Origin: Diplonema papillatum
Lineage: Eukaryota > Euglenozoa > Diplonemea > Diplonemida > Diplonemidae
Assembly (NCBI GenBank): GCA_030068145.1
Contig: JAPJBO010000096.1
Span: forward strand, 248,001-312,000
DNA: 64,000 nt
Reading direction: 5' to 3'
Made by a program: the position numbers and the translations under genes. The notes beneath the pieces were generated by a model. It saw only the letters and a list, made by a program, of their open reading frames with translations, did no database searches and was not told the DNA's origin. Positions 1 to 64,000 of the stretch are shown here, in pieces. Every line of letters begins with the position of its first letter. Positions within the stretch are counted from its first letter, which is position 1.

Positions 1-3000
1 CGCCGCGCACGCCAAACCGGCCCGCCAGCGCGCTCTCCTCGTTGATCGGCGACAGCCGGTTGACTTCGGACGCGAGCTGCTTCCTCAAGAAGTTGACCTC
101 CCGGGACAGCACGTTCTTCCACTCGCCAGACGCCGATTCGAACCGCTTCGTCGGCGAGGTGTACTCCCCGCCCGCGGGGATGCTTTCGACGTGGGGGAGG
201 TGGTGGAGGGGGTGGTCGTTTGAACGGCAGGTCTCGATGTCCGGGGGATGCGACGGCGGCCGGTGGGGCGAGTTGAGCGGCGGGATGGCGGCGTGGGCTC
301 CGGGGCGCGGCGGCGTGATTTTGCGCAGGACGGAATCGTCCGCGGGCGAGATCACGGTGCCGTCGAGGTCGCGCACGAGACGGTGGACCGGCGGGAAAAC
401 GGGCGGCAGGCGGACTTCGGCGAACAGCGGCGGCGGCGGGTTGAGGGGAAGCAGCGCCGGGCACGCGAGCACGGCCTCCGCCGATGCCTGCACGCCCGCC
501 CAGAACAGCTCGACCGGCTTCGTGCCCGCCGCGCTCAGCGCCGCGCGCGCCTCCATCCCGCGCACGAAGGCATCGCCTTCGAAACCTTCGCCGGCGATCC
601 GCAGGAGGCCGGCGGCGAACGGCGGGCGGCACGCCAGCGGCTCGGACTGGATCAGGTCCAGCGCCGCCTGCGTTCCGGTCTCGATCGCCGCGGTCCCGTC
701 TTTTTCCAACGTTTTGCACCCGACGGTCACCTTCACAGCCGCCATCTCGGCACACCCACGGTTCATTTGACTCGTGTTCCGGGTGAGAGACGGCAGCACG
801 TTGACCGGCCTGCCGTCCGGATCGTCAACGAACGCTTCGATATCGAGTTTCGACTCGAGAATCACCGCGTTCGAAAGAGTGCGCAGTACATGCAGGAGGT
901 GGTCTACCTCGTTGAGAGGCCGCATGATGAGGTCGTATCCTGCGGACGTGATCAGGACCATCCAGTCGTCCGCCGTCCTGGTGACCTCCTTCACGTCTTT
1001 CAGCGCCGCGCACTGCCCGACGCTGCCGTCGCTGTCGACGAGCCACACGTGCTCGTCGGACACCATTGCGACCCACCGGCGCTGGACCTCCCACGGGGGG
1101 TTCACCGTGTCCGCCCAGTACACCCGCGCCACCCCGCCGCCGACTTCCCCCAATTTGCTCACGAGGACAGCAGCCTCCGGGCTCGCGCCGAGGGTCGGGT
1201 TTAAGTCGTACGGGAATGGCTCACTCGCCGCCGGCAGCGGGGTGAGGATATGTAGCCCCGCGGATGCGGTGGCCGCGCCGAGGTTCGGCCCGTGTGCGTC
1301 CCAGTCGCAGGCGGTGCGGTAGGTCTGCTCGCGCACGCCGGTCCAGAAGGCGCGGGCGTCTTCCGTGCACGCTGCGACGACGTGCATCGACAGCCGGAGC
1401 CGCTGGCCCCGGGTGTGCACCAGCCGCAGCGCCGCCGGGGCGCCTTGGGCGAACGGCGGCGGCGCGCCGAGGAACCCGTCGAGCAGCGCAGTCCTCGCGA
1501 CGTCCTCCAACCCCGGGTGCTGGCGGAGCTCGGCGGTAAGGAGGTACTTCGCCGCGGCGGTGCCGGCACGGTGGGCCCGTTCGCCCAGCCCGCCGTTCAG
1601 CGGGGAGCAGACGAGCACGGGCTGCGTCCCGCTGGTGCCGTACCGGGTCTTGAGGGAGAACGACGAAGACGCGGGCCGGCCGGCGGGCCTCTGCTTCTTC
1701 GGCTGGCACGACGCCGTCACGGTCACCGTGTGGCCATGCGGCGATCTCGACTTAGAACGCGCACCCCCTCGCTGGTCTTCCCGGCCCGACACCGACCGCC
1801 GCGCGCTGGTGCTGCAGCTCCGCCTCGTCTCGCGGAGCGACTCCTTCAAGACCCCGGTCACCTCCCTGCTGTCCCTGCTCATCTCGTTGAGCAGCATCGT
1901 CCGCTGCGAGTGTTCGATGTCGCGCACGTACTCCCTCCCCTCGGCCTCGCGCTGCTCGACGCCTCCGGCGCCGCCGCGGGCGCTTAAAAGATCAGCGCCC
2001 CCCCATTCCGCGGGGGAGACGTCGCCCGGCGATTCGCCGTCGGAGTACCGGACGCGTTTTTCGTACGTGTCGGGTGGGGAGAGGGGCGACGGCGACCGGC
2101 GGCGTTCGGCGGCGCCGCGGAGCCGCGCCCGCTGCCGCTGCATGGCGTCCTGGAGGGACGTCATCGACTGCGACACCACCGCGTGGTACGACAGGAACTC
2201 CTGCGTCGACACCTCCTCCCGCTGGCGGTCCTCGGCCTTGGCGAGCGTCGCTGCCACGTTGCCGAAGGCCCGCGGCGGTGACGGGCTCCGCGGCGAAACG
2301 GCGCGTTTTCCCCTCGAAAACACGTCCGACGCCGCCCCCGCGTGCGCGCCCGGCGGCGACCGAACCATCGAGCTGTTCCGCCGGCGCAGCCGTGCGAAGC
2401 CATCACCCCCGGGCGACCGCCCCAAGTGCGCCTCCACCCCATCCGGGTCCGGAACCCCGAACACAGGCGCGTTCGGAAGGCAGAACATGTGGAAGTCGTC
2501 GGCGCCGCCTGTCCCGGCCCACCGTCGGTTCGGCGTCCCCGGGAACACTGGTGCCGTGCGCTCCGGGCTCCGTTTGCCCCTCGGAAACACGGGGTCGACG
2601 GGGCAGCGCAAGTCGGGCGCCGGCGTGGATTTGATGGCAACCCTCGTTTGCAGCGGGGTGCTGAGGAACCCGCGGGCCGGCCTCTGATTTGGCTGGAACG
2701 CGAAGTGTTCGGCGTTCGTGAACGAAAACGTCGTCGACGTCGATTGCCCGGATTCCGTCGATGACGGAGGGTTCACCGGCGTCACGTTCTTCGACTGCCT
2801 CCGGTGCTTCGGGCCCTCTTGGGCGGACGTGAGCGCGGAAAACAGCCGGTCCCGCTCGCTTTCGTCGTGCGGGGTCAGCTCGAGGGCCTGCGGGAACCCG
2901 TGCAACCGGGCGACCGCCGCCGGCGCCTTCACCCGGATGCACCGCGCCACCTGCGCGACGGTGACTTCCGCCAGGGGCACGGACACAGGGGCGGGCCCCT

Positions 3001-3081
3001 TCCCGTGGCACTGGAGCTCCGTCCCCGTCACAATCACCAGCCCGCGGACCGTCTCGCCGCCGGCCTTCCACGGCAGCACAG
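1..3081 (-). CDS. Multi-PH-like-domain protein, exon 2 (3' end beyond window)
   Basis: The minus frame stays open for all 3081 bases to the window edge, so the C-terminus is missing. A run of seven G on the coding strand near 2005-2011 keeps the frame; no frameshift is needed. The exon opens at an AG acceptor (3083-3082) and joins exon 1 (donor at 5522) in phase 1 to give a continuous protein. Right after the junction is a PH-like module (beta segments around GLVIVTGTELQCHG and VSVPLAEVTVAQVAR). A second clear one lies near 880-1140 (RRWVAMVSDEHVWLVDSDG, then DVKEVTRTADDWMVLI). Between them is a Ser/Pro/Arg-rich linker with a short predicted coiled coil (about 2110-2260). PH-like folds bind lipids or proteins; a membrane or cytoskeletal adaptor role is an inference. 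The GC-rich shadow frames on the plus strand are not genes. The family was not recognised by name. Confidence 0.75.
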
Positions 3082-3239
3082 CTGCGAACGATGCGTCTGT
3101 GGTTCGTGGTTTGCGCGGGTGCGACAGAACGTCGTTTTCAGAGCGGAAGTTCGCTTCAAATGGCAGGGGTTTTGCTACAGTACGCTCGGGATCTCGGGAT
3201 TTCTAGAGTTAAATTTCGAAATTTTCAGAGTTAAAACTC

Positions 3240-5150
3240 GCTTGCTGCCTTCGTGCTCTCTTGGGCAGATGTGAAGCAAGCAAGGAAAACAAGCGGTTCT
3301 ATTTCAGCTCGAGCCGCCTGCGGGAACCCGTGCAGCCGGGCGACCGCCGCGCCACCTGCGCGACGGTGACTTCCGCCAGGGGCACGGACACAGGGGCGGG
3401 CCCCTTCCCGTGGCACTGGAGCTCCGTCCCCGTCACAATCACCAGCCCGCGGACCGTCTCGCCGCCGGCCTTCCACGGCAGCACAGCTGCGAACGATGCG
3501 TCTGTGGTTCGTGGTTTGCGCGGGTGCGACAGAACGTCGTTTTCAGAGCGGAAGTTCGCTTCATATGGCAGGGGTTTTGCTACAGTACGCTCGGGATCTC
3601 GGGATTTCTAGAGTTAAATTTCAAAATTTTCAGAGTTAAAACTCGCTTGCTGCCTTCGTGCTCTCTTGGGCAGATGTGAAGCAAGCAAGGAAAACAAGCG
3701 GTTCTATTTCAGCTCGAGCCGCCTGCGGGAACCCGTGCAGCCGGGCGACCGCCGCGCCACCTGCGCGACGGTGACTTCCGCCAGGGGCACGGACACAGGG
3801 GCGGGCCCCTTCCCGTGGCACTGGAGCTCCGTCCCCGTCTTAATCACCAGCCCGCGGACCGTCTCGCCGCCGGCCTTCCACGGCAGCACAGCTGCGAACG
3901 ATGCGTCTGTCGTTCGTGGTTTGCGCGGGTGCGACAGAACGTCGTTTTCAGAGCGGAAGTTCGCTTCATATGGCAGGGGTTTTGCTACAGTACGCTCGGG
4001 ATCTCGGGATTTCTAGAGTTAAATTTCAAAATTTTCAGAGTTAAAACTCGCTTGCTGCCTTCGTGCTCTCTTGGGCAGATGTGAAGCAAGCAAGGAAAAC
4101 AAGCGGTTCTATTTCAGCTCGAGCCGCCTGCGGGAACCCGTGCAGCCGGGCGACCGCCGCGCCACCTGCGCGACGGTGACTTCCGCCAGGGGCACGGACA
4201 CAGGGGCGGGCCCCTTCCCGTGGCACTGGAGCTCCGTCCCCGTCACAATCACCAGCCCGCGGACCGTCTCGCCGCCGGCCTTCCACGGCAGCACAGCTGC
4301 GAACGATGCGTCTGTCGTTCGTGGTTTGCGCGGGTGCGACAGAACGTCGTTTTCAGAGCGGAAGTTCGCTTCATATGGCAGGGGTTTTGCTACAGTACGC
4401 TCGGGATCTCGGGATTTCTAGAGTTAAATTTCAAAATTTTCAGAGTTAAAACTCGCTTGCTGCCTTCGTGCTCTCTTGGGCAGATGTGAAGCAAGCAAGG
4501 AAAACAAGCGGTTCTATTTCAGCTCGAGCCGCCTGCGGGAACCCGTGCAGCCGGGCGACCGCCGCGCCACCTGCGCGACGGTGACTTCCGCCAGGGGCAC
4601 GGACACAGGGGCGGGCCCCTTCCCGTGGCACTGGAGCTCCGTCCCCGTCACAATCACCAGCCCGCGGACCGTCTCGCCGCCGGCCTTCCACGGCAGCACA
4701 GCTGCGAACGATGCGTCTGTCGTTCGTGGTTTGCGCGGGTGCGACAGAACGTCGTTTTCAGAGCGGAAATTCGCTTGATATTGCAGGGGTTTTGCTACAG
4801 TACGCTCGGGATCTCGGGATTTCTAGAGTTAAATTTCGGGATTTTCAGAGTGACAGCTCGCTTGCTGCCTTCGTGCTCTCTTGGGCAGATGTGAAGCAAG
4901 CAAGGAAAACAAGCGGTTCTATTTCAGCTCGAGCGCCTGCGGGAACCCGTGCAGCCGGGCGACCGCCGCCGGCGCCTTCACCCGGATGCTCCGCGCCACC
5001 TGCGCGACGGTGACTTCCGCCAGGGGCACGGACACAGGGGCGGGCCCCTTCCCGTGGCACTGGAGCTCCGTCCCCGTCACAATCACCAGCCCGCAGATGG
5101 TCCCGCCGCCGGCCTTACACGGCAGCACAGCTGCCGTGTAAGGCCGAACG
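3240..5150 (-). repeat. Intronic tandem array of partial exon-2 copies, 405-bp unit
   Basis: Four near-identical 405-bp units start at 3240, 3645, 4050 and 4455. A fifth, more diverged partial copy lies at about 4860-5150. Each unit holds the 3' splice acceptor and first ~120-200 bases of exon 2 of the PH-like gene, plus upstream intron sequence. The four central units share a deletion that shifts the reading frame, and they end in stop codons. The exon-proximal copy (about 2835-3239) is the functional one. An old partial duplication was evidently amplified later, because the central units resemble each other more than they resemble the exon. Confidence 0.9.
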
Positions 5151-5165
5151 ATGCGTCTGTGTTTG

Positions 5166-5225
5166 GATGAAGAGATTACTTGCGAGGCACCAGTAACACC
5201 ACCGTTCATAGAGCACAGGTCTCAA
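5166..5225 (+). repeat. Short dispersed repeat shared with the 24.7-25.4 kb region
   Basis: The segment beginning AGAGATTACTTGC and ending near ATAGAGCACAGGTCT is repeated with few changes at 24768-24825, and its second half again at 25210-25240. It lies beside partial gene copies in both places. Function unknown. Confidence 0.6.
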
Positions 5226-5261
5226 GTGCGACGCACGTTTTTTTCAGGTAGTGAAGGCACA

Positions 5262-5345
5262 GGCACACACACAGGTTATCTCCTTTGAGATTTCGCAACT
5301 TGCAGCCTCCTCAAGTATTTCCTACGAAACAGATGCTTTCACAAA
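5262..5345 (+). mobile_element. MITE-like element, partial copy (family M1)
   Basis: Carries the right half of family M1 (see the copy at 62832-63045), ending in CCTCAAGTATTTCCTAC. It lies in the intron of the PH-like gene. M1 termini are imperfect inverted repeats of about 20 bp (consensus AAATACTYGAGG then a CTGCC core). Confidence 0.6.
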
Positions 5346-5374
5346 ACAAAGAGAGACAGAGAGAAAGAGACGAG

Positions 5375-5495
5375 ATAGAGTGCAGGGACCATCTCTCCGG
5401 GGAGTTTCCGGTCTCCTCACTTCTGTTCGTGCTGCTACGGCGGGCGTAAGCCGCTCCGGATGTGCGCTGCAGGTTGCGGCTCTGAAACAGCGATG
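5375..5495 (+). repeat. Dispersed repeat R3, copy 1
   Basis: About 110 bp (GCAGGGACCATCTCTCCGG through the reverse of CAACCTGCAGCGC) that recurs at 26876-26995 with roughly 90% identity by eye. Here it is intronic. Confidence 0.75.
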
Positions 5496-5522
5496 ATGCT
5501 ACAAAAATGAGAACATGCGTAC

Positions 5523-6351
5523 CTTGCCTGCGGGTGCGGTCTCCGCCTGCACCGGTGGTCTGCACGAAATCAGTAGTAGATGAGGACGCCGACGTAGTGG
5601 ACGGGAGATCCAAGAAGGGCATCGTCAACGGATTCGGGGAGGCCGAACGTGCCGCTGTTTGGTGGAAGCCGTACGGGTCGGCCGACGGGGCGCCGGGCGG
5701 TTGCATCGCGGTTGGCAGCCCGTCGTCGACGAGCAGCGGGGGGATGTTTTGCGGGAGGTTCTGAAGCGCGTGCGCGGGGGTGATGGTGAGGGATTTCACC
5801 TCAACCGGCGAGAACAAGGAGAAGGGGGTGTCACCGTCACGGGGTTGAAAGAGGACAGCCCCGTTGTGCACAGAGGATATCGACACCCACCCGTCTGTCG
5901 AACGCTGGACGGACTCGATCGTCGGCAGGCACCGGACGCACAGCCCGGTGCGGTTCCTCAGCAGATACACCGTGTTGTCGTGCGATATTACGACCGTGTA
6001 CAAATCGGACTTCCCTTTCCTCTTCGCCACCGTCAGGTACTGCACTTGGGGGTGCCCTTTCGTGTTCCACAAGGAGGCAACCCTTTGCGGCACAGAAGCG
6101 TCGTTGACCTTCTCCATCGAAAGCAACTCCACCACGTTCAAACACCTCCCGGACACCACCGGAACGACGACCTCTTGTTCCCCTTCCAAGTCCACTGTGT
6201 GCTCCGCGGGTTGCCGGCTTGAAACCTCGATGGCTTCCCATGCTTCCTTCACCTCCTGGAGCGCGTACCTTCCATTTTCGACGCGTTCGCTCATCTCCTT
6301 GGCCATGTCCAGCGGGACCCGCACTTCATATTCGATGACGACTTCCGCCAT
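5523..6351 (-). CDS. Multi-PH-like-domain protein, exon 1
   Basis: It starts at ATG 6351 (MAEVVIEYEVRVPLD) and runs open to a GT donor at 5522-5521 (AAG then GTACGC), leaving one base of a split Ala codon. About 276 residues are encoded. Residues ~1-70 are charged and helical. Residues ~95-190 look like a PH-like domain (YLTVAKRKGKSDLYTVVIS, then NTVYLLRN and CLPTIESVQ). A Pro/Ser/Thr linker follows. The open frame continues past the donor to 5311, but that tail lies in two dispersed repeat elements, so I treat it as intron. Exon 2 is 2.4 kb away, across an intron filled with partial copies of itself. The minus frame reads through the splice junction without a stop, which supports the two-exon model. 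Confidence 0.7.
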
Positions 6352-6585
6352 TTTTCATAGCGAGGGGGGAAAATCTTAGTTTCGTGTTCAGGCGCTACTT
6401 GCCTCTCATGTGTTTGATGCTAGCATCAAGTCTTCTTCGCGGAATGCAGAGTCCTATTTTCTGTTCTTTTCTTTCTTTCGTTGTCGACAACTTCTTTTTT
6501 CTCCTTCTACTTTCTTTACCATGGTTTTTTGGACTTTCTGGTGCCGTAGAGTAGTTCTTCTTTCTCTATGCCGCCCACGTCGATG

Positions 6586-6614
6586 TTCGTTTAGCATTGA
6601 GTTCTTTTAAGTAC
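6586..6614 (-). repeat. 29-bp direct repeat, left copy (probable target-site duplication)
   Basis: Identical over 29 bases to 10171-10199, with sequence diverging immediately outside on both sides. It brackets the reverse-transcriptase element, as expected for target-primed reverse transcription. Confidence 0.8.
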
Positions 6615-9600
6615 ATGAACCACATGGATTAGCATGCACTGCCTTGAAAGTCAGGTTATCGGATGACGTCGTCACCTGCCATTGCGTCGTCAAGGTCGAG
6701 CATTTGTGGAGCTAGCGGGGTTTGGCTTTCTTGCGATTCCAGAGACTGAGTCGGCGAGTACGAGGGCGGGCACGTGTGCCCGTTTTTCACTTTCGAGGGC
6801 ATTGGTGTGCCCGTGGTCCCCGGTCGTTTCTGAGAGCTGCTTGCCCTCGGTACCTTCTTCTTCCTTCGATGCACCCCTGAGTCGGGGGTGGTCGCCTTCG
6901 TCTTCTTCCGCTTGCGGCCGGCGATCGGGCCTTCCTTCGGGGTGCCGAGCACCCTCTTCTTCAGCGCTGGTCGTTCGCTGGTTCCTGGCGTTGGTGGCGG
7001 CCTCTTGGTCGCCCGTCCGGTCGTCGCCGTCTCCTTTTTAGTTGCCGCGAGCGGCGCTCGCGCCGCTCGCGCCGCTCGCGCCGCTTTTCCTACTGGCGTT
7101 TCCCGCTGTACACCCACCTGGGTGGGTGAGGAGGGCCTCTTCTTCTTGTTGCGTCCGGGGGTTGACTGGACGTTCGGCTTGTTGGACTGGTGGTGGCCGC
7201 GGCTGCAACATGCCGCCGGTCGCCTCTGCGTCAGCGTAGGGAGCCTTTTGCACTCTTGGCAGGTCCCTCTGCCATGCGTGCGGCAGGCATGATGCCCGCT
7301 GCGGCAACACGCCGCCGCCGTCTTGCACTCGCCGCACTTCGTCGTGCTGTGCTCTGTGCACACCGCGATCGGCTGCCCATCGTTCGCGTGGTGATGGTGC
7401 CGGCAGCACATCTCTACCGTGGGAACGTCCCTTCGGACGAGTGCTCTGCACGCCTCACACTTCCCTTTGTGATGGGTCGCGCACGTGACGAGTGCCTTCT
7501 CTATACCGACACCCGGCATATGCACGGGGTCTGGGTGCAGTTGTGGTGGGGCAGGCAGGGCCCACCTCGCCGCTCTCCCGATCGTCCAGTCAGGGTACGT
7601 CGGGCACTGCGTCCCTACATCGCTTCCTTTCACTTGTTCCTCAAGTATCGTCCCCGTGTGTGCCTCGCGAAAGCGTGGCCTGGGCCGTATACCCGATATC
7701 CCCGTGATGCCCATGAACGACAGCGACGTCGTCGGGCACACCCTCTCTCCTCTCATGCAGCTTCCCAGCCCTTGCTGTGCCGCCAGCTTGTCCAACGCGC
7801 TCATCATGCAGCGCAGGACGTTTCCCCGTTCTCTCACCCCCTTCGGCGCATTCCCGTGCAGCGGCATGCTGAGGCCCGAGAAGAGTTCAAAGTCGATCGC
7901 AAGCTCCAGCATTGACGCCTGCCCGTTCTCGGTCCATTGCATGTCCGACAGCCACGCTACCAACGCATAAAACGTCGGTAGTCCCCAGGTCTTGTTCCGC
8001 TCCCACGTCCATGCCGGGGCAATCCGCGCGAAGGGGTGGTCAAATTTCTCGGCAGGCATCGCATTCGCTCTCGACCAGGGGGTCGTGGGGTTCCTGGCCA
8101 CCCAGCCACGTGCTTCGAGCCCAGCCCGTTCCGCAAGGATTTCAGCCATCATCTCCTGGAGCCGCCTCGAGAATTGGGCATTCTCGGGTACTACCACACC
8201 GTGTTCCAGCGTGCATCTGGGCCAGTCGGCCCGGTTGGCTGCCATCAGCTCGGCATGTGCCTCTCGTCGCCGTATGTGCGAGTACGCTCCGCAGTCCCAG
8301 AATACGTGTTTCTCGTCCTCGGTGTCGCCGCTTCCACAGTGCTTGCAGCTGGGCGCCTGCGGCTCAGCTCCGGCCTGCCTCATCCGCGACGTGTACTCAG
8401 CCGTGTTCACCCCCCCCGCCAACGCTACACGTATAAGCCTCGCGGTGTGCGCGGGACATTCACGCATCCTCCAGAAGGAGTTCGTCCGCTCCAGGTCGGC
8501 TCTCTGTATGCCCTCGAATCCCGGCCGCCTCGCCACCAGTCGGGACCACGTCTTCGCCCTCAAGTCCGCCCTAACTTCATGTCCCCTCTTCGAAGGTGCC
8601 GAGGTTAACGGGTCATACGTTGCTCCATTCCTCAGCGTGCGAGACAGGGGCCCGGGTCCCCATACGTGTCCACACTCCTCCATGCTCCTCATCGCCAGTC
8701 CAACTGGCCCCAGGGGTAGGTCCCCCTCGGCGTATCTTCCCCGGATGCTCTCCATCAGAGGCAGCAGTCGTGGCAACCTCTCGCACGCCGCGTAAAACGC
8801 TGTCGTCACCCTATATGCTAGGCATGTACCGGGATCCGTCAGGTGGCCCTTCTCCTGAAAGTTTAGGACCATCTCCCTCGCGCGCTTCGGGTTGGATCCA
8901 CCCCAGATCAGTCCCATCACCGACGTCGTCAGCCGTTTCATCGCCACCTTCGATACCGGCGCGAAAGAGCAGCCTGACAGCGCCGCCGGTAGCACATTCG
9001 ACTGCACAATCCGGACCCGCTTTTCGTACCGGAACGGCGCATGGCGGAGGCCTTCCGCCAGGGCAGCCGCCTTCTCCACCCTCTCCGAGTCGGACCTTTC
9101 CGTCCTATTCTTCGCCGTCGAGACTAGGACCCCGAGGCACTTGACGGATTTGCTAAACCGCAGCAGCGCATCCACGCTGCGGAGTTTGAGAGTCGACTGA
9201 TGCCTACGTCTCGTCGAGAACGCGACCGTCTTCTGGAGGTTTAGCTCCATCCCGGTGAGTGTGCAGAACTCGTCTACTACGTCCACTCCCTTTTGCAGGG
9301 CGGCCTCCGACAGCCTGGACAGCAGTGTGGCGTCGTCCGCGTATGACTTTGGACTCACACCCTCCGCTTCTTTCTTGACCGCTTTCATCACTACCGACAG
9401 CAGGGCATTGATGAGTATGACGGATACAGGGCACCCTTGAAGGATACCGTTGGTCACACTGAACTCCCTGCCCACCCCTAATGGTAGCTTGAAGCGTCTC
9501 GCGAGCAGTCTGTAGATAGCCCTCAGCGGCTTGAGAACCCGATTGTGCAATCCTAAGTCCTCGGCTAAGCGCAGTACTATCTCTCGCGGGACCATGTCGA

Positions 9601-10170
9601 AGCATTTCCGGAAGTCCAGCGCCACACCGTAGAGCGGCTCCCCGTCTAACAAGGCGTCCTCCATCTCGAGCCCAATTTCCATCAAGACGTCCTCGATCCG
9701 GTGACCCGGTCGAAAGCCTTTCTGTCCTTCTTCGATCCATTCCTCTTGCCACAGAACTATGTCCGCCAGCCTGCGGCAGGCCCATAAGCGGTACACGGCG
9801 GATGTGACGGTTATCGGTCTTGTGTGCAGCGGGTCTTGACTCTCATCCTTCGGCACCATCGACACCAGCGCAGTTGTCATGCTTGCCGGCCAGTCTCCAG
9901 TTGTTTCGACCAGGTTCATGACGTCTGCAAGTGCATTCAGCAGGGGGAGCGGCAACTCCCGCAGTTCAGCCATACGCCAGCCGTCCACCCCTGACGCGCT
10001 TTTCTTCGGCTTCTTCCTCAGCAGAATTCGCAGCTCCTCCCCCGTGATTGTTCCGGCTTCCATCATATGTGGGCCGATGTGATCCCGGAACCGATCCCGA
10101 AACGGCTCGTACTCCGGCTCTGGCCCGTCCTTGTACTTACGCAGGATAGGGTCCCACGCAGTGTTCAGCA
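6615..10170 (-). mobile_element. Non-LTR retrotransposon (LINE-like), ~3.56 kb, probably 5'-truncated
   Basis: Bounded by the perfect 29-bp direct repeats at 6586-6614 and 10171-10199. It carries one long minus-strand ORF with reverse transcriptase and a zinc knuckle. The 3' untranslated part is only about 40 bases and I see no clear poly(A) tail. If the repeats are a target-site duplication, the element starts almost exactly at the first RT codons, so anything upstream of RT was lost at insertion or lies in the adjacent zinc-finger ORF. Confidence 0.75.
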
Positions 10171-10171
10171 T
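6656..10171 (-). CDS. Reverse transcriptase polyprotein with C-terminal Cys/His array
   Basis: 1171 residues from ATG 10171. The RT palm is clear: GFRPGHRIEDVL at 152-163, catalytic Asp in ALDFRKCFD (~186), GCPVS at 246-250, YADD at 277-280 and a CLGVLVS segment near 345. A CCHC knuckle follows at C609, C612, H622, C627, the spacing usual after RT in non-LTR elements. Around 690-800 comes a Trp-rich module (motif SMLELAIDFEL); its relative survives as a relic at 33.6-34.06 kb. I could not find a clear PD..D restriction-like endonuclease or an AP endonuclease. From about 890 to 995 there are three C-x2-H..C-x2-C units, each followed by a CC..HH motif, and then a very basic tail with SPT/PTP stretches. 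That C-terminal array is not a standard LINE domain. The frame is intact, so the insertion may be recent. Confidence 0.85.
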   Translation of the reverse strand: MLNTAWDPILRKYKDGPEPEYEPFRDRFRDHIGPHMMEAGTITGEELRILLRKKPKKSASGVDGWRMAELRELPLPLLNALADVMNLVETTGDWPASMTTALVSMVPKDESQDPLHTRPITVTSAVYRLWACRRLADIVLWQEEWIEEGQKGFRPGHRIEDVLMEIGLEMEDALLDGEPLYGVALDFRKCFDMVPREIVLRLAEDLGLHNRVLKPLRAIYRLLARRFKLPLGVGREFSVTNGILQGCPVSVILINALLSVVMKAVKKEAEGVSPKSYADDATLLSRLSEAALQKGVDVVDEFCTLTGMELNLQKTVAFSTRRRHQSTLKLRSVDALLRFSKSVKCLGVLVSTAKNRTERSDSERVEKAAALAEGLRHAPFRYEKRVRIVQSNVLPAALSGCSFAPVSKVAMKRLTTSVMGLIWGGSNPKRAREMVLNFQEKGHLTDPGTCLAYRVTTAFYAACERLPRLLPLMESIRGRYAEGDLPLGPVGLAMRSMEECGHVWGPGPLSRTLRNGATYDPLTSAPSKRGHEVRADLRAKTWSRLVARRPGFEGIQRADLERTNSFWRMRECPAHTARLIRVALAGGVNTAEYTSRMRQAGAEPQAPSCKHCGSGDTEDEKHVFWDCGAYSHIRRREAHAELMAANRADWPRCTLEHGVVVPENAQFSRRLQEMMAEILAERAGLEARGWVARNPTTPWSRANAMPAEKFDHPFARIAPAWTWERNKTWGLPTFYALVAWLSDMQWTENGQASMLELAIDFELFSGLSMPLHGNAPKGVRERGNVLRCMMSALDKLAAQQGLGSCMRGERVCPTTSLSFMGITGISGIRPRPRFREAHTGTILEEQVKGSDVGTQCPTYPDWTIGRAARWALPAPPQLHPDPVHMPGVGIEKALVTCATHHKGKCEACRALVRRDVPTVEMCCRHHHHANDGQPIAVCTEHSTTKCGECKTAAACCRSGHHACRTHGRGTCQECKRLPTLTQRRPAACCSRGHHQSNKPNVQSTPGRNKKKRPSSPTQVGVQRETPVGKAARAARAARAPLAATKKETATTGRATKRPPPTPGTSERPALKKRVLGTPKEGPIAGRKRKKTKATTPDSGVHRRKKKVPRASSSQKRPGTTGTPMPSKVKNGHTCPPSYSPTQSLESQESQTPLAPQMLDLDDAMAGDDVIR

Positions 10172-10199
10172 TCGTTTAGCATTGAGTTCTTTTAAGTAC
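10171..10199 (-). repeat. 29-bp direct repeat, right copy (probable target-site duplication)
   Basis: Matches 6586-6614 exactly. It contains the last codons and stop of the zinc-finger ORF and abuts the RT start codon. Confidence 0.8.
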
Positions 10200-10850
10200 G
10201 TTTAGCAGCGGCTGCCGAATCATGCCGTGGCACCGTCCCTTTGTGCGTCTGCTTCGCAGAAAAAGTGTGGGAAAGGAGTCCAGGACTCCGTGGTTTGAAA
10301 CCATATCTTTGCGCCCTTGAACCACTATGTCCCTTGCTGCGGCCACAGCATCCAAATCAGCAACATGGAGGTACTGCAATCGCTGCTGAGGGGTCTTGTC
10401 TTCCGACTCCCGCACTCGTACAGTACGCGTATGCGGTCGCGACTTCACACACGGGTGCATGAGCTTGTAGTGCCGGCGTAAGTCCGACTTGCTTGTGCAG
10501 AAGTGTCTGCAATCCTTTCTTTGACACCGCAGGTTTGCGTTGTACCCCGGTCGAAATGTATCGGGGTTGAAGCGTATACCCTTTCGCTTTTCGAGCTGAG
10601 TCAAGGTTTCGAAGTGCAAACCGGGCTGCGGTTGAAATGCTACTGACTCCCCTTCGACGTCAGCAACCTGCGAAAAGATGCCCTGGGATGCTTGACTTTG
10701 CCGGGATGTTTGACTTCGGATGTCATCCTCGGTATCGGTCTCTTCACTTGATGATGTGTCTGCATCCCGAGCAGACTGTGAAGCAGCATCCGTCCGCTCA
10801 GCGTGTGCTGCCGTGAATGAAGGCGGCTGCGAGACAGGCGTATCAGGCAC
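10176..10850 (-). CDS. C2H2 zinc-finger ORF without an ATG (retroelement ORF1 or interrupted host sequence)
   Basis: The open minus frame extends a little upstream of 10850, but no ATG opens it (the codon at 10850 is GTG). It looks 5'-truncated. The first ~60 residues are Ser/Thr/Glu-rich. A classical C2H2 finger sits near residues 105-125 (CQRKDCRHFC, then LRRHYKLMH). It ends four bases before the RT ORF, and its stop lies inside the 29-bp direct repeat. R2-like and NeSL-like LINEs carry such a finger upstream of RT, so it could be ORF1. If the repeat is a true target-site duplication, it is flanking DNA that happened to be interrupted. I cannot decide between these. Confidence 0.5.
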   Translation of the reverse strand: MPDTPVSQPPSFTAAHAERTDAASQSARDADTSSSEETDTEDDIRSQTSRQSQASQGIFSQVADVEGESVAFQPQPGLHFETLTQLEKRKGIRFNPDTFRPGYNANLRCQRKDCRHFCTSKSDLRRHYKLMHPCVKSRPHTRTVRVRESEDKTPQQRLQYLHVADLDAVAAARDIVVQGRKDMVSNHGVLDSFPTLFLRSRRTKGRCHGMIRQPLLNVLKRTQC

Positions 10851-11039
10851 AACGCTTTCAACGTTCGGGGTCGGCTCGGGAATTTCGTTGGGTGTGCCCT
10901 CGGGTATGGTTCCACCTCCTCCTTCCTTCGTCCGTTCTCCTTAAAAAAAGGGGGTTTTCAAAGTGTGTTGTGGCTCGTAACCAACCGCCACGGGGCACTA
11001 CTTCCACCAGGTGAAAGTGTTTACGCTTTCTCGAGAGTT

Positions 11040-11450
11040 GTAGCCATTTTTCACAGCGGAGGGGGGGGGGGGGCAGCGCTCTTGTTAAGGATCAGCCACT
11101 TTGGCCGGATGGCCGGATAAACCAGACCCCCCCCTCCCCCCCCCCCCTACAGTGCAGTTGCCTTGGAGGCTGGGTGGTCAAATTCTCTAAGGTGAAATGG
11201 TCAAAATTCCCTGCCAAAAGTGGGCCCACAAAAATTTTCCAAAGTGTGGTATTTGGGGTATTTGGGGCAAAAAAAATTTTTTTTTCTGACCGCCCACCGT
11301 GGTGACCACCTTAGAGTGTGACAGGTAGCGTCTCCCCCCTCCACAGTGAAAATAGCCTGAGGGGGGGGGGGGGGGGGGGGGGGGCCGGGATGGTCATGGT
11401 GGATGGATGGATTGTTCTTAACAAGATGCCTGGGGGGGGGGGGGAAGAAG
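11040..11450. other. G- and C-homopolymer-rich intergenic DNA
   Basis: Contains a G run near 11063-11077, two C runs near 11128-11148 able to pair with it, a G run of over 20 near 11359-11384, and another near 11431-11442. No credible gene. Homopolymer lengths here may be unreliable in an assembly. Confidence 0.7.
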
Positions 11451-12700
11451 GGCGGCGACAGGCGTGGCACGCAGAGAGAACGAAGGGCTCCGCCTTCGTC
11501 CCCCCTGCTCCTCTCGCCTCTCGCTCCTGCGTGCAACCTGCACGCCCCGCTTCTTCTTTTGATTGACTCCCTCCGCTGGGGTTTGTATGTTAGAATTCAT
11601 GTATGGGTAACCCCTGTTTGTGCGGAGTATGGCCCAGGCCGTAGGCTTCCTCACGTCGCAGCTGACGCTCCTTCCTAGTGACCGCGCGCTGTCCGTAACG
11701 GTAGCTTCGTTGGACAATGGCTCCCTGCTTCGTGTCCTGTGTGCTTCTGTGACAACATGCATCCGGGGGGGGACGCCTTCTTGTTTGCTATGCGTTGCGC
11801 TTTTCGCATTGCTATGACGGTGCATTGCGTTGCGCTTTTCGCTTTGCTATGACGGTGCATCGCGTTGCGCCGCGGTCTATCGGGAGCTGTCTCTCACGGA
11901 AAACTGCGAAAACTGCTACCCGGTCTATCAGGAGGGACATGCTCGTTGCGTGCCTTTACGTTGTGTCGCAGTTCGGTGCGCAAAGCGAAAGAAAATTGGA
12001 ACCGATCATATTAACGGAGTAGAGTAGTTCACAACGGAAAACGGTCAGACCGCACAACGAATGAGAAGATGTCAAGAGAAGTCGTCCACAGAAGCGAAGG
12101 TGGTGGTATGTTTCTTCAATTCTGAATAGTACACTAAGTAGTTGCACTATCCAAACTAACACAAGGGAACATTTCTGGAACAACATCGCGCACGAAAGGT
12201 TAAGCGAGGCTATGGTGTTGGAAACTCTAGACTGCTTCGGGTTTTAAGGACTCTCTTAGAAAGGTTTGCATCATGTACACGCGAAGAACAAGATGCTTGC
12301 CTATCCTGTTACTGTTTGTTGACCAGTTCATGCTCCCGACTCCGCAAATGGTCTCTTTTGCCTGGCAGACCAACGGCTTCGCTTTGCACGAACCAATAAC
12401 GATGGGACTTCCCAGTATTGGCGGCGGCTAGGCGGGTAAACACACATTGAGTGATATGCTCAGGTTGAGAGACGTGAGACCTGCAACAGCGTGGTCGGCA
12501 AAGCAAACAGTGGGTGTGAACCTCACCGTCGCTTCAACCCAGCAAAGTGGGGAGGCGGCAACCGCGAAACACGACGTGCCTCCTGCTGACGTCTGGATTT
12601 GCCACGACCCAAGGTTGCCGGATACAGCAGCGCGTAGTGAGGCGCTGCAAAGGGGTTTGGTTAGTCACGATGCAAGCTCGTGTGTGCATGCATCCAGGAC
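11450..12700. other. Intergenic region, no gene seen; short 35-bp tandem repeat
   Basis: No frame with protein-like composition. About 2.3 copies of a 35-bp unit (core GCGTTGCGCTTTTCGC) occur at 11789-11870. Confidence 0.6.
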
Positions 12701-12719
12701 AGAAAGCTAGGTCCAGTTT

Positions 12720-13506
12720 CTCTGATGGCCGTTCTCGGGATGCAGCGAGTTGAGGAGGTCCTCGGCCACTTCGTTGCCTTCCACGTCCGCAATTTAGATC
12801 GTCGACGTCGGCGAGAGGATCTTGCGGGGTGAATTGTCGTGCGGATTAGACACAAGCTTGCCAGGACCCAAAGTTGCCGGATGGATACATAAGGGCGCTG
12901 CCCTTATGCCCTTGAAGTGCAGCAGGCCGTCTTTGGTACGATACCAACCATGCAAGCTGACGTGTGTCTGCACCTTGGCGCTTCAACTTCACTCGTGACT
13001 GTTCTCGGGATGCAGTGAGTTGAGGAGGTCCTCTGCCACTTCGTTGCCTTCCACGTCCGCAATTTGGATCGTCGACGTCGGCGAGAGGATCTTGCGGGGT
13101 GAAGTGTCGTGCGGATTGGACACAAGCTTGCCAGGACCCAAGGTTGCCGGATGGATACATAAGGGCGCTGCCCTTACTTGAAGTGCAGCAGGCCGTCTTT
13201 GGTACGATACCAACCATGCAAGCTGACGTGCGTCTGCACCTTTGGCGCTTCAACGTCACTCGTGACTGTTCTCGGGATGCAGTGAGTTGAGGAGGTCCTC
13301 TGCCACTTCGTTGCCTTCCACGTCGGCAATTTGGATCGTCGACGTCGGCGAGAGGATCTTGCGGGTGAAGTTTTCGTGCGGATTAGCCACAGCTTGCCAG
13401 GACCCAAGGTTGCCGGATGGATACACAACTTGGAGTGCAGCAGGTCGTCTTTGGTACAATACGTACCATGCAAGCTGACGTGTGTCTGCACCTTGGCGCT
13501 TCAACT
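12720..13506 (-). repeat. Downstream copies of the C2orf81-like gene's 3' end
   Basis: Three tandem copies, about 250-270 bp each, are marked by the same end-of-gene segment near 12733, 13003 and 13269 (the real gene's is near 13521). Each keeps the final ~35 codons (IADVEGNEVAEDLLNSLHPE) and usually the stop, then ~130 bp of 3' flank. Point changes differ between copies. They lie directly downstream of the intact gene in the same orientation. Confidence 0.85.
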
Positions 13507-15300
13507 TCACTCGTGTCTGTTCTCGGGATGCAGTGAGTTGAGGAGGTCCTCTGCCACTTCGTTGCCTTCCACGTCCGCGATTTGGATCGTCGACGTCGGC
13601 GAGCGGATCTTGCGGGGCGAAGTGTCGTGCGGGTTCGCCCCAGGCTTGCCGTGACCCGTGGTTGCAGGATACATCGGCGGCGGCAGCGGCGCCGGGCGCG
13701 ACGCCCTGGGCGACCCGGCCGGCTTGCGCTCCCTGTTCTTCGAGTGCGGCAGGTCGCCCTTCGTCGCCACGTGCAGATTCGACGGCACCGGCGCCACCGC
13801 CTGCGGCACCGCGAAAGCAGGCTGCTGCTGCTGCTGCTGCTGCTGCGGCTGCTGCTGCCCAGTCCCGGGTGTCATCGCCTTGGGCTGCGGGCTCCGCGCC
13901 CCTTTGCCGGCGGGGTCAGGTGACCGGACACCGGATGACCCAGGGGGTGCTGGTGTCCTGCGCTTGGCCTGGGAGGGGTTTGGTGTGGCGGGGTGGTTGC
14001 TGCTGCCGGCTGTCGTTGGGTGGAGATCCGATGGCGCCGGTAGGGTGGGGTTGCCGCTGGCGGCGCCGGCCGCCGGTTCGGGTTGGTCGCCGACCATGTC
14101 GGTCGCCTCGCGCTTGACGCCCATCGAGTCGAGGATTTTCTTGTACTCGGCCCGCGCCATCCGCGACTTCGGGTTCTTCAGCTCCGTCCGCAGGTTGGCC
14201 TCCCCTTCCCGCAGCGTCACGCCCCCCACCGGCCGGGCGCCGACGACCATCGGCCCGCTGGAGTCCTCCGGCTGCACGTGGTCGCTGATCTTCTGCTTGT
14301 CCTGCCGCTGCTTCTTCCCGGTGCGTCCGGCTGGGTTGCCTTGCGTGGGCTTCGCGGGCTCCGGGAGGTTGTTGGTGGCGTTGGGTTCTGCACGGGAGGG
14401 GGGGTGGTGGTCTTTGGGGTGGGCCGGCTTCGTGAGGTCGTCGACCTCGTACTTCATGTCGAACCGCTTGGTGACCAGCCGCCGCGGGTTCGAGGGCTGG
14501 ATGACGATCACCTTGCCGTTGACGGCGTCCACGCAGATCTCGCGGCCGGGCTTGTTCTCACGCAGCTGCGCGTTCTGCCGCTCAGCGGCCTCCCTTATTT
14601 CCGCTCGCCGCTTCGCCTCTTGCTTTTGAGACACGACGCCGCCGGACGCGTCCGGATCCCCTAAATCAGCCGCGCTCATCCGTTTCGCAGCCTCCCCGCC
14701 GTCCACCGCCTGCCCCGCGCTCGCCTTCTTGCCGCCCCCCTCCCCGGCCTTCGCGGCCTTGCTCCTCGAGGATCGCTCGCTGGCCGCGCCAATGGTTGAG
14801 TTGAGACCCCCGTGGGTGCCGACGGACGGTCGGCGGTCCACGTTGCTGCCCTGCGTCCGCTTCAGCGCGGACTGCCCCGATTTTTTGCCGTCCTTGTCGG
14901 CGTCTTTGGCGGGGTCAGCGGGGTTGGCCGGGGTCCGATTCTGGATGGGAATCGCTCCGCGAGACCAGGTGTCGGTGGGGCAGGGGGATGGCTCGTCGTC
15001 GGGGATCCACATCTTCGCGCGCTCTTCCGTCGCGTCGCCGGCGTCGCGGGGGACGAAGACGAACTGCACGAGGTCGAGCAGCTCCTTGCACACGCACTGC
15101 ACCGTGTACGGGATAGCCGTCCGGTCGAAGTAGTTCTTGAGCACTTCGTCCTGCGCCCGGCGCACGACGCCCTCCATGATCTCGCTGCACAGCAGCTCGC
15201 CGTCCTCCCGCGCCCGCACATTCTCGCGAATGCGCTCCAAGTACACCGGCGCCGCCGCTTCCTCCAACACCGGCTCTTCTTCCTTTTTCTTCGCCGGCAT
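13507..15300 (-). CDS. C2orf81-like protein (putative ciliary/flagellar)
   Basis: I choose ATG 15300 (MPAKKKEEEP); the frame is open further upstream only through a TTG codon and a likely 5' UTR/acceptor (ATACAG). The product is 597 residues. Residues ~20-110 form the conserved block: a helix with EIMEGVVRRAQDEVLKNYF, IPYTVQCVCKELLDLVQF, then FVPRDAGDA and WIPDDEPSPCPTDTWSRG. From memory of the family this order matches vertebrate C2orf81, a poorly studied protein associated with ciliated and germ cells. The rest is Ala/Pro/Lys-rich low complexity, with a polyglutamine tract near 480-493. Both ends of this gene have been copied outward: the 3' end into 12.7-13.5 kb and the 5' end into 15.4-16.7 kb. 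The homology call is by eye. Confidence 0.6.
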   Translation of the reverse strand: MPAKKKEEEPVLEEAAAPVYLERIRENVRAREDGELLCSEIMEGVVRRAQDEVLKNYFDRTAIPYTVQCVCKELLDLVQFVFVPRDAGDATEERAKMWIPDDEPSPCPTDTWSRGAIPIQNRTPANPADPAKDADKDGKKSGQSALKRTQGSNVDRRPSVGTHGGLNSTIGAASERSSRSKAAKAGEGGGKKASAGQAVDGGEAAKRMSAADLGDPDASGGVVSQKQEAKRRAEIREAAERQNAQLRENKPGREICVDAVNGKVIVIQPSNPRRLVTKRFDMKYEVDDLTKPAHPKDHHPPSRAEPNATNNLPEPAKPTQGNPAGRTGKKQRQDKQKISDHVQPEDSSGPMVVGARPVGGVTLREGEANLRTELKNPKSRMARAEYKKILDSMGVKREATDMVGDQPEPAAGAASGNPTLPAPSDLHPTTAGSSNHPATPNPSQAKRRTPAPPGSSGVRSPDPAGKGARSPQPKAMTPGTGQQQPQQQQQQQQPAFAVPQAVAPVPSNLHVATKGDLPHSKNRERKPAGSPRASRPAPLPPPMYPATTGHGKPGANPHDTSPRKIRSPTSTIQIADVEGNEVAEDLLNSLHPENRHE

Positions 15301-15380
15301 TTGCTGCCGTTTCCTGAGCCCCCTTCCCGGTGCTTTGCTCAACTTTCCTACCTGTATGACAGGTGACAGGGTGGTGTTCA

Positions 15381-16745
15381 AAAAGCTGATTTCAAGGAAT
15401 GTTTTTGTGCTAGTGTTTTGGGTATACGAGGACTAGAAGAATTGTGAAAACGGGTTGGAATGTTTTGGAACCGCAGTGCGGATAGCTTTGTGTATTGTGA
15501 ATCGAATAATTGGGGTACGGAGGACTGCACGAGGTCGAGCAGCTCCTTGCACACGCACTGCACCGTGTACGGGATAGCCGTCCGGTCGAAGTAGTTCTTG
15601 AGCGCTTCGTCCTGCGCACGACGACCTCCATGATCTCGCTGCACAGCAGCTCGCCGTCCTCCCGCGCCCGCACATTCTCGCGAATGCGCTCCAAGTACAC
15701 CGGCGCCGCCGCTTCCTCCAACACCGGCTCTTCTTCCTTTTTCTTCGCCGGCATTTGCTGCCGTTTCCTGAGCCCCCTTCCCGGTGCTTTGCTCAACTTT
15801 CCTACCTGTATGACAGGTGACAGGGTGGTGTTCAAAAAGCTGATTTCAAGGAATGTTTTTGTGCTAGTGTTTTGGGTATACGAGGACTAGAAGAATTGTG
15901 AAAACGGGTCGGAATGTTTTGGAACCGCAGTGCGGATAGCTTTGTGTATTGTGAATCGAATAATTGGGGTACGGAGGACTGCACGAGGTCGAGCAGCTCC
16001 TTGCACACGCACTGCACCGTGTACGGGATAACCGTCCGGTCGAAGTAGTTCTTGAGCGCTTCGTCCTGCGCACGACGCCCTCCATGATCTCGCTGCACAG
16101 CAGCTCGCCGTCCTCCCGCGCCCGCACATTCTCGCGAATGCGCTCCAAGTACACCGGCGCCGCCGCTTCCTCCGACACCGGCTCTTCTTCCTTTTTCTTC
16201 GCCGGCATTTGCTGCCGTTTCCTGAGCCCCCTTCCCGGTGCTTTGCTCAACTTTCCTACCTATATGACAGGTGACAGGGTGGTGTTCAAAAGGCTGATTT
16301 CGAGGAATGTTTTTGTGGTAGTGTTTTGGGTATACGAGGACTAGAAGAATGTTTTGGAACCGCAGTGCGGATGGCTTTGTGTACCGTGAATCGAATAATT
16401 GGGGTACGGAGGACTGCACGAGGTCGAGCAGCTCCTTGCACACGCACTGCACCGTGTACGGGATAGCCGTCCGGTCGACGTAGTTCTTGAGCACTTCGTC
16501 CTGCGCACGACGCCCTCCATTATCTCGCTGCACAGCAGCTCGCCGTCCTCCCGCGCCCGCACATTCTCGCGAATGCGCTCCAAGTACCGCCGCCGCTTCC
16601 TCCGACACCGGCTCTTCTTCCTTTCTCTTCGCCGGCATTTGCTGCCGTTTCCTGAGCCCCCCTTCCCGGTGCTTTGCTCAACTTTCCTACCTGGGGTGTT
16701 CAAAAGACTGATTTCGAGGCATTTCTTTGTGCTGGAGGCACACAA
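15381..16745 (-). repeat. Upstream copies of the C2orf81-like gene's 5' end, ~454-bp unit
   Basis: Three tandem copies (about 15381-15834, 15835-16288 and 16289-16740, the last with small deletions). Each contains the 5' flank, the ATG and about 80-90 codons of the gene, up to the GTGCAGT at the end of the ELLDLVQ block. There each switches abruptly to a shared non-coding segment (GTACCCCAATTATTCG). Coding frames are mostly intact to the break. One copy carries ATGs that could start truncated products. Confidence 0.9.
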
Positions 16746-16793
16746 GGACTAGAAGAAGAAGGGGTAGAAACTGAGCGACTCTTCGGTTGTTGT

Positions 16794-18245
16794 TCAGTGT
16801 TACCAGCTCATACGCATTCTTGACGCCTTGGATTGTACATGTCCAATCTCTCGAAGAAAGTCTCCGAGCATGCAGTGTTGCCAGCTCATACGCATTCTTG
16901 ACGCCTTGGATTGTACATGTCCAATCTCTCGAAGAAAGTCTCCGAGCATGCAGTGTTACCAGCTCATACGCATTCTTGACGCCTTGGATTGTACATGTCC
17001 AATCTCTCGAAGAAAGTCTCCGAGCATGCAGTGTTACCAGCTCATACGCATTCTTGACGCCTTGGATTGTACATGTCCAATCTCTCGAAGAAAGTCTCCG
17101 AGCATGCAGTGTTACCAGCTCATACGCATTCTTGACGCCTTGGATTGTACATGTCCAATCTCTCGAAGAAAGTCTCCGAGCATGCAGTGTTACCAGCTCA
17201 TACGCATTCTTGACGCCTTGGATTGTACATGTCCAATCTCTCGAAGAAAGTCTCCGAGCATGCAGTGTTACCAGCTCATACGCATTCTTGACGCCTTGGA
17301 TTGTACATGTCCAATCTCTCGAAGAAAGTCTCCGAGCATGCAGTGTTACCAGCTCATACGCATTCTTGACGCCTTGGATTGTACATGTCCAATCTCTCGA
17401 AGAAAGTCTCCGAGCATGCAGTGTTACCAGCTCATACGCATTCTTGACGCCTTGGATTGTACATGTCCAATCTCTCGAAGAAAGTCTCCGAGCATGCAGT
17501 GTTACCAGCTCATACGCATTCTTGACGCCTTGGATTGTACATGTCCAATCTCTCGAAGAAAGTCTCCGAGCATGCAGTGTTACCAGCTCATACGCATTCT
17601 TGACGCCTTGGATTGTACATGTCCAATCTCTCGAAGAAAGTCTCCGAGCATGCAGTGTTACCAGCTCATACGCATTCTTGACGCCTTGGATTGTACATGT
17701 CCAATCTCTCGAAGAAAGTCTCCGAGCATGCAGTGTTACCAGCTCATACGCATTCTTGACGCCTTGGATTGTACATGTCCAATCTCTCGAAGAAAGTCTC
17801 CGAGCATGCAGTGTTACCAGCTCATACGCATTCTTGACGCCTTGGATTGTACATGTCCAATCTCTCGAAGAAAGTCTCCGAGCATGCAGTGTTACCAGCT
17901 CATACGCATTCTTGACGCCTTGGATTGTACATGTCCAATCTCTCGAAGAAAGTCTCCGAGCATGCAGTGTTACCAGCTCATACGCATTCTTGACGCCTTG
18001 GATTGTACATGTCCAATCTCTCGAAGAAAGTCTCCGAGCATGCAGTGTTACCAGCTCATACGCATTCTTGACGCCTTGGATTGTACATGTCCAATCTCTC
18101 GAAGAAAGTCTCCGAGCATGCAGTGTTACCAGCTCATACGCATTCTTGACGCCTTGGATTGTACATGTCCAATCTCTCGAAGAAAGTCTCCGAGCATGCA
18201 GTGTTACCAGCTCATACGCATTCTTGACGCCTTGGATTGTACAGA
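16794..18245. repeat. 78-bp minisatellite, ~18.6 copies, almost perfect
   Basis: The unit begins GTTACCAGCTCATACGCATT and ends CATGCAGT. Copies are identical by eye except one C/T-type change in the second unit and the last partial unit. Because 78 is a multiple of three, two plus-strand frames stay open for ~480-520 codons; I regard these as artefacts of the period. It directly follows the 5'-copy array of the C2orf81-like gene. Confidence 0.95.
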
Positions 18246-18249
18246 CATG

Positions 18250-18775
18250 CGCCTGCAGCAGTTACCCCAAATGTAGGTGCCTCAAACGTGCGCCGCAGAA
18301 AAAAAGGCGGGCAAATCCTTTGCAAGAAGAGAAGCCCGCCACAGAGGCGTAAGAACTGACTGAGATTCGAACGAAGCAAATTGAAATCGAAAGCGCAGGC
18401 TCGCGTTGGCACGACGGGAAGGAAGGGGCGAACCGAACAAAGGCCATAAAAGGCAGAAGGAAGGGGGTGTGATGCGGGGCGTGTGTGTACAGGCGCGAAC
18501 CGGGCAGTGGTCAGTTTGAGAGTGACTGCACCCAGCATATACCTGGCCCACCACGTAAAAACGTGCTTTGAACAGTGCGTAGTGAACGTGCAATGATAGT
18601 TTATCGAGTGTGGCCAGTGTGGAAACTGAGGGTCTGTAGACAGGGGAGTCTAGTTCGTCAGGTGGCAGGTTCGTAGCGTGGCACCCCCTCGCACCGACCC
18701 TAATTAATTAGCCTTTCTTTGTTTCACGGCAACATTAACGTTTCTTCGTTTTTACGGGTATCTTCAAAGTAGGCA
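18250..18775. other. Intergenic, no feature seen
   Basis: No coding-like frame, repeat or RNA recognised. Confidence 0.5.
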
Positions 18776-18779
18776 CAAC

Positions 18780-19065
18780 TAAGCACACGCAAGGACGTGC
18801 TTGATAGTGTTGTTGTGCGCCCACGGCACTGATCGTATCTGCACCGAGTTGCGGTTCATCAAGCCGCGGACACACGAGGCGAACCACATCAGCGCGGAGC
18901 TTGAGACAGACAGGACAGCGGTGCGAGCTTGGTTTGTCAGGCGACTGTTCGTGTAGCTCGTTACAGCCAGCCCCATGCTGGACCGCCCATGCTGCAGTGG
19001 CAGGAAAATCCGTCTCGGGGAGAGGGTCAACCGTTTCTATCAGCAATCAGTTCAAAAACTCAGAG
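18780..19065 (+). repeat. Dispersed repeat R2, diverged copy
   Basis: Resembles the copies at 25725, 37545, 51465 and 52885. Read on the minus strand it encodes a conserved short peptide with HRCPVCLKL and LVCPRL, suggesting descent from a coding element. The plus-strand end reads toward AATCAGTTMAAAA, as in other copies. Confidence 0.65.
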
Positions 19066-19870
19066 CGCCCAACTACATACGACGGTGACTAGCTAGAACG
19101 CAGTGACCCGTTTTCGTTTACGATGGTAATCTGCAAAGTCTTGTTGTTGTGATAAAATCACACGTGGTTGAGAGCATCCTTTTTTTCCTTCAGCTTTCCC
19201 GTATTTCAACTACGTGTGACAAAACACGAAATTGCTGTGGGTTGGCCCTGCCGGACAGGGCGGGAGAGGATGTTGCTCCGTGAAACCCAGCATCAATACC
19301 ACCAGCATCTGCGAGATGCTTTGCAATGCAGCCGAGCGCAGCAAACAATCGGCACCCGCAGTTGAAAGGCGAGACGAGAGACGGGCTGCCGGAATACGAG
19401 AAGAGGTGAAAGCAGCACCGGCTTTCGTTCGCTCGCTCCCTTATGTTCCTGTTGGGCTCGAGCAACAACACCGATGTCCTTCGGCAGCAGTGAACCGACG
19501 TACTTCGGCGGAGTTGCGCACGTGCTAGAAAGCTAGCAACAACTACAGCTTGCGGTTCACTCCGCTCCTACCCTTTGCATTGATTCCTGCGCGGACGCTC
19601 GTGCCGGATCCACTGCTTCGAACGAAGCGAGCGGGATAAACTTCTGCCGTGGAACGAAGTGGTAGCCGTTTCTCAAGCTCCCTCCGGAGTTAGACCCTGA
19701 TTCGCCGTCGCCCGTCAAAAGCTGATGGGCCAGATGTCGTGTGCTATCACTCGAGTGACTTGTCTCATCCACACACCGCTGCGAAGGTGTTTGCGCAAGC
19801 GCGCAGACAGAAGACTTGCTACAACTGCACCGCAGCTTGTTTTTGTGCTGCGCTTCGCCCTCCCCCACCC
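19066..19870. other. Region downstream of the PX gene, no gene seen
   Basis: Only short, composition-driven frames. It probably holds the 3' untranslated region of the gene ending at 19876. Confidence 0.5.
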
Positions 19871-19875
19871 TCTCC

Positions 19876-22800
19876 TTACAGCTGTTTAACGCGCGGACGC
19901 TCGTCGGCGAGGTTCGTGTCCCTCACCGAGAGCTCTGCTGCCTTGCGCGGCGGCTTCTTGAGCGACTCGTTGGGTTTCGACGGTCGCGTCCCGTTGGGAG
20001 GGCGGGGCGCGGAGAGGTCGTCCGACGTGTTTTCGGACAATCCCTGCGGAGAGTAGGACCTGGAGGTGGGCGACGACGAAGAAGCCGACGAAGAATGGGT
20101 CCTCAGCGGCTCGGTGGAAACCCACTCCCTCGACTCCTTCTCGTCGTCGGCGACCCGCCGCCGCTCGTCTTGCTCGCCCTCCGCGAGCTCCGCGCGGGAG
20201 TCTTCCTCCTTGCGGTGCAGCCCCTGCGCCCGCGCCTTGACCACCATCTCTTGGAACGCCATTTCGTCGATGTCCACCCGGCCCTCAGCTTCCTCCTCGC
20301 CGATCTGATCCCGGGCTTCCGCCTCTTCGCGTTCGAGAACCCCCTGCTCGAAGGCCTCCGTCGCCAGTCTGACGGCGCTGCGGTGAGCGTCTTCGTCGAG
20401 GACGACTCGGCCGACGGCTTCGCCCTCCTCCAGCGCCGCCCGCGCCTCCATTTCGGCGATTTCGAGCGGGGTCTCGACGGGAACAAGGTCATCGTCGTCG
20501 GGCATCAAGTCCAGATCGTCGCTGCGCTCGTCGTCGTCGGACGCCCGCCGGCTCGCCGGACCGCCCCCGTCCCACGGCGGCGCCGCGCCGCCGGCGTCGC
20601 GCGCGACCTTGCTCAGGTCGAGCGACAGCTCCGGCTTGAGCCGCCTGCTGTCGTCGGCGGCCGCGTGGTCTCCGTCCTTCGGCGCTCCGACGCCGCTGCG
20701 ATCGGCACTCTCCGACCCGGTTGCCAGCACGCCCCGGGAGTCCTTTTGCGGGTCTGCAGCCGCTGCTGCTGTGGTTGCGACGGCAGCACCGGCTCGTTGG
20801 TCGTTGCCTTCAGGGGTGCCTTGCCGGAAGTTGGCGGGGGCGGCGGACGCTTGGATGGCGGCCATGAGGGAGGCCGCGACGGCCGAGATCGCTGCGCGCC
20901 TTTGCAGCCGCCGCCGGTTCCGCGCCTCCACGTCGTCTCCCGCCGGGTCACGGGGGTCCTTACTCGTCTTCGCGCCCGGCTTCGCCTGGGGCCGCGGCGA
21001 CAGTGGAGTCTGCTTCTTGCTCTTCTTCTGCGTGGCGGGGCCCGCGTCCGCCGCCCGCTGCTTCTCGCCGGGTTTAGCGGCTTCCGGCGCCTTCGATCCG
21101 GCGGCCGGCGACTTTCTCCGCTTTTCCTCGTTGCTTTGCCCTTCCGCGTTCGCCGGTGCCTTCGACTCGGCGGGCCGCGGAATTGCCGCCCTTTCGGCGC
21201 TGCCCAGGTTCCGTTCCCGCTTCTTCGGCGGCGATTTTCTCCGCTTTTCGTCGGCGCGGGCCGCGTTGCTCCGTCCTTCCGCGTTCGGAGCCTGCGACTC
21301 GGGGAGCGGCGGAACCTCCGCCCTTTCGGCGCTGCCCGCGCGCGCTTGCTGCTCTCGTGTTTCCGCGTTGCCTTCCCCCGACTGCTGTTTCTGTTTTCTC
21401 TCGCCGCCGACCGCGATGCTTTGTTCCTCCGGGCTTGGCCCGGCTATCGTTGCATAGGGGTCCGCGTCGTTTACATGTTTTTTCTCCTCCGCAGGCGCGG
21501 GAGGAGGGGACGCCGCCGGCGGGTGCTCGCTGGCCTGCTCGTCTTCGCCGACACGCTTCGCCGCCGCCTCGGCAGGGGGCGTCGCTGGCGACGCTTCGCG
21601 GGGGCCTTTTCGCTCGGGTTTGTCCTGCGGCGGGGCGCCGCCCGTCGTGCCGGGAAGCGCCGCGGTCGCGCAGGGAACGGGGTCGCCGAACGCGTCGAGT
21701 TCGCACGCAGCCTGCTCGCGTCGCCTCGTCCCGAAAATCGCTTGCGACGCCTCCTCAGGCGTCGGCCGGCGGGTGCTTGTTCGCTCGGGTTGCCCCTGAT
21801 GCGCAGCCCCGCCCGTCGTGCCGACAATCGCGCCGCCCGCCGATGCGTTCCCGTGAGGAACGGGGTCGCCGAACGCGTCGAGTTCGCACGCAGCCTGCTC
21901 GCGTCGCCTTGTCCCGAAAGTTACTGGCGACGCTTCGCGGGGGTCTTTTCGCTCGAGTTTGCCCTGCGGCGTCGTGCCGGGAAGCGCCGCGCTCCCGCAG
22001 GGAACGAGGTCTCCGAACGCATCTACTTCGCACGCAGTCTGCCCGGGTTGCCTCTGAGGCGGAGCGGCACCCGTCACGCCGTCCGCCGCCGCGCTGCCGC
22101 AGGGAACGAGGTCGCCGAACGCGTCGAGCTCGTACGCAGCCTGGTCCCCCGGTAAAACCCGTCCGGTGGATCCCTCTGCGAAGGACAGGATCTGCTTCCA
22201 CGTCCGCTTCTCTTCGGTGAGCGTTTTTTCGGCGGCCTTCACCGTGCACGCCAGCGGGTCCGCCGAGCGGACGGTTTCGTCGCAGAACATCGACTCGTTG
22301 CACCCCGGGAGGGTGGACGCGCCGTACGAGTGGCTGTTCGCGTCGTCGGCAGCACTGGGGAGGGACGGAGAGAACTCCGGCGTCGTGGTGGGCGAGGATT
22401 GGTTGGAGAACAGCACGGCGGGCGACTGAAGTGAGGCGGGCGGCGGGTCGGTGCTGTTCAGCGCTGTCAACGCCGCTTGCCAGTTGTCTGCTTCAGCCGT
22501 CGCGCGCGCCAACTGTTCACGCACGTACGTCTGCACGTCGTCGGTCACCGTCGCTCGAACGGTGGAGCGGATGTGGGAATGCTCATCCCAGGTTTCCCAC
22601 ACGGCGGCCCGGACGGTGTCCAGCACATCCCTCGCCTTGCGCTGGAGCGGACAGGGATCGCTTGTCCCAGTCTCCAGGCCGGCCTTCGCGAAGTCGTCTC
22701 GCACACCTTCCGCCGCCTTCAGCGCGACCCGGCAGCCGCCGACGAGCCGCCTGCAGCACTCGCGAAGCCCGGCGGCGGCGTCGGCCGCGTGCTCGGCACC

Positions 22801-24603
22801 GCCGCCCGCTGGGACCGGCGCCGCGTCGAACCCGAGGACGCACGCCGTCGCGAAGCTTTTGGCCACCGCGGCCACGCCGCCTTGCCCGTCGGTCTCCCGG
22901 CGCGTGAGGTCGCCTTCCTCGTCGGCGACCGCGGGCGCGATCCGCGGGCTGTGGCAAGGCAGCCACTCGTTGTATGCAGCGTCGTGCCCGCAGTAGTGGA
23001 GGAGCAGCGCGCCGGCGCCGACCCGCAGCACCAGCGCGTCTCGGAACCGACCCGTGTGGCTCGCCACGCACAGCAAGTCGCCGACGGCGATGCGCTTCGG
23101 GTCGCGCCAGTACCCGAACTCTTGCGTCGTCGGGGGCGGTCTCTCGCCGTTGGAGGACTCGGCGGCGGCCGGCCCGCGGAAGAGCGAAAACGCGTTGTCC
23201 GGGGACGAGAGCCCCGTGTCGTGCTCGTCGGTGCGGAGGCAGAACGGGTACAGGTTCTGGATCCCGTCGCTGCCGTCGCGCACGAGCGTCCACGCACGCC
23301 GCGCCGAGCAGAAGGCCCACTCCTGGCCGTTCCGCAGGCGGTGTACCGCGTCCGGGTACACGACAGCGCCCCGAACCACCTCCTCCACCACCGGCGCGTG
23401 CAGCGACGGCTTCGTCCGAAACCGGTGAACGGCCGCGGGGCTCACGACGCGGTACACCCAGCGCTCGGCGCCCGACAGGTCGGACATCGAGCGCTCCGAA
23501 AAAAACTGCCCGGCAGGCGCGGCTCCGGCGACGACGGCCTCGATCAGCGAGCAGCTGGCCGCGAAGTAGCCCGGCGCCGCTGGGTTCAGCGCCGGGAAGC
23601 CGGAATGCGGCGGCGGGCACGCGTCGGCGGACGAAGCCGGATTCGAGAAGAACGACAGGGACCCCGCCCGCGACGTGGCGGCGTCAGCCGCCGCCGCCCA
23701 CGGCTCGCTGAGCACCGAAAACCTGCGGCTGCTGCCGCCCGCCGGCGAGCCCGCCTGCAGCAGAGCCGCGAGGTCGCGGACGCTCCCCGCAAACAGCCCC
23801 CAGGCTACCGCAAGCCGTTCGTGCTCCGTCGCGCAGGCAGCGCCGCACTGGGCGAGCCGGCCGAGGGCGTCCGCCTGCAGCGAGGCCGACCGTTCAATAG
23901 CCTCGCCCCTCTCTAGCTCGCCGAAGACCTTCAAGCAGGTCGCCTCGAGCGCCCGGCCGCGGTCTGTCTGCAGCGCCTCGGCCTGCGACCGTAGGGTCGG
24001 CTGCTTCCGGGTTGAAAACAGCGACCGCACCGCGCGCCCCGCGCCCTTCACCACCGACGCCGCCGGCGGCTCCGCCGCATCCGGCTTCGCGGGGTTCGCG
24101 GCGTGTGCGTCGGCGAGGACGTGGGCGGGCTGCGTGAGGAAAGCCCACAGCACCGCGGACGTGCCGACCCGGGGCCTGGCCAAGGCGGCGGCGAGGAACC
24201 GGAGGAGCAGCGGCGCGGGGCTCGTCGGCGTGACGGGCGGGAGGGCGGCGGTGGGGTGGGCCGCCGAGAGCTCGTCGTGCAACCGGGCGAACTGCGCCGG
24301 CGTGCGCGGCACCACGACTCGGTGCCAGAGCGCGTCTTCTTCATAGTGCAGCTCGTCGGCGTCGCTGGGCGGCGCCTCGAGGCCGACTTCCAGCTCGAAA
24401 ACGCGGGATTTCGCGGCGGACGGGCTGAGGTGGCTCTTGAGCTCCAACGGGCCGCCGGCCTTCCGCTCCTGCGTGCTGTACAGCCGCAGCGCCAGCCGGA
24501 TGACGGTGCCGGCGGGGTCCACCACGCGAACCGAGCGCTGCGCGCCGCCCGCGGGGCCGGCCGGCGGCGGTTCTTCTACCCGGGCATTCTCTCCCCCGTT
24601 CAT
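19876..24603 (-). CDS. Large PX-domain / SH3-like / Tudor-like protein (sorting-nexin-like N-terminus)
   Basis: 1575 residues from ATG 24603; the frame is open upstream only through a GTG. Residues ~20-135 look like a divergent PX domain (VRVVDPAG... WHRVVVPRTPAQFARLHDEL, then a Pro loop and LLLRFLAAAL), and a helical BAR-like stretch follows to ~310. PX domains bind phosphoinositides on endosomes. Residues ~378-445 resemble an SH3-type fold (RTKPSLHAPVVEEV, NGQEWAFCSARRAWTLV). Residues ~501-555 resemble a Tudor/agenet fold (VGDLLCVASHTGRFRDALVL, HDAAYNEWLPCHSPRI). At ~818-985 there are four spaced copies of a motif A.E.DAFGD.VPCG. The C-terminal third is Lys/Ala-rich, then acidic with a long charged helix (~1358-1505). 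An endosomal or membrane-cytoskeleton scaffold is a reasonable inference. The 779-aa plus-strand frame opposite it is a GC shadow. Confidence 0.7.
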   Translation of the reverse strand: MNGGENARVEEPPPAGPAGGAQRSVRVVDPAGTVIRLALRLYSTQERKAGGPLELKSHLSPSAAKSRVFELEVGLEAPPSDADELHYEEDALWHRVVVPRTPAQFARLHDELSAAHPTAALPPVTPTSPAPLLLRFLAAALARPRVGTSAVLWAFLTQPAHVLADAHAANPAKPDAAEPPAASVVKGAGRAVRSLFSTRKQPTLRSQAEALQTDRGRALEATCLKVFGELERGEAIERSASLQADALGRLAQCGAACATEHERLAVAWGLFAGSVRDLAALLQAGSPAGGSSRRFSVLSEPWAAAADAATSRAGSLSFFSNPASSADACPPPHSGFPALNPAAPGYFAASCSLIEAVVAGAAPAGQFFSERSMSDLSGAERWVYRVVSPAAVHRFRTKPSLHAPVVEEVVRGAVVYPDAVHRLRNGQEWAFCSARRAWTLVRDGSDGIQNLYPFCLRTDEHDTGLSSPDNAFSLFRGPAAAESSNGERPPPTTQEFGYWRDPKRIAVGDLLCVASHTGRFRDALVLRVGAGALLLHYCGHDAAYNEWLPCHSPRIAPAVADEEGDLTRRETDGQGGVAAVAKSFATACVLGFDAAPVPAGGGAEHAADAAAGLRECCRRLVGGCRVALKAAEGVRDDFAKAGLETGTSDPCPLQRKARDVLDTVRAAVWETWDEHSHIRSTVRATVTDDVQTYVREQLARATAEADNWQAALTALNSTDPPPASLQSPAVLFSNQSSPTTTPEFSPSLPSAADDANSHSYGASTLPGCNESMFCDETVRSADPLACTVKAAEKTLTEEKRTWKQILSFAEGSTGRVLPGDQAAYELDAFGDLVPCGSAAADGVTGAAPPQRQPGQTACEVDAFGDLVPCGSAALPGTTPQGKLERKDPREASPVTFGTRRREQAACELDAFGDPVPHGNASAGGAIVGTTGGAAHQGQPERTSTRRPTPEEASQAIFGTRRREQAACELDAFGDPVPCATAALPGTTGGAPPQDKPERKGPREASPATPPAEAAAKRVGEDEQASEHPPAASPPPAPAEEKKHVNDADPYATIAGPSPEEQSIAVGGERKQKQQSGEGNAETREQQARAGSAERAEVPPLPESQAPNAEGRSNAARADEKRRKSPPKKRERNLGSAERAAIPRPAESKAPANAEGQSNEEKRRKSPAAGSKAPEAAKPGEKQRAADAGPATQKKSKKQTPLSPRPQAKPGAKTSKDPRDPAGDDVEARNRRRLQRRAAISAVAASLMAAIQASAAPANFRQGTPEGNDQRAGAAVATTAAAAADPQKDSRGVLATGSESADRSGVGAPKDGDHAAADDSRRLKPELSLDLSKVARDAGGAAPPWDGGGPASRRASDDDERSDDLDLMPDDDDLVPVETPLEIAEMEARAALEEGEAVGRVVLDEDAHRSAVRLATEAFEQGVLEREEAEARDQIGEEEAEGRVDIDEMAFQEMVVKARAQGLHRKEEDSRAELAEGEQDERRRVADDEKESREWVSTEPLRTHSSSASSSSPTSRSYSPQGLSENTSDDLSAPRPPNGTRPSKPNESLKKPPRKAAELSVRDTNLADERPRVKQL

Positions 24604-24699
24604 CCCAACACGCCCGCCCCCCCCCCGCTGCCCGACCTGCGGTGCATTGACTAATCGATTTACCCCACGCAAGATTCCTGAGGTACGGTTGGGCACGCT

Positions 24700-25400
24700 G
24701 GTTCGTTCCCAGTAACGTCGACCCGTTTGCGTGTGGTGTATGTGTAAAAAGCGTTTTCATCCGCAGAAAGAGATTACTTGCAAGGCAGGCACTAATACTA
24801 CCGTTATAGAGCAGAGGTCTTGATGCTAGGGGTTTATCCCAGCCTTCTGAATACCAGCAGTACGCTGATGCCCGCTCCATCCCCCCTCTCATGAACCTGC
24901 ATCGCATTTCCCGCTGTCTATCAGGGGTATAACGTTTTGCACCACAGTATTAGGTGTATCGGGGCTGCCAAAAAATGCCTGGTGCTGAACTTCGCGTAAC
25001 GGAGTGACAGCGGCGTTTTCCGAACGCGCGCCGCCCGCAGGAGGCGGTTCTTCTACCCGGGCATCTCTCCCCCATTCATCCCAACGCGCCAGCCCCTCCC
25101 CGCTGTCAATGCCCCGACCTGCGGTGCATTGACTAATCAATTTACCCACACAAGATTCTTAAGGCGGTTGGGCACACTGGTTTGTTCACAGTAACGCCGA
25201 CCCGTTTGCTATATTCATAGAGCACAGGTCTTGATGCGAGGGGTGTGTCCCAGCCTTCCGAATACCAGCAGTACGCTGATGACCGCTCCATCGCGTCTCA
25301 TGAACATGCATCGCATTTCCCCGCTGTTTATCAGGTTTTCTATAACGTTTTGCACCACAGTATTTGCAAGAAGGTAAGTTATGAACCCCAGCAGTGTGTG
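24700..25400 (-). repeat. Decayed duplication of the PX gene's 5' end and flank
   Basis: 24889-25150 repeats the start-codon region of the PX gene (GCCCGGGTAGAAGAACCGCC context on the coding strand), with many differences and a broken frame. Its flank (25150-25385) repeats 24690-24960, including the segment ending GTATAACGTTTTGCACCACA. So one ~400-bp unit of first-exon edge plus 5' flank was duplicated upstream. Confidence 0.8.
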
Positions 25401-25724
25401 AGCTTTCGGCAAGACCGGCCTTTGTAATACCGATGATGGTGCGACCGAACCCCATGCATGGCGGAGGTTCGATCTCGTCACTTGGGTGAAAACTCCTCCG
25501 AGCTTCTGACGCACAACATAGTACACACAAGAGAGAAAAAAGCGGAGGCGGTTTGCGACGAAATGGAAGAGAGTAGTAAAACAACCGTGTAAGCGGCAGA
25601 GGAGACACTGCCTCGCCTGTGCGAGGATCTTTCCCGTGCGCGCGGGTCAAGGCGAGCATGTGGAAACACGCAAGCCCGGTCCGCCCGCAAGCACAATACG
25701 TCTTGAGCTTCGCGAAAAACACGG

Positions 25725-25985
25725 GGGATTGCAAGAACGTGCTTGGAATGGGTATGTGCTCAACACCGCACTGGTCCCGTCTGCGCCGTGTTTCGGTCCT
25801 TTAAGCCACGGACACATAAGGCGGACCATCATCAGCGTGGAACCTGAGTGTCTGCAGACAGGACTGCGGTGTGAGTCTGGTTTGTCAGGCGGCTGTTCGT
25901 AGCTCGTCACAGCCATGACCACCCGTGCTACTATCACGGGGAGAAGGCCCCTACAACCGTGTCTGAGCAATCAGTTAAAAAACGC
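25725..25985 (+). repeat. Dispersed repeat R2, well-preserved copy
   Basis: Begins GGGGGATTGCAAGAACGTGC and ends with GAGCAATCAGTTAAAAA. This is the best reference copy of the family. The antisense frame has the same spaced Cys residues as the 18.8-kb copy. Confidence 0.75.
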
Positions 25986-26142
25986 GGGGGGGGTCGAATA
26001 ATAACACCTGTGTTAGTATCCGATTTGTTGCAAAAAAAAGTTCCGGGTAGCCGAACAGTAGCAGGATCAAGTGGTGGTGGTAGTGTTTTTAGACACCGAG
26101 ACGTGTGTCAAATATCTGTTATTATTCGACCCCCCCCCCCCC
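25986..26142. mobile_element. Small TIR element with poly-G termini
   Basis: Starts with eight G then TCGAATAATAACA (25986-26006) and ends with TGTTATTATTCGA then thirteen C (26117-26142), a near-perfect terminal inverted repeat of about 21 bp. Non-coding interior of ~110 bp. MITE-like by structure; it abuts the tail of the R2 copy. Confidence 0.75.
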
Positions 26143-26870
26143 TCCTTTAACCACCGTCAAGAATCCGTTGTGTCTTGCCCTTTTCTACCATTCATTCTCC
26201 CCAAGGAGGGAGCACGAAAACGGAGCACAACCGGTTCCTGCAGGCTGAGTACCTTAAATGCTAGCAAACCCTGCACGCGCCCTTGCAACCGCGGGTTGCT
26301 CCCCCACGACGCAGGCGGCAACAGGAGAGCTTCTGCTGTGCGGACCCAGTTCGCTGTAAAGCGACGTCCCCCCGCAATATGCTGGTTTCTGCCTTCAACC
26401 ATCCTGCGTGTCCCGTTGCATCTCTGGTTTCTGCAACTGTCTCAGCGGACCGTGTGAATTCACCCCAAACGAATCTGTCGTTGTCGCCGTACTACTAAGA
26501 TCTTCGATTCGGCGGAAGGATCTCGACCCTCAGAGCAAGCAGCTTCTTCTCTTGCTCGCTCTTTCGCGCCGTCGTCAGTGGCTAGGTCAACGTAACGTTG
26601 TCCCAGGATGGCTCTTGCCTCTCTTCTTCTCCTTTTTCCACCGCCACTCGTGAAACGATCAAACTGTGTAGCGTCGGAAAATGCTCGAGGCGGGACACCG
26701 GCCTTCGTTGTGAAAGACCACATAACCCGCATATTCCTTGCTGACTCGCTGCAAGCTCGCGCTGTCCGTAAAGAACTGCGCTGTACCGATCCGGTGCGTT
26801 GACCGTTTTTCGTCGTGAGAAGAATATGGTGGCGACAGACGCGCGCAGTGGGCAGAGAGAGAGAGAGACG
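26143..26870. other. Intergenic, no gene seen
   Basis: Frames here are short and without protein-like composition. Confidence 0.5.
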
Positions 26871-26875
26871 AGTCT

Positions 26876-26995
26876 GAGTGCAGGGACCATCTCTCCGGGA
26901 AGTTTCCGGTCTCCTCACTTCTCTTCGTGCTGCTACGGCGGGCGTAAGGTGCTCCGGAGGCGCGCTGCAGGTTGAGGCTCTGCTACAGTGAGTGG
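26876..26995 (+). repeat. Dispersed repeat R3, copy 2
   Basis: Same orientation as the copy at 5375-5495; both contain GCAGGGACCATCTCTCCGG. Confidence 0.75.
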
Positions 26996-27317
26996 CGGCA
27001 CCGGAGTTGGTGCTGCAGCGGGCGCTCTGGCCGGCGGGTGAGCTCGTCTCGCGGGGGATCGCCGCCTTGTAACGCTGCGGGCCCTCTTTTTCTCGCGACT
27101 GCGCGGCCTACGGCGGCGGCTAACACCTTGATGGAAAACTTCAGCTTCATGATAGGTCGAGCTCCCATCATTCGCTTTGCCGCAGCTTGTCTGAGTGATC
27201 GAGCGAAGCTTGCCTCTCTGTTCAGAAAGATGGGGAGCTTCCCGGCGTTTTCGCCCGACCCCGGACAGAGGACAAGGAGGCTCGCAGCAGCACGCAACAC
27301 ACAACACAGTATGCTGG

Positions 27318-27686
27318 TCAGATCCATTTTGTGGTCTTTCTCGCGTACGCGGACTTCCCCATCACGACGTTGTCGAAGCTGCGCGCGAACGGGTCGATGA
27401 TCGGCTTCTTCCCTGTGGACCCTAAGCTGTTGTGCGCATTGGTGTTGCCAAGGCTGCCCATCGTGTCGTTAGACTCGTCGGTGACTCCGTGGGTGGACCC
27501 CGAAGCGTTCTTCGAGTCCCGCGCACTCGTCATGCACTCGGTGAGCTTCTTCGCGTCGTGGACCATGTACCCGTACTGATCGTCCCAAGTCTTAGCTGCA
27601 TGCAGCTCGTTGGCCACACGGTCCCTCCATAGCTTGTCGGCGTCCACGGGTGTGGCATGGACCACTTCAACTGGCTGCGCAGGCAT
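27318..27686 (-). CDS. Small ciliary protein, CIMIP1/C20orf85 (LLC1) family-like
   Basis: 122 residues from ATG 27686 (MPAQPVEVVHATPVDADKLW). The frame is also open to ATG 27833, adding 49 residues of non-conserved look; I prefer the inner start because the family begins close to the conserved motif. The core is KLWRDRVANELHAAKTWDDQ followed by YGYM, which follows the IW..R...E..A...W...WG pattern of human C20orf85, a ciliary microtubule inner protein. A Ser/Gly/Asn linker follows. The C-terminal segment (PIIDPFARSFDNVVMGKSAY) looks conserved too. A role inside axonemal doublets is inferred from the family. No introns seen. Confidence 0.5.
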   Translation of the reverse strand: MPAQPVEVVHATPVDADKLWRDRVANELHAAKTWDDQYGYMVHDAKKLTECMTSARDSKNASGSTHGVTDESNDTMGSLGNTNAHNSLGSTGKKPIIDPFARSFDNVVMGKSAYARKTTKWI

Positions 27687-27839
27687 TCTTAGATTATTCT
27701 TGAGCCGTGACACCCTAAAAGCAGGTAGAGTTTTGAGCGAGACTTGCACATGATTGTTATCAAAATGATCTGTTCGCGATGGCTGGGGAGGATGGTCCTC
27801 TTGTGCTCGTGCAGCATCGTGTTTTCGCCTCATCTGGCT

Positions 27840-28890
27840 CGTTCCTGATCGCGTTCGCGTGCCCGACCGGTTTCATCATTGTTTGCGTCTCGATGTGGTA
27901 ATGCTAGTGCAGGCAATGGTGGGAATGTCTAGATTGATCTTCGCCCTCGAGATAGGTTGGGTCCTTGTGCCCGCTCTTCGTGCCTTTCCGTTTTCGTCTT
28001 TCAGCCGCTATCTTGTTCAGCAACCAAGTTCTCGCGTTTTGTTTCATTCGGCGGTGAGGGGCTCTTTAGCACTGCCTTACCTCGTTTTCGCGGCCGATCG
28101 TCGGAAGGTCCACTCTTGGCGCGCCTGCGCCGCGGCACAACGTTGTGACGGCCCTGCAATTCTTGCTAGTAGCTGGTAAACTCCAGCTGGCGGTCTTTTC
28201 CTACGGCAAGCAGGGTTTTCATGCAGAAGCTAGAGACTAGCTGTCAACCGTGCTTCTCGAGACCTCGCTGAGGATTGAATCAGTGGGTGGAATACGTCCT
28301 ACATCCCACATGACGCGAGTCGCTAGAATGAGCACAAAAGCTGAGAAACAACCCCTTTTGCTGCACTGCACGTGCCGATAGTTTCGACTGAAGAGCTTTC
28401 TGTTGCATTTGTCATGGACGTGGCAGCAAGTGTTGAACTACGGAAAACGGCCTCACAAAGGCAGGCCCTTAAAAAAACTACTTGGCTCTACATGATGTCC
28501 CCCGAAAGAAGGAGTGGGTGGACAAGGCGCCGATGAACTCTCCATTTCTCTCGCTCTCTTTTCTAGCAAACTTGTTTGAGCACCTTCGGTGCGTGTCAGG
28601 GGGTCGAGTGAGGACTTACTGAGAGACAAGATATATTGGGTTACAAGCACTCGGTGTTTCGAGTCGATTCGCTTAAAGAATGTTCTTCTCAACGTAACAA
28701 TTCGGAACTAGCCGTAGCAGGAAATTCTTCCTTCCTTCTTGTTCGATTTTGAGTTAACCGCCCTGTCAGCTCGACGTCTTCGTCCGACGAGTAAAGTGAA
28801 GGTCCGACAAGACCCACCTATTTCTATCTGTCGGGAAACGTCAGCGCGGTAGCGATGACCACGTGAATGCACGCGGGTGGAGAGAGAGAG
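27840..28890. other. Intergenic, nothing recognised
   Basis: No long frame with biased coding composition and no repeat shared with the rest of the window. Confidence 0.5.
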
Positions 28891-29060
28891 TCCCTGTTAG
28901 TGGGAGGAAGAGCCGACATCGAAGGACCAAGCAACGTCGCTATGAACGCTTGGCTGCCATAAGCCAGTTATCCCTTTGGTAATTTTTGTGTCACCTCCGG
29001 CTTCATTCTTTGAACATGAATCGAGACGCAAGGATCGTTAGGCCATGTTTCGTAGTGTCG
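28891..29060 (-). rRNA. Large-subunit rRNA fragment (domain V, peptidyl-transferase region), probably a pseudogene
   Basis: On the minus strand the order is ATGGCCTAACGATCC, GAGGTGACACAAAAATTACC, GGGATAACTGGCTTATGGCA, CCAAGCGTTCATAGCGACGT, TCCTTCGATGTCGGCTCTTC, CCCACTAACAGGGA. This is the order found in eukaryotic LSU rRNA just before its 3' region. It differs from functional rRNA: the near-invariant ACAGGGATAAC reads AAAGGGATAAC. About 40 nt usually present between the CTCTTCCT and CCCACTAA blocks are missing. Nothing else of an rDNA unit surrounds it. It sits directly against the stop codon of the gene at 29070. Confidence 0.85.
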
Positions 29061-29069
29061 GCGAGAGGC

Positions 29070-31619
29070 TCACTTGACCCCGTCGCTTCCCCCACGTAGC
29101 GTCTCAAGCACCCACGAGTTCTGGAAGATCTCCTGGCTGTCACACGAGCTGCTGGTCACAGGCGACGTCGGAGACAGCTTCGCTGCGAAGTGTGGTGAGG
29201 TCTGCCTGCGGGGAGCACCCAACGGGATGGTGGGCGGGCTGCGTGCAGACGGAAGGCTATGCCCCCTGCTCTGGGAACGGGCTGTGCTCGGCGTGGGTTC
29301 GTCTGTCTGCAGAGCGAGCTGTTCAAGGGGAATGGGCGCGACGCTGGACGAGCTGGCCGGGGATACGGCCGACGGCAGGCCGCCGTCCGCGTTGCGGCTG
29401 CCGAAGACGGAAGGCGGGGCCCACGGCGCGAACGGAGCGCTGAGCTGCCGCGACCCCCTCGGCCGCCGCTCGAGGCCGTCGGAAAACAGCCCGCCAGCCC
29501 GGGACAGAGCCGCGGTGCTGGCGGAGAGCACCTCCATGCTCTTCTTCCTCGACGCTTCGAACTGCCCCCCGTCGCCCAGCCCTAGAACCCCGGCGTCCAG
29601 GGGTCGCACTCCGGACAGGCTCCCGCCATTCCCCGGGGCGAAATCCCTGCTCCCGAAGGTGGGTTCCGTCGCGAACCGGTCGCCTCCCGCCTGGTAGTAA
29701 CACGCTTCGGACCCGGGGCTCACGGTCGGCATCGAAGCGGACGGAGAGTATTCACCACCACCCCCCGGGGGGTCCTCCGCGTCCCCCCGCGCCGCCTCCC
29801 CTACCGGGGAAGGGGCGTCGCGCAGGGAACGCCGGCCGGCCCCTCCCCACGTCGGCGGCGCGGTCGCCCGCCGCCGCTGGCTGCCGCCCGGCTCGAAGCC
29901 AACGGAAAGCTGCTCCGCGCGGTGCGGCGGCTGCCCCCCCCTGTCCCCGGGCCAACTGTGGCCTTCCCCTTCGCCGCGCTCTGGATCCGCGCGACCCGCC
30001 GAGGCGTGGCCGGCTTGCGGCTCCCGGCCGGGAGACTCGAACGCGTGGATCTGACCGAAATGCACGGAAGCCTGCTCGGGGTGCCGCGGCTGCCCCCGCG
30101 GCAGCGCCGAGCCTCTGTCCCCGGCCCAACCGTGGCCTTCCCCTTCGCTGCGCCCCGCCGATGCGTGGCCGCCTTGCGGCTCTCGAGTATGCGGCTCGAA
30201 CGCGTGGGTCTCCGGCTCGCCACGACCGAAATGCACGGAAGCCTGCTCGGGGTACCCCCGGCTGTCGCCAGCCCAACCCGGGCGCGTCGCTTCTTCCCCG
30301 TCGAAGCCGGCGTGCCCCTGCCCGCCCTGCTCTGGACCCGAGCGCCCCGGCAAGGCGCGGCCGCCCTGCTGCTCGCGGGCCGGGGAGTCTAGCCCGTGAA
30401 ACTCCGGCTGTCCACGACCGAAATGCACGGACACCTGCTCCCGCGGAAGCGCCGAGCCGCGGCTGTCGCCGGCCCAACCCGCGCGGCTGAAGGAGCTCCC
30501 GTTGCCGTGCGCTGCCGCCGGCGGGCGGTCGGAGTGGCCGCCGGGCAACCGCAGCACGCGGGCCGCCGACCCGTCCAGGTACGAGTGCAAGGACCGGTAT
30601 GCGGCGGGGTCTAGCAGGGCGTCTACCGCGTTTCCAACGCCTGGCTGCGCGGTTCTTGACGGCGCGAAGAGGCTGTCCGACGAATCTCCGACGGCCACGT
30701 CCGCACCGCGACGGTCCAAGCCGTCTGTGTACGGATTCGGCAGCGGGTGGCTCCGCGTGTCTACATAGCCGTCAACGACTGGGGCGTACAGTTGGTTGTT
30801 GATGACGATGGTGCTCCGCAGGTCCGAGTCACTTGACAGCGTTTTGCCGACGGACCGATCGCTTGTATTGTGCCGGCGCTGCTGCGAGGCCTGCCGGTGC
30901 GAAGGTTCCGTATCGTACCCGTTCGGGTCTGGTAGGTCGGGTACGGAGTGGGATGGTGGGTGGAGGGCGGCTTCTTTCCGCTGCAAGCGGTGGCGCATGG
31001 AGGCGTGGCGCTCGGCGCAGAGGGACAACTCCTGCGCAGCGGCCCGCCGGTGTGCGGAGGCTGTTGAAGCGAGCACGCGCAGGCAGGGGTTGTGCGTGGT
31101 GTACGCCGTCTCTCCGCCGGAGGCGAAGCCTTGCTGTAAGACGTGGCAGTACGCCCCTGCCGCCGCTGCGTTCTCGTCGAGCATTGCGATTCGGAGACCG
31201 TGTATCTGCCGGACCCACGCAGTCATCTCCGCCTCGAGCCACCCCTTCAGCAGCTTCACCGACACGTCCACGCTGCCCCCGGCACTCCCCCCCTCGTCCG
31301 GGCCCCGCTCCCGTTCCCCGTGCAGCACCAATCCCAACGATCCTCCATCCTGCGGTTCCCTCGCTACTTCCCGTCGCGCGTGCGCGTTGCCGCTTCGCAT
31401 TCGGCCTTCGTACTGCCACCCACCCACCACCCCCACCGCAGGGACGCGGGCAATCGGGGAGGCCAGGACGTCTGCTTTTGGGGGTTCAATCGAGGGGTTC
31501 TTTTTTTTACATAAGCGCCAGCTTGAAAGGAAATGCTCGACGATGCTGCCCGACAAAGAACAGAAGGGATCCAAAGTGCTGCAACTACCGAACCACGTGT
31601 TGAACGGACGTGAGGTCAT
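29070..31619 (-). CDS. Low-complexity repeat protein of unknown function
   Basis: 849 residues from ATG 31619. The first ~38 codons lie in the left copy of a transposon direct repeat (31504-31735), so the native start may be ATG 31400 (MRSGNAHARRE) or an upstream exon. Residues ~120-240 are helical with few low-complexity runs (LLKGWLEAEMTAWVRQIHGL) and may be the folded part. Residues ~373-560 hold about four imperfect repeats built on GWAGDSRG, ASVHFGRG and REPQGGHASAGRS. The remainder is Gly/Ser/Pro/Arg-rich and probably disordered. I do not recognise the family. The stop codon adjoins the rRNA fragment at 28891-29060. Confidence 0.6.
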   Translation of the reverse strand: MTSRPFNTWFGSCSTLDPFCSLSGSIVEHFLSSWRLCKKKNPSIEPPKADVLASPIARVPAVGVVGGWQYEGRMRSGNAHARREVAREPQDGGSLGLVLHGERERGPDEGGSAGGSVDVSVKLLKGWLEAEMTAWVRQIHGLRIAMLDENAAAAGAYCHVLQQGFASGGETAYTTHNPCLRVLASTASAHRRAAAQELSLCAERHASMRHRLQRKEAALHPPSHSVPDLPDPNGYDTEPSHRQASQQRRHNTSDRSVGKTLSSDSDLRSTIVINNQLYAPVVDGYVDTRSHPLPNPYTDGLDRRGADVAVGDSSDSLFAPSRTAQPGVGNAVDALLDPAAYRSLHSYLDGSAARVLRLPGGHSDRPPAAAHGNGSSFSRAGWAGDSRGSALPREQVSVHFGRGQPEFHGLDSPAREQQGGRALPGRSGPEQGGQGHAGFDGEEATRPGWAGDSRGYPEQASVHFGRGEPETHAFEPHTREPQGGHASAGRSEGEGHGWAGDRGSALPRGQPRHPEQASVHFGQIHAFESPGREPQAGHASAGRADPERGEGEGHSWPGDRGGQPPHRAEQLSVGFEPGGSQRRRATAPPTWGGAGRRSLRDAPSPVGEAARGDAEDPPGGGGEYSPSASMPTVSPGSEACYYQAGGDRFATEPTFGSRDFAPGNGGSLSGVRPLDAGVLGLGDGGQFEASRKKSMEVLSASTAALSRAGGLFSDGLERRPRGSRQLSAPFAPWAPPSVFGSRNADGGLPSAVSPASSSSVAPIPLEQLALQTDEPTPSTARSQSRGHSLPSARSPPTIPLGAPRRQTSPHFAAKLSPTSPVTSSSCDSQEIFQNSWVLETLRGGSDGVK

Positions 31620-31735
31620 GCGGGTCTACCCCTACACGACAAATCACACAAACACAACAGGTCAAAAGTCCTGAGTGAGAAAACAACACACGGTCGTGTA
31701 AGCGAAGAACAAATCAGATTGTGTTTGTATTGTAA
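31504..31735 (+). repeat. Split direct repeat A1 of a YR-type retroelement
   Basis: From ACATAAGCGCCAGCTTGAAA to GTTTGTATTGTA. It repeats, same orientation, as the first ~215 bases of 35262-35527. Together with the partial copy at 35161 this gives an A1 - internal - B1 A2 B2 order. The antisense of this segment supplies the N-terminus of the ORF ending at 29070. Confidence 0.8.
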
Positions 31736-31824
31736 AAAAAAAAACTCGAATCTCTGGTGTGGTCGGTATAGCCAGGGGGGAACTACGGGGAACTGACCTT
31801 GGGGTGTCTTCTTTTTTTTGTAGT

Positions 31825-31933
31825 GGATTTTTCAAACGCCACGCACTGGCGCCAAACCGGGAGCTTTGGAGTGAGCGAAACGGTTCCTCTTGCTTGGGCT
31901 TTCCACAGAAGGGCCAAGCCGTTTGAAAAATGG
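31825..31933. mobile_element. Hairpin MITE-like element
   Basis: GGATTTTTCAAACG at the left is inverted as CGTTTGAAAAAT at the right, with further pairing of the adjacent GCC/GGC blocks. Non-coding. Confidence 0.55.
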
Positions 31934-32013
31934 AGCCTTCGGGGTGTCGGGGGTGGTGCTTTCGGGGTGCCGTGGCATGAAGGATTCTTTGGAAACATAG
32001 TTGGCAAGCAAAG

Positions 32014-32107
32014 CCGACTTTGCTTAAATTTGCTCAGGAGATTTGCTTCAGATTACGAGCAAATAAAAGCAGATTTAAACAAAGAAAAGCAAATTTAAGC
32101 AAAGTAG
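32014..32107. mobile_element. Hairpin MITE-like element, AT-rich
   Basis: ACTTTGCTTAAATTTGCT (32017-32034) recurs as its exact inverse at 32088-32105. The interior repeats the AGCAAA / TTTGCT theme. Low GC contrasts with its surroundings. Confidence 0.7.
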
Positions 32108-32136
32108 GCATCATGCACTAGGGATTTTGACAACAC

Positions 32137-32182
32137 TGAGGAAGCATGCAACAAAGGCAGGAAAAGGTGAACCTGCGGAAAC
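32137..32182 (+). pseudogene. Possible relic of the SSU rRNA 3' end
   Basis: Contains AGGTGAACCTGCGGAA (32165-32180), identical to the 3'-terminal helix region of eukaryotic 18S rRNA, preceded by GAGGAA and AACAAAGG in the expected order but with altered spacing and intervening bases. Short, so chance cannot be excluded. Confidence 0.35.
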
Positions 32183-33329
32183 GGAGCCGGGACTGTGTTG
32201 CACGATAGCCGTGCAGGGCGACAAGAATGGTGTGGTTGAAGAAAAGCCTCGCAATGCTCAACCATTCGTACCGTGTTCCCGGAACAGAAGGAGAAGGACG
32301 CTCGAAACCCCCAACATGACACCAGAAAAGCTGAAGAACGACTCGATGTGATCAAGGTTCTGACTCTCAGACCTTGGGTCTATGAGGGCAGGGGGCGCTA
32401 GACACAAACGGGCACTCGTTCCTCTACTGTACGGTGGGTCATGTTCAAGGAACAGGGGGCAGTAGATGCATGTCAACGAGGTGGGAACATGGCCGGTCTC
32501 AACAAGAGGCCACACCGAACCAGCAGGCGTTCGAAGTCGATGTGCACGCCATACAAGAGCAGACGGCAAGTAAGGCCGGTAACAAGGTGCGAGCCGTACC
32601 GCAGGCACAGATAAAATAAGCACCACGCAATCAAGATTCCGGTGATAGACGAAAGGATGTGCTTGAGTCCAATTTGTGTCTGCATGGAAGGGAAGCTGAT
32701 AAGAAGTTACTTCTTGATAAACTGCATGCCCTCACCCGAAGCATGCCATTCAAGGTTAATGTTGTGGGCAAACTGCTCTACGATCTCTGGAACAGAAGGA
32801 TGCAGAGCCCGAAGAACCCAAGGCTTTGCCGTGTCCGAAGTCTCCCTCTCGCCAGCGAAAGAAGCAAACAAGCCAGAGCCTCTCCTTGCGCGCCATTCCG
32901 ACACTCCAATCCCTCTTGGGTTTGGGCAAGAAGGTGATCCGCAATCACGTTCAGAAGCCCAGGTGGCGTTTGCATCAGCTCCTCTACTCTGGGAGAAACC
33001 GGAAGCTCTCCGGAGATGGTACCTGCATTCCAACTCGTCGGAAAGGCCAGTCGACGGCGGTATGCAAAGCGGGCGGAGGACTGCGAAGGCGTGACTACCA
33101 CAAGAAGGACTCGCTGTCTCTCTGTTCTGCCCCTGCCGCCATAGCCGTCTTATCCTCGGCCAAGCACCAGTTTCTCCTCCTGCAACGCAAACTTGCCTTC
33201 AGCATGGCCATTATGACTGTCATTCTGGTTATCAACCTTACTCCTCGCTCGGGTTGCCGTCTTCGACCGCGACCGCCTCTGATATTTTGGGTTAGAATGC
33301 AAATATTCTGTGGCGATTTGCGGTGTCGC

Positions 33330-34057
33330 GGTTATCTCTTCGTACGTGATGTGTCATGCTTTCGCCTCTTTAGCTCGACTTGATCGTCGCGCGTTTGGCG
33401 CCTCGCTTCTTCTTCGATTGCTCGTCCAGGTTTATCGGTTGCTGCACCGGCGCTTTCATACGCCGCACTTCACTTTCTGGTACTCGTGGCACACCCGCTC
33501 ACTCCACTTTTCGTGTTCCGTAGCTTGAACACCGCCCATCTCGCCGCACGCTCCGCCCTTCCACCTCCGTACGTCGGGAAAAGATCGTGCCGTCGTCAGC
33601 TGTGTCTTCCATCGTCTCCGTACCACCACGGAAGATCGGCGTCATCTCGTACCCCGTGAGGCGGGGCTCCCACCGTGCTCAGCGACCTATCTTCTCCAGT
33701 TTCCTGTCTGGCAGAAGCGGTCCGTCGCCGTTTCGCTCCAGCGCATCCCCGACGGTTTTTAAAAGTTTTGCGAGTCCTCGCACACATGCTCAACGGTGTC
33801 CCGTCCGTCGTCGCTACGACACTGCCCGGAAGATCCAGTTTGGTGCACACTTCAAAGTCGACGGCGAGCTCCACCATCGAGACGTCACCCGCCACCGACC
33901 AGCACACCCATCCAGCCAATACTGCAGCGCCCGGAACCAACCTCTCTCCTCCGACCGCCGCGAAGGTCTCCGGTCCCGCGATCGCTTCGAAACCCGGCCG
34001 GTGCGGGGCCTCTGATAGAACATTTCCCGCTCTCCTTACCGCAGCTGATCCTGTCAC
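33330..34057 (-). pseudogene. LINE relic, C-terminal part of an RT polyprotein
   Basis: The minus frame at 33596-34057 contains MVELAVDFEVCTKLDLPG, matching MLELAIDFELFSGLSMPL of the intact element at 6.6-10.2 kb, with similar preceding Trp/Ala context. Further on, a broken frame near 33480-33520 reads C-H-x-Y...K-C-G like the Cys/His array. It is a separate, older family member, decayed by frameshifts, in antisense to the YR element. Confidence 0.6.
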
Positions 34058-34429
34058 TACCTGTCAAACCGTGACTCCCAGTCTGTCCTTCCTTCTCATC
34101 CTATTCCTTCCTCTTCGGGGCACGCATAGCACATAGCGCTCTGCGCAAGCTGGGGCCGTAATACTGCACCTTTGTAGCTCTTCCGCCCCACCTTCGCCAG
34201 GGCCGACTGCAGAAAGTGGTCGCCACAAAGGAATTACCCCGAAATCACCGATTTTGGCCTGGACCAGGTGGCTTGTCTCCTGGGGTCTTCTATCTTGATA
34301 CGCTCGAATAACCCGAAACAGTCCATATTTTGTGACGAAAAAGTGCAAAGTAGCTTAGAAACGCTCTCCAGGACCCAAGGCTGCATCCCTGAAGCACTCA
34401 GCAAAAAAAACAAGAAACGAAAAAAAAAG

Positions 34430-34508
34430 ACACCCCCCCCCCATGTTGAACTACGGGGGAACTACGGGGAACTGGCCCACCGACCACACCAGAATCTCTG
34501 AGTTCGGA
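34430..34508. repeat. Inverted copy of the 31741-31825 segment
   Basis: Read in reverse, CAGAGATTCTGGTGTGGTCG matches ATCTCTGGTGTGGTCGGT near 31752, and both have the AACTACGGGGAACT block and a poly-pyrimidine/poly-purine end. The pair would act as terminal inverted repeats of a ~2.75-kb segment, but no transposase is visible. Confidence 0.5.
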
Positions 34509-34644
34509 CAGTCCCACGCTCACAAGTTTGGTCCGGCTTGTGGTCGTGCGTCACGCATTTCTCCCCTCAGTTACCAAAAAAAAAAAAACAGAGAAGAAGA
34601 AGAAAGAGAAGAGAACAAAAAAAAAAAAAAAAAAAAAAAAAAAC

Positions 34645-35125
34645 ATGAACCTTGCGGGCCCACGTAGGAGTTTCGTCAGAGCCCGTTTAAGGGCGATGTG
34701 CATGGGCTGGAGCTGGGCTCCGGCGATAGCACAGAGAGCTTCTCGCGTCATCCTGCCGGAGACTGACGGTCTCCCGTGGGTTGACAATTTTATCATCGTG
34801 GGCGATTCTTTGGCCGAGGCGGAAGAGAAGTTCACACGTTTCGCCCGGCGATGTCGTGAGGTGAACTGCGTCCTCAACGACGACGAAGGCCAGTACGGGA
34901 TTGCCTGAACGAGGGCCACTCGAAGAATTACGCGGCGAACATAATACTGTCATTTTTGATCTGGCCCGAGAGTACCGACTTGAGCTCACGGCTACGTGGG
35001 TGCCGACCCACGAACAGAGGGCGGACGAGTACACCCGCGGTACCCAGACAAAAGAGAACGCGACGCCTGGAGGGTGGTTACCGAAGGAAGAAGATCTCTC
35101 GCCTCCTCCGGATCTGACTACTTGA
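34645..35125 (+). pseudogene. RT/RNase H relic of a DIRS/VIPER-type retroelement
   Basis: The frame at 34645-34908 gives MGWSWAPAIAQRAS and LPWVDNFIIVGDSLAEAEEK, the RT palm signatures of YR retroelements (the usual YxDD-type box reads WVDN here). A second frame at 34901-35125 gives TVIFDLAREY and LTATWVPTHEQRADEYTR, the end of the RNase H domain with its conserved Asp. The thumb and most of RNase H are deleted between the two, and the frames differ. Clearly non-functional. A long A run (34619-34643) precedes it. Confidence 0.75.
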
Positions 35126-35160
35126 AAAGCCACTGCGTGGTCCCTGGGGGTCCTGGAAGG

Positions 35161-35262
35161 TGTAAGCGAAGAACAAATCAGATTGTGTTTGTATTGTATT
35201 TGCCCCTTACCTCTATATTTCCCCCCTTCCATTCGGAGTCGAAGCAGCTACGTCGAGTATTT
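35161..35262 (+). repeat. Split direct repeat B1
   Basis: From GTAAGCGAAGAACAAATCAG to GCTACGTCGAGTATTTTT. It repeats the last ~100 bases of the A2-B2 unit. About 37 bases at its start also form the end of A1. Confidence 0.75.
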
Positions 35263-35527
35263 TTACATAAGCGCCAGCTTGAAAGGAAATGCTCGACGAT
35301 GCTGCCCGACAAAGAAGGGATCCAAAGTGCTGTAACTACCGAACCACGTGTTGAACGGACGTGAGGTCATGCACACGACAAATCACACAAACACAACAGG
35401 TCAAAAGTCCTGAGTGAGAAAACAACACACGGTGGTGTAAGCGAAGAACAAATCAGATTGTGTTTGTATTGTATTTGCCCCTTACCTCTTCCATTCGGAG
35501 TCGAAGCAGCTACGTCGAGTATTTTTG
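35262..35527 (+). repeat. Split direct repeat A2-B2 (complete unit)
   Basis: Contains the whole repeat: the A part (ACATAAGCGCCAGC...) and the B part ending CGTCGAGTATTTTT. It follows B1 without a gap. Confidence 0.75.
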
Positions 35528-35597
35528 CAGGAAATCGTCGAGGAGGCCGCCTGCCTTGCAAATAATCGCGTCTGTTTTTGCGGATGTCCACCGGGTT

Positions 35598-35890
35598 TTG
35601 CGGGTGTCACACTGATTTCATGCTGAACTTGCGGGTGTCACACTGATTTCATGCTGAACTTGCGGGTGTCACACTGATTTCATGCTGAACTTGCGGGTGT
35701 CACACTGATTTCATGCTGAACTTGCGGGTGTCACACTGATTTCATGCTGAACTTGCGGGTGTCACACTGATTTCATGCTGAACTTGCGGGTGTCACACTG
35801 ATTTCATGCTGAACTTGCGGGTGTCACACTGATTTCATGCTGAATTTGCGGGTGTCACACTGATTTTCATGCTGAACTTGCGGGTGTCAC
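35598..35890. repeat. 31-bp tandem repeat, ~9.4 copies
   Basis: Unit TTGCGGGTGTCACACTGATT then TCATGCTGAAC. Central copies are identical; the last two show single changes. Non-coding. The edges degrade into related GCGGGTGTCACACCG variants. Confidence 0.9.
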
Positions 35891-36129
35891 ACCGAATTGC
35901 ACACCGGATTCGCGGGTGTGACACCGCACAGTTTACATCCACCGGGTGCTGGAGCACACCGTGTACGAGAGCCTGCATTTGGTAGCTAGCAGCAGCAAAA
36001 AGGAGGAATGGCGCTCCAACAGGATTTGCGGGCTAGGAACGGACGTCGGTGAGGCTTGTGCCGGAGCGGGGAGCACGACACGACGTAAACCGAGTGTATT
36101 TCCAAACAGGTTAGCAGGATCTCAACTCT

Positions 36130-36810
36130 GATAGGTTTCAACCTACGAATCCTACGGGTACAGCTTTGGGTTCCTGCTCGATGACGTCCATTGCTGCGGA
36201 CTACGGGCATAGGAGAGCCGACAAGGTAGGGACCGCACGAAATGCAACAAAATCACTGTGTCCCGACTGACTGCAATCAATTATTGGTTACAGGTGGGTT
36301 ACAATAACTGGATACATGGTGGGGATCTAAATCGGAGTTGCCAACCTCCTCGCGGTGGTCCCCGTCCTCGTGCGCAAGCACGGCTAATGGCAACACGTGC
36401 ACAGTGCGCTGCTCAGGGTAGTTGAAAGCCTGTCAGCAGTCCCGAGGGACGATAGTACTAATAATGCAACCCCTTACTAAACTGCTATGTGTGCGATGGT
36501 TATCGGTGAGATTCACCACGTCAGTTTACTGCGAGCGAAACTGGACGCGTACAGGTGATCCTGGCTAGTTGCGTACCTCAAGTAGACAATAATCAACAAT
36601 CTGAGGCAAGCTCAGAGCAATCCCCCTTCGCCTGCAGCGTTGTGTTGTAGTAGCGTAGCTGCCGGCCCGAATCTGCTGAGAGGCCGATGCATGAATATTT
36701 TCGGCTGGTCGTGCGAAACGTACTCGATGGGACTCAGCACGTCCGGTTAACTTTTTGCAGCAAGGACATCTTGGCATGCGTACAGTGATCGTGGCCAGTT
36801 CTTCAGTGTT
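36130..36810. other. Intergenic downstream of WDR13; remote R2-like copy near 36590-36800
   Basis: No gene. The minus frame near 36590-36800 reads PRCPCCKKL, then HRVRFARP and ENIHASASQQI, with the same spacing as the Cys-bearing frame of R2 copies. So it appears to be an old family member. Confidence 0.45.
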
Positions 36811-36814
36811 GTGT

Positions 36815-37076
36815 TCAGCTGGTGTTCGTAGATGGACTCCCTGACTGTCCACTGTTTGAGCTCGTCAAACTAGCGCTGCGGCTGCCCGAATCGTCGATGC
36901 TGTGGTCCACGTCGACAATGCGTCTGTCGTTGAAGCTCGGTTGTCGGAGTTTTTTCTTCTTGCACTCCCACAGCATGACACTCCCCAACTCGTCACCGGA
37001 TGCGATGTGGCCTGCCTCGTTCACCGCGACATTGAGCACTGCGCCTTGATGGCCTTGGAGCTTCAGAATCTTCGGG
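36815..37076 (-). CDS. WDR13: WDR13 orthologue, exon 3
   Basis: Begins after an AG acceptor at 37078-37077 preceded by an A run, and completes a Ser codon split 2+1 with exon 2. It encodes the last WD blade (KLQGHQGAVLNVAVNEAGH, then SGDELGSVMLWE), matching the C-terminus of human WDR13 (LQGHSAPVLDVSFN..., GMVIVW). A Ser-rich tail ends at the stop 36815-36817. All three exons together give 597 residues in one frame. Confidence 0.8.
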
Positions 37077-37773
37077 CTGTTTTTTGTGTTGAGCGGCTTA
37101 TTTCTTAATTTGCCGTGGGTGTAGATAGAGGACCATCAGCAGCATGGAACCTGAGCCGAGGACAGCGGTGTAGTTCGTCACGCGAACCACACCGCTGTGG
37201 CAATTTGCGAAGTAAACTCTGCAAGCAGCACAGTGGACATAGGGAAACCGATGCCAGCACCAATGGTTGGACAGCAGAGTGCGAGGAAGTAATCCTACGA
37301 GCTGAGGACAGCATATCGTGCGAAGTACTCTACTGGAATGGGGGGATTGCAAGAACGTGCTTGGGGCAATTATGTGCTCAACGCCGAACTGGCCCCAGGT
37401 GTACGTGTTTCGGTCGTTTCAGCCTTGGAGCTTCAGAATCTTCGGGCTGTTTCATGCTTCGGTCCTTTCATCAACCTACTCATGCTCCACTGAGTCTGGT
37501 GCGCGATCTCGTAGTAACATGGGGGGGGGTTGCAAGAACGTGCTTGGATGGATATGTGCTCAACACCGCACTGGTCCCGTCTGCGCCGTGTTTCGGTCCT
37601 TTAAGTCACGGACACATAAGGCGGACCATCATCAGCGCGGAACCTGAGTGTCTGCAGACAGGACAGCGGTGTGAGTCTGGTTTGTCAGGCGGCTGTTCGT
37701 AGCTCGTCACAGCCAGGACCACCCGTGCTACCAGAGCACAGGCGAATCCGTAGTAGCAGAGGGAGCGGCATAC
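37077..37773 (-). other. WDR13 intron 2 (697 bp) filled with repeats
   Basis: GT (37773-37772, GTATGC) to AG. It contains a full R2 copy (about 37540-37735) and fragments of R2 near 37120-37210 and 37340-37400. It also holds a second copy of the exon-3 boundary: the ~30 bases around CCTTGGAGCTTCAGAATCTT recur at 37424-37453. Confidence 0.75.
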
Positions 37774-38203
37774 CTTTCATCCAATTGACCGACGTCCACC
37801 ACGAGCCATACAGATCCATCTTCGGACCCCGTGGCGAACGACAGCCCGTCGGGGCAGAAGGCGGAGCGCAGGAACATTTGCCGCTGCGGTATGGCCAGCC
37901 GCCGGTGGATGGTCATCGTGAACGGCGTCGTCGTCATCGCCTTCAGCACGAAGACCGCAGACGCCATCACGTTGCAGATGAGGTAGTCGTACTGCCGGTC
38001 GACGCCGCGGCAGCTCAGCGAGGTAACTGGGGCGCCTCGATCCAGGGCTAGGCTCGCCGTTTTCTTCAGAGTCTGCTGCATGAAGTCGTACTCGCAGACG
38101 GACACGCGCCCGCCGGCGTCGGCTAGAAACAGGGCCTTCCCGCTGGTGCCCCAGGCTAGATACGTTGCGGCGCGTTTCAGCTTGTGTCGTTTGACTAGTT
38201 TTC
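37774..38203 (-). CDS. WDR13: WDR13 orthologue, exon 2
   Basis: Acceptor AG at 38205-38204, donor at 37773. It encodes GKLVKRHKLKRAATYLAWGT, ADAGGRVSVCEYDF, RGAPVTSLSCRGVDRQYDYL and FCPDGLSFATGSEDGSVWLV. These track human WDR13 segments (GSPVTSISARSW, CPLMSFRQGACVVTGSEDM) in order. Both splice phases agree with exons 1 and 3. Confidence 0.8.
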
Positions 38204-38879
38204 CTGTGTGCGGTGTTTGTACCGTGTGTGGGGGTGTCGAAGGGGGGAGTGCAAAAAGGGGGCAAACGGTGGGGCTTGCGTTTGTCAGTTTTTAGAGTTA
38301 AAGTTCGCTTGAAATTCCGGGGGTTCTCTTAGAGCAAGAAAGGGCTCTGTGGTTACGGGTTGTATATTTAGTGCACGCTTTCGTTATGGGTTATGGCTAG
38401 CCATGTCCGGGACTGTTTGTGACCGACACCAAGTACATTCCTTCGTGGAGTGTAGTCTTGGGCCCCCCACGTTCTACAAGTTGAGCAAGGGTTGCCTTGT
38501 AGCCCGTACCGGTCTGTTGTCTATAGTACTAACAATCTTGCGGGTTGCCCTTGTGCAGGCTAAAAAGACACAGGCAGCGTGTTTTGGTGGTTGATCAGAA
38601 TTCCTTACCTGAATATACACAGGGTAAATACAAGTGGGAAAACGATCACCCGGCACGCACAAACAAAACGAAGCGCCTGTCTTTTTTTGCTTTCCCCTCC
38701 AGCCTCGCTGTTGGCGAGTGGATATGAGGAGTTCGCTCGGAAACGTAAGGGTTCCAACTTGACGCGCCGAAGGCGCTCAAGCAAGCTTGCTTAGTGTGTT
38801 TTAAGCTCATAGCCGACGTCTTTTTAGCCTTCACAATACACTGTAGGGCAACCCGCAAGATTGTTACTTCTGAAAACAA

Positions 38880-39040
38880 AAAAAGCTCGAGGGGCTGCCT
38901 TGTGCCCGTCTATTTGTTGAACGCTCACGCCCGCCACCAAACCTAGATTTACCTGCGTTTCGTATGGGCAGCAGCACATTTACCTCCTTTGAGATTCCGC
39001 AACTGGCGAGCCCCCGCAAGTATTTTCTGCAGAGGAGAGA
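38880..39040 (+). mobile_element. MITE-like element M1, copy in WDR13 intron 1
   Basis: Starts GCTCGAGGGGCTGCCTTGTG and ends CCCGCAAGTATTTTCTGCAG. Shares GTTGAACGCTCACGCCCGCC and CACATTTACCTCCTTTGAGA with other copies. Confidence 0.75.
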
Positions 39041-39059
39041 TGCTTCAACTGCTTGTACG

Positions 39060-39200
39060 AAAAGAATTACTCGAGGGGTTGCCTTGTCCCGCCACTGAAC
39101 CCAGATTCGCCTGTGTTTTGCGTGGGCTACAGCACATGTACCTCCTTTGATCTTTTGCAGCTGGCAGGCTCCTCAAGTATTTCCTACAAAGCAGTGCTGA
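39060..39200 (+). mobile_element. MITE-like element M1, second copy in WDR13 intron 1
   Basis: Starts TTACTCGAGGGGTTGCCTTG and ends GGCTCCTCAAGTATTTCCTA. The two ends are imperfect inverted repeats. Confidence 0.75.
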
Positions 39201-39465
39201 CTTCTTACACTAATAAAATCCTCACTCCTATGCTTGTGTCTGTCACTCTTGTCCACCGCTCCTGGTTGCCGCGCGCCATATGATTGGAGTAAAAGGTGAA
39301 GACAGAAAGCTGCTAGTCTTGCTGCTGACCACATGAAGTGGTGCAAGGCTACGCAAAGCAAGCTACTTTGTTTCTCTGGACGGATTGGAGCGGCAAACCT
39401 GTCGTTCGGATTATTATTAGTCTTCAAAGAAACAAGTTTCTTTTCCTACAAAAAAAAAAGCGCAC

Positions 39466-40567
39466 CGGTGGACAGGTTGTAGAACTTTAGCAGGCTGGCG
39501 GCGCCCGTCCCGACCGCGAAGATGTTGTTGTTGCTCGGCGCGAAGCGGACGCAGAGCGCGACGGCCGGCTCGTTGATGACGCGGATGCACCGGCTGCTGC
39601 CGAGCGACTGCTGCCGCTCGACCCACCAGATCCGCACCGTGCCATCGAGGGACGCGGAGATGAGGCACTGCCCGCTGGCAGACCACTCCAGATCCGCGAC
39701 GGCGAGCCGGTGCCCAGTCAGCATCTCGGTCGTCTTGACGTCGTGTATCACATACACCGTCCCCGAGAACGTCCCCGCCGCCAGCAGCCGAACAACCGCC
39801 GGGTTGCACTTCAGAGCGGTGATCGCCCCGGAGTGCGGGCCCATGCCCTCCGGCTCCCCGACCCGCCGCGTCGCCCGGCACTCGTACCCGCTCTCCTCCA
39901 CCAGCGGCAGCTGCTGCTGCTGCTGCGTGTCCGCGGGAAACTGCTCAGCGGGTTTGCCCTCTTTCACGGGGGTTTTCACCGCCGACGACACCCGGGGAGG
40001 CCGCCCGGTGATTCCGAGGAAGCTGTGGCCGAGGTCGGTTCCTGATGCTCTGGACAGCTGGTCGGATTCTTCGACGATGTCGCTGTCGTCTGAGGATGAA
40101 GCCGAGCTGGAGTCGATGTCCATGTCCTGCGTGATCGTGCTCGGGCGGGCCGTGGTGTGTGGCCCAGCGTGGAACTGGAAGTTGAGCGCCGCCTCGCAGA
40201 GGTACGGCCCCGCCGGCCGCTGCTCCCGCTTCAGCACCGGGCTATTCGGCCGCGGCCGGTACCCCCCGCCCCTGGGCGGCGGCTGCAGCAGCGCCCCTTC
40301 TTCGGACCTGCCCTTGTCGCCAGCTTGCTGCGGTGGCGCGACCCCCGCAAGCTCCCCCTTCGGCTCGCCGCATCCGTCGCCCAGACCCGCCTCGCCGGGA
40401 GACCTCCTGGCACCCCTTCCTGCAGCCTTGCTGTGCTGCAGGACACGCCTTGCCTCTTTGTATTCTGCGCCTCTTTTCCCCTTCAAAGCATACAGTGCCT
40501 TTCGAGCGCGTATGTACTCAGCTCGATCCCAGTAGACCGACGGCGCGGAGGGCGATCCGGCGTCCAT
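39466..40567 (-). CDS. WDR13: WDR13 orthologue, exon 1 (WD40 repeat protein)
   Basis: I take ATG 40567 (MDAGSPSAPSVYWD); the open frame upstream starts only at a TTG. N-terminal RAEYIRARKALYALKGKRGA and YKEARRVL resemble the basic N-terminus of human WDR13. A disordered Gly/Pro/Gln linker follows. WD blades then begin: HSGAITALKCNPAVVRLLAA, SASLDGTVRIWWVE, CVRFAPSNNNIFAVGTG and FYNLSTG, matching SLDATMRIW, CTFQPVNNNLTVVGN and VMNISTG of human WDR13. It ends in a split Gly codon at 39466. WDR13 is a nuclear WD40 protein reported to interact with chromatin regulators; the role in this organism is unknown. Confidence 0.85.
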
Positions 40568-40577
40568 TGTTGTGTAG

Positions 40578-40770
40578 GGGCATATGGATTGACGTCTTTT
40601 CAACCTTTTGTTTGTTTGTAATTTGGTGTTTTTCGACGATCCCGTGTGGGCATGCGGATCGGTGTCTTGCAACCTATTGTTTGTTGCAGTTTCGTGTTCC
40701 CGACGATGCCCGTGCGGGCCTACGGATTGGTGTCTGTCGACGTTTTGTTTGTTTGTAAGGTTTAGCTTGG
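40578..40770. repeat. Three degenerate ~75-bp repeats upstream of WDR13
   Basis: Shared blocks GGATTGACGTCT / GGATCGGTGTCT / GGATTGGTGTCT, then TTGTTTGTT and a CGACGAT.CCCGTG.GGGC block. They lie immediately 5' of the WDR13 start codon, in its probable leader or promoter. Confidence 0.65.
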
Positions 40771-41279
40771 TGCATGTTGTTGTGGTCGGTGGACGGACGG
40801 GTGCAAAGCGTTACTGTGCCGGGCTAGATTTTCTCTCGTACTTCAGCAGAACGGCTGAGAAGAAGCTGCAGGGGACCCCGCCCCATTGTAGCCGTCATAG
40901 AGTCGGACGCTCATGCTTGCGTACATTCCAAACTTGCTTGCGTACATTCCATCGAACTCGTCGTTTTAGCACGGGGGCTGTCTTTTTAACTGAGTGTGTA
41001 TGCGCAGAACTGGATGCATGCAGGCGCGCTACCAGCTGTGCTCCTTTGCACACAGACGCGTTCAACAAGATTTCGCTTTGCCAAGAACGGAAGGGGCGTG
41101 GTGAGATCTACACGTTTCGTTTTTCTCCCCGGTGCGCACGTATGCTTTCGCGCAGGGTTGGCGTTTGCAGCAGCGGGATGCGATGTGTGTGTGTGTTGCC
41201 ACATTATACTGCATCTGCAATTGCATTGTTGAGGGGGGCGGAAAACTGCAGGACGGGGGTGGTCGGAGAGCAGCGACTG

Positions 41280-42960
41280 GCACCAGCGATCGTCGTCAGA
41301 GTCTCGTCAATTAAGCTGGGCTTGAGTGACAAGAAACCGGTTTGACTCAGCCAGTGGTATCAGGTACTACGTATACAATGATGCTTGTTTCGTGCTTTGT
41401 TTCAGCCATTGCGAAGCCTCAGCGGATATGCTCACAGGATGACAGCCTTCATCCTCTGGTTGTGGCCATCGGCCCGGCCAACCTCTCGTACGCGGAAGTG
41501 TGCGCATCGCTGGTCCTGTCGGCAACATAGACAAGCGAGCGTCGTCAGATTCTCGTCAATTAAGCTGGGCTTGAGTGACAAGAAACCGGTTTGATTCAGC
41601 CAGTGGTATCAGGTACTACGTATACAATGATGCTTGTTTCGTGCTTTGTTTCAGCCATTGCGAAGCCTCAGAGGATATGCTCACAGGATGACAGGCTTCA
41701 GCCACTGTTTGTGGCCATCGGCCAACCTCTCGTAAAAGATGTTCCCGTCTCCTGTCACGTGCTGACACCACGTCGGCGGAAGCGGGTCGTCGACGGGCGG
41801 CTCCGGCCCGTAGATGCCGCGCAACCTGCGGAACAGCCCCTCCTCCTTGTTGTGCCACTCCCGCAGGATCCGCATCAGGTCCGGCAGCTCGCCGGGCCGG
41901 TGCACGTGCAGGAAGTTGCGCAGGCGCCGGACGTACAGCCCCTGGACCCGAACCTCCGACTTCCCCAGCTTCCCCGAGCCCGCCTCGATCTGCCGGCGCA
42001 GACGTGCCCGACGATCTGGCCGCGACGCAGTCCCAAATCGCGGCGGCGATTTGCAGTTTACTGAGGGAATAGGAGCAAGACGCATGGCTAGATGAGCACG
42101 ACCACCTCGAATCGACACCAGGAGAATTCGGGGTGGAGCTGGCTTCTACAACTAGTAATATCCCGGTAAAAGGTAGCGCTCCTCAACTAGCCCGAACCAA
42201 CAGGATCAAAGAATGTTAGTCACACCTTCCCGATTATTTTACGACGGGAGGGGCCGCTAAACTCATAGCAGGCGAGCAGTCGAGGAAGTGTGCGCATCGC
42301 TGGTCCTGTCGGCAAGATAGACAAGCGAACGTCGCCAGGTTCTCGTCAATTAAGCCGGGCGTGAGTAACAAGAAACCGGTATGACCAGTGGTCAGATAAT
42401 ACGGTAACAATGCTGCTTATGGCCATCGGCCAACCTTTCGTTGAAGATGTCCCCGTCTCCTGTCACGTACTGGCACTAAGTCGGCGGAAGCGGGTCGTCG
42501 AGCAGGTTGTCGGGCGACTCCGGCCCGTAGATGCCGCGCAACCTGCGGAACAGCCCCTCCTCCTTGTTGTGCCACTCCCGCAGGATCCGCATCAGGTCCG
42601 GCAGCTCGCCGGGCCGGTGCACGTGCAGGAAGTTGCGCAGGCGCCGGACACACAGCCCCTGGACCCGAACCTCCGACTTCCCCAGCCTCCCTGGCTTCCC
42701 CGAGCCCGCCTCGATCTGCGGCGCGGGGGGCGCTGAGTCCCCCGCCGGCGCAGACATGCCCGACGATCTGGCCGCGACGCAGTCCCTCCATATCGCGGCG
42801 GCGATCGGCTGTGACGGAGGCCGCTAAACTCACAGCAGGCATGCGAACGCAGAAGTGTGCGTATCGCTGGTCTTGTGTCGGCAAGATAGACAAGCGGACG
42901 TCGTCAGATTATCGTCACTTAAGGCGGGCTTGAGACAAGAAACCGGTTTGACCAGTGGTC
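41280..42960 (-). repeat. Downstream copies of the WW-like gene's 3' end
   Basis: Two partial gene copies plus a gene-less flank copy. One ends at 41681 and retains the last ~110 codons and the stop. One ends near 42480 and has an early stop at the LPPT position, which removes the WW-like end. Flank-only repeats (core TCGTCAATTAAGCTGGGCTT) occur at 41305, 41555 and 42345. The segment ATGATGCTTGTTTCGTGCTT is repeated at 41377 and 41627. Orientation is the same as the intact gene. Confidence 0.85.
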
Positions 42961-43011
42961 AGACAATACGAAAACAATGTTTCAGCCATTGCGAAGCCTC
43001 AGAGGATATGC

Positions 43012-44139
43012 TCACAGGATGACAGGCTTCAGCCACTGTTTGTGGCCATCGGCCAACCTCTCGTAAAAGATGTTCCCGTCTCCTGTCACGTGCTGACACC
43101 ACGTCGGCGGAAGCGGGTCGTCGAGCAGGTTGTCGGGCGGCTCCGGCCCGTAGATGCCGCGCAACCTGCGGAACAGCCCCTCCTCCTTGTTGTGCCACTC
43201 CCGCAGGATCCGCATCAGGTCCGGCAGCTCGCCGGGCCGGTGCACGTGCAGGAAGTTGCGCAGGCGCCGGACGTACAGCCCCTGGCCCCGAACCTCCGAC
43301 TTCCCCAGCCTCCCCGGCTTCCCCGAGCCCGATTCGATCTGCGGCGCGGGGGGCGCGGAGTCCGCCGCCGGCGCAGACATGCCCGACGACCTGGCCGCAA
43401 CGCAGTCCCTCCATATAGCGGCGGCAATCGGCGCCGCGAACAGATTCAGCTGCTGCTGGAAGCGGAGCTCTGGATCCGCCTGCCGCGGGCCTGCCAACGA
43501 GGCGGCAACGTCCGCCGGGGATGGGGTCTCGCTTTCGCTGCTTTCGGGGGGGGGCGGCGGCTTAGCGGCGTACCGGGCGCCGGTGCGAATTCCGTCGTAG
43601 ATCCGCGTCCGCTTCATCCTTTCGACCTCCATTTCCGCGGCGGTCGCCGGCGGCGGCCCCCTGCGGTCTCGCTGGATCTTCCGCCTCGTGTAAAAGTCAA
43701 GCTTCGGTCCGGTCGAGCTGGCACCGGCGCCGGCGGCCTGCAAGTAGTCGACGGCTTCTCCCTTTCCCCGGAAGGGCGCATACCGCTCGCCCTGCGGCAT
43801 GCCACCCAGGTGGGCCATCGTGCTCAGCTGCGGCCTCTTCGGCTCCGATTCGCCGCCGTCGGAAAAAAGCGACGTCACGTCAAGCCCGTCGGCGTCGGCG
43901 AAGGTGGACTGGCGCCGGGAGGACCGGAAGTCGCTGCGGCCGGTGCCGGACAGGCTGCGCTCGGTGCTGTCGAGACCACCGAGGGGCATCGTGTCCTTCC
44001 GCGAGGGTCCCATGGGCGGCGACGTCGGCGGTGAGCGCACGACGGCCCTCCGGAACGAGGTTCCGAGGTCGCCCGCCTTCATGCTCGACTGCAGCTCCGC
44101 CGCCGCCGCCGCCCGGCGGGCGTCGTCTTTGCTTTTCAT
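43012..44139 (-). CDS. WW-domain-like protein with a FYxxxPxKL/KYGPEP-type module
   Basis: 375 residues from ATG 44139. Residues 1-80 (MKSKDDARRAAAAAELQ..., basic, Ser-rich) are the part amplified upstream. Residues ~140-165 hold a basic conserved-looking stretch (PKLDFYTRRKIQRDRRGPPP). At ~285-335 is the module YVRRLRNFLHVHRPGELPDL, then EEGLFRRLRGIYGPEP. It resembles the helical FY..YNPEKL...KYGPEP motif common in trypanosomatid and other protist proteins. The C-terminus LPPTWCQHVTGDGNIFYERL then QWLKP has the spacing of a WW domain, which binds Pro-rich ligands. Function unknown. Copies of both ends surround the gene. Confidence 0.7.
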   Translation of the reverse strand: MKSKDDARRAAAAAELQSSMKAGDLGTSFRRAVVRSPPTSPPMGPSRKDTMPLGGLDSTERSLSGTGRSDFRSSRRQSTFADADGLDVTSLFSDGGESEPKRPQLSTMAHLGGMPQGERYAPFRGKGEAVDYLQAAGAGASSTGPKLDFYTRRKIQRDRRGPPPATAAEMEVERMKRTRIYDGIRTGARYAAKPPPPPESSESETPSPADVAASLAGPRQADPELRFQQQLNLFAAPIAAAIWRDCVAARSSGMSAPAADSAPPAPQIESGSGKPGRLGKSEVRGQGLYVRRLRNFLHVHRPGELPDLMRILREWHNKEEGLFRRLRGIYGPEPPDNLLDDPLPPTWCQHVTGDGNIFYERLADGHKQWLKPVIL

Positions 44140-44149
44140 GGCATGGAAT

Positions 44150-47100
44150 CTTCAGGGGCGGGGGTGGTGAGAGGTGGGGACTGTGAACATTGCGTGTTTC
44201 GTGAGTCTACGTACGTGCCGAGGGAAGTTAGCCAGGTGTAGTAAGGGATTGTTTTGTTTGGGCGCACTAGCGGAACTCACCTGCTTTGGTAAGTGTCATG
44301 TGGTACGCTGCAAACTATTAATTCTTCGTACCAACAATGCATTGTTGGTGGTGGACTGGCGCCGGGAGGACAGGAAGTCGCTGCGGCCGGTGCCGGACAG
44401 GCTGCGCTCGGTGCTGTCGAGGCCACCGAGGGGCATCGTGTCCTTCCGCGAGGGTCCCATGGGCGGCGACGTCGGCGGTGAGCGCACGACGGCCCTCCGG
44501 AACGAGGTTCCGAGGTTGCCCGCGACTCCGCCGCCGCCGCCGCCGCCCGGCGGGCGTCGTCTTTGCTTTTCATGACATGGAATCTTCAGGGGCGGGGGTG
44601 GTGAGAGGTGGGGACTGTGAACATTGCGTGTTTCGTGAGTCTACGTACGTGCCGAGGGAAGTTAGCCAGGTGTAGTAAGGGATTGTTTTGTTTGGGCGCA
44701 CTAGCGGAACTCACCTGCTTTGGTAAGTGTCATGTGGTACGCTGCAAACTACTAATCCTTAGTACCAACAATGCATTGTTGGTGGTGGACTGGCGCCGGG
44801 AGGACAGGAAGTCGCTGCGGTCGGTGCCGGACAGGCTGCGCTCGGTGCTGTCGAGGCCACCGAGGGGCATCGTGTCCTTCCGCGAGGGTCCCATGGGCGG
44901 CGACGTCGGTGGCGAGCGCACGACGGCCCTCCGGAACGAGGTTCCGAGGTCGCCCGCCTTCATGCTCGACTGCAGCTCCGCCGCCGCCGCCGCCCGGCGG
45001 GCGTCGTCTTTGCTTTTCATGGCATGGAATCTTCAGGGGCGGGGGTGGTGAGAGGTGGGGACTGTGAACATTGTGTGTTTCGTGAGTCTACGTACGTGCC
45101 GAGGGAAGTTAGCCAGGTGTAGTAAGGGATTGTTTTGTTTGGGCGCACTAGCGGAACTCACCTGCTTTGGTAAGTGTCATGTGGTACGCTGCAAACTACT
45201 AATCCTTAGTACCAACAATGCATTGTTGGTGGTGGACTGGCGCCGGGAGGACAGGAAGTCGCTGCGGTCGGTGCCGGACAGGCTGCGCTCGGTGCTGTCG
45301 AGGCCACCGAGGGGCATCGTGTCCTTCCGCGAGGGTCCCATGGGCGGCGACGTCGGTGGCGAGCGCACGACGGCCCTCCGGAACGAGGTTCCGAGGTCGC
45401 CCGCCTTCATGCTCGACTGCAGCTCCGCCGCCGCCGCCGCCCGGCGGGCGTCGTCTTTGCTTTTCATGGCATGGAATCTTCGGGGGCGGGGGTGGTGAGA
45501 GGTGGGGACTGTGAACATTGTGTGTTTCGTGAGTCTACGTACGTGCCGAGGGAAGTGAGCCAGGTGTAGTAAGGGATTGTTTTGTTTGGGCGCACTAGCG
45601 GAACTCACCTGCTTTGGTAAGTGTCATGTGGTACGCTGCAAACTACTAATCCTTAGTACCAACAATGCATTGTTGGTGGTGGACTGGCGCCGGGAGGACA
45701 GGAAGTCGCTGCGGTCGGTGCCGGACAGGCTGCGCTCGGTGCTGTCGAGGCCACCGAGGGGCATCGTGTCCTTCCGCGAGGGTCCCATGGGCGGCGACGT
45801 CGGTGGCGAGCGCACGACGGCCCTCCGGAACGAGGTTCCGAGGTCGCCCGCCTTCATGCTCGACTGCAGCTCCGCCGCCGCCGCCGCCCGGCGGGCGTCG
45901 TCTTTGCTTTTCATGACATGGAATCTTCAGGGGCGGGGGTGGTGAGAGGTGGGGACTGTGAACATTGTGTGTTTCGTGAGTCTACGTACGTGCCGAGGGA
46001 AGTGAGCCAGGTGTAGTAAGGGATTGTTTTGTTTGGGCGCACTAGCGGAACTCACCTGCTTTGGTAAGTGTCATGTGGTACGCTGCAAACTATTAATTCT
46101 TCGTACCAACAATGCATTGTTGGTGGTGGACTGGCGCCGGGAGGACCGGAAGTCGCTGCGGTCGGTGCCGGACAGGCTGCGCTCAGTGCTGTCGAGGCCA
46201 CCGAGGGGCATCGTGTCCTTCCGCGAGGGTCCCATGGGCGGCGACGTCGGTGGCGAACGCACGACGGCCCTCAGGAACGAGGTTCCGAGGTCGCCCGCCT
46301 TCATGCTCGACTGCAGCTCCGCCGCCGCCGCCGCCCGGCGGGCGTCGTCTTTGTTTTTCATGGCATGGAATCTTCGGGGGAGAGGTGGGGACTGTGAACA
46401 TTGTGTGTTTCGTGAGTCTACGTACGTGCCGAGGGAAGTTAGCCAGGTGTAGTAAGGGATTGTTTTGTTTGGGCGCACTAGCGGAACTCACCTGCTTTGG
46501 TAAGTGTCATGTGGTACGCTGCAAACTACTAATTCTTAGTACCAACAATGCATTGTTCGTGGACTGGCGCCGGGAGGACCGGAAGTCGCTGCGGCCGGTG
46601 CCGGACAGGCTGCGCTCGGTGCTGTGCCACCGAGGGGCATCGTGTCCTTCCGCGAGGGTCCCATGGGCGGCGACGTCGGTGGCGAACGCACGACGGCCCT
46701 CCGGAACGAGGTTCCGAGGTCGCCCGCCTTCATGCTCGACTGCAGCTCCGCCGCCGCCGCCGCCCGGCGGGCGTCGTCTTTGTTTTTCATGGCATGGAAT
46801 CTTCGGGGGAGAGGTGGGGACTGTGAACATTGTGTGTTTCGTGAGTCTACGTACGTGCCGAGGGAAGTTAGCCAGGTGTAGTAAGGGATTGTTTTGTTTG
46901 GGCGCACTAGCGGAACTCACCTGCTTTGGTAAGTGTCATGTGGTACGCTGCAAACTACTAATCCCTAGTACCAACAATGCATTGTTGGTGGTGGACTGGC
47001 GCCGGGAGGACCGGAAGTCGCTGCGGCCGGTGCCGGACAGGCTGCGCTCGGTGCTGTCGAGGCCACCGAGGGGCATCGTGTCCTTCCGCGAGGGTCCCAT

Positions 47101-49930
47101 GGGCGGCGACGTCGGTGGCGAACGCACGACGGCCCTCAGGAACGAGGTTCCGAGGTCGCCCGCCTTCATGCTCGACTGCAGCTCCGCCGCCGCCGCCGCC
47201 CGGCGGGCGTCGTCTTTGTTTTTCATGGCATGGAATCTTCGGGGGAGAGGTGGGGACTGTGAACATTGTGTGTTTCGTGAGTCTACGTACGTGCCGAGGG
47301 AAGTTAGCCAGGTGTAGTAAGGGATTGTTTTGTTTGGGCGCACTAGCGGAACTCACCTGCTTTGGTAAGTGTCATGTGGTACGCTGCAAACTACTAATCC
47401 CTAGTACCAACAATGCATTGTTGGTGGTGGACTGGCGCCGGGAGGACAGGAAGTCGCTGCGGCCGGTGCCGGACAGGCTGCGCTCGGTGCTGTCGAGGCC
47501 ACCGAGGGGCATCGTGTCCTTCCGCGAGGGTCCCATGGGCGGCGACGTCGGCGGTGAGCGCACGACGGCCCTCCGGAAGGAGGTTCCGAGGTCGCCCGCC
47601 TTCATGCTCGACTGCAGCTCCGCCGCCGCCGCCGCCCGGCGGGCGTCGTCTTTGCTTTTCATGGCATGGAATCTTCGGGGGCGGGGGTGGTGAGAGGTGG
47701 GGACTGTGAACATTGTGTGTTTCGTGAGTCTACGTACGTGCCGAGGGAAGTGAGCCAGGTGTAGTAAGGGATTGTTTTGTTTGGGCGCACTAGCGGAACT
47801 CACCTGCTTTGGTAAGTGTCATGTGGTACGCTGCCAGCTACTAATTTTTAGTACCAACAATGCATTGTTGGTGGTGGACTGGCGCCGGGAGGACAGGAAG
47901 TCGCTGCGGTCGGTGCCGGACAGGCTGCGCTCGGTGCTGTCGAGGCCACCGAGGGGCATCGTGTCCTTCCGCGAGGGTCCCATGGGCGGCGACGTCGGTG
48001 GCGAGCGCACGACGGCCCTCCGGAACGAGGTTCCGAGGTCGCCCGCCTTCATGCTCGACTGCAGCTCCGCCGCCGCCGCCGCCCGGCGGGCGTCGTCTTT
48101 GCTTTTCATGACATGGAATCTTCAGGGGCGGGGGTGGTGAGAGGTGGGGACTGTGAACATTGTGTGTTTCGTGAGTCTACGTACGTGCCGAGGGAAGTTA
48201 GCCAGGTGTAGTAAGGGATTGTTTTGTTTGGGCGCACTAGCGGAACTCACCTGCTTTGGTAAGTGTCATGTGGTACGCTGCAAACTACTAATCCTTAGTA
48301 CCAACAATGCATTGTTGGTGGTGGACTGGCGCCGGGAGGACAGGAAGTCGCTGCGGCCGGTGCCGGACAGGCTGCGCTCGGTGCTGTCGAGGCCACCGAG
48401 GGGCATCGTGTCCTTCCGCGAGGGTCCCATGGGCGGCGACGTCGGCGGTGAGCGCACGACGGCCCTCCGGAACGAGGTTCCGAGGTCGCCCGCCTTCATG
48501 CTCGACTGCAGCTCCGCCGCCGCCGCCGCCCGGCGGGCGTCGTCTTTGCTTTTCATGGCATGGAATCTTCGGGGGCGGGGGTGGTGAGAGGTGGGGACTG
48601 TGAACATTGTGTGTTTCGTGAGTCTACGTACGTGCCGAGGGAAGTGAGCCAGGTGTAGTAAGGGATTGTTTTGTTTGGGCGCACTAGCGGATTGTTTTGT
48701 TTGGGCGCACTAGCGGAACTCACCTGCTTTGGTAAGTGTCATGTGGTACGCTGCCAGCTACTAATTTTTAGTACCAACAATGCATTGTTGGTGGTGGACT
48801 GGCGCCGGGAGGACAGGAAGTCGCTGCGGTCGGTGCCGGACAGGCTGCGCTCGGTGCTGTCGAGGCCACCGAGGGGCATCGTGTCCTTCCGCGAGGGTCC
48901 CATGGGCGGCGACGTCGGTGGCGAGCGCACGACGGCCCTCCGGAACGAGGTTCCGAGGTCGCCCGCCTTCATGCTCGACTGCAGCTCCGCCGCCGCCGCC
49001 GCCCGGCGGGCGTCGTCTTTGCTTTTCATGACATGGAATCTTCAGGGGCGGGGGTGGTGAGAGGTGGGGACTGTGAACATTGTGTGTTTCGTGAGTCTAC
49101 GTACGTGCCGAGGGAAGTTAGCCAGGTGTAGTAAGGGATTGTTTTGTTTGGGCGCACTAGCGGAACTCACCTGCTTTGGTAAGTGTCATGTGGTACGCTG
49201 CAAACTATTAATTCTTCGTACCAACAATGCATTGTTGGTGGTGGACTGGCGCCGGGAGGACAGGAAGTCGCTGCGGTCGGTGCCGGACAGGCTGCGCTCA
49301 GTGCTGTCGAGGCCACCGAGGGGCATCGTGTCCTTCCGCGAGGGTCCCATGGGCGGCGACGTCGGTGGCGAACGCACGACGGCCCTCAGGAACGAGGTTC
49401 CGAGGTCGCCCGCCTTCATGCTCGACTGCAGCTCCGCCGCCGCCGCCGCCCGGCGGGCGTCGTCTTTGTTTTTCATGGCATGGAATCTTCGGGGGAGAGG
49501 TGGGGACTGTGAACATTGTGTGTTTCGTGAGTCTACGTACGTGCCGAGGGAAGTTAGCCAGGTGTAGTAAGGGATTGTTTTGTTTGGGCGCACTAGCGGA
49601 ACTCACCTGCTTTGGTAAGTGTCATGTGGTACGCTGCAAACTACTAATTCTTAGTACCAACAATGCATTGTTCGTGGACTGGCGCCGGGAGGACCGGAAG
49701 TCGCTGCGGCCGGTGCCGGACAGGCTGCGCTCGGTGCTGTCGAGGCCACCGAGGGGCATCGTGTCCTTCCGCGAGGGTCCCATGGGCGGCGACGTCGGTG
49801 GCGAGCGCACGACGGCCCTCCGGAACGAGGTTCCGAGGTCGCCCGCCTTCATGCTCGACTACAGCTCCGCCGCCGCCGCCGCCCAGCGGGCATCGTCTTT
49901 GCTTTTCATGGCATGGAATCTTTGGAGGCG
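44150..49930 (-). repeat. Thirteen tandem copies of the WW-like gene's 5' end, ~430-447-bp unit
   Basis: ATGs of the copies are at 44573, 45020, 45467, 45914, 46361, 46790, 47226, 47662, 48109, 48556, 49029, 49476 and 49909. Each carries the ATG and about 79 codons of the gene with the frame open, then breaks at GGTGGACTGG into a shared non-coding segment. That break is marked in most copies by the perfect palindrome ACCAACAATGCATTGTTGGT. Shared variants show a higher-order pattern: the pair at 46090/46528 recurs at 49203/49640, and the unit at 47836 recurs at 48756. One unit has a 28-bp internal duplication near 48661-48716. Confidence 0.95.
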
Positions 49931-50420
49931 GGGGGTTCTGAGAGGTGGGGTATGGTGTCGGAAGTGGGCCTGGTAGTGATTGCAACCTCAAACGATCACG
50001 GAACACCGCGGGAGGCGACTCCAGTGCGTCAAAAAGAAATTCAGCAGAGTGGCTGATGCAGACGATCGCCACACATTACAGCCTTTTCGTGCTCCCAAAG
50101 TACCCCGTTCGAAGCATTGCTATTTCGTTTGATGGTTAGAAACATGAGTGTTTTCTACTAACAAGAAATTGTAAACTCGACAGAGAACACTGGCAGCGTG
50201 TTTGGGAAGTTATCCTAACAGCCACGGTTCACATCTGGCACTCATCGACAACAATGTTTAGTTCCCTTTCCGTTTGAGAGGCTCTTTGGCAATTCAAACT
50301 GTGCGTTATGACGTACTGCAATTCTTCTAAACGATTCCTGGCAGCCGGGCGTACGTTTCCTTTAACTTTTGCCAGAGACGCGAGCCGTCAGGCAGGGCGG
50401 CTGCGGGTACGCTGCGTTCT
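49930..50420. other. Intergenic, nothing recognised
   Basis: No coding-like frame or repeat shared with the window. Confidence 0.5.
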
Positions 50421-50765
50421 GTGCGCGCTGCTGCGTTCGCGCAAACTACTTTACGATGCACCCAAGTAGTAGTAGTAGTTTGGACTTGCTATGCAGCAAC
50501 AATCTGTGTCGATAGACTGCACAAGCCGCTACAGACTACCTCTTTGCACGCGTCGTGTCATGCTTCGGTCGCTTCTTGCCCCGCGTACTGTTTGTCTCCG
50601 GTGCGCGCTTCACGTCCGAGGTGCAGTTTGATGACGAGGAATCACCAGATGATTCGGCGCACTTCCTTTTCTTCCTCGCAAGTTGTTTCAGCGGCCGAGA
50701 TCTCGACTCCTCTATGTTCCCTGCCTTAGCCTGCTTCTTCGCGGCTCCGCTTCGGTTGTAGTAGT

Positions 50766-51674
50766 ATGTGTCGTAAGCAGCCGGAGACTGCAGGCGCAGG
50801 GGGCAGGTCTTGCTTTACTTTTCTCTTCTTCATGGAGACCCGCCCCCGGCTTCCCGACTGTCCAATCACTGTCGAGAAAGTTTGCGCCTATTGTGATGAG
50901 GTGGTTGACCAGGCCCCCACGAAGCCTTATACACAACACGGCTACAACACGAGGATGCAGCCCTGCTTAGGTGTGCACTCAGCCATCAGGTCGTTGGCTG
51001 CTAAGCACCCCCCGACCGGTCGATTTGCCACTTTTGTGGCCCTCTATTCGCCGGGCGGTGCTGTCAGCACTGATCCGCGTCGCATCAAGTGCATGATGCT
51101 GGCGGTTGGGGATCGGCGACCAAGGTGCGGTCAACGGTGTCGCCACGTGAAGGCCCCTATGCACCGATGCACCCTAAAAAAATATCAAATGGAGCCCAAG
51201 CTCTTTTTTGAGACAAAAACACCACCTTTTGCCACATGCCCGCTTGTCTGTCAGCTGGAAGCACCTGTGTCTGCCGGCTTCTCGCACCTCTTTTCGGCGC
51301 CTGCTGCTATACTCAGCTGGAAGAGCCTGTCTTTTTGGGGCACCTGCTGCTTGTTCGTAGCTGGAAGGCTTTTCGTCGGATCGCCGGCATCGGGTGCCAT
51401 GCTCGAGCGGGGAAAAGCTGAAGGAATCAGTGCGCCGTGTTTGCTTTTTTGCATTTTTCATAGTACGGGGAAATTGCAAAAACGTGTTCGGAATGGGTAT
51501 GTACTCAACACCGCACTGGTCCCGTCTGGGCCGTGTTTCGGTCCTTTAGTCTGCAGACAGGACAGCGGTGAGTCTGGCTCGTCAGGCCGTTGTTCGTGGC
51601 TCGTCCACAGGACCACCCGTGCGACTAGAGCACAGGGAGAAGACCCCAACAATAGTATCCGAGCGATCAGTTAA
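50766..51674 (+). CDS. Unrecognised Cys-rich ORF, doubtful
   Basis: 302 codons from an ATG. The first ~140 residues have Cys pairs (CAYCDEVV, RCGQRCRH) and mixed composition that could be a degenerate element or gene. The last ~70 codons run through an R2 repeat copy, so the frame's C-terminus is unlikely to be real. It is on the plus strand, unlike every recognised host gene here. I assign no function. Confidence 0.2.
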   Translation: MCRKQPETAGAGGRSCFTFLFFMETRPRLPDCPITVEKVCAYCDEVVDQAPTKPYTQHGYNTRMQPCLGVHSAIRSLAAKHPPTGRFATFVALYSPGGAVSTDPRRIKCMMLAVGDRRPRCGQRCRHVKAPMHRCTLKKYQMEPKLFFETKTPPFATCPLVCQLEAPVSAGFSHLFSAPAAILSWKSLSFWGTCCLFVAGRLFVGSPASGAMLERGKAEGISAPCLLFCIFHSTGKLQKRVRNGYVLNTALVPSGPCFGPLVCRQDSGESGSSGRCSWLVHRTTRATRAQGEDPNNSIRAIS

Positions 51675-51680
51675 AAACTC
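51465..51680 (+). repeat. Dispersed repeat R2, copy
   Basis: Begins with AATTGCAAAAACGTGTTCGG and carries CAACACCGCACTGGTCCCGT, as at 25754 and 37560; ends near GCGATCAGTTAAAAACTC. Confidence 0.75.
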
Positions 51681-52544
51681 AGGGCCCTCGCCCTGATTGT
51701 GACTGCGACTCGCGAGGCCGCACTTTCATAGGACGGGGAGAGGAGGACGCAAACGAAACTCGCTGGGCATGACCGACAGCAAAAGACTGCAACGAGAAAC
51801 GACTAGAAACAAGAGTACTGAGTGGGGGCAGAGACTACGGTGCCCGGCCAAATACCGGACTGGACGGCAGTTGCTTGAGGTTGCTTGGAGTGCCATCAAG
51901 CACGTGAAACGGCTGACTTCGAACAAATCCGGTCCATCCCCCGTGACAGACCACGGTGCGCCGTGATAGTCTGAGATTAGAATGCGGAACATCTGTGTAG
52001 CGATGGCCTGCAATAGCCACTGGGGGACCTACCTCTTCAATCGCACCGTGATAGACAGCTTCAAAGCATATCTATGACGCTCCAGGGGATGAGGATGGAC
52101 CTGACAGACCATGGTGTACCGTGGTACACCATGATAGACAGGCGTCAGGCAATTCGATGCAGTTTCAGGGGATAGGGGGTGGACCTGCTTACTCCAGACT
52201 AGAGCAGACAGCACAACGTTTTGCTGCCAACGTCCGGTTGTAGACCCGCCGCGGCAGAAGCTAGCAAACGGTACCCGGGGGCTAAATCCAAAGAGGAGCA
52301 AGACGCCGAGAAGGAGGGCTTTCGCCCGACCCGCAACGCCCTCGCCCTGCTGCTTCCCCCTCGGCTGAATAGCGCTGAATGCCGACCCCCACGAAACACC
52401 CCGCGCCCTTCCAAGCACCGAAACTTGGCAAGAGCGCTCAGCAGTTTTAAGGGATACAAAGAATTGCTCGCGGCCGGGACCGCAGGCATGGCAAGACCCG
52501 ATGGGCGGGCGCTGGTGGCGGAGAAACAATACGAACCACGAAGA

Positions 52545-52668
52545 GAGGTCTTTTTTCTGTTGAACGCTTGCACCGGACGCCAAAATCCAGATTTTAACTG
52601 GGCTACAGGACATTTCCTTTGAGATTTTGCAACTGGCAGCCTCCTCGAGTATTTCCTACAAACCAGGT
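52545..52668 (+). mobile_element. MITE-like element M1, copy
   Basis: Has GTTGAACGCTTGCACC, then TTTGAGATTTTGCAACTGGC and CCTCGAGTATTTCCTAC. The left terminus is lost. Confidence 0.65.
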
Positions 52669-52884
52669 ACTTATACAGAGAACGGATGATTGCTGCGAGG
52701 CCCATCGAAGAGACACAGCTGGCCGTCGAACGTTTCTGGCGGAAAAAAGGGGCATCGGGCTGCCTTGTATGACTGAGACCGCCCCGTGAACTCACCGCCC
52801 CCCGAAAAGAGCGAGGAGGATGCGTGGAAACGATTGCTCGGTCCACGCCGTACATTCTTTTCCCACCGAGAGACGGGGAGATTG

Positions 52885-53010
52885 CATGATATGTGCTCAA
52901 CTCCGCACTGGTCCCGTCTGCGCCGTGTGCGGACACATAAGGCGGACCATCATCAGCGCGGAACCTGAGTGTCTGCAGACAGGACAGCAGTGTGAGTCTG
53001 GTTTGCTAGG
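52885..53010 (+). repeat. Dispersed repeat R2, internally deleted copy
   Basis: Contains CTCCGCACTGGTCCCGTCTG and GGCGGACCATCATCAGCGCG but lacks the GTTTCGGTCCTTTAAG segment between them. Confidence 0.7.
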
Positions 53011-53039
53011 CGGGGTGGGGAGATCGTCGCTAGTAGTCA

Positions 53040-53550
53040 ACTGTAGTCTACCATCACGGAGTGGTGTGCAAACCAGTGCTCACGCCGACCCCTGGCTGTT
53101 CTGTTGAAATCACTGGGAGATTTCGCTGCGCCAAGGTTGCCAGCCCATCAAGAACTTCTGCTTTCGTCGCACCGCCACACACCACAAAGAATTGGCAGAC
53201 GGACGAAACGCGCACGAACCAATGGGAAGGGAAGATGGCGAAAGACGGAGGCAGGGGGATCACGAAACCCCAACAGGACCGGTTCCCAGCCTGTGCAGCT
53301 CTTGTTTGAAGCTAGCGACAAAACGATATGCAATCAACTTTTCTGAAGGGACTGGTCTTTTGAGAGTCCTGGATGCGAGTCAACTGTTCTGAAGGGGCCT
53401 TGAGAGTGTCGGTAGGGTGGCTGGTGCGCAACTCGATACTGCAGGGACTGTTGCTGCGGCGGGTATCTCAAGAAGAGTGAGCAGCGAGTAATGGTCTAAG
53501 AGCACTTGTGCGCGATGGCATCGACACCGTACAACCACCCTCCTAGAAAA
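53040..53550. other. Intergenic, nothing recognised
   Basis: Short frames only. Near 53380-53470 are small pieces of the 3' flank of the metacaspase copies (GGTAGGGTGGCTGGTGCGCA). Confidence 0.45.
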
Positions 53551-54440
53551 GCTTGTACATTCGTGAAAGAGAGGTTGAACCAGCATTGTGGAACCACTAC
53601 TTGAAGAGAAAGTCTCAGCTTCCTCCACATGCACCTGCCCACCTGTACATGTACCTGCTGTACGTGTAGTCCACTGGCTATCGAGGCGACGGATACGCAA
53701 AATGCGCCCGGGCCTGCGGCGACTGCCGAGGTGTGGGGGCGGCTGCGGGTGCTGGGCCGGCCTGTACGCGGCGTGGGCCGCGCGCGCGGCCTGCGCCTGG
53801 GCTTCGAAGTCTTCCACCGCGCGGGAAGAGGCCGAACGCCGCGGCTCCCATATAGTACAGGGGTACGAGGCCGAGATCTGCGGGATCTCCTCGAAGCCCT
53901 TCCAGCGCAGCAGCCGGCGGAAGGTGCGCAACAGACAGCGACCTCAGGTTGTGCCATAAAGCACCCCTCGATCGCGGTGAGCACACTCGCACAGAGCACC
54001 GATGTATCAAGAGAATCACGCGCAGGATTCCCTCGTGCACTCAAATCATAGACCTTGTCGGTAGGGTGGCTGGTGCGCAACTCGATACTGCAGAGAACAA
54101 CCACCGCGCGGGGACTGTTGCTGCGGCGGGTACTCGAGGCGACGGATACAAAAATGCGCACGACTGACGAGGTGCGGGGCGGCTGCGGGTGCTGGGCCGG
54201 CCTGTACGCGGCATGGGCCGCGCGCGCGGCCTGCGCCTGGGCTTCGAAGTCTTCCACCGCGCGGGAAGAGGCCGGACGCCGCCACTGGGGGTACGAGGCC
54301 GAGATCTGCAGCATCTCCTCGAAGCCGTTCCAGCGCAGCAGCCGGCGGAAGCGTGCGCACAACTGACAGCGACCTCAGGCATTGGCATAAAGCACCCCTC
54401 GATCGCAGTAAGTAAACACACTCGCAAAGAGCGCTTGTGC
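53400..54440 (-). repeat. Downstream copies of the metacaspase gene's 3' end
   Basis: Two tandem, decayed copies (about 53400-54000 and 54055-54440). Each repeats the FDQIPQISASYP region and the A/Q/P-rich tail of the metacaspase plus flank, with deletions and frameshifts. The flank segment GGTAGGGTGGCTGGTGCGCA recurs at 53411 and 54060. Confidence 0.85.
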
Positions 54441-54442
54441 AC

Positions 54443-55525
54443 TCAAATCATAGACCCCGGTTGCCGGTAGGGCACCTGGTGCTGCGGATACTGCGGAGAT
54501 CGAGACTGCTGCTGCGGCGGGTACTGCGCGTATTGAGGCGACGGATACGCGAAGGCAGCCCGGGCCTGCGGCGACTGGGCGAGGTGTGGGGGCGGCTGCG
54601 GCTGCGGGTGCTGGGCCGGCCGGTACGCGGCGTGGGCGGCGCGCGCGGCCTGCGCCTGGGCCTCGAAGTCCTCGGGGAAGAGGTCGAACGCCGTGGCTCC
54701 CATGTCGTACGGGTACGAGGCCGAGATCTGCGGGATCTGATCGAAGCCTTTCGAGCGCAGCTGCCGGCGGAGCGCGTACAGCAGCGACCGCAGGTTGTGC
54801 CGCGTGTTGCCTGGGAACGCGGAAAGCAGCGCGGATGTCAACGCGCCTCCGGCGCGCGGGTCTGCGAGCTCGACGAATTGCTTGCCGACTTGGTTCACAT
54901 CCGCGGACGTCTGAGCGTCTTCACACCCCGAAATCATCAAAGCGTCGCATGCGATCCTGTTCTTATCCGACATCTGGTCGCCCATCAGCACGCAGTCGGC
55001 CTCGCTCCGGTTCGCGACGGCGTAATACGGCAAATCCAGGACCGTCCCGCTGTGGCAGCAGTCCATCACCGCGAGCACCCGGTTTCCTACCGGCACGCGG
55101 AGCAGGAACTGCGCCTTGAGCACGTCGTCCGATATCATCCCCGCCCGCTCGTAATCGACGGGGCAGATCGTCTCGTCGAGTCCGTCCACCTCGTCGCCGT
55201 CTCTGTCCTCCTCTTGCGACCCGTGCCCGGAAAAGTGCAGGAACAGCGTCTTCTTGCCCTGGGGGGCGAGGTTCTGGGTCAGCCAGGCGAGCCCGGCTAA
55301 TATGTTGCGCTTCGTCGGTTGCATGGCGGGGTTCATCTGGTCGTCGGTCAGGACGAGGAGCTCGTACGAGCCGTGGATGCGCCGCGCGATGCGTTGCACG
55401 TCCAACACGCAGCCTTTCAACGCGGACCGCGTTCCGAAGTAGTTGATCCCGACTAGCATCGCCTTTCTCCCCGTGCCTCCGTATCCAAGCGGCGGAGGCA
55501 CAGCGGCAGGCGTGAAATTATGGAC
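54443..55525 (-). CDS. MCA: Type I metacaspase, main exon
   Basis: Opens after an AG acceptor at 55527-55526 in phase 0 (VHNFTPAAVPPPLGYGG). The p20 domain starts at RKAMLVGINYFGTRSALKGC. The catalytic His is in HFSGHGSQ and the catalytic Cys in MDCCHSGT. The DGDEVDGLDE and PVDYERAG loop and the SGCEDAQTSADV segment, which is near substrate- and calcium-binding residues in known metacaspases, are present. The p10-like end (FDQIPQISAS) follows. The last ~85 residues are Pro/Gln/Tyr/Ala-rich, as in Leishmania MCA and T. brucei MCA5. Metacaspases are Arg/Lys-specific Ca-dependent cysteine peptidases; all key residues are visible, so it should be active. The first in-exon ATG is just before LVGINYFG, but an upstream exon joins in frame. 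Confidence 0.92.
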   Translation of the reverse strand, partial: VHNFTPAAVPPPLGYGGTGRKAMLVGINYFGTRSALKGCVLDVQRIARRIHGSYELLVLTDDQMNPAMQPTKRNILAGLAWLTQNLAPQGKKTLFLHFSGHGSQEEDRDGDEVDGLDETICPVDYERAGMISDDVLKAQFLLRVPVGNRVLAVMDCCHSGTVLDLPYYAVANRSEADCVLMGDQMSDKNRIACDALMISGCEDAQTSADVNQVGKQFVELADPRAGGALTSALLSAFPGNTRHNLRSLLYALRRQLRSKGFDQIPQISASYPYDMGATAFDLFPEDFEAQAQAARAAHAAYRPAQHPQPQPPPHLAQSPQARAAFAYPSPQYAQYPPQQQSRSPQYPQHQVPYRQPGSMI

Positions 55526-56931
55526 CTGTTTTTTTTGTACGTCATGTTTTTAGCTCTTGGGGGAAGGAAACTACTTAGTATATTGTACTGCTGGGGAGTG
55601 GAATGCTTTGCGAAAACATGCTGGGAACGCTTACGTGCTCACCGGGTAGGAGACAACCCTTGAGACTCGCCAGGATTTCTTTCGAGTGAGGGTGCAAAAC
55701 GTGAGGTCGATGAGAGTTTCATTCGAACGACCTGTTCTTCAAAAAATCAATCTATGTCTGGAGTGCGAACCCCCGACACGGGACTAGACAATTTTTGTCG
55801 CTCTCATTCAACCAGTCTAACTTGCGATTCAAATCCAAGAGATGCTCGTTCTCGGACCCAGGAATTCAAACAGAGCATCAATCGATTCAAAGCAGTTCAA
55901 ACATTGAACCTTTTTGACATGGTCCGAACTCCGATCAGGTTCGCATTTTTTCGACTCGAATGCATGCAGGCCAGGGGGTCGATCCCCGGGCCCCGGGCCC
56001 CTAGCTAGCGTTCACTAACCTGTGGGTCCTTCGATCGAACGCATCACTGTTATCGAACTTTCGAAGTGCGAAAATGGCTTCAATGTTTCATCTGGACCCG
56101 AACCCGTAAACATCGGTCAAAACAGCCTTCTCGATGATTCCAGACTTTTCAAAGGCCGCGGAGGTCAGCGGACCGGAGCTACCGGCGAGGGTGTATGTGC
56201 GTTGTGTGGTAACCTGATACGTGTGTGTGCGATGATGTGGGTTTGTGTGGCAGCCTGATACGTGTGCGCTGGCTGTTACACGAGCTTGATGCTCCGCACG
56301 GATGCTTGGTGCCGTGTGCCGTGGGCACCGCCCGCTGCACACGGGGATTCGTTTGCGACAATAAAACCTCGGAGGGAAAAAGACTGCGTGTTTATCCCAC
56401 TCAAGAAAAAAATTTGAAGTGCGTTGTTAGGGAGATTTGGGCCGAAAGAATGAAGTTTTTTGTATAAGCACCTGCTTTGTAGGAAATACTTGAGGAGGCT
56501 GCCTTGCTGCAAAAAATCAAAGGAGGTAAATGTGCTGTAGCCCACACGAAACACAGGTGAATCTGGGTTTAGTGGCGGGCGTAAGCGTTCAACAAAAATG
56601 CCGAAACCCCCACCCTGGGCACCACCTTGGAGCGATATGGTCATGCTGCTGGTCAGGAACACCCCCATTTTTATTCTTTCCGAGAACGGCGTATTTGGAA
56701 AGATCGGATTGATTTGGTAGTGCGGCCCCTGCCAAAAAATGCGAAAAAACTGCCAACCCCTTGACGAGAGATTTTTCACCTGAAGTTGTACAGGGGGAAA
56801 ACCGAGGCTGAAAACAGGGGCCCGGTCCCCTGGTTACGTGAACCCCTGCCCCCCGTCCGTAAGGGGTTACAAGACGGGGTCCTCGGGTTGTTACTTAGGG
56901 ACGTATCAAAGTGGAAGCAAGTCAAGCGTAC
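55526..56931 (-). other. Metacaspase intron (1406 bp)
   Basis: Donor GTACGC at 56931, acceptor with a run of A then CAG at 55526. It contains a minus-oriented M1 element (56455-56610) and an otherwise unremarkable sequence with repeated TTCAAA motifs near 55800-55960. Confidence 0.55.
56455..56612 (-). mobile_element. MITE-like element M1, inverted copy
   Basis: Reads in reverse relative to the other copies: TATAAGCACCTGCTTTGTAG, GGAAATACTTGAGGAGGCTG, then AAAGGAGGTAAATGTGCTGT. It sits in the metacaspase intron. Confidence 0.75.
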
Positions 56932-57195
56932 CTTGGGGTTGTTCAGCCGCAGGCGTGGCCTGTGACCGCCGAACATGGTCATGAGCATTGCTGCCATCGC
57001 CCCCGTGGCGAGGATGTTCCCGATTCCAAGGCCTCCAGGACTGATCGCGTCCAGCGCACCGGAACCTGCGCCAAGAAGCCCAGCTCCGCCCCCGAGGCCT
57101 CCTTCAAGTAAGTTAGCGAAATCTTCCTGTGTTGCGGGTGACGGTTCGTCTATCCGGACGGAAAACGGAAATTTAGGTGGGGCACGCACATTATC
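56932..57195 (-). CDS. MCA: Probable upstream exon of the metacaspase (N-terminal prodomain)
   Basis: 88 codons between a TGCAG acceptor (57197-57196) and an AAG/GTACGC donor. Both ends are phase 0 and fuse in frame to the main exon (LRLNNPK then VHNFTPAAV). It encodes DNVRAPPKFPFSVRIDEPSP, an acidic helix (QEDFANLLEGG), a Gly/Ala-rich hydrophobic stretch (GIGNILATGAMAAMLMTMFG) and a basic end. A Gly/Met-rich hydrophobic prodomain is plausible for a protozoan metacaspase. I could not connect a further 5' exon; a candidate near 57270-57345 does not fit in phase. Confidence 0.5.
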
Positions 57196-57199
57196 CTGC

Positions 57200-58195
57200 A
57201 GGTAGCCGGTCCACCGCTATCCCCTGGAACTGCTACGAAGTGTCTGCCGCTATTAATCACAGGGTGTACCTCGGTAAGCCAAGGTCTATAATAGGTCCCT
57301 CTAGGTTCCAGTTGAGTTGCATAGGATCATCATCACAGTCCCTGAAGCACGACACGGTACGGGTCCGTTGCGGTGTTGACGTGCAAATCGCTCGTCAAAG
57401 CTGGATATAGGCCGGGCCTGGGAAAACTCGGCAGGTGATGGCTTGTAGCCTATTCAAAGTTGCCTTATCGGCAACTTCGCGTGCTTCAGGGTTGCAGCCA
57501 GAGGTGACAGAAAGGCTGTCACAGGGATTCACGGGCTAGCAGCAGCCAAGTGTTCAAAGCGACGTAGCTGGCGGCTTCCCCGAGAAATCCCACTCCCAGA
57601 AAAGCAGGTGCAACGAACAGCATGATTGGAGCGAGCATACCTCATCGCAGCACAACGACAGCATGTCCCCCATGGTAGGCAGCACGCGGGCTACGCGTCT
57701 CAAGACTGCAAGGAAAGCAACGTATTAGCAGCCACCATGTTAATCAGAGTCCTTGCTGCTTCGAAAAAGTGTGTTCCGACTGGGTGAAGCCGTGCCCCCC
57801 CACCCGTCCTAAAGTGATTGTGGTGTTCCCGCCACTGACGATCTGGTCGAGTGAACAACAAGCGGTCGTTTCCGAAAAGGTTCAAAATACTCTGAGTTCG
57901 TATGTTGATACAAGGTACGTGAGTCCTGGTCGAATCGGTCACAGAAAAACGGAGAAACTGGACGATGAGATCAATTGTCTTCAAACATGCGGGGGTGCCC
58001 GACTGTGGTAACAGCGGGCAGACAGATTTTAGGTCAAAAAAGAAAGAATCGTTCGGAGAACGTAAAACTGAATGAGACACGTCTGTGCACAACACCGCTG
58101 TCTGCTTCCGTTGTTCGGTTGCTCTCAATTGATCACCGGCCACAGGTCAATGTCAATGGTCCTGTGCGATGTTCTTGCCACCGGTTCATGATACT
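57200..58195. other. Intergenic or 5' intron sequence, no clear exon
   Basis: Short frames only. A possible exon on the minus strand near 57270-57345 (DDDPMQLNWNLEGPIIDLGL) could be the metacaspase's first exon but does not join the next one in frame. Confidence 0.4.
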
Positions 58196-58199
58196 TCCT

Positions 58200-58695
58200 A
58201 CCTGAGGTTGTCCATGGTCGAGATTATTGACGGTTCGACAAAGTCGTTTCCAGGCACATGTTCAAGGCAACGGTCACCTGCAATGTTTCTGTTTCGTCTC
58301 GCGACATCTTCTTCCTGAGCTTGTCCATGACCATGCGATCGATCTTCTTGAGGATCTCCTTTGGGTCGCCCACGACCGCGATGAAGTTGTCGCCTGCGAC
58401 GTCCTTCTTCGCCTCGATCTCGTCGGCGGACACGCGCACCAGCTGCGGGGTCGCGCAGGCCCATGAGAACGTGGGGCCGGGCGACCCTGTGGCAGTGCAC
58501 GCAGAGCTGCATGCGATCGCGATATACTTGAGTGTTTCTTCAGCCCCGTCATATGTCCATGGCATAGATCACGCACAATGTTTCTGCTTCTGTCTCATGA
58601 CACCTGCTTCCTGAGGTTGTCCATGATCATGCGATCGAGATACTTCAGTGTTACTTCAGCCCCGTCAAAGTTGACACATGCAATGTTTCTGTTTC
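58200..58695 (-). repeat. Downstream copies of the sirtuin-like gene's 3' end
   Basis: A copy at 58300-58565 keeps the RVSADEIEAKKDVAGDNFIA to KKM end, fused by internal deletion to the CVHCH zinc-knuckle region. A shorter one at 58566-58690 holds only the last few codons and 3' flank. Orientation as the gene. Confidence 0.85.
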
Positions 58696-58699
58696 TGTC

Positions 58700-61126
58700 T
58701 CACGACATCTTCTTCCTGAGCTTGTCCATGACCATGCGGTCGATCTTCTTGAGGATCTCCTTTGGGTCGCCCACGACCGCGATGAAGTTGTCGCCTGCGA
58801 CGTCCTTCTTCGCCTCGATCTCGTCGGCGGACACGCGCAGGAAGCTCGCCTTGCCCGCGTTCTTGAACTTCTTCCACGCCGTCTCGCTCTGCCTCCGCAC
58901 GGGGTCCAGCTTCTTGCCGCACCCGACCTCGAGGAGGAGGAACGCGCCGCCGCCCGTCTTCAGCTGCTCCGCGGCGTACTTCTCCCACGCCTGATACGGC
59001 TTCTTGGACACGGGCACTAGCTGCGGATCGCGCGGGCCCATGAGAACGTGGGGCCGGGCGACCCCGTGGCAGTGCACGCAGAGCTGATGGTTCGGCGCCG
59101 GGCGGACGGCGGTCTGCTTCCCGCCCTGCCACTTCGCCGTGAACGTGTTCAGCGCCGGCGCCGAAGGCGCCGCGACGGGAATCCGCCGCACCGTGCAGAT
59201 GGAAGGGTTGCTTTCGCAGGGCGGCGTGGCTCCGGGTTCGAGCTTCGGGTCCAATTCGACGGCGACTTCGAGCTCGAAGTACTTAACGCGGCGGGGCTGG
59301 TCCGCCGGCACGCCTATCTTGAAGCAGTGCAGGAACTTCTCGTTGGTGGCGAGGACGTACTCCCGAACCGGGTCGACAGTCGGCGGCTCCTTCGGTAGCC
59401 CCGCGAGCCCCCTCCCTGCGTGGTCCCCTTGCTTCTTCGCGTGGTTGCCGGCGCCGCGCTTCCCGGGGAACTGCCCCTGCGTGTCTCCCTGCGCGATGGC
59501 GTATCCGGGCTCCACCTTCCCCAGCGGCCTCGCCGCCTCCGTGCTCAGCCTCCCGACGAGCTGGAACACAGAGCGGGCGTACGGCAGGAGCGCGCGGGTC
59601 ACCCCCGGCGCCGGCTTGCTGGCCGCGCAGCGGACAAACACCTCGACGACGACCGAAACCCTGCCGTTCTCGGGCAGCGCCCGGGACGGGGGTGCTGCGG
59701 GGTGCCTCTGGTGGTCGGGTTCGGGCGCCGCCGCCTCGGGAAAGTCCACGCGGACGACGTCGATCCCGCGTTTGTTCGCGGGCTCCTGCAGGGTTCTTTC
59801 AGCGCGGAGCCTCGAGAAGAAGTACTGCCCCGCGGAGCCCTGCGCCCAGTTGACCGGCAGCGCCGCGGCGGCACCACCGGGGCCGGCGGAGCGGGGTTGC
59901 GGGGCGTGGTCGTCGGCGACGAAGACGCTGACGTTGTAGAAGATCGCTTCGCGCCGCGCGCGGGCGTTCGGCGCGCTCTCGAACGAGAAGAACGGCTGGA
60001 TGGTCGAGTAGTACGCCTTGCGCTCCGCGGCGGCCTGCACCGGGCTTTTTCCGGGGGAAAACACGCCCTCCTGATACGTCATCTCCCGCCGGCTGAGCGC
60101 TTTGACGTGCTGCAAGCGGTGGGAAATCGGCGGGAGGGCGGCGTACGTGACCACCACGGGAGCCTCGGACACCTCCGCGGGGGTCCCGTCTGGGTTGTCG
60201 TCCAACGACGGCTTCTTGCTTCGCTGCTGCGGGTCCGCCACCACCTCTTCCCCAGGTTCCGCCGCCCCGAACGTCACCGGGATGAGCGGGTCTGCGTCGG
60301 ACACGGGCTGCGTCGCGTCGAATGCGTCGCGGTCGCACGCGGCGACCCCGTCGAACCACTGCGTCTCGTGGGTGACCTCCACCGGGGTGGCACGGCTCAG
60401 CCTCGACCGCAGCGCCGCGGCTGCCGTCGCTTTCGCCGCCTCCGGGTGGCCCTCCGGCGCGGGTGGCTCCTCCTCGGCGTCGTCAAAGACGTGCTTGACG
60501 GGCAGCGTTGAGTTCGCGTCCCCCGCCACGTATTTGATGGCCGGCGCCTCATGCGTCGCAGGGTCTATCTCGAAGCGAAAGTGCTTGTCAACTTCCCACA
60601 CGTCCTGCTGGCACGGGACTCCACACTGCCACATAGTGATGTTGCCTTGCGGCTCGAAAACCTGGTCAGCGCTGAAGCCGGAGCGCAGTACGAGGCCGTC
60701 GATCCCGCCGTTGACGACGAAGCAGCGCGGCATGCACGGCTTCGCGTCCTCTTCGTCTTCTCCCGCCCTCCTCTTCGCCGGCTTCCGCCGCCTCCCGTCG
60801 TCGTTTTTCGCGTCGAAAAACGAGTCCGTCCACCGCTTGAGGACCCCATACCCGTCGTGGGGGTGCCGGTCGAGGCTTCTGTTCATCAAATCGCCCCAGA
60901 GGCCCATGAACTTGTCCGGCTTCGATATCAGTGACGCGCTGTCGAGGTCGCCGCCGGGCTGCACGAAGCCCGCGTCGTCAGAAAACCCCGGCCCCATCAT
61001 CACGAGGAGGAGCTCGGCGGTGTACACGGCGTCCATCGCCTTGTCGAGGGGCTGGTCCGACCCTGCCATCGCTGAGCATTTCTTTCTCTCCTCCTTCCTG
61101 CTCAATTCTTCGGTAGCACTTGGCAT
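58700..61126 (-). CDS. Sirtuin-fold (SIR2-like) protein split by a ~510-residue insertion, probable pseudoenzyme
   Basis: 808 residues from ATG 61126; an apparent longer frame starts at TTG. The N-terminal half of a SIR2 Rossmann fold is at ~35-185: AELLLVMMGPGFSDDAGF (NAD loop GxGxS), then CFVVNGGIDGLVLRSGF, VFEPQGNI and the first zinc pair C168/C172. The fold resumes at ~680: CVHC (C683, C686), ARPHVLMG, FLLLEVGCGK and PVRRQSE, as in protist SIR2-like proteins with the W...VDE/ARPNVLM pattern. The zinc module is therefore interrupted by ~510 residues with a different, mixed fold. The TQN-D motif reads NGGID and the catalytic His of the EVHG motif is Gln160 (EPQG), so deacylase activity is unlikely. 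NAD(H) or partner binding is possible. A minisatellite abuts the 5' end and copies of the 3' end lie downstream. Confidence 0.78.
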   Translation of the reverse strand: MPSATEELSRKEERKKCSAMAGSDQPLDKAMDAVYTAELLLVMMGPGFSDDAGFVQPGGDLDSASLISKPDKFMGLWGDLMNRSLDRHPHDGYGVLKRWTDSFFDAKNDDGRRRKPAKRRAGEDEEDAKPCMPRCFVVNGGIDGLVLRSGFSADQVFEPQGNITMWQCGVPCQQDVWEVDKHFRFEIDPATHEAPAIKYVAGDANSTLPVKHVFDDAEEEPPAPEGHPEAAKATAAAALRSRLSRATPVEVTHETQWFDGVAACDRDAFDATQPVSDADPLIPVTFGAAEPGEEVVADPQQRSKKPSLDDNPDGTPAEVSEAPVVVTYAALPPISHRLQHVKALSRREMTYQEGVFSPGKSPVQAAAERKAYYSTIQPFFSFESAPNARARREAIFYNVSVFVADDHAPQPRSAGPGGAAAALPVNWAQGSAGQYFFSRLRAERTLQEPANKRGIDVVRVDFPEAAAPEPDHQRHPAAPPSRALPENGRVSVVVEVFVRCAASKPAPGVTRALLPYARSVFQLVGRLSTEAARPLGKVEPGYAIAQGDTQGQFPGKRGAGNHAKKQGDHAGRGLAGLPKEPPTVDPVREYVLATNEKFLHCFKIGVPADQPRRVKYFELEVAVELDPKLEPGATPPCESNPSICTVRRIPVAAPSAPALNTFTAKWQGGKQTAVRPAPNHQLCVHCHGVARPHVLMGPRDPQLVPVSKKPYQAWEKYAAEQLKTGGGAFLLLEVGCGKKLDPVRRQSETAWKKFKNAGKASFLRVSADEIEAKKDVAGDNFIAVVGDPKEILKKIDRMVMDKLRKKMS

Positions 61127-61149
61127 GGTGGAGACCAATAAAGCCGGTA

Positions 61150-62085
61150 TCAACAAACTGGTGAGGGTGATGACGGGGCCGGTAACAACAAACTGATGAG
61201 GTGATGAAGGGGCGGGTAATCACAAACTGGTGAGGGTGATGACGGGGCCGGTAATCACAACCTGATGAGTAATAACAAACTGATGAGGATGATGACGGGG
61301 AATGATGACGGGGGCCGGTAATAACAAACTGATGAGGGTGATGACGGGGCCGGTAATAACAAACTGATGAGGGTATGACGGGGCCGGTAATCACAACCTG
61401 ACGAGTAATAACAAACTGATGAGGATGATGACGGGGAATGATGACGGGGGCCGGTAATAACAAACTGATGAGGGTGATGACGGGGCCGGTAATAACAAAC
61501 TGATGAGGGTATGACGGGGCCGGTAATCACAACCTGACGAGTAATAACAAACTGATGAGGATGATGACGGGGAATGATGACGGGGGCCGGTAATAACAAA
61601 CTGATGAGGGTGATGACGGGGCCGGTAATAACAAACTGATGAGGGTATGACGGGGCCGGTAATCACAACCTGACGAGTAATAACAAACTGATGAGGATGA
61701 TGACGGGGAATGATGACGGGGGCCGGTAATAACAAACTGATGAGGGTGATGACGGGGCCGGTAATCACAACCTGACGAGTAATAACAAACTGATGAGGAT
61801 GATGACGGGGAATGATGACGGGGGCCGGTAATAACAAACTGATGAGGGTGATGACGGGGCCGGTAATAACAAACTGATGAGGGTATGACGGGGCCGGTAA
61901 TCACAACCTGACGAGTAATAACAAACTGATGAGGATGATGACGGGGAATGATGACGGGGGCCGGTAATAACAAACTGATGAGGGTGATGACGGGGCCGGT
62001 AAAAACAAACTGATGAGGGTGACTGATGAGGATGATGACGAGGCCGGTAATCACAAACTGATGAGGCTGATGACGGGAAACCTTG
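61150..62085. repeat. Compound minisatellite upstream of the sirtuin-like gene
   Basis: Built from ~35-bp modules (AATAACAAACTGATGAGG, GATGACGGGGCCGGT and a GGGAATGATGACGGG variant), arranged as higher-order units of ~136 bp repeated from about 61255 to 61990. It starts ~25 bp from the start codon, so it occupies the promoter or leader. Confidence 0.9.
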
Positions 62086-62089
62086 AGTG

Positions 62090-62830
62090 CCCTTGTGACG
62101 GAGAGAACAACGGATCGTCAGGCCGTGCCGTCCCGCTGCGAAAGCATTCGACAGGAATGTCTTCATTAATCAGGAATGAGAGCGTGGGGATCAGAGGACC
62201 GGACCACAACGACGAACGGGTGCCTCCTCGTCGGAGGGCGCGGCGGTGTTGTTCCACCTTACTTTAGTGGACGACAGCGAGGCAGATGGCTTGTGGTGGA
62301 AAGGTATTGTGCCCTGCGAAGGCAAGGCGCAGAACGCGGAGCACTCGTTCCGGTCGGGAAACCGATTGGGGAATGGTCCAACTCGTAACTTCCCGCCGAC
62401 GATCGGTCTTCGACCATAACGAGTTAAAGTAGCGGGCACTTCATTGCTGCGGCTCCACCGGCTTTTCAAGGCATTTAGAGTGCAACTCTACGCGCGGCGG
62501 GATAAGCAAGCTTTTTTTAGTCGTAGCCTTTCTCGGTGCGTGAATTTTCTTGCGAACGTACTTCGAGAAAAAGGGTCCGAATGCGAGACAATAAGTTGTT
62601 TAGTAGCCCCGTTGCACTGCAGAATCGCCGGAGTTGGGACTTGCACGAAGTAACGGACGAGCAGCCTTTCCTGATCAATGGGGAGCATGATGCGTTCAAA
62701 GGATTCTTGTTTCGCGTATTACACGGAAACTCCTCAGAGGTATCTACACGGTACAACTTGTGTGTGCATGACAGGTTCCAAATGCCGCCAACTTTCTTTT
62801 GTACCGACATGTCCTCTGCGTGGTATGTTT
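62090..62830. other. Intergenic, nothing recognised
   Basis: No coding-like frame or repeat shared with the window. Confidence 0.5.
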
Positions 62831-62831
62831 C

Positions 62832-63045
62832 AAAATACTCGAGGGACTGCCTTGTGTTCATTTCGAAGGAGGCTGAGAGGGGGAGAGAACAATACCACTA
62901 CAAAGCGGGTCTTTTTTGTTGAACTCTTACGCCCGCCATTAAACCCAGCTTTACCTGTGTTTCGTGTGGGCTGCAGCACATTTACCTCCTTTGATCTATG
63001 GAACTGGCAGTCTCCTCAAGCATTTCCTACAAAGCAGGTGCTTAT
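62832..63045 (+). mobile_element. MITE-like element M1, most complete copy
   Basis: Starts AAATACTCGAGGGACTGCCT and ends TCCTCAAGCATTTCCTAC, giving imperfect inverted termini. The interior has GTTGAACTCTTACGCCCGCC, then ACCTGTGTTTCGTGTGGGCT. A ~60-bp insertion relative to the 39.06-kb copy lies near 62860-62915. Confidence 0.75.
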
Positions 63046-63054
63046 TATAAGCCT

Positions 63055-63215
63055 TACCTACCCCCATCAAGGGGGTTTGGCTATCCATCTTATGCACGGG
63101 GTGAGGTACCCCTGTGCAAAGTGACTACACTGGTAGTCTACAGTGCCCCCGTGTTTAAGATGGATACTGCCAAAACCCGAGTTTTTCATCCATCTTATGC
63201 ACGGGGGAGGGTAGG
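63055..63215. repeat. Compound direct/inverted repeat
   Basis: ATCCATCTTATGCACGGGG occurs at about 63081 and 63188 in direct orientation, with an inverted relative (CCCCGTGTTTAAGATGGAT) between them. Outer CTACCCCC/GGGTAGG ends also pair. Non-coding, able to fold. Confidence 0.6.
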
Positions 63216-63219
63216 TATA

Positions 63220-64000
63220 CAAAAAAAGAATCCTGTCGCGTATCATGTTCCTCGTCAGTTGATCAGTATAAGCTGGTCGTCCGTCTGTGTCTCAATTAGC
63301 TAATCGCCCTGGCTCTAGAAAGACCGTTCTATTTGTTCAGTTTGCTGGTTGTTGCTAGCGGGTAGCAGCCTGGCTACGCGCCCAGAAAGAGGCGAAGAGA
63401 GGGGGTGACGGAAACCATCTGAGGGAGACAATGCACGTCCGCACGAGGGTCGGTGTCGAAGACCAAGGTGTTAGCCACTTGACCTGTAGGCCCGTGGCTC
63501 CGAAGTACCGCCGAACAGGTGTAAGCTTACTCCAGCAAGCGTTCATTTTGCTTGTTCGTGCCGGTTGATAGACCATTCTACTTTGTCTTCAGGTCAGGAA
63601 CTCGGATCTGCCACCAAAAGACGCATGTGCCCACTTCTTTCACAGCCTTCGAAGTGCTTTGTAGGGCAATCACGGAGCGCCGCAGCTGATTTGTCTTATT
63701 TTCGACCTCACACGGGTTCGCGCAGCGGTGCATTGAATCCAGCAGCAGAAGGTGTTGTGATAGCAAGAGAAGAGATAGAGCGCGGGGACCGTTTCTGCCC
63801 AAGAGCAAGTGGTGCTGGACTGAACGGGCCCGGAATTCAGAAAATGACGTTAACCGGGCCAACGTGTGTTGACGCGGTGGGGAGACATCGTTCGTTGAAT
63901 GTGTAGGCAGTATTTTCTGCCTTTCATGCATGCTTCATGCTGGCATCACGGGGCCGGCTGGCAGCAGCGCGGAGCGTCTTTTTTGAAAACAGGCCGGGAG
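63220..64000. other. Intergenic, nothing recognised
   Basis: No gene-like frame on either strand to the window end. Confidence 0.5.

Follow-up and report, generated by a model that had tools for sequence, protein, structure and literature searches.

Partial tandem copies of gene ends in Diplonema papillatum suggest an edge bias limited to long repeat units

Introduction

Why should gene after gene in one stretch of the genome of Diplonema papillatum, a marine unicellular organism, lie beside partial copies of its own ends? A first-pass annotation of the window (the whole stretch of 64,000 nucleotides analysed here) reported such copies at six unrelated genes. It attributed them to a process acting at transcription-unit or splice boundaries, which might supply alternative ends or decoys, and knew of no named system that does this. 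We asked whether the copies are present, whether they favour gene edges beyond chance, and what kind of process could have placed them there.

Gene-edge copies in the window

Repeats were mapped with self-BLAST, Tandem Repeats Finder and a codon-usage segmenter. All six named genes (6/6) are adjoined by partial copies in the gene's own orientation, as first described. The small version reported at WDR13 is also present, as a 31-bp perfect copy, detected by self-BLAST, of DNA near the exon-3 start. The genes and arrays are listed below in order along the window.

2..3202, minus strand: PH-like gene, open frame from exon 2 onward
2875..5164, minus strand: array of the PH-like exon-2 start, inside the intron; unit 405, about 5.6 copies (self-BLAST, Tandem Repeats Finder)
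12718..13670, minus strand: C2orf81-like 3'-end array; unit 270, copies 86% against the gene copy
13510..15300, minus strand: C2orf81-like gene, intact frame; PF15479 (DUF4639), E 2e-13
15063..16757, minus strand: C2orf81-like 5'-end array; unit 454, 3.7 copies
16795..18243, no strand: non-genic array of the short-unit class, without a gene edge; 78-bp unit x 18.6, 99%
21106..22146, minus strand: two coding-interior arrays in the frame 19879-24603; units 123 and 171, each a multiple of 3
24550..25364, minus strand: 5'-end duplication of the 'PX' gene (gene in 19879-24603); two copies, spacings 477 and 411, 85-88%
29927..30485, minus strand: array in the coding interior; unit 171, a multiple of 3
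31504..31734, minus strand: 5' end of the gene within 29073-31625, copied in part at 35160-35198 (100%) and 35260-35473 (92%)
37052..37082, minus strand: WDR13, 31-bp stretch close to the start of an additional exon; perfect copy at 37422-37452
41282..43432, minus strand: 'WW' 3'-end array; unit about 567
43015..44139, minus strand: 'WW' gene; frame intact, without a Pfam match
43903..49950, minus strand: 'WW' 5'-end array; unit 447, 13.5 copies, 6.05 kb, taking in the first 79 codons
53681..54794, minus strand: metacaspase 3'-end duplication; unit 453, 73%
54446..55459, minus strand: metacaspase gene; PF00656 caspase domain, E 4e-30
58275..58509, minus strand: 'sirtuin' 3'-end partial copy; copies of 58675-58839 (97.6%) and 59006-59086 (92.7%), joined
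58703..61126, minus strand: 'Sirtuin-like' gene frame; no Pfam match

Pfam was run on single open frames at a threshold of E<=0.1. It backs the gene names only for the caspase domain (PF00656), DUF4639 (PF15479) and WD40, and under these settings PH, PX, WW and sirtuin domains were not found. We take DUF4639 to be the C2orf81 family. Exon 1 of the PH-like gene probably lies within 5314-6354. The 'PX' duplication takes in about 54 coding bases, and the copies of the 5' end of the 29073-31625 gene are non-tandem, lying 3.5-3.8 kb upstream. At WDR13, the open stretch 36818-37135 reads as a further WD40 exon whose start is predicted from sequence. Most of the edge arrays in the window have fractional copy numbers, reflecting intervening sequence or truncation, an observation that goes against plain two-copy tandem duplication.

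The arrays are mutually dissimilar: window self-BLAST found no similarity between different arrays, except that DNA immediately flanking the PH-like array (5170-5222) matches the 'PX' duplication over 54 bp. On these grounds we rejected a mobile element shared by all units. Misassembly of the arrays was also considered, since assemblers struggle with long arrays of near-identical copies and the window is known from the assembly alone. However, copies have decayed to 73-86%, unlike the products of misassembly, and PacBio reads span the published array at the SufC gene, giving long-read support for one case (PMC10161547, Fig. 2 legend). An assembly artefact is thus extremely improbable.

Gene edges compared with chance

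In the window, all six long-unit arrays of the automatic set lie on edges against 1.2-1.8 expected, a figure that cannot prove the pattern because the window was picked for it. This set lacks the 'PX' pair, whose gap is wider than allowed, and counts the 'sirtuin' cluster among the short units. A 240-kb sample was chosen without regard to the finding and comprises 100 kb of contig C3, 100 kb of C13 and 40 kb of C53. Long-unit arrays in the sample are those with units of 250-663 bp, and coding calls come from our own codon-usage segmentation, which is not RNA-based. The placement null already removes coding-interior events, and coding-interior arrays were excluded from the edge test.

As first called, 6/15 long-unit arrays in the sample span a coding edge against 2.5-2.7 expected (P 0.03-0.04). 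One array, C13:39329, was reassigned manually from the non-coding to the edge class, since its first copy is, by eye, the 3' end of a frame resembling enoyl-CoA hydratase; after this correction the count is 7/15 against 2.59 expected (P 0.008). If three arrays that are copies of dispersed repeats (C13:36166, C13:42052 and C53:29776) are also dropped, a decision made after seeing the data, 7/12 arrays lie on edges against 2.08 expected (P 0.0015). A whole-span null for the long-unit test gives 2.90 expected (P 0.012). Of the 15 long-unit arrays, 13 have a coding edge at most 1 kb away, for an expected fraction of 0.49 (binomial P 0.003). Short-unit arrays in the sample show no edge excess (3/36 against 2.1 expected). 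When arrays are split by age, a post-hoc division at identity >=90%, the excess is concentrated in the young ones, with 5/5 on edges against 0.93 expected.

These results suggest a genuine edge bias that is confined to long units and strongest in young arrays. The edge preference claimed by the first-pass annotation is supported for long-unit arrays, which are tied to gene edges and lie near genes beyond the placement null; short units show no such excess. The placement of long units is not the uniform one expected across DNA that can be duplicated without harm. The gene-linked bias rests on few arrays.

Selection could in principle act alone, purging interior events from duplications that arise uniformly and do not favour genes. 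Interior arrays are indeed few and have units divisible by three, short-unit arrays match uniform placement, and a constrained gene copy would diverge more slowly, leaving edge arrays detectable for longer. Nevertheless, a null without interior events still expects only 2.1/12 edge arrays where 7 are seen, the excess in young arrays is the opposite of a longevity effect, and the nearness of 13/15 long arrays to genes also speaks against uniform origin. We consider survivorship by itself unlikely.

Breakpoints, reading frame and coding constraint

Units combine part of a coding region with adjoining non-coding DNA. The coding share of the unit ranges from 0.13 to 0.94 across 17 arrays and does not differ from uniform (KS P 0.64), although arrays with fewer than 20 coding bases could not enter this test, so that the extremes are under-sampled. 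A coding share compatible with uniform implies that the gene edge lies anywhere inside the unit. The 17 arrays are 8 from the window, 7 of the 9 sample edge arrays and 2 from SufC, with values entered by hand; C3:35-255, C13:62000 and C13:39329 were left out, and for some arrays the unit was a matter of judgement (C3:83303 at 412, 'PX' at 414 and 'sirtuin' at 400).

This distribution bears on the idea that gene edges are copied by a process seated directly at transcript or splice boundaries, such as copying at spliced leader (SL) acceptors or poly(A) sites that is RNA-guided or linked to R-loops. Such a process would account for the edge excess of long-unit arrays, for two window genes and SufC being hit at both ends, and for the published cases being 5' regions and first-exon ends (PMC10161547). 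Against it are a position of the edge within the unit that does not differ from uniform and the inclusion of flanking non-coding DNA. The 'sirtuin' copy, the only gapped one, lacks the 166 bp between its two source pieces, and its junction is, by eye, a short direct repeat. Because the gap is flanked by short direct repeats rather than GT-AG, the copy does not look spliced. Together with the finding of no exact SL match in the window, this led us to reject RNA-mediated copying. The boundary process proposed in the first-pass annotation is not supported, and we regard it as very improbable.

Four coding-interior arrays have units of 114, 123, 171 and 171, all (4/4) divisible by 3. A further array, C3:650-1037 (unit 117), was coding-interior in one segmentation and filed as non-coding in the later one. 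Among the 21 long-unit arrays of window and sample, none is coding-interior.

The array copies themselves carry little sign of coding constraint, and their codon-position counts are mixed. In the 13.5-copy 'WW' array, 5, 6 and 9 of 79 columns are polymorphic at codon positions 1, 2 and 3, and 16/210 columns are polymorphic in the non-coding part. Against the gene copy, differing cells by codon position number 5, 25 and 45 in this array and 2, 1 and 4 in the PH-like array; both lean to the third position, in a count where shared changes are scored repeatedly. The C2orf81-like 3' copies give 17, 28 and 9 differing cells. For SufC, 2, 0 and 4 sites separate the copies from the gene, and because the three copies are alike in their coding part, these differences may be changes in the gene itself. 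The suggestion that the copies act as decoys with a coding role finds no support in these counts.

Dispersed elements at array boundaries

Two dispersed repeats lie within the 'WW' arrays.

42051..42240, no strand: 190-bp dispersed repeat in the 'WW' 3' array; 49 match rows elsewhere, some adjacent
44249..44346, no strand: 98-bp dispersed repeat in the 'WW' 5' array; 39 match rows outside the array

The first sits between copy 1 of the 3' array, which ends at 42050, and copy 2, which starts at 42252. The second occurs in all 13 full 5' units, stops 3 bp short of the unit junction and overlaps a 20-bp perfect palindrome (44330-44349) that has 11 exact occurrences in the array. Insertion or breakage at the end of such an element could duplicate the target or flank (copy-insert-copy), with unequal exchange amplifying the product. 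Element ends are flush or nearly so with duplication boundaries in four cases picked post hoc: the 'WW' 5' and 3' arrays, C13:54352-55268 and the WDR13 copy, which starts at the end of a dispersed-repeat piece (37340-37422). In C53, an array of a related element abuts a duplication, and the fractional copy numbers are also in keeping with such events.

In a local test over window and sample, however, 3/72 long-array breakpoints are flush with element ends against 2.8 expected. With element ends backed by at least two hits the figure is 2/72 against 0.9, both at one non-coding array. In a search that skips very common words, neither the PH-like unit nor the C2orf81-like 3' region has a match outside its own locus, and for the C2orf81-like 5' unit a single partial copy turned up at another site. 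Repeats moreover make up half of the genome (PMC10161547). We judge an origin at dispersed elements improbable. Two candidate element boundaries were rejected: at the metacaspase array start, one copy (in C790) ends exactly there and the others at least 60 bp earlier, and the start at position 1 of a further copy, at C96:340718, simply reflects where the query started. Separately, short-array breakpoints were flush with element ends in 19/167 cases against 6.3 expected in the local test.

A model of local duplication and selection

We favour, with a probability of about 0.58, local tandem duplications that favour genic or near-genic DNA and are sorted by selection against gene-breaking events. 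Chromosomal DNA would duplicate locally in tandem in units of about 250-660 bp, and unequal exchange would later multiply the copies. Duplications in this size class would favour genic or near-genic, G+C-rich DNA. Those inside coding sequence would usually break the gene's only copy and be lost, because the organism is described as haploid (PMC10161547), and those spanning an edge would leave one intact gene beside a dead partial copy and persist. If interior events are lost and edge events kept, the edge bias would be a gene-linked mutation bias seen through selection rather than the work of an edge-cutting machine. The molecular step may be the repair of breaks or forks in which the template switches locally.

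A more tentative reading is a size-specific process (about 250-660 bp) aimed at genic DNA and separate from the ubiquitous 60-190 bp arrays. Such a process would go on producing dead arrays at gene edges and might also create or extend introns and UTRs. Unit lengths between 187 and 265 bp are absent among 67 self-BLAST arrays; Tandem Repeats Finder reports one period of 224 among 28.

If the favoured model of local duplication and selection holds genome-wide, D. papillatum would offer a case of duplication linked to genes in a genome that is both haploid and polycistronic, and a natural set for studying how selection sorts duplications and whether arrays seed introns. The arrays also have a practical bearing on gene annotation in diplonemids.

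Comparison with known systems

The pattern in the window is already known, as the repeat-bounded gene structures that Valach et al. 2023 (PMC10161547) describe in dozens of D. papillatum gene models, and the view that no named system does this needs correction. The published structures have units of about 400 bp in up to 12-13 degenerate copies, and RNA-Seq indicates that the SufC array is absent from mature mRNA (section 7). They share with the window a terminal gene part (UTR and CDS) tandemly repeated beside an intact gene. The diplonemid SL occurs here, in keeping with the same genome, as does a counterpart of the published SufC array: in the 3.7 kb read at that locus (L030), four copies spaced at ~384-415 bp run from upstream of the CDS into it. 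The same locus has a 3' array (1970-3396, unit 593), of which section 7 of that paper makes no mention. The 13.5-copy, 6.05-kb 'WW' array exceeds the longest array given in the cited part of the paper, at nearly 5 kb. Section 7 gives neither a count against chance nor a mechanism; to the 2023 description we add such a count, which suggests that the edge bias is limited to long units and that breakpoints do not fall at edges.

Other systems resemble parts of the pattern. As in tandem duplication under purifying selection, copies are head-to-tail, breakpoints are unrelated to gene edges and interior units are in frame. The local, head-to-tail arrangement is like that of the small tandem duplications described from break repair (PMC8355091, PMC5730883), and in 5/9 young two-copy duplications the repeats overlap their spacing by 1-8 bp. 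Intron gain via tandem genomic duplication, in which a duplicated exon with AGGT at both ends becomes an intron (PMC3443670), resembles the PH-like case in that an exon edge is duplicated within an intron. The array does not extend over the remainder of this intron (about 5165-5586) and need not have given rise to it. Partial tandem gene duplications segregate as population variants in Drosophila yakuba (PMC5460883) and likewise take part of a gene, whereas arrays of many 400-bp copies are a feature of Diplonema and are not stated for D. yakuba in the part of that paper cited here.

Gene-edge arrays in the window

All six genes named in the first-pass annotation (PH-like, C2orf81-like, 'PX', 'WW', metacaspase and 'sirtuin') have an edge copied nearby in direct orientation, and the partial same-orientation copies described there are real. 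The small version at WDR13 was likewise confirmed. Pfam backs the caspase, DUF4639 (C2orf81-like) and WD40 assignments, and did not confirm PH, PX, WW or sirtuin among the window genes. Individual features are as follows.

43903-49950: 'WW' 5' array, 13.5 copies over 6.05 kb
37422-37452: WDR13 small copy, a perfect 31-bp duplicate of 37052-37082, which lies close to where an additional WD40 exon starts
16795-18243: array without a gene edge
35598-35924: array without a gene edge
61143-62080: array without a gene edge, ~136-bp units of TGATGACGGGG-like sequence, beginning 17 bp upstream of the 'sirtuin' frame's first ATG (61126)
near 37340 and 38930: two arrays without a gene edge, composed of dispersed repeats

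Coding-interior arrays in the window have units of 123, 171 and 171 bp, each divisible by three. The window also holds a reverse transcriptase frame (6659-10201; PF00078, E 8e-21) and a zinc-finger-like frame identified by eye (10179-10940), which together make up a retrotransposon within the gene cluster. Five copies of a ~200-bp dispersed repeat family, pairwise ~70-97% identical, are found at 18789-18970, 25723-25931, 37524-37731, 51465-51677 and 52888-53013.

The window spans C96:248001-312000 in a genome of 271 Mb and 2910 contigs; the published Diplonema papillatum assembly is 280 Mb, with genes in unidirectional clusters and spliced leaders (PMC10161547). In the window, the principal coding frames are on the minus strand and have a third-position G+C of 0.73-0.87. 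Searching with the diplonemid spliced-leader exon, at up to 3 mismatches, gave 616 genomic matches (325 forward, 291 reverse) and none for the reversed sequence used as control. These features agree with D. papillatum as the source. These sites exceed the 110 published SL RNA genes. At the four spliced-leader loci read (L002-L005, exon at position 1501 in each), four different sequences follow the exon, a pattern that reverse copying of trans-spliced transcripts into genomic DNA would leave.

Long-unit arrays favor coding edges

Edge bias was measured in 240 kb picked regardless of the finding (contigs C3, 100001-200000; C13, 100001-200000; C53, 100001-140000). Coding segments were defined with a codon-usage segmenter and arrays as local direct repeats with units of 60-2000 bp. 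The null was the chance that a randomly placed unit spans a coding edge, with coding-interior placements discarded. Initially, 9/51 arrays fell on edges against 4.6-5.0 expected: 6/15 with long units (at least 250 bp; 2.5-2.7 expected, P 0.03-0.04) and 3/36 with short units (below 250 bp; ~2.1-2.3 expected). Reassigning C13:39329 to an edge by hand, as the 3' terminus of a frame resembling enoyl-CoA hydratase by eye, gave 7/15 long units against 2.59 (P 0.008). The final count, which also removed three arrays that are dispersed-repeat copies, was 7/12 against 2.08 (P 0.0015), or against 2.90 (P 0.012) when whole array spans replaced unit placement in the null.

In a post hoc split, all five young long arrays (identity at least 90%) lay on edges (0.93 expected), as did 2/7 older ones (1.15 expected). 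Within 1 kb of a coding edge were 13/15 long-unit arrays (expected fraction 0.49) and 15/36 short-unit arrays (0.42). The 67 self-BLAST arrays from the window and C3, C13 and C53 all have units of either 61-186 or 266-663 bp; Tandem Repeats Finder gave one period of 224.

Breakpoints and dispersed elements

The interpretation in the first-pass annotation is half right: the bias holds for long units in unselected DNA, but no sign was seen of the process acting at transcription-unit or splice boundaries that was to explain it. The coding share of the unit ranges from 0.13 to 0.94 (mean 0.50) and does not differ from uniform across 17 edge arrays, a list that involved choices over arrays and units. 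No common motif was seen by eye at array boundaries. In 5/9 young two-copy duplications the repeats overlap the spacing by 1-8 bp, which is consistent with microhomology; the remaining four comprise three with a gap and one, a longer array, that overlaps by 112 bp. On these observations, the edge itself is not singled out as the place where the duplication acts.

Dispersed elements might take part in the duplications, since their ends are flush or nearly flush with the boundaries of three arrays ('WW' 5', 'WW' 3' and C13:54352-55268) and of the WDR13 copy, and one flush boundary coincides with a 20-bp perfect palindrome. We give this route a low probability. Of 72 long-array breakpoints, 3 are no more than 5 bp from an element end (2.8 expected) and 5 no more than 10 bp (5.0 expected), using repeats visible in 304 kb, a local catalogue that misses rarer elements. 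For short arrays (<250 bp; window and sample), random points would put 6.3 of 167 breakpoints within 5 bp of a dispersed-repeat end; 19 were observed there.

A ~98-bp dispersed element at 44249-44346 overlaps a perfect 20-bp palindrome and, by eye, carries splice-donor-like GTAAGT/GTGAGT on its two strands. A 79% relative forms a 117-bp tandem array in C53 (26587-27417), with 3 bp between the array's end and a coding segment.

Coding constraint in the copies

At codon positions 1, 2 and 3, the 13.5-copy array has 5, 6 and 9 polymorphic columns out of 79; its non-coding part has 16/210. Cells differing from the gene, by codon position, are 17, 28 and 9 for the C2orf81-like 3' copies and 1, 7 and 1 for the 5' copies. 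A third-position lean is seen against the gene copy in the 13.5-copy array (5, 25 and 45 cells, shared changes being counted repeatedly) and the PH-like array (2, 1 and 4). SufC copies lean the same way, differing from their gene at 2, 0 and 4 sites, and three of them have no coding difference among themselves. Such a lean would arise if it was the gene copy that changed, and we tentatively read the array copies as unconstrained. The suggestion that they serve as decoys or alternative ends found no support, given published RNA-Seq coverage indicating that the SufC array is absent from mature mRNA (PMC10161547).

A model for array formation

Our preferred reading (probability roughly 0.58) is local tandem duplication with unequal exchange, interior events being selected out, and preferential origin in or near genic DNA. 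Chromosomal DNA would be duplicated locally in tandem, unequal exchange would later multiply the copies, and selection would eliminate coding-interior events. In several edge arrays the copies are separated by additional sequence, so the founding step may have been spaced copying of a template-switch type instead of clean tandem duplication. Selection alone falls short of the observed excess, and the excess among young arrays speaks against a detection-time effect; we infer that duplications of this size originate preferentially within or close to genic DNA. Coding DNA has a higher G+C content than the sequence around it, and G+C, transcription and replication are all candidate causes of the gene linkage.

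Comparison with published repeat-bounded genes

The pattern, for which the first-pass annotation knew of no named system, is already in print for the D. papillatum genome as "repeat-bounded gene structures" (PMC10161547). One published array has 12-13 copies of ~400-bp units, and PacBio reads back the assembly at that place (PMC10161547). The main-text portions consulted (abstract, sections 5, 7 and 9) contain no chance comparison or mechanism, and our search of the literature, including passages of two later papers, found no further account. As far as that search shows, the quantitative distinction of long-unit from short-unit arrays is new; 12-15 long arrays lie behind it.

We located the SufC gene with the TIGR01978 profile (locus L030). 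Its copies, four within the stretch read, are spaced at ~384-415 bp and run from upstream into the coding region, matching the layout published for DIPPA_19968 (PMC10161547). A SufC 3'-end array at L030:1970-3396 (unit 593, 95% identical) does not appear in those portions of the published text. The 'WW' 5' array, at 6.05 kb, exceeds the longest published array of nearly 5 kb (PMC10161547).
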